Below, piece after piece: positions 1-39,911 of a DNA stretch of 39,911 bases (positions are counted from its first letter, which is position 1; every line of letters starts with the position of its first letter). The stretch comes from Pseudomonadota bacterium. GTDB taxonomy: Bacteria > Pseudomonadota > Gammaproteobacteria > Burkholderiales > Burkholderiaceae_C. The notes beneath the pieces were generated by a model. It ran no database searches. It had not been told where the DNA came from and saw only the letters and a list, made by a program, of their open reading frames with translations. Where the stretch lies: the NCBI GenBank assembly GCA_030535425.1, contig JAUNHQ010000025.1, positions 1 through 39,911 on the forward strand. The letters are read 5' to 3'. Both the position numbers and the translations under genes were made by a program.

Positions 1-354
1 TTTATTTCTGTGGCCTTGATTTGCGAACATTTGCGGTAGTGTGAACACGCCCTAGAGCCTGCTGAGAATGCGCATGACGGCGGGCTGGGGGGCCAAAACG
101 GTATTTGCGGCCTTGTCCATGCCCGCCATGGCTGGGCCATGCCTGCGCGTGACGCCTGGTATCTGCCTGTTGCTGGCAGCCCATCCCACGGCGCCAGTCC
201 ATTCTCACCAGACCCCAGGCCACAACAGGCATTTTGCTATTTTTTATATAGCTTAAAGTCCTTATAAGATGCGCGCAAAGTCCCTTTTCAAGCAAGCATC
301 CACCAACCTTGCAGCATGCTCGCCTGACACCACGGCACAGCCGGCGCGCAGCTT
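1..354. other. Gene-free stretch downstream of proB
   Basis: No credible gene is seen here. Short open frames lack family resemblance, a signal sequence or a ribosome binding site. It is the 3' side of the minus-strand proB gene. The only structured item is a copy of the dispersed AT-hairpin/GCGCGCAAA repeat at 233-290. A small GCCATGGC palindrome near 126-133 has no assignable role. What lies to the left of base 1 is unknown, so this could also be the flank of another gene. Confidence 0.6.
233..290 (+). repeat. Dispersed intergenic repeat, copy A
   Basis: Nearly full-length copy: TTTGCTAT, a T-rich loop, ATATAGCTTAAA, then CCTTATAA, GCGCGCAAA and TCCCTTTT. The 5' half can fold as GCTAT/ATAGC. 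It lies beyond the 3' end of proB in antisense orientation, one of only two of the nine copies not in sense behind a stop codon. The gene it might belong to on the plus strand would lie outside the window. Confidence 0.75.
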
Positions 355-1518
355 TCAGCGCGTGAGCACCAGGTTGTCGCGGTGCACCATCTCCGGCTCG
401 GCGGTGTAGCCGAGCAAGGCGGCGATTTCGCTGCTGGGTTTGCGGCACAGCAGGCGCGCTTCGGCGCTGGAGTAGTTGGCCAGGCCGCGCCCCACTTCGG
501 CGCCGGTGATGTCGCGAATGGCAATCACGTCGCCGCGCGAGAACACGCCCTGCACCTGCGTCATGCCAATGGGCAGCAGGCTTTTGCCTTCGCTGCGCAG
601 CTTGGCGGCAGCGCCTTCGTCCACCACCAGCGCGCCGCGCAGTTGCAGGTGGTCCATCATCCACTGCTTGCGCGCCTGGTTCTTTTGCGTGGGGGCCACC
701 AGCAGCGTGCCAATGCGCTCGCCGCGCGCCAGGCGCAGCAGGGCATCCGGCTCGCGCCCCCAGGCGATGACGGTGGAGGCGCCCGAGCCCGCCGCGCGGC
801 GGGCCGCCACGATCTTGGTGAGCATGCCGCCCTTGCCAATGGCCGAGCCCGCGCCGCCGGCCATGCGCTCCAGCGCCGGATCGCCCGCGCGTGCCTCGTG
901 CACGAACTCGGCCTCGGGGTGGCTGCGCGGATCGGCGGTGTACAGGCCTTTCTGGTCGGTGAGGATGATGAGCAGATCCGCCTCGATCAGATTGGCCACC
1001 AGCGCGCCCAGCGTGTCGTTGTCGCCCACCTTGATCTCGTCGGTCACCACGGTGTCGTTTTCGTTGATGACGGGCAGCACCTTGTGCTGCAACAGCGTCA
1101 GCAGGGTGGAGCGGGCGTTCAGGTAACGCTCGCGGTCGGCCAAGTCGGCATGCGTGAGCAGCACTTGCGCGCTGCGCAGGCCGTGCTCGCGCAGCTTGGT
1201 TTCGTACATCTGCGCCAGGCCCATCTGGCCGACGGCGGCGGCGGCTTGCAGCTCGTTGACTTCGTGCGGGCGCTTGGCCCAGCCCAGGCGTTTCATGCCC
1301 TCGGCAATGGCGCCGCTGGAGACCATGATGACCTCGCGCTGGCCCAGCAGCCCCTGGGCCTCGTCACCATGGGCCAGCACCGCCATCTGGCGGCACCACT
1401 CGCCAATGGCCTGCGCGTCCAGCCCGCGCCCTTCGTTGGTCACCAGGCTGGAGCCTACCTTGATGACGATGCGGCGCGACTGGGCCAGCACGCAAGACAG
1501 GGATGAGTCGGCAGTCAT
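355..1518 (-). CDS. proB: Glutamate 5-kinase (proline biosynthesis)
   Basis: Catalyses ATP-dependent phosphorylation of L-glutamate to gamma-glutamyl phosphate, the first committed step of proline synthesis, in the cytoplasm. The 387-residue protein has the two expected parts: an N-terminal amino-acid-kinase domain (VIKVGSSLV near residue 18, VSSGAIAEG, and the INENDTV...VGDNDTL substrate and nucleotide region) and a C-terminal PUA domain from about residue 285 ([13 protein letters not shown]...GVFSRGDVI). The length matches the PUA-bearing type. It starts 44 bp after the valS stop on the same strand, so co-transcription is likely. No strong Shine-Dalgarno is visible. The proA gene is not in the window. 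In the family the enzyme is feedback-inhibited by proline; nothing here tests that. Confidence 0.97.
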
Positions 1519-1562
1519 GAGTCGGTTGTTGCTTCGGCGTTGATGTCAGGCGGCGCGGCTTT

Positions 1563-4538
1563 TCAGCCCTGCGCGCCCAGTCGGTCCAGCTGGCCGCGCA
1601 GCTTGTCCAGCGTGGCGCCAAAGTCGGCCAGGCGCTGCTTTTCTTGCTCAATCACAGCGGGCGGCGCCTTGGCCACGAAGGCTTCGTTGCCCAGCTTGGC
1701 GCTGGCTTTGGCGATTTCGCCTTCCAGACGCTTGATTTCTTTGTCCAGCCGGGCTTTTTCGGCGGCCACGTCGATCTGCATGAACAGCGCCAGGCGCGCG
1801 TCGCCCACCACGGCCACGGGGGCAGCGCCGGCGGCGGCGGCCCAGGTGGCTTCGGTGTCAAACACTTTCACTTCGCTGAGCTTGGCCAGGGCTTGCAGCA
1901 CCGGCGCGTGTTGCTGGATGAAGGCAGTGTCGCCAAGCGCATACAGGGGCAGGCGCTGCGCGGGCGAGACTTGCATTTCGCCGCGCAGATTGCGGCAGGC
2001 GTCCACCAGGGCTTTGAGGCGGGCCACTTCGCCCTCGGCCGCTTCGTCGATGTTTTCAGCCTGCGCTTGCGGGTAGGGCGCGCAGGCAATGCTGCCGCCG
2101 GGCGGCACGGTTTTGCCGGCCAGGGGGGCAACGACTTGCCACAGCGCCTCGGTGACGAAGGGGATGACGGGGTGGGCCAGGCGCAGCACGGCTTCGAGCA
2201 CGCGCAGCAGGGTGCGGCGGGTGGCGCGCTGCTGATCGGGGCTGCCGGTCTGGATTTGCACTTTGGCGATTTCCAGATACCAGTCGCAGTACTCGTTCCA
2301 CACAAAGTCGTAAAGGGCGGTGGCCACGTTGTCCAGCCGGTAGTCGGCAAAGCCCTGGGCCACGGCGGCTTCTACTTTTTGCAGGCGGCTGACGATCCAG
2401 CGGTCGGCGGCGCTGCGGTGCTGGGCGCTGGTTTCGTCACCACAGTCGTAGCCCTCGCAGTTCATCAGCACAAAGCGGCTGGCATTCCAGAGCTTGTTGC
2501 AGAAGTTGCGGTAGCCCTCGCAGCGCTTGCTGTCGAAGTTGATGCTGCGCCCCAGGCTGGCCAGGGCGGCAAAGGTAAAGCGCAGCGCGTCGGCCCCATA
2601 GGCGGGAATGCCGTCGGGAAATTCCTTGCGCGTGGCCTTTTCGACTTGCGGGGCGGTTTCGGGCTTGCGCAGGCCGGTGGTGCGTTTTTTCAGCAGGGGT
2701 TCGAGCGCGATGCCGTCGATCAGGTCCACGGGGTCAAGCACGTTGCCTTCGCTTTTGCTCATCTTCTTGCCCTGCGCGTCGCGCACCAGGCCGTGGATGT
2801 ACACGTCTTTGAAGGGCACGCGGCCGGTGAAGTGGCAGGTCATCATGATCATGCGCGCCACCCAGAAGAAAATGATGTCGTAGCCGGTGACGAGCACGCT
2901 GCTGGGCAGGTACAGGTTGTAGTCGGCGGTGGCTTCTGCGGTGGCGTCGTTTTGCTCAGGCCAGCCCATGGTTGAGAAGGGCACCAGCGCGGACGAATAC
3001 CAGGTGTCCAGCACGTCGGGGTCGCGCTCCAGCGCGCCGGTGTAGCCTGCGGCGGCGGCCTTGGCGCGGGCCTCCTGCTCATCGCGGGCCACGTACACGC
3101 TGCCGTCTTCGCCATACCAGGCGGGAATCTGGTGGCCCCACCAAAGCTGGCGGCTGATGGTCCAGTCCTGGATGTTGTTCATCCACTGGTTGTAGGTGTT
3201 GACCCACTGCTCGGGCACAAAGCGCACCTGGCCGCTTTGCACGGCGTCAATGGCTTTTTGGGCGATGGATTTCGTCTCGCCCTCGCCCACCTTGGTCATG
3301 GCCACGAACCATTGGTTGGTGAGCATGGGCTCGATGACCTGCCCGGTGCGGGCGCAGCGCGGCACCATGAGCTTGTGCTTTTTGGTTTCGACCAGCGCGC
3401 CAATGGCCTCCAAGTCTTTCACCATGGCCTTGCGGGCCACGAAGCGATCCATGCCTTGGTATTTTTCAGGAATCAGTCTGTCTGGGAATTCCCCAAGCGG
3501 AGCGTCTTCTACGAGCACCCTTTGTCCCGGCTGATCACGCTGCATTCGTTGAATATCGGAGCGTGCAGTGATCAACTTCGCTGACAAATCAAAAATGTTA
3601 AGTATCGGCAGGCCATGCCGCTGGCCCACGGCGTAGTCGTTCACGTCGTGCGCGGGAGTGACCTTGACCACGCCGGTGCCAAAGTCCTTGTCCACGTAGT
3701 CGTCGGCAATCACCGGAATCTCGCGGCCCACCAGCGGCAGCTTCACCGTCTTGCCAATCAGGTGCCGGTAGCGCTCGTCCTCGGGGTGCACCATCACGGC
3801 CACGTCGCCCAGCATGGTTTCGGGCCGGGTGGTGGCCACCGTCAGGCTGCCGCTGCCGTCGCTCAAGGGGTAGGCGATGTGCCACAAAAAGCCGTCTTCC
3901 TCCTCGCTTTCCACCTCCAGATCGCTCACCGCGCTTTTGAGCACCGGGTCCCAGTTCACCAGGCGCTTGCCGCGGTAAATCAGGCCCTGCTCGTACAGGC
4001 GCACAAAGGTTTCCGTCACCACCTTGGACAGTTTCTCGTCCATGGTGAAGTACTCGCGGCTCCAGTCCACCGTGTCGCCCATGCGGCGCATTTGCTGGGT
4101 GATGGTGTTGCCCGACTGCTCTTTCCATTCCCACACGCGGGCCACGAAGTTCTTGCGGCCGAGCTGGTGGCGATCAAGGCCTGTGCTTTGCAGCTGGCGC
4201 TCCACCACGATTTGCGTGGCAATGCCCGCGTGGTCGGTGCCGGGTATCCAGGCCGTGTTGTAGCCCCGCATGCGGTGGTAACGCGTGAGGCTGTCCATGA
4301 TGGTCTGGTTGAACGCATGGCCCATGTGCAGCGTGCCCGTGACGTTGGGCGGGGGCAGCTGGATGCTGAAGTTCTCGCCCTTGGCCGCCGCCTCGGCGCT
4401 GGGCTGGCCGGTGCCGCGAAAGCCCGCGCGGCCTAGGCCAGCGGCTTCCCACGCGGGGCCCCAATGCGCCTCGATGGCGGCAGGTTCAAAAGACTTGGAC
4501 AGGCTGGCAAGGCCGGGCTGGGCAACGGGGGTGGACAT
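1563..4538 (-). CDS. valS: Valyl-tRNA synthetase
   Basis: Charges tRNA-Val with valine and edits mischarged threonine. The 991-residue class Ia synthetase has the HIGH-type motif in [13 protein letters not shown], an editing (CP1) domain with [10 protein letters not shown], the KMSKS motif in [10 protein letters not shown], an anticodon-binding domain and a C-terminal tRNA-binding coiled coil rich in Lys, Glu and Arg over about the last 65 residues. It is somewhat longer than I expect of betaproteobacterial ValS. The extra length falls at residues about 309-357 (bases roughly 3468-3612), where codons switch abruptly to types rare elsewhere in the gene (ATA, CTT, TCA, CGA, AGG, AGA, GTA). The frame stays open, so the enzyme is probably functional. 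It is upstream of proB on the same strand. The start is the ATG preceding STPVAQPG. Confidence 0.97.
3468..3612 (-). other. Atypical-codon segment inside valS
   Basis: Reading on the minus strand, about 48 codons use ATA, CTT, ATT, TTT, TCA, CGA, AGG, GTA, AGA and CCT, whereas flanking valS codons are almost all G/C-ending. GC is near 50 per cent. The encoded stretch runs from [10 protein letters not shown] to RLIPEKYQG, between the editing-domain core and [10 protein letters not shown]. An imperfect inverted repeat with TGATCAC/GTGATCA ends sits inside at about 3531-3573. This looks like recent replacement or insertion in a length-variable loop, in frame. Boundaries are approximate. Confidence 0.6.
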
Positions 4539-4772
4539 GGGATGGCAAGCGGGCTAATAAGGCGCAGCGGCGGCCGCGCAAGACTGGTAAGAAAACGGCA
4601 AAAGGAAAAAAGGCCGCCAACAAGCGGGGCAAGCAGTTCAAGCGGCCCAGGCACCCAGGCCACGCGCCAGCAGGCAGGGCTAGGCGCGGTGGCCATGGCC
4701 GCGCCCGGCGCAGCGCAAAATCCGGCATTTTAGTGCCTCAGCCAGTGGCGCAGCAGGGTACAAAAGTACTAG
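4539..4772. other. Upstream region of valS
   Basis: Non-coding stretch between the repeat behind the lytic transglycosylase and the valS start. On the minus strand a TAAAAT hexamer at 4728-4733 could be a -10 box, which would give a leader of about 180 bases. The matching -35 region is poor. TAAAAT is followed by an AAAAT/ATTTT dyad. No leader peptide or T-box-like structure could be recognised by eye. Confidence 0.3.
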
Positions 4773-4817
4773 AGAAAACGCTGTTTGCGCGCGTATTTAA
4801 ACGGTTATTTGCTATGG
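4773..4817 (-). repeat. Dispersed intergenic repeat, copy B (supplies a stop codon)
   Basis: Minus-strand copy lacking the left hairpin arm: CATAGCAAATAACC, TTTAAATAC, GCGCGCAAACAGC and GTTTTC. The TAG stop of the lytic transglycosylase lies inside the conserved CATAGC word, so coding sequence runs straight into the element. The orientation is sense with respect to that gene. Confidence 0.75.
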
Positions 4818-5461
4818 TTTTTGAACTCCGTCGCGGTCAACGAAGATCCAGCGCTTTTGCGCGGCAAACACGGCATTGGGATAGGGATCGCGCCCACGCG
4901 AGCCGTTGTAGCGGCCCAGGGCCATGAACAGGTTGCCGCGCTCGCGGTCCAGGTAGTGACGCAGGATCACGCAGCCAAAGCGCAGGTTGGTCTGCATGTG
5001 AAACAGCTTGGCCGGGTCGCCGTCACCGATCACGCGCGTCCAAAAGGGCATGACCTGCATGTAGCCGCGCGCGCCCACGCGCGAAACGGCGTATTTGCGA
5101 AACGCGCTTTCCACCTGAATCAGCCCCAGCACGAGCGAGGTGTCCAGCCCCGCGCGGCGGCTTTCGTACCACACGGTCTGCAAAAACTCGGTGCGCTCGC
5201 TGAAGTCTTTCTTGCGCGGGTACAGCCGGTCGCTCATGGCCGATAGCCAGCGCAGGTACACCAGCCGGGCCTCGGTGTTGGCAAACACGGGCAGCGGCGG
5301 CGCGCTGTTGGCAATGGCGGAGCTGAGGGCGCCGCGCACCGAATCGGCCAGCGGCTCTTCCAGTTGCCCGCCCGCGCGGGCCAGGGCGGGGAGCAGCAGC
5401 GCCCCCGGAAAGGCCGCCAGCGCCGCCAGGCAGCGCCTGCGGCTGGCAGCGGGTGCGGCGG

Positions 5462-5465
<4 letters not shown>
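4812..5465 (-). CDS. Periplasmic lytic transglycosylase (SLT domain)
   Basis: Predicted to cleave the glycan strands of peptidoglycan non-hydrolytically. The 217-residue protein begins with an Arg-rich N-terminus and a hydrophobic signal segment (residues about 10-31, ending ALARAGG). The SLT catalytic domain follows, with the predicted catalytic Glu119 in GLIQVESAF, then [12 protein letters not shown] and the C-terminal ALGRYNGS motif typical of the fold. Its ATG overlaps the proS stop (ATGA), so it is translationally coupled to proS. The C-terminus runs into a dispersed repeat copy that provides the TAG stop; the last residues, VQKP, may therefore differ from relatives. The family is clear; I assign no specific mlt gene name. 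Confidence 0.92.
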
Positions 5466-7207
<1,742 letters not shown>

Positions 7208-7262
7208 GAGGAAAAGACTGGTGGCGCACCGCAGCACGCCAAGCATGGGGGTTTGTGCCCAC

Positions 7263-7290
7263 TTGCCGCCCATGGGGCGGCGTGCATAAT
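7263..7290 (+). promoter_or_regulatory. Probable sigma-70 promoter of rppH
   Basis: TTGCCG (7263-7268) and CATAAT (7285-7290) are separated by 16 bp, upstream of the rppH ATG at 7322. A GGAG Shine-Dalgarno at 7311-7314 sits 7 bases before the start. The divergent proS promoter must lie in the same 114-bp gap but is less clear. Confidence 0.55.
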
Positions 7291-7321
7291 GGCAACAACT
7301 TATTGAAATTGGAGTCTGATT

Positions 7322-7990
7322 ATGCTTGACCGGGAAGGCTTTCGCCCGAACGTCGGCATCATCCTGCTCAACCAGAAGAACCAGGTATTTTGGGGCAAGC
7401 GCATCCGCAGCCATTCCTGGCAGTTTCCGCAAGGCGGCATTGACCGGGGGGAATCCCCCGAGCAGGCCATGTACCGGGAATTGCACGAAGAAGTGGGCTT
7501 GAAGCCGGAGCATGTGCGCATCGTGGCCCGGACCCGCGACTGGTTGCGCTACGAGGTGCCAGACCGGTTCATCCGCCGCGACGCGCGCGGCCACTACAAG
7601 GGGCAGAAGCAGATCTGGTATCTGCTGCAACTCATCACCCACGACTGGCACCTGAACCTGCGCGCCACCAGCCATCCAGAGTTTGACGCCTGGCGCTGGA
7701 ACGACTACTGGGTGCCGCTGGACGTGGTGGTCGAATTCAAACGTGGCGTATACGAAATGGCGTTGACCGAGCTGGCGCGCTACCTGCCCCGCCCCGAGCA
7801 CCGCAACCGTTACCTGCGTGGCGGCATGCGCGCGCGCGACGGCGCCAGCAATGCCCAGCCCCAGCCCATTCAAACCCGCGAGCGGCGCGAGCGCCGCCCT
7901 GCCCCGCCCGCCCCTGGCTTTGCGCTGCCGCCCGGCGGCACCCTGGAAGGCGTGCCCCGCATGCCCTTCGGGCCGCGCGGTGAGTCATGA
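7322..7990 (+). CDS. rppH: RNA pyrophosphohydrolase (Nudix)
   Basis: Removes pyrophosphate from the 5' triphosphate end of mRNAs and so starts 5'-end-dependent decay. The 222-residue protein has an intact Nudix box at about residues 38-60 (GGIDRGES...RELHEEVGL) and the family N-terminus [15 protein letters not shown]. The conserved WLRYEVP and GQKQIWYLL segments follow. After residue about 165 there is a Pro/Arg-rich tail ([13 protein letters not shown]) that the gammaproteobacterial protein lacks and that is probably disordered. The stop overlaps the start of the CNP1-like gene (ATGA), indicating an operon. It has its own promoter and a clear GGAG ribosome binding site. Confidence 0.96.
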
Positions 7991-8523
7991 GCCGTCCACC
8001 GCTTGCTCCGATGCGGCGCCCTCGCCTGGCGCTGGCGGCCTGCTTGGCAGCCTTGGCCTGGCCGGCCTGGGGGCAATACGCCAATGCCGACCGGCCCGAC
8101 TGGCAAGAAGATGCGGTGCCGCCCCCGCCCGCCTACAGCACGCAGGGGCTGATCGAGCTGGAAATGCCACGTGGCGCGTCCGTGCGCATAGGCCTCGATC
8201 CGAAAACGCTGACCATCAACCATGAAACGGGCATCGTGCGCTACGTGGTGGTCGCGCGCGGCCCCTCGGCGGTGAATGCGTCTTACGAAGGCATCCGCTG
8301 TGCCACGGGCGAATACCGCGTGTATGCCCGCCAGGTGCAAGGCGGCGCATGGAGCACCGCCAGCGACAGCGCCTGGAAACCCATGCGCGGGCAAAACCAC
8401 ATCATGGTTCAGTACCCCTACAAGCTGGCCAAGGATGGCGTCTGCCAGGGCACAGGCACGCGGCAGACAGTGCGCGAAATCGTGCGCGAGCTGCAAACGG
8501 GGGGCCAATCGGCCTACCAATAG
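7987..8523 (+). CDS. CNP1-like family periplasmic protein
   Basis: Secreted protein of 178 residues, resembling the CNP1-like family named after a neisserial protein; the biochemical role is unknown to me. A signal peptide covers about residues 10-30 ([16 protein letters not shown]), with probable cleavage after WG or WGQ. The mature part has an acidic/proline segment ([13 protein letters not shown]), then a beta-rich core with [12 protein letters not shown] and [12 protein letters not shown]. The two cysteines of the mature part (about 102 and 155) could form a disulphide. The start overlaps the rppH stop by 4 bp. Pairing of this family with rppH is something I recall for Burkholderiales; whether the functions are linked is not known. 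Confidence 0.85.
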
Positions 8524-8571
8524 CACTGTCCAATAGCATTGCCGCTGCGTGCATGAACGGCCATTGACGAT

Positions 8572-8633
8572 GAAAGAAAAAGGCCATTTGCGCGCTTCCA
8601 TCATGGGTTTTAAGCTATACTTAATATAGCAAA
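8572..8633 (-). repeat. Dispersed intergenic repeat, copy C
   Basis: Full-length minus-strand copy: TTTGCTATA, short loop, TATAGCTTAAAACCC, GCGCGCAAATGGCC, TTTTTC. The hairpin is GCTATA/TATAGC. It lies between the CNP1-like gene and bdhA, both on the plus strand, so it is antisense to both; this is the clearest exception to the sense-behind-stop pattern. On the plus strand it carries TATACT and other AT-rich words that might contribute a -10 box for bdhA. Confidence 0.75.
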
Positions 8634-8671
8634 CACCTTTTCCACCCCCGATTCGCAAGGAGAACTTCCGC

Positions 8672-9445
8672 ATGTCTCTCAAAGGCAAAACCGCCCTCGT
8701 CACCGGCTCCACCAGCGGCATTGGCCTGGGCATCGCCATTGAGCTGGCCAAACAGGGCGCCAACATCGTGATGAACGGCTTTGGCGACGTGCAAGCGCCC
8801 AAGGCGCAGATTGAGGCGCAAGGCGTCAAAGTAGTGCATCACGGCGCCGACATGAGCCGCCCCGCCGAGATCGAAGCCATGATGCGCTTTGCCGCCGAGC
8901 AGTTTGGCGGCGTGGACGTGCTGGTCAACAACGCGGGCATCCAGCACACGGCCAGCGTGCGTGACTTTCCCACCGACAAGTGGGACGCCATCATCGCCAT
9001 CAACCTGTCCTCGGCCTTTCACACCACGCGCCTGGCCATTCCGTACATGACGGACAAGAACTGGGGCCGCATCATCAACATCGCCTCGGTGCATGGGCTG
9101 GTGGCGTCCAAGGACAAATCCGCCTACGTGGCGGCCAAGCACGGCATCGTGGGCCTGACCAAAGTCACCGCGCTGGAACTGGCCACCACCGGCGTCACAG
9201 CCAACGCCATCTGCCCCGGCTGGGTGCTGACCCCGCTGGTGCAAAAGCAGATTGATGACCGCGCGGCCAAGCACGGCATCAGCGCCGAGCAGGCCACGCG
9301 CGAGCTGCTGGGCGAAAAAGAGCCTTCGCAGCAGTTCACCACGCCCGAGCAGCTGGGCGGCATGGCCGTGTTCTTGTGCAGCCCCGCCGCCGACAACATG
9401 CGCGGCATTGCCTGGGCCAACGACGGCGGCTGGACAGCGCAGTAA
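8672..9445 (+). CDS. bdhA: 3-hydroxybutyrate dehydrogenase
   Basis: NAD-dependent interconversion of (R)-3-hydroxybutyrate and acetoacetate, used when polyhydroxybutyrate is mobilised. It is a 257-residue classical short-chain dehydrogenase with the cofactor motif TGSTSGIG at 11-18, NNAG at 86-89, and catalytic Asn111, Ser139, Tyr152 and Lys156. The C-terminus RGIAWANDGGWTAQ matches the typical BDH ending and separates it from other SDRs. An AAGGAGA ribosome binding site lies 8 bases before the ATG. It is a single gene facing a convergent exporter gene. No phaC or acetoacetate-CoA transferase is nearby. Confidence 0.94.
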   Translation: MSLKGKTALVTGSTSGIGLGIAIELAKQGANIVMNGFGDVQAPKAQIEAQGVKVVHHGADMSRPAEIEAMMRFAAEQFGGVDVLVNNAGIQHTASVRDFPTDKWDAIIAINLSSAFHTTRLAIPYMTDKNWGRIINIASVHGLVASKDKSAYVAAKHGIVGLTKVTALELATTGVTANAICPGWVLTPLVQKQIDDRAAKHGISAEQATRELLGEKEPSQQFTTPEQLGGMAVFLCSPAADNMRGIAWANDGGWTAQ

Positions 9446-9451
9446 GCCCCT

Positions 9452-9469
9452 GGGGCGCACCGCCCCTTT
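9452..9469 (+). terminator. Weak hairpin after bdhA
   Basis: GGGGCG-CAC-CGCCCC forms a 6-bp stem followed by only TTT and then a pyrimidine-rich run (CCCTTCTCCC). It could act as an intrinsic or Rho-assisted stop between the convergent bdhA and the exporter gene. The U-tract is poor. Confidence 0.35.
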
Positions 9470-9534
9470 GCCCTTCTCCCTTCTCTTTCTCTATTGGCAG
9501 TGCCCCTTCCCAAGCACCGCCGGCGCAGCCAACC

Positions 9535-10410
9535 CTAGCGCCCATCCGAACGGCGGTGGCTCACAGCCGTTCCCATGGATGCGGCCATGACCAGACCAAT
9601 GGCCAGCCACTGCGTCAAGCTCAGGCGCTCGTCCAGCAGCAGCAGGGCCAGCAACGCGGCCACAGCAGGCTCGGCGCTGATCATGATGCCGAACGCCTGC
9701 TGGGGCAGGCGCTTCAAGGCCACCATTTCCAGCGAAATCGGAATGGCGCTGGACAAGGCCGCCACACCCAGGCCCACCAGCCACACACTGGGCGACAACA
9801 GGGCGCCGCCTGCATGCGCCACCCCCACGGGCACCACCACCAGCGCCGCCACCGCCAGCCCCAGCGACACCGAATGGCCCGCATGCAAATGCCCCACGCG
9901 CTTGCCAAACACGATGTAGGTGCCCCAGCACACGGCCGCGGCCAGGGCAAACAACACCCCCACCGGGTCCAGCGCCGCCACGTCCGCCCGTAGGGGCAGC
10001 AGCAGCGCCAGCCCTGCCACCGCCAGCGCCACCCAGACAAAATCCACCGGCCGGCGCGAATACAGAATCGCCACGGCCAGCGGGCCAGAAAACTCAATGG
10101 CCACCGCCACCCCAAAAGGAATGGTGCGCAGCGACAGGTAAAAGCACAGGTTCATCAGCCCCAGCGCCGCGCCGTAGGCGACCACCAGGCGGGCGTCGCG
10201 CCAGCTCAGACGCTGGCGCCAGGGGCGCCACAGCACCAGCAGCAGCACCGCCGACAGGCCCACGCGCACCGCCGTGGTGCCCTGCGCGTCCACCAGCGGA
10301 AACAGCGCCTGCTTGGCCCAGGAAGTGCCCAGCCCCAGAAACACCACCGACCCCAAAATGGCCAGGGCAGGCAAAAACGGCAGGGCACTTGCATAGCGGC
10401 TGAATGACAT
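9535..10410 (-). CDS. RhtA-like EamA-family exporter
   Basis: Inner-membrane drug/metabolite transporter of 291 residues with about ten hydrophobic segments arranged as two EamA repeats. The first begins at FLPALAILGSVVFLGLGTSWAK. The second is centred on DPVGVLFALAAAVCWGTYIVFG. The segment PFGVAVAIEFSGPLAVA and the later SSAIPISLEM, MISAEPAVAALLAL and LDERLSLTQW match the threonine/homoserine exporter RhtA group best, so export of amino acids is the likely role; the substrate is inferred. The ATG before SFSRYASA is preferred over upstream frames, which lack family similarity. It is convergent with bdhA. Confidence 0.85.
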   Translation of the reverse strand: MSFSRYASALPFLPALAILGSVVFLGLGTSWAKQALFPLVDAQGTTAVRVGLSAVLLLVLWRPWRQRLSWRDARLVVAYGAALGLMNLCFYLSLRTIPFGVAVAIEFSGPLAVAILYSRRPVDFVWVALAVAGLALLLPLRADVAALDPVGVLFALAAAVCWGTYIVFGKRVGHLHAGHSVSLGLAVAALVVVPVGVAHAGGALLSPSVWLVGLGVAALSSAIPISLEMVALKRLPQQAFGIMISAEPAVAALLALLLLDERLSLTQWLAIGLVMAASMGTAVSHRRSDGR

Positions 10411-10820
10411 GGTGTGCAACTGTATGCTGACTGCCCGTTTATTTGGACTCGATACCTGTCGGCCCCAACAAGGCCGATGACCTGCTGCCACCGTGGCCGA
10501 TGACGAGGCGCTGACCGAGCGGCTGTTTGGGCAAGACTACCAATGTGCGCCGCTTTCGCACCTCAGTCGCGCTGGGCAGCCTGAAAACCAGCCTGCACGT
10601 GCCGCTGCCTGGCCACGAGGGCTGACCTGGGGCCGTCTTGGCACGCCCGGGCTGCGGCTCTCGCACAGCTAAAAGCAGGTCAACAGGCCCTGGTGTGAAA
10701 GACGCGGTGGGATACGCTGCCATCTGCGAGACAGCACACCAGGCACCGAACTTGCAAACACTTGCAGATAATCGCTTGACTTGCCGCACCGCCTGCGGCG
10801 TCACATCCACTTTTTTTGCC
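10411..10820. other. Gene-free stretch, possibly containing gene debris
   Basis: About 410 bp between divergent genes. No intact gene is supported. Around 10487-10530 one plus frame reads VADDEALTERLFGQDY before drifting, and about 10535-10615 another plus frame reads VRRFRTSVALGSLKT. These look like pieces of one protein shifted between frames, but I cannot name a parent family. No convincing -35/-10 pair was found for the aminotransferase; a GATAAT hexamer near 10767 is a weak -10 candidate. Confidence 0.35.
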
Positions 10821-12161
10821 ATGACCACAGCCACTACCCACGTCTTTCACCGCCATCTTCTGCATACGCCGCCAGTGGCCGTCAAGGGCCAGGGCGTGTG
10901 GCTGGAAGATGCGGCAGGCAAGCGCTACATCGACGCATCAGGCGGCGCTGCCGTTTCCTGCCTGGGCCACGGCCACCCCGACGTGAAGGCAGCCATGCAC
11001 GCGCAGATCGACCAGCTGGCCTATGCCCACACCAGCTTTTTCAGCACCCAGGTAGCCGAAGAACTGGCCGAGCAGCTCGTGCGCACCGCCCCGCAGGGCA
11101 TGAGCCGCGCCTACTTCGTCAGTGGCGGCTCTGAAGCCGTGGAAGCGGCGCTGAAGATGGCGCGTCAGTACTACCTAGAAATCGGCCAGCCCGAGCGCAG
11201 CCACTTCATCGCCCGCCGCCAGAGCTACCACGGCAACACCCTGGGCGCGCTGGCCGTGGGCGGCAACGAGTGGCGCCGCCGCCAATTCGCGCCGCTACTG
11301 GTGGATGTCACCCACGTCTCGCCCTGCTACCCCTGGCGTGACATGCACGAAGGCGAAACGCCCGAGCAGTACGGCCAGCGCCTGGCGCGCGAGCTGGACG
11401 AAACCATCCAGCGCATCGGCCCCGGCAAGGTGCTGGGCTTCGTGGCCGAAACCGTGGGCGGAGCCACCGCTGGCGTGCTCGTGCCCGTGCCTGGCTACTT
11501 CAAGGCCGTGCGCGAAGTGTGCGACCGCCACGGCGTGTTGTTGATCCTGGATGAAGTGATGTGCGGCATGGGCCGCACCGGCACCTTGCACGCCTGCGAG
11601 CAAGAAGGCGTCGTGCCCGATCTGATGACCATCGCCAAAGGGCTGGGCGGCGGCTACCAGCCCATCGGCGCCGTGCTGGCGCAAAAGAAAATCGTTGACG
11701 CCATGGCTGCGGGCAGCGGATTTTTCCAGCATGGCCACACCTATTTGGGGCATGCCGTGGCCTGCGCGGCGGCGCTGGCGGTGCAGCGCGTGATCGAGCG
11801 TGACCAGCTGCTGCCGCAGGTGCGGCAAAACGCCGTCTTGCTGCAAGCCATGCTGGCGGAGAAATTCCAAAACCACCCGAACGTGGGGGACATTCGCGGA
11901 CGCGGCTTTTTCTGGGGTATCGAACTGGTGCGCGAGCGCGCCACCAAAACCCCGTTCGACCCCGCCCTGCGCCTGCACGCACGCATCAAGAAAGCCGCGT
12001 TCGAGCGTGGCCTGCTGGTTTATCCCATGGGCGGAACCGTCGATGGGGTTTATGGTGACCATGTGCTGCTGGCCCCGCCCTTCATCGCCTCGGCCGATGA
12101 ACTGGGCGAAGTGGCCAGCCGCCTGGCACAGGCGCTGGATGCAGCGCTTGAAGGGATCTAG
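10821..12161 (+). CDS. Class III aminotransferase (aspartate aminotransferase family)
   Basis: PLP-dependent enzyme moving an amino group between an omega-amino or amine donor and a keto acid; the exact substrate cannot be read from sequence. The 446-residue protein has the fold-type I layout: a GGAAVSCLGHGHPDV start, SGGSEAVEAALKMARQY for phosphate binding, YHGNTLGAL, the LILDEVMCGMGRTG cofactor-Asp motif, and the Schiff-base Lys273 in TIAKGLGGGY. A HGHTYLGH segment follows. The start is ATG before TTATTHVFHRH; the frame is open further upstream but that part is not conserved-looking. It precedes a TAXI-TRAP transporter by 242 bp on the same strand, suggesting that the imported compound or its product is transaminated here. 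That link is inference. Confidence 0.92.
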   Translation: MTTATTHVFHRHLLHTPPVAVKGQGVWLEDAAGKRYIDASGGAAVSCLGHGHPDVKAAMHAQIDQLAYAHTSFFSTQVAEELAEQLVRTAPQGMSRAYFVSGGSEAVEAALKMARQYYLEIGQPERSHFIARRQSYHGNTLGALAVGGNEWRRRQFAPLLVDVTHVSPCYPWRDMHEGETPEQYGQRLARELDETIQRIGPGKVLGFVAETVGGATAGVLVPVPGYFKAVREVCDRHGVLLILDEVMCGMGRTGTLHACEQEGVVPDLMTIAKGLGGGYQPIGAVLAQKKIVDAMAAGSGFFQHGHTYLGHAVACAAALAVQRVIERDQLLPQVRQNAVLLQAMLAEKFQNHPNVGDIRGRGFFWGIELVRERATKTPFDPALRLHARIKKAAFERGLLVYPMGGTVDGVYGDHVLLAPPFIASADELGEVASRLAQALDAALEGI

Positions 12162-12289
12162 TGTGCTGCCCCGCAGATACGTGCTGCACACAAAGCCGCG
12201 TCTTTCACGCCAAGGCCACATGGCCCTAGTGCGAAAGCCATCGGCCTGGCTTAGTGGCTTAGGTGCAGCCGTCTGCTCAACAGCCCACT

Positions 12290-12360
12290 GGCAAAGCGCC
12301 AGCGCCGCTGCGGGCACACCATTTGCATGGCTTGCCGCAAAAGACACTGGCGCTTTTGCC
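12290..12360. promoter_or_regulatory. Inverted repeat upstream of the TAXI gene
   Basis: GGCAAAGCGCCAG at 12290-12302 is matched by CTGGCGCTTTTGCC at 12347-12360, with one bulged base and a spacer of about 44 bp, 44 bp before the TAXI start. Both arms are preceded by CACT. It could be an operator pair, a leader structure or a terminator for the aminotransferase. No U-tract follows it. Confidence 0.3.
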
Positions 12361-12403
12361 GTCCCTATCTTTTTTTGCAATCACCCACTCAAGGAGCCCC
12401 CGC

Positions 12404-13387
12404 ATGAGCAAGAAGACGTTTTTCCTGAGCGCACTGTCGGCCGCCGCCACTGTCGCCACGCTGACCCTGGCCACGCCCGTCGCGGCCCAGCAAAAGTTCA
12501 TGACCATCGGCACTGGCGGCGTCACTGGCGTGTACTACGCTGCTGGCGGCGCCATCTGCCGCCTGGTCAACAAGGACCGCGCCAAGCACGGCTACCGCTG
12601 CACGGTTGAATCCACCGGCGGCTCGGTAGCCAACGTCAACACCATCCGCGCGGGTGACTTGGACTTTGGCGTCGTGCAATCCGACTGGAACCACCACGGC
12701 TACAAAGGCACCAGCAGCTTCGAGAAAAATGGCCCCTACCAGGAACTGCGCTCGGTCTTTTCCATGCACCCTGAGCCTTTCACCCTGCTGGCACGCGCCG
12801 ACTCGGGCATCAAGCGTTTTGAAGACCTCAAAGGCAAGCGCGTGAACGTGGGCAACCCCGGCTCGGGCACCCGCGCCTCCATGGACATGCTGCTGGCCGC
12901 CATGAACTGGAAAGTGAGCGACTTCGGCATGGCCTCCGAACTGCGCCCCGACGAGCACGGCGCCGCCCTGTGCGACAACAAGATCGATGCCTTCTTCTAC
13001 GGCGTGGGTCACCCCAGCGCCAACATCCAGGATCCGGTAACCACCTGCGGCGCCAAGCTGGCTGCCATCTCGGGCCCAGCCGTGGACAAACTGGTTGCCG
13101 ACAACCCCTTCTACGCCAAGGCCACCATTCCCGCCGGCCTGTACCGTGGCAACGACCAGCCCACCCCCACCTACGGTGTGTTGGCCACCTTCGTCACCTC
13201 TGCCAAGGCGCCGGATGAGCAGGTCTATACGCTGGTCAAGGCCGTGTTCGACAACTTCGAGGAATTCAAGAAGCTGCACCCCGCGCTGGCCAACCTGGAC
13301 CCTCAGCACATGGTCAAGGACGGCCTGTCCGCCCCGCTGCACCCCGGTGCCCTGAAGTTCTACAAGGAAAAAGGCTGGATCAAGTAA
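12404..13387 (+). CDS. TAXI-family TRAP transporter substrate-binding protein
   Basis: Periplasmic binding protein that hands its ligand to the adjacent TRAP permease. The 327-residue precursor starts with a Sec signal peptide (MSKKTFF, hydrophobic core to about 26, ATPVAAQQ) and shows the TAXI hallmark [22 protein letters not shown] signatures [16 protein letters not shown] and FGVVQSDW follow, then [16 protein letters not shown] strong AAGGAG ribosome binding site precedes the ATG at 12404. A hairpin lies in the gap to the permease. TAXI proteins are reported to bind dicarboxylates and glutamate-like ligands; the ligand here is unknown, though an aminotransferase next door favours an amino or keto acid. 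Confidence 0.94.
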
Positions 13388-13417
13388 GCCCGGCGCTGAC
13401 TGCCCTTACACCTGCCT

Positions 13418-13456
13418 GCCCGGTGCGCGGCCCCCAGGCCGGCCTGCGCACCGGGC
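13418..13456 (+). terminator. GC-rich hairpin between TAXI gene and permease gene
   Basis: GCCCGGTGCGC (13418-13428) and GCGCACCGGGC (13446-13456) form a perfect 11-bp stem, extendable by GGCC/GGCC with a bulge. There is no U-tract, so it is more likely an mRNA-stabilising or attenuating hairpin that raises binding-protein output over permease than a full terminator. Confidence 0.5.
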
Positions 13457-13590
13457 ATGGCCACCCGCACCGACGCATATAACGACTGCACACCTCACGC
13501 AGTGCGCCCATGGCCGCGCACTGTCTGTCATTTAGCGCCTCGCCTTCGCCCGCCAGGGCAATGACGCGGCCTCCGTGAAAGCCCCGCACC

Positions 13591-16197
13591 ATGACAAGCC
13601 CCCCCGCCGACGCACGACCCGCCCCCGAGATTGATGCCCAGCAGCTCATGCGCGACAACGACGTGGGCGGGCGCAGCCCCGGCCCCCTGGTCACGCGGCT
13701 GCTGACGGCGGTGGCGTTGGCCTGGTCGCTGTTTCAGCTCTGGATCGCCTCTCCCCTGCCCTTTCACTTTGGCTGGGGCATCTTCAACGACACCGAATCG
13801 CGCGCCATCCACCTGGCCTTTGCCGTGTGGCTGGGCTTCATGGCTTATCCGGCCACGCGCCGCTCGCCACGCGAATACGTGCCCGCGCAAGACTGGCTGC
13901 TGGCTTTTGCCGCCGCCTTCTGCGCGGGCTATCTGTTCTGGTTCTATCGCGAGCTGGCCACGCGCCCGGGCGCGCCTACCCGCATGGACGTGATGGTCTT
14001 CATCGCCGGCACCGCGCTGCTGCTGGAAGCCACGCGCCGCGTGCTGGGCCTGCCCATGGTGATCGTGGCCGGGCTGTTTCTGGCCTACACCTTCCTGGGC
14101 CCGTACATGCCCGACATGCTGGCGCACCGCGGCGCTTCGCTTGACCGGGCCGCTTCGCATTTCTGGTTGACCACAGAAGGCGTGTATGGCGTGGCGCTGG
14201 GCGTGTCCACCAGCTTCATCTTCCTGTTCGTGCTGTTTGGCTCGCTGCTAGACAAGGCCGGCGCGGGCAACTACTTCATCAAAAGCGCCTTTGCCCTGCT
14301 AGGGCACCTGCGCGGCGGCCCGGCCAAGGCAGCGGTGGTGTCATCAGCGGCCACGGGGCTGATCTCTGGCTCATCCATCGCCAATGTGGTCACCACCGGC
14401 ACCTTCACCATTCCGCTGATGAAGCGCGTGGGCTACCGGGGCGACCAGGCCGGGGCAGTGGAGGTGTCTTCCTCGGTCAACGGGCAAATCATGCCACCCG
14501 TGATGGGCGCCGCAGCCTTTCTGATGGTGGAGTACGTGGGCATTTCTTACGTCGAGGTGATGAAACACGCCATCTTGCCTGCCGCCATCTCCTATGTGGC
14601 CTTGTTCTACATCGTCCATCTGGAAGCGGTGAAAGCCGGCATGCAAGGCCTGCCGCGCCGCAACCCGCGCACGGGCGGGCAGCGCCTGCTGGCATGGGGA
14701 TTGACGATTTCAGGCTTCGTGCTGCTGGCCGCCGCCACGTACTACGTGGTGGGCTTCATCCAGTCCCTGCTGGGCGCCTGGGCCGCGCCTGGCCTGGCAA
14801 CACTGCTGCTGGGCGCCTACGTGTTCCTGCTGTGGGTCGGCTCACGCCAGCCAGAGCTGTCCATTGACGACCCGAACTCACCCGTGTTCGAGCTGCCCGA
14901 GACCGGACCCACCGTCAAATCCGGCTTGCACTACCTGCTGGCTGTGGTGGTGCTGGTGTGGTGCCTGATGATCGAGCAGCTCTCGCCCGGTCTGTCGGCC
15001 TTCTGGGCCACCGTGTTCATGATGTTTGTGATGCTCACGCAAAAACCCCTGCTGGGGCTGATGCGGGGCGACCACCGCTTTGCCGCGCACTTCAAAAGCG
15101 GCGCTGCCGACTTGCTGGAAGGGCTGGCCGCTGGCGCGCGCAACATGATCGGCATCGGCATTGCCACGGCAGCGGCCGGCTTCATCGTGGGCACGGTTTC
15201 GCTCACCGGCGTGGGGCTGGTCATGACCGAAGTCGTCGAGGCGCTGTCCGGCGGCAACCTGATGCTCATGCTGGTGCTGGTCGCCGCCATCAGTCTGATC
15301 CTGGGCATGGGCCTGCCCACCACGGCCAACTACATCGTCGTGTCCACCCTCATGGCCCCCGTGGTGGTGCAGCTGGGCGCCGAAAGCGGCCTGATCGTGC
15401 CGCTGATCGCCGTGCACCTGTTCGTCTTTTACTTTGGCCTCATGGCCGACGTGACACCGCCCGTGGGCCTGGCCTCGTTTGCCGCTGCGGCCATTGCCAA
15501 GCACGACCCGATCAAGGTCGGCATCACCGCCTTCTTCTACAGCATGCGCACGGCCATCCTGCCGTTTCTGTTCATCTTCAACACGCAACTGCTGCTGATC
15601 GGGCTGACCGGCCCCTGGCATCTGCTGCTGACCATCGGTTCTGCCCTGGTGGCCATGCTGGTTTTTGCCGCCGCCACGCAGGGCTGGTTTCTTACCCGCA
15701 GCCGCTGGTGGGAAACGCTGGCGCTGCTGCTGGTGTGCTTCACGCTGTTCAGGCCAGGCTTTTGGATGGACATGGTGCAGCCGCCCTTTGAGTACATCAA
15801 GGGCGATGCCATGACCCAGGCCATCGAGCAAGCCCCGCCCAACACCAGCAAGCGCGTGTGGGTGCAAGGCATGTCGCTGGAAGGCAAGGACGTACGCCGT
15901 GGCGTGCTGCTGCCGCTGGGGCCGCAGGGCTCTTTGCGCGAGCGCATGGCGCACTCGGGCCTGACCGTCATGCAAACGGGCGACAGCTACCAGATCGCCG
16001 CCGTGCGCTTTGGCAGCACGGCGGAAAAGCTGGGGTTGGAGCAAAGCTTTGAAATCACCGGCGTGGAAATGCCCACGGACCGCCCCGCCAAAGAGTGGTT
16101 CTACCTGCCCGCCCTGGCCCTGCTGGCGCTGGTCATGGGGGTGCAGTGGCGACGCATGCGGCAAACGCCGTCTGGCGCACCAAGCGCCGTTCATTGA
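13591..16197 (+). CDS. TRAP transporter fused permease (DctQM, TAXI type)
   Basis: Inner-membrane ion-coupled transporter of 868 residues working with the TAXI binding protein 203 bp upstream. The first third carries the small-subunit-like helices; the large DctM-like part follows, with GLISGSSIANVVTTGTFTIP and SSSVNGQIMPPVMGAAAFLM near residues 251-310. A second half follows with ILGMGLPTTANYIVVSTLMAP and LMADVTPPVGLASFAAAAIA, giving the repeated arrangement of the elevator core. After the last core helices a soluble stretch from about 730 to 835, containing RFGSTAEKLGLEQSFEI, resembles the DUF3394 tail and looks PDZ-like, followed by one more helix. The start at ATG before TSPPADA gives a short acidic/proline N-terminus. 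No strong Shine-Dalgarno is seen. Confidence 0.93.
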   Translation: MTSPPADARPAPEIDAQQLMRDNDVGGRSPGPLVTRLLTAVALAWSLFQLWIASPLPFHFGWGIFNDTESRAIHLAFAVWLGFMAYPATRRSPREYVPAQDWLLAFAAAFCAGYLFWFYRELATRPGAPTRMDVMVFIAGTALLLEATRRVLGLPMVIVAGLFLAYTFLGPYMPDMLAHRGASLDRAASHFWLTTEGVYGVALGVSTSFIFLFVLFGSLLDKAGAGNYFIKSAFALLGHLRGGPAKAAVVSSAATGLISGSSIANVVTTGTFTIPLMKRVGYRGDQAGAVEVSSSVNGQIMPPVMGAAAFLMVEYVGISYVEVMKHAILPAAISYVALFYIVHLEAVKAGMQGLPRRNPRTGGQRLLAWGLTISGFVLLAAATYYVVGFIQSLLGAWAAPGLATLLLGAYVFLLWVGSRQPELSIDDPNSPVFELPETGPTVKSGLHYLLAVVVLVWCLMIEQLSPGLSAFWATVFMMFVMLTQKPLLGLMRGDHRFAAHFKSGAADLLEGLAAGARNMIGIGIATAAAGFIVGTVSLTGVGLVMTEVVEALSGGNLMLMLVLVAAISLILGMGLPTTANYIVVSTLMAPVVVQLGAESGLIVPLIAVHLFVFYFGLMADVTPPVGLASFAAAAIAKHDPIKVGITAFFYSMRTAILPFLFIFNTQLLLIGLTGPWHLLLTIGSALVAMLVFAAATQGWFLTRSRWWETLALLLVCFTLFRPGFWMDMVQPPFEYIKGDAMTQAIEQAPPNTSKRVWVQGMSLEGKDVRRGVLLPLGPQGSLRERMAHSGLTVMQTGDSYQIAAVRFGSTAEKLGLEQSFEITGVEMPTDRPAKEWFYLPALALLALVMGVQWRRMRQTPSGAPSAVH

Positions 16198-16210
16198 TCC
16201 ACATCAACAG

Positions 16211-16231
16211 GCAGGCGGCTTTGCCGCCTGC
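16211..16231 (+). terminator. Hairpin after the TRAP permease gene
   Basis: GCAGGCGGC-TTT-GCCGCCTGC is a perfect 9-bp stem with a 3-base loop, 14 bp after the permease stop. No T-run follows, so termination would be incomplete or Rho-assisted. It separates the permease from the next gene. Confidence 0.45.
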
Positions 16232-16315
16232 GTAGGCACAAATTGCCAAAGGCGGGCCGTTTGCGCACCGTCCGCCTGCCCGTATCAGGGCGCGCCATGT
16301 TCCAATCGCGCCCGC

Positions 16316-17176
16316 ATGAACTACGTCAAGACCCCCGAAGGCAACGAGGCGCTGCGCCAGCGCCATGCCCTCAGCCTGCGCGAGCGCCAGATCATGGTGC
16401 TGTGCAATGGCGTGCGCACGCTGGATGATCTGATCGACCTGTTCGGCAGCAGCGTCGCCACCGAGGTGCAGCAGCTTCAGCACCGCGGCCTGCTGGCAAC
16501 CTTGGCACATGCGCGCCACCTGCCGCCCGGCGCTGGCGGCGTGCCGCCCACCCGTTTTGTGGCCAGCGACTTGCCCCCTGATGCCCCGCCCGCGCCCAAC
16601 CCCGCTCAGCTGGCACGCCTTTCCCTGCAAGAGCTGGCCGAACTGGCCAACGTGCCCCCTCTGCCTGGCACCGCATCAGGCGCAGACCATGCGGCCAGCC
16701 AGCCGACGCCCCCGCGCGAGTCCGGCAGCACCACCGTGGACGTGCCAGCGGATGCGCCCATGGGTGCACCCACAGGTGCGCAAACGATTGCTCAGACGGG
16801 CGCCCAGACGGCTCTGGCCACCGCCGTCAACCGCATCGACACCGGGCAGATGCCCGGGCAATCCACCGTGGCCGCGCAGGCCTACATGACACAGGTGCTG
16901 ATGGCGCTGGAAGACGCCAGCGCCACAGCCCTGATCGAATCGCACGGTGATGTGCGGCACGACGTGGACATCGTGCTGTACCTGGCCCAAGGCCTGGGCC
17001 TGGCACACGCCCTGGCGGGCGAGGACGTGGCCCTGCGCGTGGCTCTGCGTACCAGCGGCCTGTTGCCTGCCGATGCCGTGCCCATGCTGCTGGACTGCGC
17101 GCTCGACCACGTGCCAGCCTGTTTTGGCCTGCTGCTGTACGAGTTCGCGCTGGCCGGGCGCGACACCAGCAGATGA
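16316..17176 (+). CDS. Protein of unknown function with winged-helix-like N-terminus
   Basis: I do not recognise a characterised family. The 286-residue protein has three regions. Residues 1 to about 75 (MNYVKTPEGNEALRQR..., LSLRERQIMVLCNGVRTLDDL) look helical and like a small winged-helix domain ending in LQHRGLLATLA. Residues about 80-180 are rich in Ala, Pro, Thr and Gln, including a short run of GAQT-type repeats, probably disordered. Residues about 190-286 form a helical domain with a DVRHDVDIVLYLAQGLGLAHAL core. There is no signal peptide or membrane segment, so it is probably cytoplasmic. It follows the TRAP permease by 118 bp and a hairpin; functional linkage is unproven. A role in regulation is a guess from the N-terminus only. 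Confidence 0.75.
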   Translation: MNYVKTPEGNEALRQRHALSLRERQIMVLCNGVRTLDDLIDLFGSSVATEVQQLQHRGLLATLAHARHLPPGAGGVPPTRFVASDLPPDAPPAPNPAQLARLSLQELAELANVPPLPGTASGADHAASQPTPPRESGSTTVDVPADAPMGAPTGAQTIAQTGAQTALATAVNRIDTGQMPGQSTVAAQAYMTQVLMALEDASATALIESHGDVRHDVDIVLYLAQGLGLAHALAGEDVALRVALRTSGLLPADAVPMLLDCALDHVPACFGLLLYEFALAGRDTSR

Positions 17177-17213
17177 TGCTGGCGCACATCTCCACTGACA
17201 CACCGTCTGCGCA

Positions 17214-17273
17214 TTTGCTACATATTAAGTAGCACAAATCCCTTTATACAAGCGCGCGAATGGCCTTTTTCAT
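17214..17273 (+). repeat. Dispersed intergenic repeat, copy D
   Basis: Full copy: TTTGCTAC, loop ATATTAA, GTAGCACAAATCCC, TTTATACAA, GCGCGCGAATGGCC, TTTTTCATC. The stem is GCTAC/GTAGC instead of GCTAT/ATAGC: both arms changed together, so pairing is kept. Sense behind the unknown 286-residue protein and convergent to truC. Confidence 0.8.
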
Positions 17274-17316
17274 CTATCTTTTTGCGCCTTTCAACCGCTG
17301 CTGACAGCGGCCTTTT

Positions 17317-18030
17317 CTACCCCTGCGGCACCGCCCAGCGTCGCCAAAGCTGCCATGCAGGGCTGGGCGCCGCCTCTATCCACAGCGGCTGCGGCTGCCA
17401 TGGCAGGTGCAGGCCCACGGCCTGGGCGTGCAGCCACAGCCGCGCCGTGCCCAGCCAGGCGGCCAGCGCGCGGTTGAGCGGGCCTTTGCCGTGCGTGGCA
17501 TCGCCAATGATGGGGTGGGCCATGTGCTTGCAGTGGCGGCGCAGCTGGTGGCGGCGGCCCGTTTCGGGCACCAGCGCCAGCAGCGCGCAGCGCGTGTGGC
17601 TGAAGTCGCCATAGGGCAGGGGCAGCGCGTAATGCGCCAGGGTGCGAAAGCGCGTGCGCGCGGGCTGCACGGCCAGCGCCTGCGGGCCGCAGCGCGCATC
17701 GTCGGCCAGGCGCTTCAAGGGGTGGTCCACCTGCCCTGCCGCTGGCGGCCAGCCGCGCACCACGGCCAGGTAATGCTTGCGCACCGCGCCTTCGGTATCG
17801 AACACGGCCCGCGCCGCACGGGCCGCCTCGGCGCTCAGCGCAAACAGCAGCACGCCGCTGGTACCCTTGTCCAGCCGGTGCAGCGGCCACACGGGCTGGC
17901 CCAGCTGATCGCGCAGCAGCTGCACGGCAAAGCGGGTTTCGCCCGCGTCCAGCCCGGTGCGGTGCACCAGCAGGCCGGGCGGCTTGTCAATGGCCACCAG
18001 GTGCGCGTCTTGGTACAAAATCGGCAGCAT
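17317..18030 (-). CDS. truC: tRNA pseudouridine(65) synthase
   Basis: RluA-family pseudouridine synthase predicted to isomerise U65 of tRNA. The chosen start gives 237 residues beginning MLPILYQDAHLVAIDKPPG, the pattern expected of TruC. The catalytic Asp54 is in HRLDKGTSGV. The RluA-type ETGRRHQLRRH segment and HPIIGDATHG follow. An in-frame ATG eight codons upstream (18054) is possible but would add residues not typical of the family. With the preferred start, the ATG shares two bases with the yaaA ATG on the opposite strand (GCATGC), so each promoter must lie inside the other gene's reading frame. The N-terminal S4 domain of larger RluA relatives is absent, as usual for TruC. Confidence 0.88.
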   Translation of the reverse strand: MLPILYQDAHLVAIDKPPGLLVHRTGLDAGETRFAVQLLRDQLGQPVWPLHRLDKGTSGVLLFALSAEAARAARAVFDTEGAVRKHYLAVVRGWPPAAGQVDHPLKRLADDARCGPQALAVQPARTRFRTLAHYALPLPYGDFSHTRCALLALVPETGRRHQLRRHCKHMAHPIIGDATHGKGPLNRALAAWLGTARLWLHAQAVGLHLPWQPQPLWIEAAPSPAWQLWRRWAVPQG

Positions 18031-18808
18031 GCTTTTCGTATTGTCGCCAGCCAAGGCGCTGGACTATGAATCCCCCCTGCCGCCGCAGCTGCCGCACACC
18101 CAGCCGCTGTTTCAGGCCCAGGCGGCTGAGCTGATCGACGTGCTGCGCGCCAAAACCCCGGCGGAAGTGGCCTCGCTCATGTCTTTGAGCGACCCGCTGG
18201 CCGCGCTCAACGTGGCGCGCTACGCCGCCTACAGCCCGCGCTTTGACGCAGGCAACGCCAGGCAGGCCGTGCTGGCCTTCAACGGCGACGTGTACGAAGG
18301 GCTTGACGCCGCCTCCCTCGCCCCCGCCCAGCTCGACTGGCTGCAAGCGCACCTGTGCATTCTCAGCGGCCTGTACGGCGTGCTGCGCCCGCTGGACTGG
18401 ATGCAGCCTTACCGGCTGGAGATGGGCACCAAGCTCAAGACCGAAAAAGGCGCCAACCTGTACCAGTTCTGGGGCACGCGCATCGCGCAGTACCTCAACG
18501 AACGCCTGGCAGCCCAGGATCAGACGCCGCCCGTGCTGGTCAACCTGGCCTCGCAGGAATACTTCAAGGCCGTGGACAAAAAAACGCTGCAAGCGCGCGT
18601 GGTGGACTGCGTGTTTGAGGACTACAAAAGCGGCCAGTACAAGGTCATCAGCTTTTTGGCCAAGCGCGCGCGCGGCCTCATGGCCCGCTGGGCCGCGCAG
18701 CACCAGGCCAGCCGCCCCGAGCAGCTGCAAGACTTCGACAGCGAGGGCTACGCCTTCGCCCCCGCCGCCAGCGCGCCCGAGCGGCTGGTGTTTCGCCGCC
18801 AGCGATGA
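18029..18808 (+). CDS. yaaA: YaaA family peroxide stress protein
   Basis: Family linked in E. coli to lowering intracellular free iron during hydrogen peroxide stress and reported to bind DNA. The 259-residue protein starts MLFVLSPAKALDYESPLP, the family N-terminus. It continues with VASLMSLSDPLAALNVARY, AVLAFNGDVYEGLDA, ILSGLYGVLRPLDWMQPYRLEMG, NLASQEYFKAV and a C-terminal ISFLAKRARGLMARW. All blocks are intact. It diverges from truC through overlapping start codons and is followed after 25 bp by a 2-oxoglutarate/iron oxygenase gene, probably in one transcript. There is no clear Shine-Dalgarno. Confidence 0.94.
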   Translation: MLFVLSPAKALDYESPLPPQLPHTQPLFQAQAAELIDVLRAKTPAEVASLMSLSDPLAALNVARYAAYSPRFDAGNARQAVLAFNGDVYEGLDAASLAPAQLDWLQAHLCILSGLYGVLRPLDWMQPYRLEMGTKLKTEKGANLYQFWGTRIAQYLNERLAAQDQTPPVLVNLASQEYFKAVDKKTLQARVVDCVFEDYKSGQYKVISFLAKRARGLMARWAAQHQASRPEQLQDFDSEGYAFAPAASAPERLVFRRQR

Positions 18809-18833
18809 CACGCATGACTGTGGAAAGCCTGTG

Positions 18834-19682
18834 ATGACCCAGCAAATCACCCCCGAACTTCGCCAATGGATCGTGCAGCAGGCCCAGGCCGGCCACAGCG
18901 CCGAAAGCGTGCTGCAATCCATGAAAGCCTCTGGCTGGAACGAGGACGTGGCCATTGAAGCCATGGAAACCACGCTGCGCGGCCACCTCAACGAACAAGC
19001 CGCCGCCCAGGGCCTGCCGCCTGCCGTGCCCGTGCCCGAGCCGAACGTGGGCGACTCGCCCCTGTATCTGGACGCGGGCGACCGCCGCGTGGCCGTGCTG
19101 GGCGCCATGGCACTGCCGCGCGTGGTCATCTTCGGCGGCCTGCTGTCCGACGAAGAGTGCGACGCCCTCATCGCAGCCGCCCGCCCGCGCATGAGCCGCT
19201 CGCTCACCGTGGCCACCAAGACCGGCGGCGAAGAAATCAACGCCGACCGCACCAGCCAGGGCATGTTCTTCCAGCGTGGCGAAAACGAGCTGGTCAGCCG
19301 CATCGAAGCGCGCATTGCCAAACTGCTCAACTGGCCCGTGGAAAACGGCGAAGGCGTGCAAGTGCTGCAATACACCCCCGGCACCGAATACAAGCCGCAC
19401 TACGACTACTTCGACCCCGACGAGCCCGGCACTGCCACCATCTTGAAGCGCGGCGGCCAGCGCGTGGGCACCGTCGTCATGTACTTGGGCGAGCCCGAAA
19501 AAGGCGGCGGCACCACCTTCCCCAACGCGCACTTTGAAGTGGCCCCCAAGCGCGGCAACGCCGTGTTCTTCAGCTACGAGCGCCCCCACCCCAGCACCAA
19601 GACCCTGCACGGCGGCGCGCCCGTCATCGCAGGCGAGAAATGGATTGCCACCAAGTGGCTGCGCGAGCGTGAATTCAACTGA
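18834..19682 (+). CDS. Prolyl-4-hydroxylase-like 2-oxoglutarate/Fe(II) oxygenase
   Basis: Predicted to hydroxylate a protein or peptide prolyl residue using O2, 2-oxoglutarate and iron. In the 282-residue protein the double-stranded beta-helix carries the iron triad His189, Asp191 (HYDYFD) and His259 (KTLHGG), and Lys269 for the 2-oxoglutarate carboxylate. The GGGTTFPN segment is typical of P4H relatives. The first about 50 residues are a separate small helical module (WIVQQAQAGHSAESVLQSM...SGWNEDVAIEAM) resembling UBA-like modules. It lies 25 bp after yaaA, an iron-stress gene, which is a plausible co-regulation. Bacterial relatives can act on translation factors; the target here is unknown. 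A dispersed repeat follows the stop. Confidence 0.88.
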   Translation: MTQQITPELRQWIVQQAQAGHSAESVLQSMKASGWNEDVAIEAMETTLRGHLNEQAAAQGLPPAVPVPEPNVGDSPLYLDAGDRRVAVLGAMALPRVVIFGGLLSDEECDALIAAARPRMSRSLTVATKTGGEEINADRTSQGMFFQRGENELVSRIEARIAKLLNWPVENGEGVQVLQYTPGTEYKPHYDYFDPDEPGTATILKRGGQRVGTVVMYLGEPEKGGGTTFPNAHFEVAPKRGNAVFFSYERPHPSTKTLHGGAPVIAGEKWIATKWLREREFN

Positions 19683-19711
19683 GCCTCAACCCAAGCCCAT
19701 TATCACAAAAA

Positions 19712-19757
19712 ACATAGCAAACTTTTGTTTATAGACGCGCGCAAACGGCCTTTTTGG
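19712..19757 (+). repeat. Dispersed intergenic repeat, copy E
   Basis: Copy lacking the left hairpin arm: CATAGCAAAC, TTTATAGAC, GCGCGCAAACGGCC, TTTTTGG. It is sense behind the P4H-like gene (30 bp after its stop) and upstream of the Bug-protein gene. Its CATAGCAAA beginning matches copy B. Confidence 0.75.
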
Positions 19758-19837
19758 TTACATGCTTTTTTGACCCCACGCACAGCCCGCCGACCCATGA
19801 TGCGCCTGCCTGCCACGCTTTTTTTCACCCCCGCCCC

Positions 19838-20806
19838 ATGATGCAACGCCGCACCCTTCTTGCCGCCACCTTTGCCCTGGCCGCCAGCACCAGCGCCCTG
19901 GCCCAGACCGCCAAACCCATCCGCCTGATCGTGCCCTACGCCCCCGGCGGCCCGCTGGACGTCACCGCCCGCGCCCTGGCCGAGCGCGTGAAAGACACGC
20001 TCGGCCCCGTCATCGTGGAAAACAAGCCCGGCGCAGGCGGCAACATTGGCTCCGACTACGTAGCCAAGGCCGCTGCCGATGGCAGCGTCATCGGCATCGC
20101 CGCCGTGGCCACCCACGCCATCAACCCCTGGCTCTTCGCCAAAATGCCCTACGACGCCGCCAAGGACTTCGCCCCCATCACCCAGATGGTGCGCGTGCCC
20201 AACGTGCTCGTCATGAACGCAGCCACCGCCAAGCGCCTGAACATCCACACCCTGGCCGATCTGATCGCCTACGCCAAGAAAAACCCCGGCAAACTCAACT
20301 ACGGCTCGGGCGGCAACGGCAGCGCCGGTCACCTGGCTGGCGAAATGTTCAAGCAAGGCGCTGGCATCTTCGCCGTCCACATCCCCTACAACGGCGGCAA
20401 CCCCGCGCAAATGGCGCTGCTGGCAGGCCAGGTGGACTTCAACATCGACAACCTGGCCACCGCCGCCGCCAACATCAAGGCCGGCAAGCTCAAGGCCCTG
20501 GCCGTCACCACCGCCCAGCCCTCACCCATGCTGCCCGGCGTGCCCGCCATTGCCCAAACCCTGCCCGGCTTTGCCGTAGACACCTGGTGGGGCCTGGTCG
20601 CCCCGGCCGGCACCCCAAAAGAAGCCGTGGACAAACTCAACGCCGCCTTCACCGCCGCCCTGAACGCCCCTGACACGCGCGATCGCTTTGCCCTGCTCAT
20701 GGCCGAGCCCATGCCCACCACCCCTGCGCAGTTTGGCGAGTTGATGGCGCGCGAACGGGCACGCTACGAATCCGTCGTCAAGCGCTCCGGCGCCCGGGTC
20801 GACTGA
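19838..20806 (+). CDS. Bug-family tripartite tricarboxylate (TTT) binding protein
   Basis: Periplasmic solute receptor of the very large Bug family of Burkholderiales. The 322-residue precursor starts MMQRRTLLAATFALAAS with an Arg-Arg-led signal peptide ending near TSALAQ. The hallmark KPIRLIVPYAPGGPLDVTAR and VENKPGAGGNIGSDYVAKA follow. Later blocks are LNYGSGGNGSAGHLAGEMF, HIPYNGGNPAQMALLAGQVD and WWGLVAPAGTPKEAVDKLN. No TctA/TctB membrane genes are adjacent, so it is an orphan receptor; the ligand (often a carboxylate or aromatic acid) is unknown. It is bracketed by two direct copies of the dispersed repeat. Two ATGs lie side by side; the first is used here. Confidence 0.92.
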   Translation: MMQRRTLLAATFALAASTSALAQTAKPIRLIVPYAPGGPLDVTARALAERVKDTLGPVIVENKPGAGGNIGSDYVAKAAADGSVIGIAAVATHAINPWLFAKMPYDAAKDFAPITQMVRVPNVLVMNAATAKRLNIHTLADLIAYAKKNPGKLNYGSGGNGSAGHLAGEMFKQGAGIFAVHIPYNGGNPAQMALLAGQVDFNIDNLATAAANIKAGKLKALAVTTAQPSPMLPGVPAIAQTLPGFAVDTWWGLVAPAGTPKEAVDKLNAAFTAALNAPDTRDRFALLMAEPMPTTPAQFGELMARERARYESVVKRSGARVD

Positions 20807-20851
20807 CACCACCGCTCAGCCCCTGCCCGCCCGCCCCGTCCCAAGTGGAAA

Positions 20852-20902
20852 ATTTTTATAGCTGAAAACCCTTATGGGGCGCGCGCGAACGGCCTTTTTC
20901 AT
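20852..20902 (+). repeat. Dispersed intergenic repeat, copy F
   Basis: Copy with a truncated left arm: ATTTTTATAGCTGAAAACCC, TTATGGG, GCGCGCGAACGGCC, TTTTTCATT. Sense behind the Bug-protein gene (46 bp after its stop) and upstream of dusC. Confidence 0.75.
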
Positions 20903-21023
20903 TCACAAGCCTGTGCGGCCTATACCCACCCAGGGTGCCGCCCCACCCTGAACATCCGCACAGCCGCCGCCAGCCGCCGCCTGGCGGCACACGCCCTGCC
21001 CCCTCATTGACGCACCCAGCGCC

Positions 21024-21998
21024 ATGGCCCTCATCCTCGCCCCCATGGAAGGCCTGCTTGACCACGGCCTGCGCCACCTGCTCACACGCGTGGGCGGTGT
21101 GGACCGCTGCGTTTCTGAGTTCATCCGCATCACCGACCAACTGCTGCCCGCCCGCAGCTTCACCCGCATCGTGCCCGAGCTGCACACCGGCAGCCGCACC
21201 GCCAGCGGCGTGCCCGTGCGCCCACAACTGCTGGGCTCCGACCCCACGTGCCTGGCCGAAAACGCCGCCCGCCTGGCCGAGCTGCACCCCGCAGGCATCG
21301 ACCTGAACTTCGGCTGCCCCGCCAAAACCGTCAACCGGCACCGGGGCGGTGCCGTGCTGCTGGATGAGCCCGAACTCGTCCACCGCATCGTGGCCGCCGT
21401 GCGCCGCGCCGTGCCCGCCGCCATCCCCGTCTCGGCCAAAATGCGCCTGGGCAACACCGATGACGCCCGCCTGCTGGACGTGGCCCTGGGCATCGAAGCC
21501 GCTGGCGCCAGCGAACTGGCCGTCCACGCGCGCACCAAAACACAAGGCTACAAACCCCCGGCGCACTGGGCCTGCATCGCCCGCGTGCGACAGGCCGTGC
21601 GCCTGCCCGTCATCGCCAACGGCGACATCTGGAGCGCGCAAGACGCCGCCCGCTGCCGCGCCATCACCGGCTGCGCCGACCTCATGCTCGGCCGCGGCAT
21701 GGTGCGCAGCCCCGGCCTGGCACTGGCCATCGCCGCGGGCCACACCGGCCACCAGCCACCCGACGCCACAACCGCCCTGCCCTGGGCGCACGTACTGCCC
21801 CTGCTGGCCGATTTCTGGGCCGACGTCTGCACCCGTGTCGAGCATCGCCACCGCGCCGGGCGCCTGAAGCAATGGCTAAACCACCTGCGCGTGGCCTACC
21901 CCCAAGCGCAAGCCGCCTTCGACACCCTGCGCACCGTGCATGACCCGCACGCCATCAGCGCCTGGGTGCAAGCGCAGCAGCCCGGCACACAGCCCTGA
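21024..21998 (+). CDS. dusC: tRNA-dihydrouridine(16) synthase
   Basis: FMN enzyme that reduces U16 of tRNA to dihydrouridine. The 324-residue protein starts ALILAPMEGLLDHGLRHLL. Cys98 in LNFGCPAKTVNRHRGGA is the predicted catalytic acid. The flavin-phosphate motifs follow: VPVSAKMRLG, ELAVHARTKTQGYKPPAHW, LPVIANGDIW and a GCADLMLGRGM segment. DusC is favoured over DusA or DusB because of the MEGLLD N-terminus and the TKTQGYKPPAHW signature. The C-terminal helical domain (LKQWLNHLRVAYP) is intact. It stands alone behind a dispersed repeat and 63 bp before the next gene. Confidence 0.93.
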   Translation: MALILAPMEGLLDHGLRHLLTRVGGVDRCVSEFIRITDQLLPARSFTRIVPELHTGSRTASGVPVRPQLLGSDPTCLAENAARLAELHPAGIDLNFGCPAKTVNRHRGGAVLLDEPELVHRIVAAVRRAVPAAIPVSAKMRLGNTDDARLLDVALGIEAAGASELAVHARTKTQGYKPPAHWACIARVRQAVRLPVIANGDIWSAQDAARCRAITGCADLMLGRGMVRSPGLALAIAAGHTGHQPPDATTALPWAHVLPLLADFWADVCTRVEHRHRAGRLKQWLNHLRVAYPQAQAAFDTLRTVHDPHAISAWVQAQQPGTQP

Positions 21999-22061
21999 CG
22001 CAACCCCGCTGCCCGTATCATCCGCCTGCTTTTTCACTCCCTTCCCAACAAGGAATCCGTC

Positions 22062-23036
22062 ATGGCATCCAGCCTGCTGACACTGCTCGACGACATCGCT
22101 ACCGTGCTGGACGACATTGCCGTCATGTCCAAAGTAGCCGCGCGCAAAGGCGCCGCCATGGCCGACGACGTGGCCGTTCTCACCAAACTGTCGGCACAAA
22201 AAACCGCCGGCGTACTAGGCGACGACCTGGCACTCAACGCCCAGCAAGTCACCGGCGTCACCGCCAACCGCGAACTGCCCGTGGTCTGGGCCGTGGCCAA
22301 AGGCTCCATGGTCAACAAAGCCATCCTCGTGCCCGCCGCCTTGGCCATCAGCGCCTTCGCCCCCTGGGCCGTGACCCCTTTGCTCATGGTCGGTGGCGCC
22401 TTCCTGTGCTTTGAAGGCTTCGAGAAAGTCGCGCACAAACTGCTGCACCAGTCTGACAGCCATGCCGACCACGAGCAGCCAGCCGCACTGCAAGCGGCCA
22501 GCGTGGACATGGCGCAAATGGAAAAAGACAAAGTCAAAGGCGCGGTGCGCACCGACTTCATCCTCTCTGCCGAAATCATCGCCATCACCTTGGGCACCGT
22601 GGCGGGGCAAGACTTTTGGACACAGCTGTGGGTGCTGGTCGGCATCTCCATGCTCATGACCGTAGGTGTGTACGGCCTGGTTGCCGGCATCGTCAAGCTC
22701 GACGACGCCGGCCTGCACTTGAGCCAGCGCGCCAGCAGCACTGCGCAGGCCATCGGCCGGGCCATCCTGTGGCTGGCGCCGTGGCTGATGAAGTTTCTCT
22801 CCATTGCAGGCACGGCCGCCATGTTCCTGGTCGGCGGCGGCATCATCGCCCACGGCATTGCCCCGGTGCATCACCTGGTACAAGCCTGGGTCGCCGCCGC
22901 TGGCAGCATGGGATGGCTGGTGGAAATGCTGGCCAACGCCGTGGTGGGCATCATCACCGGTGGCTTGGTAGTGGCCGTGGTCAGCCTGGTCAACAAACTG
23001 CGCGGCAAAGGCAAGCCAGCAGCGGCAGGGCATTGA
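22062..23036 (+). CDS. yedI: DUF808 / YedI family membrane protein
   Basis: Inner-membrane protein of 324 residues with the DUF808 family start [20 protein letters not shown], followed by [17 protein letters not shown] and the [17 protein letters not shown] segment. About six hydrophobic segments follow ([62 protein letters not shown], the [16 protein letters not shown] region and [16 protein letters not shown]). The function of this family is not established. An AAGGAAT ribosome binding site is visible before the ATG. It is followed 78 bp later by tRNA-Val. The gene symbol follows the E. coli relative. Confidence 0.88.
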
Positions 23037-23087
23037 AAAAACCGCCAGACAGCACACAGGCAACCCGCAGCAGCCTCTTCTTTCTGC

Positions 23088-23100
23088 TACACTTGCGCGC
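23088..23100 (+). promoter_or_regulatory. Probable tRNA promoter -10 with GC-rich discriminator
   Basis: TACACT at 23088-23093 is followed directly by TGCGCGC, a GC-rich discriminator typical of stringently controlled stable-RNA promoters, about 22 bases before the mature tRNA. The -35 region is weak. Confidence 0.45.
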
Positions 23101-23114
23101 TTACCCAAGACCCC

Positions 23115-23191
23115 AGGCGCGTAGCTCAGCTGGTTAGAGCACCACCTTGACATGGTGGGGGTCGTTGGTTCGAGTCCAATCGCGCCTACCA
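23115..23191 (+). tRNA. tRNA-Val (GAC)
   Basis: A 77-base cloverleaf folds by eye: acceptor AGGCGCG with CGCGCCT, D-arm GCTC...GAGC with AGCTGGTTA in the loop, anticodon stem CCACC/GGTGG around TTGACAT (anticodon GAC, valine), variable loop, and T-arm GTTGG/CCAAT around TTCGAGT. CCA is encoded. It decodes GUC and GUU codons and is the substrate of the ValS encoded at the left of this window. Confidence 0.97.
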
Positions 23192-23195
23192 AACA

Positions 23196-23232
23196 CAAAA
23201 AGCACCGAGCGGAAACGTCCGGTGCTTTTTTC
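23196..23232 (+). terminator. Bidirectional terminator between tRNA-Val and the LOG gene
   Basis: AAAAAGCACCG (23197-23207) pairs with CGGTGCTTTTT (23220-23230) around a 12-base loop. A T-run follows on the plus strand for the tRNA. On the minus strand the stem also ends in a T-run, placed 16 bp after the stop of the convergent LOG-family gene. Confidence 0.85.
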
Positions 23233-23248
23233 TTGCAGCAAAGGCTGT

Positions 23249-24121
23249 TTAAAGCCCGTAAAAGCGCCGGATGATGTCCCAGGCCTGCTGTGGCGTATCC
23301 ACCGTGTGAAACAAGTGCACATCCTCGGGCGAGATGGCGCCTTCGTCCACCAGCGTCTCCAAGTGCATCAGCCGCCCCCAGTAATCCTGCCCGACCAGCA
23401 CGATGGGCACGGGCTTGGCCTTGCGCGTTTGCACCAGGGTCAGCACCTCAAACAGCTCGTCCAGCGTGCCAAAACCGCCCGGAAAAGCCACCAGCGCCTT
23501 GGCACGCATCATGAAGTGCATCTTGCGCAGCGCAAAGTAGTGGAACTTGAACGACAGCTCCGGCGTAATGTAGGGATTGCCCGACTGCTCGTGCGGCAGC
23601 GTGATATTCAGCCCCACCGAGGGCGCGCCCACGTCGTGCGCGCCGCGGTTGGCCGCTTCCATCACGCCAGGGCCGCCGCCGGTGCAGATGTACAGGCGCT
23701 CTTCGGGCGGCTGGGTCAGGCCGTGGGCCGACACCAGGCGGCCGAATTCGCGCGCCTGCGCGTAGTAGCGCGAGGTGCGCACGGCGCGCTCGGCCAAGGC
23801 AATGGCCTGGGCATCGCCGCTGGCCTGGGCAGCGCTCAGGCGCTGCTCAGCCACATCAGGTGCCACGAAGCGCGCACCACCATACACCACCACCGTGTGT
23901 TCGATACCCGCCGCACGCAGGCCCAGATCGGGCTTGAGCAGCTCCAGCTGGATGCGGATGCCGCGCGCCTCGCGGCGCAAGATGAATTCAGGGTCGGCAA
24001 AAGCCAAGCGGTAAGCGGCGGGCTCCAGCGGCTCGCCCCGGTCGGCATGCGCTTGCAGCTCGGCCCAGGCATCGGCCAGGCGCGAGCCGGTAGAAGTCTT
24101 CAAGTCTTCGGTCGGATCCAT
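23249..24121 (-). CDS. LOG-family nucleotide 5'-monophosphate phosphoribohydrolase-like protein
   Basis: Rossmann-fold enzyme of the TIGR00730/LOG group, whose members release free bases from nucleoside monophosphates (AMP or cytokinin nucleotides; some are mislabelled lysine decarboxylases). In the 290-residue protein the signature CTGGGPGVMEAANRG falls at about 146-160 and PGGFGTLDE at 214-222. An extra N-terminal region of about 70 residues (DPTEDLKT..., FILRREARGIRIQLELL) precedes the first strand, making it longer than plant-type LOG but shorter than PpnN. I start at ATG before DPTEDLK; upstream in-frame sequence is not conserved-looking. It is convergent with tRNA-Val, with a shared terminator between them. 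Confidence 0.88.
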   Translation of the reverse strand: MDPTEDLKTSTGSRLADAWAELQAHADRGEPLEPAAYRLAFADPEFILRREARGIRIQLELLKPDLGLRAAGIEHTVVVYGGARFVAPDVAEQRLSAAQASGDAQAIALAERAVRTSRYYAQAREFGRLVSAHGLTQPPEERLYICTGGGPGVMEAANRGAHDVGAPSVGLNITLPHEQSGNPYITPELSFKFHYFALRKMHFMMRAKALVAFPGGFGTLDELFEVLTLVQTRKAKPVPIVLVGQDYWGRLMHLETLVDEGAISPEDVHLFHTVDTPQQAWDIIRRFYGL

Positions 24122-24252
24122 GCTTGCTACATTATTGAAAGCTGAAAACGGCGATGATACAAGGCACTCAGGCCAAGCCACTTGCCAACAAGTGCGTATT
24201 TGACAGACAGTGATCGCCAGCTTGCCGGCTGCCGCAACGTAGCTCTGCAAAT

Positions 24253-24289
24253 AAAAAAAGCCGCAGCTTTGACAAGCTGCGGCTTTGAC
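24253..24289 (-). terminator. Intrinsic terminator of the DctP-type gene
   Basis: AAAGCCGCAGCTT (24257-24269) and AAGCTGCGGCTTT (24274-24286) make a perfect 13-bp stem with a TGAC loop. Read on the minus strand it ends in seven T residues, 26 bp after the stop of the gene at 24312. Confidence 0.9.
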
Positions 24290-24311
24290 ACAAGCGAACC
24301 CGAGAGATCGG

Positions 24312-25394
24312 TCAGATTTTCACGCTGTTCATGTATTGGTTGTACGGGAACTCCGAGAAACGGTTCCACAAAATCTGGTCGCGCTGGAAGGCGCGCATGT
24401 CCTCGAAAATCTTCTTGAACTCGGGCGAGCGCGCCACGTGCTCTGCGTAGACGTCCTGCGAGGTCTTGAAGCCCGCGTCCATCACGGCTTTGGGGAACAG
24501 CATCAGCTTCGTGCCGCTGCCCACCAGACGCTTGAGCGCCTGCGGGTTTTGGGCACCGTATTTGGCCGTCATGTCCTGCGCTGCCACATTGGCCGCCGCT
24601 TGCACAATGGCTTTGTTCTCTGCCGACAGCTTCTCAAACGCCTTGTTGTTGATGAAAAACTCCAGCTCGGCGCCGCCTTCCCACCAGCCAGGGTAGTAGT
24701 AAAAAGGCGCCACTTTGTTGAAGCCCAGCTTTTCATCGTCGTAGGGGCCGACAAATTCGCAGGCATCCAGCGTGCCTTTTTCCAGCGCCTGGTAGATGTC
24801 GCCTGCGGGCATGGACTGCGACACCACGCCCAGCTTGGCCATGACCTCGCCAAAAATACCGCCGCCCAGGCGCATCTTCAGACCCTTGAAGTCCTCGGGC
24901 GTCTTGATTTCCTTGCGATACCAGCCGCCCATCTGGGTGGTGGTATTGCCCGCGCTCATGGTGCGGAAGTTGTATTTGGCGAAAAAGGCGTCCAGCAGCT
25001 TGCGGCCATTGCCGTGCGCCTTCCAGGCGTTCATCTGGAGCGTGGTCGGCCCGAAGGGCACGGCACAGCTGAAGGAGAAGATGGGGTCCTTGCCCGCAAA
25101 GTAGTAGGCAGCGGTCTGCGCCATCTCGATGGTGTCTTTTTCCAGCGCATCCACCACGCCAAAGGCGGGCATCAGTTCGCCAGCGGGGTGAACCGACACC
25201 TCAAACTTGCCACCCGACAGCGCCTTGACGGTCTGCGAAAACTTCTCGCCGCTGCCAAAGATGGTGTCCAGCGACTTCGGAAAGCTGGAGGCCATGCGCC
25301 AGCGCACCGTCGCCTGCGCATGCACGACCGGTGCCACGCCTGCCGCCAGAACCCCGGCGATACCAGCTTGCTTGATAAGAGCGCGACGATCCAT
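24312..25394 (-). CDS. TRAP transporter substrate-binding protein (DctP/TakP type)
   Basis: Periplasmic receptor for a carboxylate. The 360-residue precursor begins MDRRALIKQAGIAGVLAAGV, a twin-arginine-type signal ending near VVHAQA, suggesting export by Tat. The mature protein shows RWRMASSFPKSLDTI, the VHPAGELMPAFGVVDAL block, the KGLKMRLGGGIFGEVMAKLG segment with the conserved ligand-carboxylate Arg, and a GTLDACEFVGPYDDEKLG segment characteristic of TakP-like 2-oxo-acid receptors. No DctQ or DctM gene is adjacent, so it is an orphan or works with a distant permease. A good AGGAGA ribosome binding site precedes the ATG, and a strong terminator follows. The ligand assignment is inference. 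Confidence 0.92.
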   Translation of the reverse strand: MDRRALIKQAGIAGVLAAGVAPVVHAQATVRWRMASSFPKSLDTIFGSGEKFSQTVKALSGGKFEVSVHPAGELMPAFGVVDALEKDTIEMAQTAAYYFAGKDPIFSFSCAVPFGPTTLQMNAWKAHGNGRKLLDAFFAKYNFRTMSAGNTTTQMGGWYRKEIKTPEDFKGLKMRLGGGIFGEVMAKLGVVSQSMPAGDIYQALEKGTLDACEFVGPYDDEKLGFNKVAPFYYYPGWWEGGAELEFFINNKAFEKLSAENKAIVQAAANVAAQDMTAKYGAQNPQALKRLVGSGTKLMLFPKAVMDAGFKTSQDVYAEHVARSPEFKKIFEDMRAFQRDQILWNRFSEFPYNQYMNSVKI

Positions 25395-25500
25395 GTAACT
25401 TATCTCCTGTAAATGAAAACGAAATTTTAGGCTGCGGCCAAGCCCCTGCTTATCAGGGATTGACCTGTCTCACGCGCGCTTTTTCTCGCGCAGGCTTTTT

Positions 25501-27393
25501 TTAGGCAGCTTCTGGCAGCTGCACACCGGCGCCAAAGCGCTGACGCACGGCAGCTTCTATGCCAGCGGCGTCCAGCCCTTGCAGGGCCAGCAGCTTGGCC
25601 GGGTCGCCGTGTTCAATGAAGACATCGGGCAAACCCAGTTGCAGCAAGGGGCGCACGGTGCCCGCAGCGGCCAGGGCCTCGGCCACGGCGCTGCCGGCGC
25701 CGCCCATGACGCAGCCTTCTTCCACCGTGACCAGGGCTTCGTGCGTGGCCGCCACCTGGGCCAGCAGTTCGGCATCCAGCGGCTTGGCCCAGCGCATGTT
25801 GACCACGGTGGCATCCAGCTTTTCTGCCACTTGCAGCGCCGGGTACAGCAGCGTGCCAAAGGCCAGGATGGCGATGCGCTGGCCCTGGCGGCGGATTTCA
25901 CCCTTGCCAAAAGGCAGCGCGCTCAAATCGGCCAAGGGCGCCACGCCCACGCCAGCGCCGCGCGGGTAGCGCACGGCCACGGGGTGGTCTTGCGCGTAGG
26001 CGGTGCTCAGCAGTTGGCGGCATTCGCGTTCATCAGCCGGGCAGGCCACGCTGACGTTGGGGATGCAGCGCAGAAAGGCGATGTCGTAGTTGCCGGCGTG
26101 GGTGGCGCCGTCGGCGCCCACCAGGCCGGCGCGGTCCAGGGCAAGGACCACGGGCAGCTTCTGGATGGCCACGTCGTGGATGAGCTGGTCGTAGGCGCGC
26201 TGCAAGAAGGTGGAATAAATGGCCACCACGGGCTTGAGCCCTTCGCACGCCAGCCCGGCGGCAAAGGTGACGGCGTGCTGCTCGGCAATGCCGACGTCGT
26301 AGTAACGGCTGGGAAAGCGCTGGTGGAATTCGACCAGGCCCGAGCCTTCGCGCATGGCGGGGGTGATGCCCACCAGGCGCTGATCGTGCTCGGCCATGTC
26401 GCACAGCCACTGGCCAAAGACCTGGGTGAAGGTGGTTTTGGGCGCGGTGGCGGGTTTGACCAGGCCCACGGCCGGATCGAACTTGCCGGGGCCGTGGTAG
26501 GCCACGGGGTCGGCTTCGGCCAGTTTGTAGCCCTGGCCTTTTTTGGTGACGACGTGCAGAAATTGCGGGCCTTCCTGCTGCGCCATGCGGTCGCGGATGT
26601 TTTCGAGCGTGGGGATGAGCGATTCGAGGTCGTGCCCGTCGATGGGGCCGATGTAGTTGAAGCCGAATTTCTCGAACAGCGTAGCGGGCACGACCATGCC
26701 TTTGGCGCCTTGCTCCAGCCGCTTGGCCAGCTCGAACAGCGGGGGCACAGGGCCAAGCACGGTTTTGCCCACTTGCTTGGCGGCGGCGTAGAAGTTGCCG
26801 CTCATCAGTTGCGCCAGGTAGCGGTTGAGCGCGCCCACGGGGGGGCTGATGCTCATGTCGTTGTCGTTGAGCACGACCAGCAGGCGCGCGTCGCGTTCCA
26901 CGCCAGCGTTGTTCAGCGCCTCAAAGGCCATGCCGGCGGTCATGGCGCCGTCGCCGATGATGGCCACGGCCTTGCGGTCTTCGCCCTTTTGGCGCGCGGC
27001 CAGGGCCATGCCCAGTGCGGCGCTGATGCTGGTGGACGAGTGCGCGGTGCCGAAGGTGTCGTATGCGCTTTCGTCGCGGCGCGGAAAGCCGGAGATGCCG
27101 CCCAGCTGGCGCAGCGTGGGCATGCGTTCGCGCCGGCCGGTGAGGATTTTGTGCGGGTAGGTCTGGTGGCCCACATCCCACACCAGGCGGTCTTCGGGGG
27201 TGTTGAAGACGTAGTGCAGGGCAATGGTCAGCTCCACCGTGCCCAGGTTGGATGACAGGTGCCCGCCGGTCTGGGCCACGTTGTGCAGCACGCAGGCGCG
27301 CAGCTCGCTGGCCAGTTGCTTGAGCTGCCCGCGCGAGAGGGCGCGCAAATCGGCGGGGGTGTTGACGGTTTCAAGCAAGGAGGTGGCGGACAT
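25501..27393 (-). CDS. dxs: 1-deoxy-D-xylulose-5-phosphate synthase
   Basis: Thiamine-diphosphate enzyme joining pyruvate and glyceraldehyde 3-phosphate, the first step of the MEP isoprenoid route. The 630-residue protein has the transketolase-like order: [15 protein letters not shown] near the N-terminus, [14 protein letters not shown], the diphosphate-binding motif [18 protein letters not shown], then the pyrimidine-binding domain ([19 protein letters not shown] and [15 protein letters not shown]) and a C-terminal domain with [10 protein letters not shown]. The start before SATSLLETV lies 2 bp after the ispA stop, so the genes are translationally coupled. The product feeds FPP synthesis by the upstream-encoded IspA. 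Confidence 0.97.
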
Positions 27394-27395
27394 GT

Positions 27396-28334
27396 TCAGT
27401 GGTTTCGGTTCACCAGCAGCTCGGCCAGCCAGGCCAGGCACGTGGTGTCGGTGTCGGTCAGGCCGCTGGCGGCCAGCGCGCGCCGTGCCTGGGCCAGCAA
27501 GTCGTCGGCCAGCGCCTGGGCGGCGGGCAGGCCCAGCAGCGATACGTAGGTGGGTTTGTCGGCGGCGGCGTCCTTGCCGGCGGTTTTGCCCAGGGCGGCA
27601 GAGTCGGCGGTGACGTCCAGCACGTCATCGACCACCTGAAAGGCCAGGCCGATGGCGCTGCCGTAGTCGTCCAGCGCGGCGCGCGTGGCCGCAGGCAGCG
27701 GCTGCGGCGCGCAGGCCGCGCCCATGCGCACGCTGGCTTGCAGCAAGGCGCCGGTTTTGGCGCTGTGCATGGCGCGCAGTTGCGGCTCGGTCAGCGGCTG
27801 GCCCACGCTGGCCAGGTCAATGGCCTGACCGCCGGCCATGCCCTCGGCCCCGGCGGCGCGGGCCAGCAGGCGGCACAGCGTGGCCTGCATGGCGCCGGGC
27901 ACGGTGTCTTCGCCCTGGCTGTCGTCGGGGGTCAGCAGCTCAAAGGCCAGCGCTTGCAGCGCGTCGCCTGCCAGCAGGGCCTGGGCCTGGCCAAACTGCA
28001 CGTGCACGGTGGGTTTGCCTCGACGCAGCACGTCGTTGTCCATGCAGGGCATGTCGTCGTGCACCAGGGAATAGGCGTGGATCAGCTCGACCGCGCAGGC
28101 CGCGCGCAAAGCCGCCGCCGGGTTGCCCTGCACGGCCTGGCACGCGGCCAGCACCAGCAGCGGGCGCAGGCGCTTGCCGCCGTCCAGCACGGCGTAGCGC
28201 ATGGCCTGGCCCAGGCCAGCGGGCGCGTCGGCGGGCACCCAGCGATCCAGCGCCTGCTCGATGCGTGCCAGCTGCGCCTGGCGCCAGGCCGCAAAGTCAA
28301 AGCCAGCCAATGGGGTGTGGGCGGGGGGGTTCAT
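27396..28334 (-). CDS. ispA: Farnesyl diphosphate synthase (polyprenyl synthetase)
   Basis: Condenses DMAPP/GPP with IPP to farnesyl diphosphate. In the 312-residue protein GGKRLRP begins at residue 52 and the first Asp-rich motif DDMPCMD is at 93-99, with the two-residue insertion typical of bacterial type II FPP synthases. The residues before it (HAYSLVH) match the short-chain E. coli enzyme. The second Asp motif DDVLD lies at 236-240. The gene overlaps xseB by 4 bp upstream and is 2 bp from dxs downstream, giving the conserved xseB-ispA-dxs operon. Confidence 0.96.
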
Positions 28335-28570
28335 GCGTCAGACCAGGGTGAGGCGGCGCCACTGTCGTCCAGCACCTTGACCTGGTCTTGCACGGCTTGC
28401 AGGCGCTCGCGGCAATAGCCCAGCAGTTCGGTGCCGCGCTGGTACTGGCCCAGCAGCTCTTCCAGCGGCAGCTGGCCCGCCTCCAGCCTGGCGATCAGCT
28501 GCTCCAGCTCGGTCACGGCATCGCCATAGCTGGCAGGCAGGGCAGATCGAGCAGATGGCTTTCGGGTCAT
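28331..28570 (-). CDS. xseB: Exodeoxyribonuclease VII small subunit
   Basis: Small helical subunit of the ExoVII single-strand DNA exonuclease. The 79-residue length and the block YGDAVTELEQLIARLEAGQLPLE (residues about 15-37), followed by LLGQYQRGTELLGYCRERL, fit the family. The stop overlaps the ispA start (ATGA). The large-subunit gene xseA is not in the window. It is the first gene of the xseB-ispA-dxs operon and diverges from the Rieske oxygenase gene. Confidence 0.93.
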   Translation of the reverse strand: MTRKPSARSALPASYGDAVTELEQLIARLEAGQLPLEELLGQYQRGTELLGYCRERLQAVQDQVKVLDDSGAASPWSDA

Positions 28571-28668
28571 GGGGGCGTGGGCGAAGTGAATGGGTCATTT
28601 TATTCGGCGCAGCCTGGGTATCTGGCCCGCCGGGAAAGGGCCGTCTGATCCAGGCCATTGGGCTCGGC

Positions 28669-28674
28669 TAGAAT
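28669..28674 (+). promoter_or_regulatory. Candidate -10 box for the Rieske oxygenase gene
   Basis: TAGAAT lies about 110 bp upstream of the ATG in the 215-bp divergent gap. The corresponding -35 (TGATCC at 28646-28651, 17-bp spacing) is poor, so this is tentative. Confidence 0.3.
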
Positions 28675-28785
28675 GCCCGGTTCCCTTTGCGGCAACGCCA
28701 AGCGGTTTCCCGCGCCAAATATCTTCGGATGCCAAGCGCTTACTTCCTGCCCCTTCATAGGGGGAGTCTTCAAGATCGGAATCCC

Positions 28786-29922
28786 ATGTCTGATTTGAGT
28801 CTTCAGTTACAGCAGGCGGCAAGTCAACTTCCCGTCCAGTCTTATTTCGACCAGGCGCTGTTCGAGCGCGAGCAGAGGCTTATCTTCGAGTCCGGTCCGC
28901 GCTATGTGGGCCATGCGCTGTCGGTGCCCAACGCTGGCGATTATTTCGCCCTGCCGCAAGAAGGCGAAGGGCGCGTGTTGGTGCGCAACGCCCAGGGCCA
29001 GGTGCAGCTGCTGTCCAACGTGTGCCGCCACCGCCAGGCGGTGATGCTCAAAGGGCGCGGCTCGCTGCAAGGCCAGGGCAAGGGCCATGCGGGCGGCAAC
29101 ATCGTGTGCCCGCTGCACCGCTGGACCTACAGCGACAAGGGCCAGCTGCTGGGTGCGCCGCACTTCAGCCACGACCCCTGCCTGAACCTGAACCAGTACA
29201 GCCTGCGCGAATGGAATGGCCTGCTGTTTGAGGACAACGGCCGCGACATTGCCGCTGACCTGGCCGGCATGGCCGAGGCGCCCAACCTGTCGTTTGACGG
29301 CTACGCGCTCGATCACGTGGAGCTGCACGAGTGCAACTACAACTGGAAGACCTTTATCGAGGTCTATCTGGAGGACTACCACGTCGGCCCCTTCCACCCC
29401 GGCCTGGGCAACTTCGTCACCTGCGACGACCTGAAGTGGCAGTTCGGGCAGGAATATTCCGTGCAGACCGTGGGCGTGGCCCCGGCCTTCAAGCCCGGCT
29501 CGGACGTGTACAAGAAATGGCACGAGGTGCTGCTGAACTACCAGGGCGGCGAGCGCCCGCAGCGCGGCGCCATTTGGCTGACCTACTACCCGCACATCAT
29601 GGTGGAGTGGTATCCGCACGTGCTCACCGTGAGCACGCTGCACCCCATCAGCGTGGACAAGACGCTGAACATGGTGGCCTTTTACTACCCCGAGGAAATC
29701 GTCGCCTTCGAGCGCGAATTCGTCGAAGCACAGCGCGCCGCCTACATGGAAACCTGCATTGAGGACGACGAGATTGCCGAGCGCATGGACGCGGGCCGCA
29801 AGGCCCTGATGCTGCGCGGCGACAACGAAGTCGGCCCCTACCAAAGCCCCATGGAAGACGGCATGCAGCACTTTCACGAGTGGTACCGGCGCAAGCTGGG
29901 GGCCGCCCCCATGAGTGCTTGA
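28786..29922 (+). CDS. Rieske non-heme iron oxygenase, alpha-subunit type
   Basis: Predicted ring-hydroxylating or demethylating oxygenase; the substrate is unknown. In the 378-residue protein the Rieske 2Fe-2S ligands are Cys80 and His82 (NVCRHRQ) and Cys108 and His111 (CPLHRWTY). Twenty-five residues separate the two pairs, longer than the usual about 15-17, because of a Gly/Lys/Gln-rich loop. The catalytic iron site is in FIEVYLEDYHVGPFHPGL: bridging Asp197, His199 and His204, with a later acidic ligand expected near CIEDDEIAERMDAG. No beta subunit, ferredoxin or reductase gene is adjacent. It diverges from the isoprenoid operon and ends at a clear terminator, so it is monocistronic. Confidence 0.88.
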   Translation: MSDLSLQLQQAASQLPVQSYFDQALFEREQRLIFESGPRYVGHALSVPNAGDYFALPQEGEGRVLVRNAQGQVQLLSNVCRHRQAVMLKGRGSLQGQGKGHAGGNIVCPLHRWTYSDKGQLLGAPHFSHDPCLNLNQYSLREWNGLLFEDNGRDIAADLAGMAEAPNLSFDGYALDHVELHECNYNWKTFIEVYLEDYHVGPFHPGLGNFVTCDDLKWQFGQEYSVQTVGVAPAFKPGSDVYKKWHEVLLNYQGGERPQRGAIWLTYYPHIMVEWYPHVLTVSTLHPISVDKTLNMVAFYYPEEIVAFEREFVEAQRAAYMETCIEDDEIAERMDAGRKALMLRGDNEVGPYQSPMEDGMQHFHEWYRRKLGAAPMSA

Positions 29923-29943
29923 GCACCTGCCTTGAAAAAACCC

Positions 29944-29978
29944 AAGGGCTGCGCACTGCCGCAGCCCTTTGTCTTTTG
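29944..29978 (+). terminator. Terminator after the Rieske oxygenase gene
   Basis: AAGGGCTGCG (29944-29953) pairs perfectly with CGCAGCCCTT (29960-29969) around a 6-base loop, followed by TGTCTTTTG. An A-run precedes it, so it could also work on the minus strand. It lies 21 bp past the stop. Confidence 0.8.
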
Positions 29979-30045
29979 TGCCTTTGTCTTTGTACTGTGT
30001 TCAGCCGCCTTTGGCGCAGCCCATCCAAGAAATAATCGCGCCCTT

Positions 30046-30933
30046 ATGCAAGCCACCTGGATGATCGCCGCCTCGCTCTTTTTTGCCCTGATGAGCGTGT
30101 GCATCAAATACGCCTCGCCCTACTTCAGCCCGCTGGAGATCGTGTGCTATCGCGGCGCCATCGGCATGGTGTTCATGTGGGTGCTGGCGCGTTCGCGCCG
30201 CGTGCCGCTGCGCACCACGGTGCCCATGATGCACGTGTGGCGCAACGTGGTGGGCGTGGCCGCCCTCACCGCCTGGTTCTATGCCATTGCCCACTTGCCC
30301 CTGGCCACGGCCATGACGCTCAACTACATGAGCGGCGTGTGGGTGGCCGCCTTTTTGGTCGGCGGCACGCTGCTCATGGGGCGCCTGGCCGACATCCGCC
30401 GCCAGGGGCCGCTGGTGCTGGCCGTGATGGCCGGCTTTGCCGGCGTGGTGATGATGCTGCGCCCCACGCTGGAGCAAAACCAGCTCTTTGCCGGCCTGAT
30501 CGGCCTGATGTCCGGCATGATGGCTGCGCTGGCCTACATCCAGGTCGCCGCGCTGGGCCGCGTGGGCGAACCCGAGGCACGCACCGTGTTTTACTTCTCG
30601 CTCGGCGCCACGCTGGCCGGCGGCGTGGGCATGCTGTTTTTCGACATGCACTCTCTCACCACCCGCCAGGCGCTGTGGCTCATCCCCATTGGCGTGCTGG
30701 CCGCCCTGGGCCAGCTGTGCATGACGCGCGCCTACACCCGTGGCGCCACCATCGTCGTGGCCAGCCTGCAATACACCGGCATCATCTTCGCCGCCCTGTT
30801 CGGCCTGCTGCTGTTTGGCGATCAGATCCCGCTGATCGGCTGGGCCGGCATGGCCACCATCATCGCCAGCGGCATCGCCGCCACCTTTTTGCGCGCCCGC
30901 GCCCTGCCCAACCCGCCCGCCGAGGAACACTGA
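30046..30933 (+). CDS. EamA-family (drug/metabolite) permease
   Basis: Inner-membrane transporter of 295 residues with ten predicted helices in two EamA repeats (MIAASLFFALMSVCIKYASPYFS at the N-terminus; LFAGLIGLMSGMMAALAYIQ opening the second half). The substrate is not readable. The frame is open 38 codons further upstream from a TTG, but that part crosses the terminator of the previous gene, so the ATG before QATWMIAAS is preferred. Its stop is 6 bp before the sulfurtransferase gene, so the two are co-transcribed. The link to sulfur chemistry is only contextual. Confidence 0.9.
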   Translation: MQATWMIAASLFFALMSVCIKYASPYFSPLEIVCYRGAIGMVFMWVLARSRRVPLRTTVPMMHVWRNVVGVAALTAWFYAIAHLPLATAMTLNYMSGVWVAAFLVGGTLLMGRLADIRRQGPLVLAVMAGFAGVVMMLRPTLEQNQLFAGLIGLMSGMMAALAYIQVAALGRVGEPEARTVFYFSLGATLAGGVGMLFFDMHSLTTRQALWLIPIGVLAALGQLCMTRAYTRGATIVVASLQYTGIIFAALFGLLLFGDQIPLIGWAGMATIIASGIAATFLRARALPNPPAEEH

Positions 30934-30939
30934 CCCATC

Positions 30940-31815
30940 ATGCCCAGCCCCTACACCCGCCTCATCACCCCCGCCCAGCTGCAAGCCCTGCAAGCCAGCG
31001 GCGCCCCGTTGCGCGTGTTCGATTGCAGCAGCGAGCTGGGCAACCCCGCCAAGGCCGATGAGCTGTTTCACAGCGCCCGCATCGCCGGCGCCGTGCAAGC
31101 CCACCTGGAGCGCCACCTGAGCGCCCACGACAGCACCCACGCCCTGAACGGCGGGCGCCACCCCCTGCCCCCGCGCGAGCACTTTGCCCGCACCCTGCAA
31201 GCCCTGGGCTTTGACAACGCCATGCAAGCCGTGGTGTACGACCGCAACGGCAACAGCTCCTGCGGCCGCCTGTGGTGGATGCTCAAATGGGCCGGCCACG
31301 ACGCCGTGGCCGTGCTCGACGGCGGCCTTGCCGCCTGGCAAGCCGCCGGTGGGGCCATGCACAGCGGCCCCGCCCCTGCCCCCGCGCCCGGCCGCTTTGG
31401 CCTGCAAGCGCCCTTGCGCACCCTGCGCCTGATCGACGACGTGCGGCAACACCTGCACAGCCCCGCCCAAACCCTGATCGACGCCCGCGCCGCCCCCCGC
31501 TACCGGGGCGAAACCGAGCCGCTCGACCCCGTGGCCGGGCACATCCCCGGCGCGCTCAACCGCCCCTTTGCCGACAACTTCATGCCCGACGGGCGCTTCA
31601 AACCCGCCGCGCAACTGCGGCGCGAATTCGACACCCTGCTGGCCGGGCGCGACCCAGGCAGCGTCGTCGCCTACTGCGGCAGCGGCGTCAGCGCCGTGCC
31701 CAACCTCATCGCCATGGAACTGGCCGGCTACCCGCCCCCCGCGCTGTACGCCGGCAGCTTCAGCGAATGGAGCCGCACCCCCGGCCTGCCCGTGGCCCGT
31801 GGCAGCCAGCAGTAA
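30940..31815 (+). CDS. sseA: Thiosulfate/3-mercaptopyruvate sulfurtransferase
   Basis: Two-domain rhodanese that transfers sulfane sulfur from mercaptopyruvate or thiosulfate to an acceptor. The 291-residue protein has an inactive N-terminal rhodanese domain (VVYDRNGNSSCGRLWWML, AVLDGGLAAWQAAGG) and an active C-terminal domain with RYRGETEPLDPVAGHIPGALN. Cys246 in VVAYCGSGVSA is the active site; the CGSGV loop is of mercaptopyruvate-sulfurtransferase type (CG[ST]GV) rather than classical rhodanese (CRKGVT). The C-terminus has YAGSFSEWSRTPGLPV. It starts 6 bp after the EamA gene. A dispersed repeat begins immediately after its TAA stop. Confidence 0.92.
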   Translation: MPSPYTRLITPAQLQALQASGAPLRVFDCSSELGNPAKADELFHSARIAGAVQAHLERHLSAHDSTHALNGGRHPLPPREHFARTLQALGFDNAMQAVVYDRNGNSSCGRLWWMLKWAGHDAVAVLDGGLAAWQAAGGAMHSGPAPAPAPGRFGLQAPLRTLRLIDDVRQHLHSPAQTLIDARAAPRYRGETEPLDPVAGHIPGALNRPFADNFMPDGRFKPAAQLRREFDTLLAGRDPGSVVAYCGSGVSAVPNLIAMELAGYPPPALYAGSFSEWSRTPGLPVARGSQQ

Positions 31816-31873
31816 CTATATTTTTTATAGCTTAAAACCCTTTAAATACGCGCGCAAATGGCCAATTTTCCAT
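31816..31873 (+). repeat. Dispersed intergenic repeat, copy G (abuts a stop codon)
   Basis: Begins on the base after the sseA TAA: CTATA-TTTTT-TATAG hairpin, CTTAAAACCC, TTTAAATAC, GCGCGCAAATGGCC, AATTTTCC. Sense behind sseA, and one of two inward-facing copies flanking the cupin gene. Confidence 0.8.
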
Positions 31874-31898
31874 AGAGCCAAAACCTGCCCCTTTCCCC

Positions 31899-32300
31899 TT
31901 ACCCGGCAGTCCAGCCCGTGCGCACAAACAGCGTGACCAGCGGCTCATCGCCCACCTGGCGGCTGCGATGCCCATGCACCTGCGGGTCAAACACGGCGCC
32001 AGGCGGCAGCGTGTCGTTGGAATAAAAGCATTCGCCTGGCCCAAACACGCGCGTGCTGCCGTCTTGCAGACCAATCTCCATGTGCCCGGCCAACACCACC
32101 AGCCATTGCGGCGTGCCCGTGCAATGAAAGCTGCTGGCAAAACCCACCGGGCTGCGCCGCAGCTGCCAGCCATCCGAAGGCATCAGCGCCGACAAACGCG
32201 CGGCGGGCGAGCCTTCGTCCAGCGCCACCGGCACATCGCGAAAACGCGCACGCCCATCGTCATCAGTGAACAGCACAGGAAGGGTTAGGCATGACGTCAT
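31899..32300 (-). CDS. Small cupin-domain protein
   Basis: Single-domain cupin of 133 residues, cytoplasmic (no signal peptide). A conserved-looking core runs FASSFHCTGTPQWLVVLAGHMEIGLQ, then FGPGECFYSNDTLPPGAVFD and VHGHRSRQVGD; His residues in the first and last blocks are possible metal ligands. The reaction is unknown. An alternative TTG start at 32327 would add nine residues (MPGRKPVAA); neither start has a good Shine-Dalgarno. The gene is boxed in by two oppositely oriented copies of the dispersed repeat (31816-31873 and 32334-32397), which is unusual. Upstream on the same strand is a P-loop gene. Confidence 0.78.
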   Translation of the reverse strand: MTSCLTLPVLFTDDDGRARFRDVPVALDEGSPAARLSALMPSDGWQLRRSPVGFASSFHCTGTPQWLVVLAGHMEIGLQDGSTRVFGPGECFYSNDTLPPGAVFDPQVHGHRSRQVGDEPLVTLFVRTGWTAG

Positions 32301-32333
32301 GGCAGCAACGGGCTTGCGGCCCGGCAAAGAAGG

Positions 32334-32397
32334 TTCATCAAAAAAGGCATTTGCGCTCTATTTACAAGCATTTGTAGCTATATAAAAAATAGCAAAT
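32334..32397 (-). repeat. Dispersed intergenic repeat, copy H (abuts a stop codon)
   Basis: Starts directly after the TGA of the P-loop gene: (AT)TTGCTAT, T-rich loop, ATATAGCTACAAATGC, TTGTAAATA, GAGCGCAAATGCC, TTTTTTGATGA. Sense behind that gene and facing copy G across the cupin gene. Confidence 0.8.
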
Positions 32398-32973
32398 TCA
32401 ATCCAACGCATCCAGCAGCGCCTCAAACGCGGGCGCACCCGCCGCGGTGTTGTCAAACATCAGCAGCTCGGGGTATTGAGCCGGCGCAGGCTTGAACAGG
32501 CGGGTGCGGTACTGGTCCCAATGCGCCAGCTTCCAGGCATCGTTGGGGTTGCCGCGCGCGGTGATGCGCCGGCGCGCCTCGTCCTCGGCCAAATGCACCC
32601 AGACGATGTGCACCCGCACCTCATCGCCCACGCGCAGCCAGGCGCGGTCGCTCAGCTGCCTGGCCTTGATCTCGCGCGACAGCGGGCCCACCACGATGCA
32701 GTTCACGCCCAGGGCCAGGTTCTCGCGCGCCGTGTCCAGCAGGCCCGCGTATTCGGGGTTGCGCAGGTGTTGCAGATAAGGCGGGCTGTCGCGGTCGTTC
32801 GGGTCACCCGTGAGCACCCCCATCACAGCCGAGCTGTAGTTGCCATACAGCGTGTCCTTGTCCAGCAGGCAAAAAGACTGGCCGGTGCGCTGGTGCAGCA
32901 GCGGCAGCGCGCGCTTGGCCAGGGTGGTCTTGCCAGTGCCGGCATGGCCGCAAAAGAAAATCAGACGGGGCAT
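32398..32973 (-). CDS. P-loop ATPase / kinase-like protein
   Basis: Small nucleotide-binding protein of 191 residues starting MPRLIFFCGHAGTGKTTLAKR, with the Walker A motif GHAGTGKTT at about 9-17. Later come FCLLDKDTLYGNY, an expected acidic/base region (VNCIVVGPLSREIK) and VHIVWVHLAEDEARRRITARG, which fits the lid region of small-molecule kinases and zeta-toxin-like ATPases. The substrate is unknown. The start codon is chosen because the frame upstream lacks family features and MPRLIFFCG begins the first beta strand. No antitoxin-like partner is adjacent, so I do not call it a toxin. Its TGA stop is fused to a dispersed repeat copy. Confidence 0.82.
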   Translation of the reverse strand: MPRLIFFCGHAGTGKTTLAKRALPLLHQRTGQSFCLLDKDTLYGNYSSAVMGVLTGDPNDRDSPPYLQHLRNPEYAGLLDTARENLALGVNCIVVGPLSREIKARQLSDRAWLRVGDEVRVHIVWVHLAEDEARRRITARGNPNDAWKLAHWDQYRTRLFKPAPAQYPELLMFDNTAAGAPAFEALLDALD

Positions 32974-33095
32974 GAGAAACAGCCAATGAAAGCCAAAGAA
33001 CAAGTCCCAAAGCGTATCAGCCTGCCACCCCCACTCCCTGCCAATGGCGGCTGCACGCCTGAATGAAACCCTGCCCAGGCCCGCCAGACACACCC

Positions 33096-33101
33096 TAGAA
33101 T
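33096..33101 (+). promoter_or_regulatory. Candidate -10 box very close to a start codon
   Basis: TAGAAT ends 7 bases before the ATG at 33109. If used, transcription would start at or next to the start codon, giving a leaderless mRNA for the DUF2782-like gene. No clear -35 is present. Confidence 0.3.
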
Positions 33102-33108
33102 CTGCCCC

Positions 33109-33444
33109 ATGCCCGGACCCAAGCCCCTTTATCCGCTACTGCTCACCTGTTTGCTGGCGGCCAGCCCTGCGCTACAGGCACAAACCCCCGCCGCGCCAGA
33201 AGCACAGCTGACACGCGATGCGCCCGTGCTCGACCGCCACACGCAGCGCGTGGAACACATCACGCACGAAGACGCCGGCTCCCGCGTAGACGAAGTGCGC
33301 TCCGGTGGCGAAACCCGGCACATCACGGTGCAGCCCAAAGCGCCCGTGCCTGCGTACGATGTGCTCCCCCCCAGCAGCACAGGCACAAGCCGCGAAACCG
33401 CCCCCGGCGGCACCGGCCCGCGGGTCTGGAAAATCCCGTTCTGA
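33109..33444 (+). CDS. DUF2782-like small secreted protein
   Basis: Exported protein of 111 residues. A signal peptide spans about residues 6-25 (LYPLLLTCLLAASPALQAQ). The mature part is hydrophilic, with the family-like block VEHITHEDAGSRVDEVRSGGETRHITVQPK, then PAYDVLPP and a C-terminus GPRVWKIPF. I associate this pattern with DUF2782 from memory; its function is not known. In Burkholderiales this gene usually sits with polA and thrB, but here a repeat element occupies the interval before thrB and no polA is present. No Shine-Dalgarno is visible. Confidence 0.75.
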   Translation: MPGPKPLYPLLLTCLLAASPALQAQTPAAPEAQLTRDAPVLDRHTQRVEHITHEDAGSRVDEVRSGGETRHITVQPKAPVPAYDVLPPSSTGTSRETAPGGTGPRVWKIPF

Positions 33445-33517
33445 CACGCCCGCCCCTTCCTTGAGCTTGTCCGGCACGGGCGCCAGGCAAGCCGCCTTTT
33501 TTCAGCAGCGCCGCCTG

Positions 33518-33580
33518 TTTGCTATATCTTATATAGCTGCAAACCATTACCAATAGCGCGCAAACACCGTTTTTCATCAT
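33518..33580 (+). repeat. Dispersed intergenic repeat, copy I
   Basis: Best hairpin of the family: GCTATAT-CTT-ATATAGC, a perfect 7-bp stem, then TGCAAACC, ATTACCAATA, GCGCGCAAACACC, GTTTTTCATCAT. Sense behind the DUF2782-like gene and ending about 20 bp before thrB. Confidence 0.85.
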
Positions 33581-33598
33581 CCATCCTCATAGCCCGAC

Positions 33599-34597
33599 AT
33601 GGCGGTCTACACCGAAGTTTCCGAAGACGATGCCCGCGCGCTGATGCACAGCCTGGGCCTGGGCGAGCTGACGGCCTTGCGCGGCATTGAAGGCGGGATT
33701 GAAAACACCAACTACTTCGCCACCACCGAGCGCGACGGCCAGCCGCATGAATGGGTGCTGACCCTGTTCGAGCGCCTGACGCACGCGCAACTGCCCTTTT
33801 ACCTGCACCTGATGAAGCACTTGGCCGCGCGCGGCGTGCCCGTGCCCGACCCGCAGGCCAAGGCCGAAGGCGCGCCCCTGGGCCCGGGCGAAGACGCGAT
33901 CTTGCACACCGTGTGCGGCAAGCCCGCCGCCGTGGTCAACCGCCTGCGCGGCAAAAGCGAGCTGGCCCCCGGCCCCGCCCACTGCGCCGCCGTGGGCCAC
34001 ATGCTGGCGCGCGCCCACCTGGCCGCGCACGACTACGAGCGCCAGCAGCCCAACCTGCGCGGCCTGCCCTGGTGGAACGAAACCGCGCCCGTGGTGCTGC
34101 CGCACCTGAACGAAGCCCAGGCCGCGCTGATGCGCGCCGAACTGGCCTACCAGAACCACGTGGCCGCCAGCAGCGCCTACGCCGCCTTGCCGCGCGGCGC
34201 GGTGCATGCCGATTTGTTCCGCGACAACGTGATGTTCGACGGCCCGGCCGATGCGCCGGTGCTGACGGGTTTTTTCGACTTCTACTTCGCAGGCACCGAC
34301 ACTTGGCTGTTCGATCTGGCCGTCACCCTGAACGACTGGGCGGTTGAGCTGCCCACGGGCCGCGCGGACGGCGCACGCACCCAGGCGCTGCTGGGCGCTT
34401 ACCAGGCCGTGCGCCCGCTCACCGCCGCCGAGCGCCAGCTGCTGCCGGCCATGGCCCGCGCCGGTGCGCTGCGCTTTTGGCTCTCGCGCCTGTGGGACTG
34501 GTATTTGCCACGCCAGGCCAGCATGCTCAAGCCGCACGACCCCACGCACTTCGAGCGCGTGCTGCGCCAGCGCATCGCCGCGCCCCTGCTGCCATGA
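33599..34597 (+). CDS. thrB: Homoserine kinase (ThrB, APH-fold type)
   Basis: Phosphorylates L-homoserine to O-phosphohomoserine, the branch step to threonine. The 332-residue protein belongs to the aminoglycoside-phosphotransferase-fold homoserine kinases of proteobacteria, not the GHMP type. The N-terminus [16 protein letters not shown] and [17 protein letters not shown] mark it. The catalytic loop is [15 protein letters not shown]. The metal-binding segment is [19 protein letters not shown]. The stop overlaps the next gene (ATGA), so thrB heads a translationally coupled three-gene operon. Confidence 0.94.
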
Positions 34598-35424
34598 AGC
34601 TCCACATCGTCCCCGCTCGCACAGGCGCGCAATGGGTGCGCGAAGGCATACGCCTGTTCTTCAAGCAGCCGCTGGCCTTTGCCTCCTTGCTGCTGTCCTT
34701 CATCCTGGCCACCAGCGTGCTGTCGCTGCTGCCCATGGTGGGCGATGCGCTGGCGCTGGCGCTGGTGCCCGCCGGCACCGTGGGCCTGATGGCCGCCGGG
34801 CGCGAAGCGGGCGCGGGCCGCTTTCCCATGCCCGCGCTGCTGATCGTGGCGCTGCGCCAGTCGCCCGCGCAAACGCGCGCCATGCTGCTGCTGGGCGCGC
34901 TGTATGCCGCCGCCGTGCTGGCCATCATGGCCCTGGGCACCTACCTGGGCGGCGACCAGATGATGAAGCTGATCGAGCAAAACAACGGCCGCCTGACCCC
35001 CGAGCTGATGGCCGACCCCGCCATGCAGCAGGCCGTGCGCGCCGCCATGCGGCAGATGCTGCTGGGCTCGCTGCTGTACCTGCCCGTGTCCGTGCTGTTC
35101 TGGCACGCCCCTGCACTGGTGCACTGGCACGGCGTGCCGCCCGCCAAGGCCCTGTTCTTCAGCGCCGTGGGCGTGCTGCGCAACACCGGCGCCTACCTCA
35201 TCTACGGCATGGGCTGGCTCACCGTCGCCATGCTCGGCTGGATGCTGCTGCTCATGCTGGCGGCCCTGCTGGGCAACACGCGCGTGGCCATCAACGGCGT
35301 CTTTCCCGTCAGCCTGACCGTGGCCACCATGCTCGCTGCCTCGCTGTGGGCCACCTTCCGCGACTGCTTTGACACCCGCAGCGCGCCACCCGCTTCCGAC
35401 CTGCACGACAGCCGCCCCGCATGA
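34594..35424 (+). CDS. BPSS1780 family membrane protein
   Basis: Inner-membrane protein of 276 residues, function unknown. The family N-terminus [18 protein letters not shown] is followed by about six hydrophobic segments ([58 protein letters not shown]; a long soluble stretch with [20 protein letters not shown]; then [16 protein letters not shown] and the three terminal segments). It overlaps thrB at its start and the PLP-enzyme gene at its stop, both by 4 bp, so its stoichiometry is probably tied to theirs. Confidence 0.88.
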
Positions 35425-36488
35425 CCCACGCCTGGACGCACGAAGCCATCCGCCGCATCGAGCGCGACTTTCAGCGCTCGGCCGACACGCACCTGATCGC
35501 GCTTGACCTGCCCGCCCTGCCCCAGGTGCAGATCTACCTGAAAGACGAATCCACCCACCCCACCGGCAGCCTCAAGCACCGGCTGGCGCGCTCGCTGTTT
35601 CTCTACGGTCTGTGCAACGGCTGGATCCGTGAGGGCACCCCCATCATCGAGGCCTCCTCGGGCAGCACCGCCGTGTCCGAAGCCTACTTTGCCCGCCTGC
35701 TGGGCCTGCCCTTCATCGCCGTCATGCCGCGCGGCACCTCGGCGGCCAAGGTCGCGCAAATCGCCTTCTACGGCGGGCAAAGCCACTTCGTTGACGCGCC
35801 CGACCAGGTCTACGCGCAAGCCGCCCGCCTGGCGCGCGAATGCGGCGGGCACTACATGGACCAGTTCACCTACGCCGAGCGCGCCACCGACTGGCGCGGC
35901 AACAACAACATCGCCCAGTCCATCTTTCAGCAAATGCGCGCCGAGCCGCACCCCGTGCCCGCCTGGATCGTGGTGGGCGCGGGCACCGGCGGCACATCGG
36001 CCACCATCGGCCGCTACCTGCGCTACCAGGGCCACGCCACACGCCTGTGCGTGGTAGATCCTGAGCACTCCGTCTTTGCCGACTACCACGCCCGGCCCGA
36101 CCAGCCCGGCATCACCGCCACGCGCGGCTCGCGCATCGAAGGCATTGGCCGCCCGCGCGTGGAGCCGTCGTTCCAGCCCGGCGTGGTGGACCGCATGATC
36201 CGCGTGCCCGATGCCGCCAGCTTTGCCGCCATGCGCGTGCTGGCCGATCTGGTAGGCCGGCGCTACGGCGGCTCCACCGGCACCGACTTCTACGGCGCGC
36301 TGCAACTGGCCTGCGAAATGCACGCACGCGGCCAGGCCGGCAGCATCGTCACCCTGGCCTGCGACGGCGGCGAACGCTACGCCGACACCTACTACAACGA
36401 CGACTGGCTGCACGCCCAAGGCCACGACACCGCCTGCTGGCTGACCCGCATCCAGGCCGCCTGCGACAGCGGCTGCTGGGCAGCCTGA
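35421..36488 (+). CDS. PLP-dependent cysteine synthase/desulfhydrase-family protein (Cds1-like)
   Basis: Fold-type II PLP enzyme of 355 residues. Lys52 in [11 protein letters not shown] is the predicted Schiff-base lysine. [22 protein letters not shown] gives the substrate-carboxylate loop, and [19 protein letters not shown] the phosphate-binding Gly-rich loop. The arrangement, with an inserted [20 protein letters not shown] segment and the C-terminal [18 protein letters not shown], is closer to the L-cysteine desulfhydrase Cds1 group than to CysK or CysM. It would release sulfide, pyruvate and ammonia from cysteine; this activity is inferred. It is the last gene of the thrB operon, overlapping the membrane-protein gene. 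Confidence 0.87.
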
Positions 36489-36593
36489 CACGGGGCGCTT
36501 AGCCGGCAGCAGCGGCCCTGCCTGAGCCGCCCTGCCACACCTGTGCCGTCTGTTTTGCCGCCTGTTTTGCCGTCTGCGCCGCCTGCGCCGCGC

Positions 36594-37511
36594 TCAAGCC
36601 AGCAGTTGGCCCGCTGGCTGCCGCCCGCAGCGGCGGGCCGCCTCAATCAGCGCCGCACTCGCCGCGTGCCCGGCTGGGGCAAAGGCGCAAAACCGCGCCA
36701 TGGGCAAGGCCGGCAGGCCGTCGCCGCTGCCCAGCACGCGCAGCCCCTGCCCCTGCTGGCTGGCCGCCACGACCGTGACGGCAAAGCCCGCACGCGCGGC
36801 CGCCAGGCAGCCGGCCATGCTGCTGCTCTCCAGCGCCAGCCGCCAGGGCCGCCCGGCCTGGGCCAGCGCCTGCACCGCCGCCTCGCGGTAAGCACAGGGC
36901 TCCGCAAAGGCCGCCAACGGCAGCGGGCCGTGTGCGGGCAGGGTGTGATCGGCCGCAAACACCCAGACCAGCGGCTCCTCCCACAGCCACTGCCCATCGC
37001 CCCCGGTGACGTGGCACTGCTTGCCAAACACCACGTCCAGCCGGCCACGCGCCTGCTGGCGCAGCAAATCGGCGGTAATGCCCACTTTCAGCTCCACCTG
37101 CGCCTGGGGATGCCATTGCCCAAATCGCTGCAACACCTGGGGCAGCCAGGCGCTGGCAAAGTCTTCTGACGCGCCAACACGCAAGCGCCCCCGCACGCCG
37201 CCGCCGCGCAAGCGGGCGCGGGCCTGTTGCTCCAGCGCCAGCAGGTGGCGGCCGCTGTCATACAAAGCCTGCCCGGCTGCCGTCAGCGACAGCCTGCGCG
37301 TGGTGCGCGCCAGCAAACGTGCGTCCACGCTGTGCTCCAGGCGGCGGATGTGGCCGCTGATGGCCGACGGGGTGAGCGACAGGCGCTCGGCCGCAGCGGC
37401 AAAGCTGCCCTCGTCCACCACGGCCACCAGGCTGCGCAGCAGCACCAGGTCCAGCAACGCGCCGCCGGCGTCCGGCGGCCAGATATCAGCAGGGCATTGC
37501 GTTGATTTCAT
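36594..37511 (-). CDS. LysR-family transcriptional regulator
   Basis: DNA-binding regulator of 305 residues. The N-terminal winged helix-turn-helix begins at about residue 19 (LLDLVLLRSLVAVVDEGSFA, AAERLSLTPSAISGHIRRLE). A linker helix (LLALEQQARARL) and a periplasmic-binding-like effector domain follow. Residue pairs RLRVGASEDFASAWLPQVL and ESSSMAGCLAAARAGFAVTVV are typical. The gene diverges from an alpha/beta hydrolase across a short gap with a palindromic T-N11-A site, so it likely controls itself and that hydrolase. The inducer is unknown. There is no Shine-Dalgarno. Confidence 0.93.
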   Translation of the reverse strand: MKSTQCPADIWPPDAGGALLDLVLLRSLVAVVDEGSFAAAAERLSLTPSAISGHIRRLEHSVDARLLARTTRRLSLTAAGQALYDSGRHLLALEQQARARLRGGGVRGRLRVGASEDFASAWLPQVLQRFGQWHPQAQVELKVGITADLLRQQARGRLDVVFGKQCHVTGGDGQWLWEEPLVWVFAADHTLPAHGPLPLAAFAEPCAYREAAVQALAQAGRPWRLALESSSMAGCLAAARAGFAVTVVAASQQGQGLRVLGSGDGLPALPMARFCAFAPAGHAASAALIEAARRCGRQPAGQLLA

Positions 37512-37524
37512 GGTGAATGTGGCG

Positions 37525-37539
37525 TTGATTATTCATCAA
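37525..37539. promoter_or_regulatory. Probable LysR binding site (T-N11-A palindrome)
   Basis: TTGAT-TATTC-ATCAA is a perfect 5-bp dyad containing T-N11-A (37526-37538), the classical LysR-type recognition form. It lies 14 bp upstream of the lysR start and within about 65 bp of the divergent hydrolase start. Confidence 0.55.
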
Positions 37540-37626
37540 TCACATCTTGTCTATGGCTACGCTGCAAGGGCGTTTTCCGTGCCTTTTCACCACGGCCTTT
37601 TCATGCCCCTGTCTGTCTGCTTTCTC

Positions 37627-38583
37627 ATGCCCACCGCCAAACTCATCCACCCGCCCGGCACCTTGCCTGCGCCCCACAGCCCGCCCGTGCCTGCCCTGCC
37701 CCCCTACCGCCGCGTGCGCACCACCCGGCTTGACGTGGCCTATCTGGAATGGAACCCGCAGGGCCAGCCCACCGCCGTGCTGCTGCACGGCTGGCCCGAC
37801 AGCCCGGCGTGCTGGCACGCCGTTGCCCCGCAGCTGGCCCAGGCGGGCTGGCGTGTGCTGGCCCCCGCGCTGCGCGGCTTTGCGCCTACCCGGTTTCTTG
37901 ACGCGGCCACGCCGCGCAGCGGCCAGCTCTCGGCCCTGGGGCGCGATGTGCTGGACCTCATCGACGCCCTGCGCCTGCCCGCGCCGCCTGTGCTGGCGGG
38001 CCACGACTGGGGTGCCCGGGCCGCGGCCAACGCCTGCGGCCTGCGCGCAGATGCTGCCTCGCATCTGGTGATGCTGTCGGTCGGCTACGGCACCAACGAT
38101 CCCCGGCAGCCGCTGGCCCTGGCCCAGGCACGCAACTACTGGTACCACTGGTTCATGGCCACGCCGCGCGGTGCGCACGCACTGCGGCACGACCGCCTGG
38201 CCTTCACCCGCATGATGTGGGACACCTGGGCGCCCGCTGGCTGGTATGCGCCCGCAGATTTCGGGCAAGCCGCCCTCGCATTCGCGGGCGACGACTGGGC
38301 CGAGGTCGTGCTGCACTCCTACCGCCACCGCTGGGGCCTGGCCGAAGGCGACCCGGCCTACGCCGCAGACGAGGCGCGCCTGCACCCCGCGCCCGCGCTG
38401 GCCGTGCCCACCCTGGTGCTGCACGGCACGCAAGACAGCTGCAACCACCCGGACACCTCGGCAGGCCGGCAAGACCTGTTTCTGGGCCGCTACGCCAGGC
38501 AGGTGCTTGATGGCGTGGGGCACTTTCCGCCGCGCGAAGCACCCCAGGCCGTGGCCGGGGCCATCTTGCGCTTTTGCGCCTGA
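37627..38583 (+). CDS. Alpha/beta hydrolase (epoxide-hydrolase/dehalogenase type)
   Basis: Hydrolase with an aspartate nucleophile. In the 318-residue protein the oxyanion loop is VLLHGWPDSPACW, the nucleophile Asp127 is in AGHDWGARAA, the acid Asp270 in LHGTQDSCN and the catalytic His299 in GVGHFPPREAP. An Asp nucleophile in GHDWG favours epoxide hydrolase or haloalkane-dehalogenase-like chemistry over esterase. The cap domain (YHWFMATPRGAHALR, MMWDTWAP) has Trp and Tyr residues as in epoxide hydrolases. An alternative ATG at 37603 would add eight residues; neither start has a clear ribosome binding site. The gene is divergent from lysR, which probably regulates it. Confidence 0.86.
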   Translation: MPTAKLIHPPGTLPAPHSPPVPALPPYRRVRTTRLDVAYLEWNPQGQPTAVLLHGWPDSPACWHAVAPQLAQAGWRVLAPALRGFAPTRFLDAATPRSGQLSALGRDVLDLIDALRLPAPPVLAGHDWGARAAANACGLRADAASHLVMLSVGYGTNDPRQPLALAQARNYWYHWFMATPRGAHALRHDRLAFTRMMWDTWAPAGWYAPADFGQAALAFAGDDWAEVVLHSYRHRWGLAEGDPAYAADEARLHPAPALAVPTLVLHGTQDSCNHPDTSAGRQDLFLGRYARQVLDGVGHFPPREAPQAVAGAILRFCA

Positions 38584-38806
38584 GTTGCACCCCAGTTGGA
38601 AGCCCAAGCTGCAAGCATTTGTACAGCGCCAGGCGGCCCAAGCCCGCACGCGCACGCTGCTGGCCGCCCTGTACGCAACAGGCGCACGCCAGCATGCTGG
38701 CCACGCCGCCTGGCACGGCGTGCGCTTCATACAACTTCACGCAGGGCTGCGGCCCAACCCTTAGCATCGCCGCCCATTCCACAACCCACGATGCCGGAGA
38801 AACACC
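38584..38806. other. Intergenic region before the intradiol dioxygenase gene
   Basis: Contains no recognisable gene. A GCTGCAAGCATTTG word near 38608 is distantly like the middle of repeat copy H but lacks the GCGCGCAAA core, so I do not count it. A GGAGAAACACC ribosome binding region precedes the ATG at 38807. Confidence 0.4.
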
Positions 38807-39733
38807 ATGCGCACCCCTTCAGGCCCGACAGGCCAGCCCCTGCTGCTGTCCCCCAATGAACAGCTCCCCACCCAACCCCAGCGCCTGCGGCGCGACCTGA
38901 TGCGCTGGATGGCCCTGGGCGCTGCGGGCGGCATCGCCCCGGCCTGGCTGGCGGCCTGCGGCGGCAGCGACGACGATGACAGCAACACCGATACAGGCAC
39001 AGGTACGGGTACAGACACTGGCACTGGCACTGGCACTGGCACCGGTACGGGTACAGACACTGGAGCCGGCACCGGCACCACCACCTGCGCGGCCCAGCCC
39101 ACCGAAACCAACGGCCCCTACCCTGCCGACGGCACCCAGGCTTCGCGCCAAACGCTCAACGCCCTGGTGCTGGCGGGTTTCGTGCGTTCGGACATCCGCA
39201 CCAGCGTGGGCGGCGCCAGCGGCACGGCTACGGGCACGCCGCTGACCCTCAAGCTCAAAGTGGTCAACACCAACGCCAGCTGCGCCGCCCTGCCCGGCTA
39301 TGCCGTGTACGTGTGGCACTGCACGCAAGACGGCGGCTACTCCATGTACAGCAGCGGCATCACGGGCGAAAACTACCTGCGCGGCGTGCAAGTGGCCGAC
39401 GCCAACGGCGAACTGAGCTTCACCACCATCTTCCCCGGCTGCTACGACGGGCGCTGGCCGCACATCCACTTCGAGGTCTACGCCACCGAAACCGCCGCCA
39501 CCACCACCCCGGCGGGCGACTGGAGCCTGGTGTCGCAAATCGCCCTGCCCGAAGACGTGTGCCGCACCGTCTATGCCCAAAGCAACTACGGCAGCAGCCT
39601 CACCAATCTCAACCGCATCACGCTGGCCAGCGACAACATCTTCAGCGATGGCTACAGCACCCAAATAGCCACCGTCAGCGGCGACACCACCAGCGGCTAC
39701 ACCGCCACGCTGACCATCGGCCTGGCCGTTTAA
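38807..39733 (+). CDS. Lipoprotein intradiol-dioxygenase-like enzyme
   Basis: Predicted exported, lipid-anchored iron(III) intradiol ring-cleavage dioxygenase relative of 308 residues. Residues 28-51 carry a twin-arginine-like start (RLRRDLMRWMALG) and a lipobox ending in Cys51 (WLAAC). An acidic stretch then leads into a Thr-Gly repeat (about 61-93) as a spacer. The catalytic domain keeps all four expected iron ligands: Tyr178 (QDGGYSM), Tyr213 (FPGCYDG), His219 and His221 (WPHIHFEV). The NGPYPADGTQ segment is typical of the secreted subgroup. Cys94, Cys159, Cys172, Cys212 and a later Cys may form disulphides. No other ring-cleavage pathway genes are nearby; the substrate is unknown. The DNA under the spacer is a hexanucleotide tandem tract. 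Confidence 0.87.
   Translation: MRTPSGPTGQPLLLSPNEQLPTQPQRLRRDLMRWMALGAAGGIAPAWLAACGGSDDDDSNTDTGTGTGTDTGTGTGTGTGTGTDTGAGTGTTTCAAQPTETNGPYPADGTQASRQTLNALVLAGFVRSDIRTSVGGASGTATGTPLTLKLKVVNTNASCAALPGYAVYVWHCTQDGGYSMYSSGITGENYLRGVQVADANGELSFTTIFPGCYDGRWPHIHFEVYATETAATTTPAGDWSLVSQIALPEDVCRTVYAQSNYGSSLTNLNRITLASDNIFSDGYSTQIATVSGDTTSGYTATLTIGLAV
39002..39063 (+). repeat. Thr-Gly coding tandem repeat tract
   Basis: Four perfect CACTGG hexamers (39016-39039) and one variant are flanked by two exact copies of GGTACGGGTACAGACACTGG (39002-39021 and 39044-39063), 42 bp apart. The unit is two codons, so slippage would change spacer length without shifting frame. Confidence 0.85.
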
Positions 39734-39755
39734 GCGCTACGAGTGCTTTAAAAAA

Positions 39756-39837
39756 GATAGCTTCTGCCACCTTCTATTTGGCACTTACAGCATCTTTTGC
39801 TGCTGAAAGTCAGGAATAGAAGGTGGCAGAAGCTATC
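39756..39837 (-). terminator. Perfect 23-bp inverted repeat at the right edge
   Basis: GATAGCTTCTGCCACCTTC... at 39756-39778 is exactly mirrored at 39815-39837, with a 36-bp spacer that has its own CAGCA/TGCTG pairing. On the minus strand the stem ends in TTTTTT, so it could terminate a convergent gene to the right. It lies 22 bp after the dioxygenase stop. The stem is long for a terminator, so a mobile or repeat element is also possible. Confidence 0.65.
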
Positions 39838-39911
39838 GAAAAAGCAGCACCCCAGACCTCTTCAGCGGCCTGGCGCTGAAAACCACAACAGCGCCACCAA
39901 CAAGCCCAGCG

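What the first reader, a model, noticed from the sequence alone, without database searches (positions are those of the whole stretch)
233..33580. Nine-copy dispersed intergenic repeat with hairpin, GCGCGCAAA core and T-tail
Nine elements of about 45-65 bp share an ordered architecture: AT hairpin (GCTAT/ATAGC), (C)TTAAAACCC, about 10 AT-rich bases, GCGCGCAAA (GCGCGCGAA in two, GAGCGCAAA in one), then GGCC or similar and TTTTTC. Copies: 233-290(+), 4773-4817(-), 8572-8633(-), 17214-17273(+), 19712-19757(+), 20852-20902(+), 31816-31873(+), 32334-32397(-), 33518-33580(+). All are between genes or just touch a stop codon. That is about one per 4.4 kb, far too many for chance, and no feature type I know explains them. 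They could be a mobile miniature element, an mRNA 3'-end element or a protein-binding site.
Basis: seen in the sequence. Interest (0 to 1): 0.72.

Follow-up and report, generated by a model that had tools for sequence, protein, structure and literature searches.

The report
Repeated DNA element at gene ends
Hundreds of copies of a roughly 60-letter DNA element of fixed layout sit just after genes in this bacterium and in many relatives; its core letters look protected by selection, but what reads it is unknown.

Summary
The nine copies are real. Covariance model R1 finds exactly these nine in the window (35.6-75.3 bits, next 14.9). R2, trained only on copies from other genomes, finds seven of nine. 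The own genome holds roughly 500: 68 hits in 440 kb. R2 hits 45 of 120 sampled genomes of the family; named matches include Acidovorax, Giesbergeria and Simplicispira.

The general form has a second, GC-rich dyad, GCGCTTG-5-CAAGCGC, then GGCC and T's. In this genome 41 of 56 ungapped copies lack its left arm.

In eight genomes elements lie in 63 of 139 convergent, 137 of 600 co-oriented and 19 of 200 divergent spacers of 60 nt or more, sense or antisense (86:60). In 30 orthologous pairs from four relatives core columns differ 7.7%, variable ones 46%. Stem pairs hardly covary; the T-tract is as good in antisense copies.

Best reading (0.45): a REP-like DNA element, multiplied lineage by lineage and kept at gene ends by selection on fixed blocks. 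Its reader is unknown. It does not meet tested definitions of GTAG/CGTC REPs or BRE. A terminator role is not excluded.

The parts
227..296 (+). copy 1, AT dyad intact, one-armed own-genome variant; at the window edge, next called gene 355-1518 (-)
   Evidence: R1 62.5 bits, R2 47.8 bits; context undetermined
4767..4836 (-). copy 2, degenerate AT dyad; overlaps the end of gene 4812-5465 (-), sense, upstream of gene 1563-4538 (-)
   Evidence: R1 35.6 bits, not found by R2
8570..8639 (-). copy 3, intact AT dyad; antisense between genes 8011-8523 (+) and 8672-9445 (+)
   Evidence: R1 75.3 bits, R2 56.5 bits
17208..17277 (+). copy 4; sense, after gene 16316-17176 (+)
   Evidence: R1 68.2 bits, R2 33.7 bits
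19693..19762 (+). copy 5, left AT arm missing; sense, between genes ending 19682 (+) and starting 19838 (+)
   Evidence: R1 42.3 bits, not found by R2
20837..20906 (+). copy 6, left AT arm missing; sense, between genes ending 20806 (+) and starting 21024 (+)
   Evidence: R1 53.9 bits, R2 33.8 bits
31806..31875 (+). copy 7; between convergent genes 30940-31815 (+) and 31899-32276 (-)
   Evidence: R1 65.4 bits, R2 46.8 bits
32333..32402 (-). copy 8; sense, after gene 32398-32973 (-) and before gene 31899-32276 (-)
   Evidence: R1 63.2 bits, R2 53.3 bits
33512..33581 (+). copy 9; sense, after gene 33109-33444 (+) and before gene 33599-34597 (+)
   Evidence: R1 62.8 bits, R2 49.8 bits

Best explanation
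The nine copies belong to a large family of REP-like interspersed DNA elements found across many genomes of the bacterial family. Shown here: blocks at fixed spacing (CT...TAGC, GCGC...GCGC, GGCC, TTT); an estimated several hundred copies in the two genomes sampled most; placement at gene 3' ends in either orientation; copies at orthologous gene ends of four relatives with the core kept while other positions changed; and, in this genome, a private one-armed variant at mostly different places. Inferred: the blocks are read as DNA by a protein, either the machinery that multiplied the element or a host DNA-binding factor; copies near promoters are removed by selection and copies at transcript ends are kept. 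Two-armed copies may also act as weak terminators. No function is shown.
For: Occupancy 63/139 convergent, 137/600 co-oriented, 19/200 divergent spacers. Sense 86, antisense 60, T-tract equal. Fixed layout: 239 of 309 hits are exactly 70 nt. Core differs 7.7%, variable columns 46% in 30 orthologous pairs; random pairs 12% and 61%. Orientation kept in 41 of 44 shared gene ends of four relatives, 2 of 7 with the own genome. Own-type core 104 times here, in 0 of 149 other genomes. R2 hits 45 of 120 family genomes.
Against: No reader protein found. The selection test is partly circular: core columns were chosen as conserved, detection needs them, and the 30 pairs reuse sites. Many orthologous gene ends have an element in one genome only. 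No near-identical copies or precise empty sites were seen, so movement is inferred only. 64 of 309 hits fall inside genes by my caller. The sense excess (p 0.038) and the terminator-like hairpins leave room for an RNA role.
Confidence: 0.45

Rival explanations
1. Purely selfish REP or MITE-like element without host function: it multiplied in some lineages by a transposase acting in trans, and its placement only shows where insertions are tolerated.
For: Private variant and discordant placement in this genome. Placement like that reported for REPs (PMC3733652, passages). A Y1_Tnp (RAYT-type) gene is commoner in R2-positive genomes, 39 of 45 against 44 of 75 (p 0.0012; not corrected for phylogeny). 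One RAYT-like gene has elements on both sides (L206).
Against: Core kept at orthologous sites. No near-identical copies among 91 (best identity 0.83). Elements are not denser near RAYT-like genes: 10 separate hits in 60.6 kb at E 0.1. Complete genome G151 has 72 R1 matches and no Y1_Tnp match.
Confidence: 0.25
2. Intrinsic terminator: on the sense strand two-armed copies fold a long imperfect hairpin (columns 22-35 with 41-54) followed after two bases by the T-tract, and end the upstream transcript.
For: Pairs 22-54 and 24-52 are formed in 91% and 89% of 140 copies and pair 34-42 covaries, z 3.9. 17 of 27 terminator-like hairpins after genes with a sense copy overlap the element, against 1 of 16 for antisense copies. 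Sense excess 86:60. Convergent spacers with an element have fewer terminator-like hairpins, 13 of 57 against 27 of 60. On the small alignment A3 pairing exceeded shuffles.
Against: T-tract equal in sense and antisense copies, mean 4.04 and 3.90. Fold z is modest and as strong for the antisense strand (-1.34 and -1.48; own genome -0.55 and -0.66). The convergent-spacer difference shrinks when free space is matched, 4/13 against 12/31 and 6/18 against 15/28. Antisense copies keep their orientation in orthologs. Most copies of this genome lack the left GC arm.
Confidence: 0.2
3. Binding site of a chromosome-organising or supercoiling protein (as proposed for gyrase at E. coli REPs), placed where transcripts end.
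For: Orientation indifference and highest occupancy between convergent genes.
Against: No protein identified; this genome's variant differs much from the relatives', unexpected for one shared site; no consistent replication-strand bias (G-rich strand 31 of 78, 32 of 52, 10 of 24, 10 of 20), which neither supports nor excludes it.
Confidence: 0.1

Closest known systems
GTAG- and CGTC-tagged REP sequences (PMC3733652; passages seen)
   Same: Short dyad repeats, high copy, located between co-oriented and convergent genes, downstream of coding regions.
   Different: REPs are 20-40 bp with a GTAG or CGTC tag at one end; this element spans about 60 bp with two dyads, a GGCC block and a T-tract, has no such tag, and occurs in many genera.
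Betaproteobacterial repeat element BRE (PMC3110155; passages seen)
   Same: Intergenic repeat reported from Bordetella and several Comamonadaceae.
   Different: BRE is about 90 bp, 69% GC, often tandem, at most 29 copies reported per genome; this element is AT-rich against its genome, dispersed and far more numerous.
Intrinsic transcription terminators (general knowledge)
   Same: Two-armed form: GC-rich hairpin then T-tract, downstream of stop codons.
   Different: Either orientation, extra upstream AT dyad, rigid length, block conservation with little covariation.

Membership tests
REP (GTAG/CGTC) | GTAG or CGTC tetranucleotide at one end | tested here: not met
   Consensus of own and six other genomes read by eye: ends TTGCTA... 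and ...ATTT, no such tag; definition from passages of PMC3733652
REP (GTAG/CGTC) | unit length 20-40 bp | tested here: not met
   Conservation runs over about 60 columns
REP (GTAG/CGTC) | located mainly between co-oriented and convergent genes | tested here: met
   63/139 convergent, 137/600 co-oriented, 19/200 divergent spacers
REP/RAYT system | RAYT gene flanked by the repeat | tested here: inconclusive
   10 separate hits in 19 Y1_Tnp loci, 60.6 kb, no excess over genome density; one gene flanked on both sides (L206)
MITE | terminal inverted repeats | tested here: inconclusive
   None seen by eye in the consensus; no systematic test
MITE | target-site duplication at an empty site | not tested
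   No clean empty site was available in the pairs looked at
BRE | about 90 bp, about 69% GC, often tandem | tested here: not met
   70-nt hits with GC 0.27-0.59, dispersed; BRE from passages of PMC3110155
Rfam families | match to a curated model | tested here: not met
   Only a tRNA in the window at gathering scores; in 14 relative loci no match at E 1 overlaps the element
Intrinsic terminator | stable hairpin directly followed by a T-tract | tested here: inconclusive
   Possible in two-armed copies, weak fold z, little covariation
Intrinsic terminator | orientation with the upstream gene | tested here: not met
   60 of 146 copies between co-oriented genes are antisense, with an equal T-tract

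The most novel reading that the evidence does not exclude
A new class of genome-wide boundary site: a selected DNA element of about 60 bp, indifferent to orientation, that sits in close to half of the convergent spacers in the sampled genomes and is read by an unidentified protein that blocks or manages transcription at transcript ends.
Probability: 0.22. Interest if true: 0.82.

Novelty: new variant of a known kind. Interest (0 to 1): 0.55.

Why it matters
If it is a selected DNA site, many genera of one bacterial family carry hundreds of sites of equal layout at transcript ends with no known reader, which gives a direct handle on how bacteria insulate neighbouring genes. If it is only a multiplying repeat, it is still an abundant REP-like family, undescribed as far as my searches show, with a private variant per lineage, useful for asking how such sequence populations persist.

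Tried and rejected
RNA-helix reading of the two dyads: on the first, small alignment A3 (41 copies) pairing and covariation exceeded shuffles (75.2% against 71.7% paired, score 0.162 against 0.110). On the larger set the support faded: Watson-Crick pairs 769 against 772.5 shuffled for the AT dyad (190 copies), 736 against 730 for the GC dyad (140 copies outside this genome); only pair 34-42 stands out.

RAYT mobilisation: not supported by location, though presence correlates. Replication-strand signal: none consistent. Terminator replacement in convergent spacers: p 0.019 but confounded by free space. Plasmid or phage origin: one query copy gave 2 plasmid records (Comamonas, Diaphorobacter) and no phage record. 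A strict own-type pattern in named genomes found nothing; a two-armed pattern found 21 stretches.

Literature: motif strings (98 papers hold GCGCGCAAA, 20 listed, no title on this subject; none) and term searches showed no description of this element. PMC3110155 and PMC3733652 were seen in passages, the other listed papers only as listings. Most subscription papers are not held.

Rows dropped and limits: hits overlapping a better one (312 listed, 309 kept). Column analyses used only hits of exactly 70 nt (239 of 309); pairing tests also left out 49 gene-internal ones. One chance coding match (window 22096) was left out of A2 by eye. A2's 30 pattern loci were chosen by the core motif. Thresholds differ: E 0.01 for five genomes, 0.001 for three. 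Stretches of G165, G015 and G152 were chosen as orthologous to window genes, and 5 of 20 of G173; the rest were evenly spread or the long contigs. Genes come from my own codon-usage caller. In one search seven extra R2 hits were added for this genome.

Full report
Observation. The nine copies exist at the given places. R1 was built from 40 own-genome copies, 31 from 30 pattern loci and the nine. With filters off it returns these nine at 35.6-75.3 bits; the next hit has 14.9 bits and is the opposite strand of copy 1. R2, built from 41 copies of other genomes of the genus (fetched with R1), finds seven of the nine. Three of the nine lack a proper left AT arm, a correction to the finding.

Copy number. 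In the window plus 400 kb of long contigs there are 68 non-overlapping R1 hits, about 510 per genome if extrapolated. Relative G173 has 78 non-overlapping R2 hits in 400 kb.

Anatomy. In relatives the element aligns over 70 columns without gaps: TTGCTAY-N7-RTAGC, about three bases, TTGCGCTTG-5-CAAGCGCAA, a GGCC block, one or two bases, TTT. Majority consensus sequences of six other genomes agree closely. In this genome 41 of 56 ungapped 70-mers lack the left GCGC arm; their consensus reads AAAACCC there and GCGCGCAAA on the right. The own-type core occurs 104 times here and in none of 149 other family genomes. Conservation begins sharply on the 5' side and tails off on the 3' side.

Distribution. 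R1 at E 0.01 hits 21 of 29 genomes of the genus, own included. R2 at E 1e-6 hits 45 of 120 family genomes, own included, with at most 42 candidates scored per genome. Matches to a strict two-armed pattern in named records are Acidovorax, Giesbergeria, Simplicispira and MAGs labelled Comamonadaceae, Burkholderiaceae, Burkholderiales and Gammaproteobacteria (21 stretches).

Placement. In eight genomes, of spacers of 60 nt or more, 63 of 139 convergent, 137 of 600 co-oriented and 19 of 200 divergent ones hold an element. Of 309 elements 86 lie sense and 60 antisense between co-oriented genes, 74 between convergent and 19 between divergent genes, 64 inside called genes, 6 at edges. In this genome the median distance from stop codon to element centre is 45 nt for sense and 49 nt for antisense copies. 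There is no consistent replication-strand bias.

RNA or DNA. In the AT dyad sense-strand A.C mismatches outnumber G.U, 141 to 64, and pairing does not exceed shuffles. In the GC dyad G.U and A.C are near equal (84 and 72). The T-tract is equally good in sense and antisense copies (4.04 and 3.90). An extended sense hairpin closing on columns 22 and 54, two bases before the T-tract, is possible in two-armed copies and has one clearly covarying pair. Of 27 terminator-like hairpins after genes with a sense copy 17 overlap the element, against 1 of 16 with antisense copies. Mean fold z is -1.34 sense and -1.48 antisense outside this genome, -0.55 and -0.66 within it. The terminator reading is thus alive but not favoured, least for this genome's variant.

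Descent and selection. Among G173, G165, G015 and G152, where both genomes of a pair have an element after an orthologous gene, orientation agrees in 41 of 44 cases; with the own genome in 2 of 7. These cases are not independent: sites recur across pairs, and a convergent spacer counts for both genes. One-sided cases are common too, for example 9 one-sided against 11 shared in G015-G152 and 6 against 8 in G173-G165, so turnover is real. In 30 orthologous same-orientation pairs the 19 core columns differ in 7.7% and the 25 variable columns in 46% of comparisons; random pairs give 12% and 61%. This points to selection on the core, with the circularity noted above. G173 and G165, about 90% identical over aligned stretches, show both well-preserved elements and elements at the same place whose surroundings no longer align.

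A worked site. Of 14 fetched relative loci around the ortholog of window gene 19838-20806, seven keep the same upstream gene end by eye. R2 finds the element there, on the gene's strand, in six of these (L159, L160, L163, L165, L167, L168); in the seventh, L164, a palindrome interrupts it. L169 gives a weak hit beside an IS200-type insertion. The six with another upstream sequence have no hit. G173 also has it (L142). At two other window sites it is mostly absent from relatives: after gene 31815 four of 11 loci have a hit, and before gene 33599 one of nine.

Mobility. Among 91 distinct own copies the best pairwise identity is 0.83, so nothing points to recent movement. The private variant and discordant placement point to past amplification in this lineage. 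A Y1_Tnp gene occurs in 20 of 29 genus genomes and 83 of 120 family genomes, more often with R2 hits (39 of 45) than without (44 of 75); elements are not denser near it, and complete genome G151 has elements without it.

Comparison. Rfam gave no match. REPs share the location bias but not tag or size (PMC3733652, passages). BRE differs in length, GC and tandem habit (PMC3110155, passages). I file the element as a new variant of the REP-like kind, not as a member of the defined REP families.

Verdict. A real, abundant and widespread element. The most likely reading, at 0.45, is a DNA-level element multiplied by lineage and kept at gene ends by selection on fixed blocks. What reads it is unknown.

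Noticed in passing
L164 (G167), upstream of the ortholog of window gene 19838-20806: A long palindrome sits within the GC dyad of an element, as if another element had inserted there.
   Followed up: no
L169 (G015), upstream of the same gene: A Y1_Tnp (IS200-type) match lies directly beside the 3' remains of an element, suggesting that the element was an insertion target.
   Followed up: no
L171 (G150), after the ortholog of window gene 30940-31815: Two half elements in inverted orientation flank a palindromic stretch.
   Followed up: no
L072, L089, L096, L104 (G151): Another species-specific variant with CCTAGTGAA in the middle and no RAYT-type gene in the genome.
   Followed up: partly
L088 (G155) and the 3' side of gene B in L142 and L160: An AT dyad or its remnant directly precedes an ordinary GC-rich hairpin with a T-run.
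   Followed up: no
G015, several places such as L191: 18 Y1_Tnp matches, several with equal scores, apart from a single RAYT-like gene: an IS200-type expansion.
   Followed up: no
window 23115-23191: tRNA-Val (gac).
   Followed up: no
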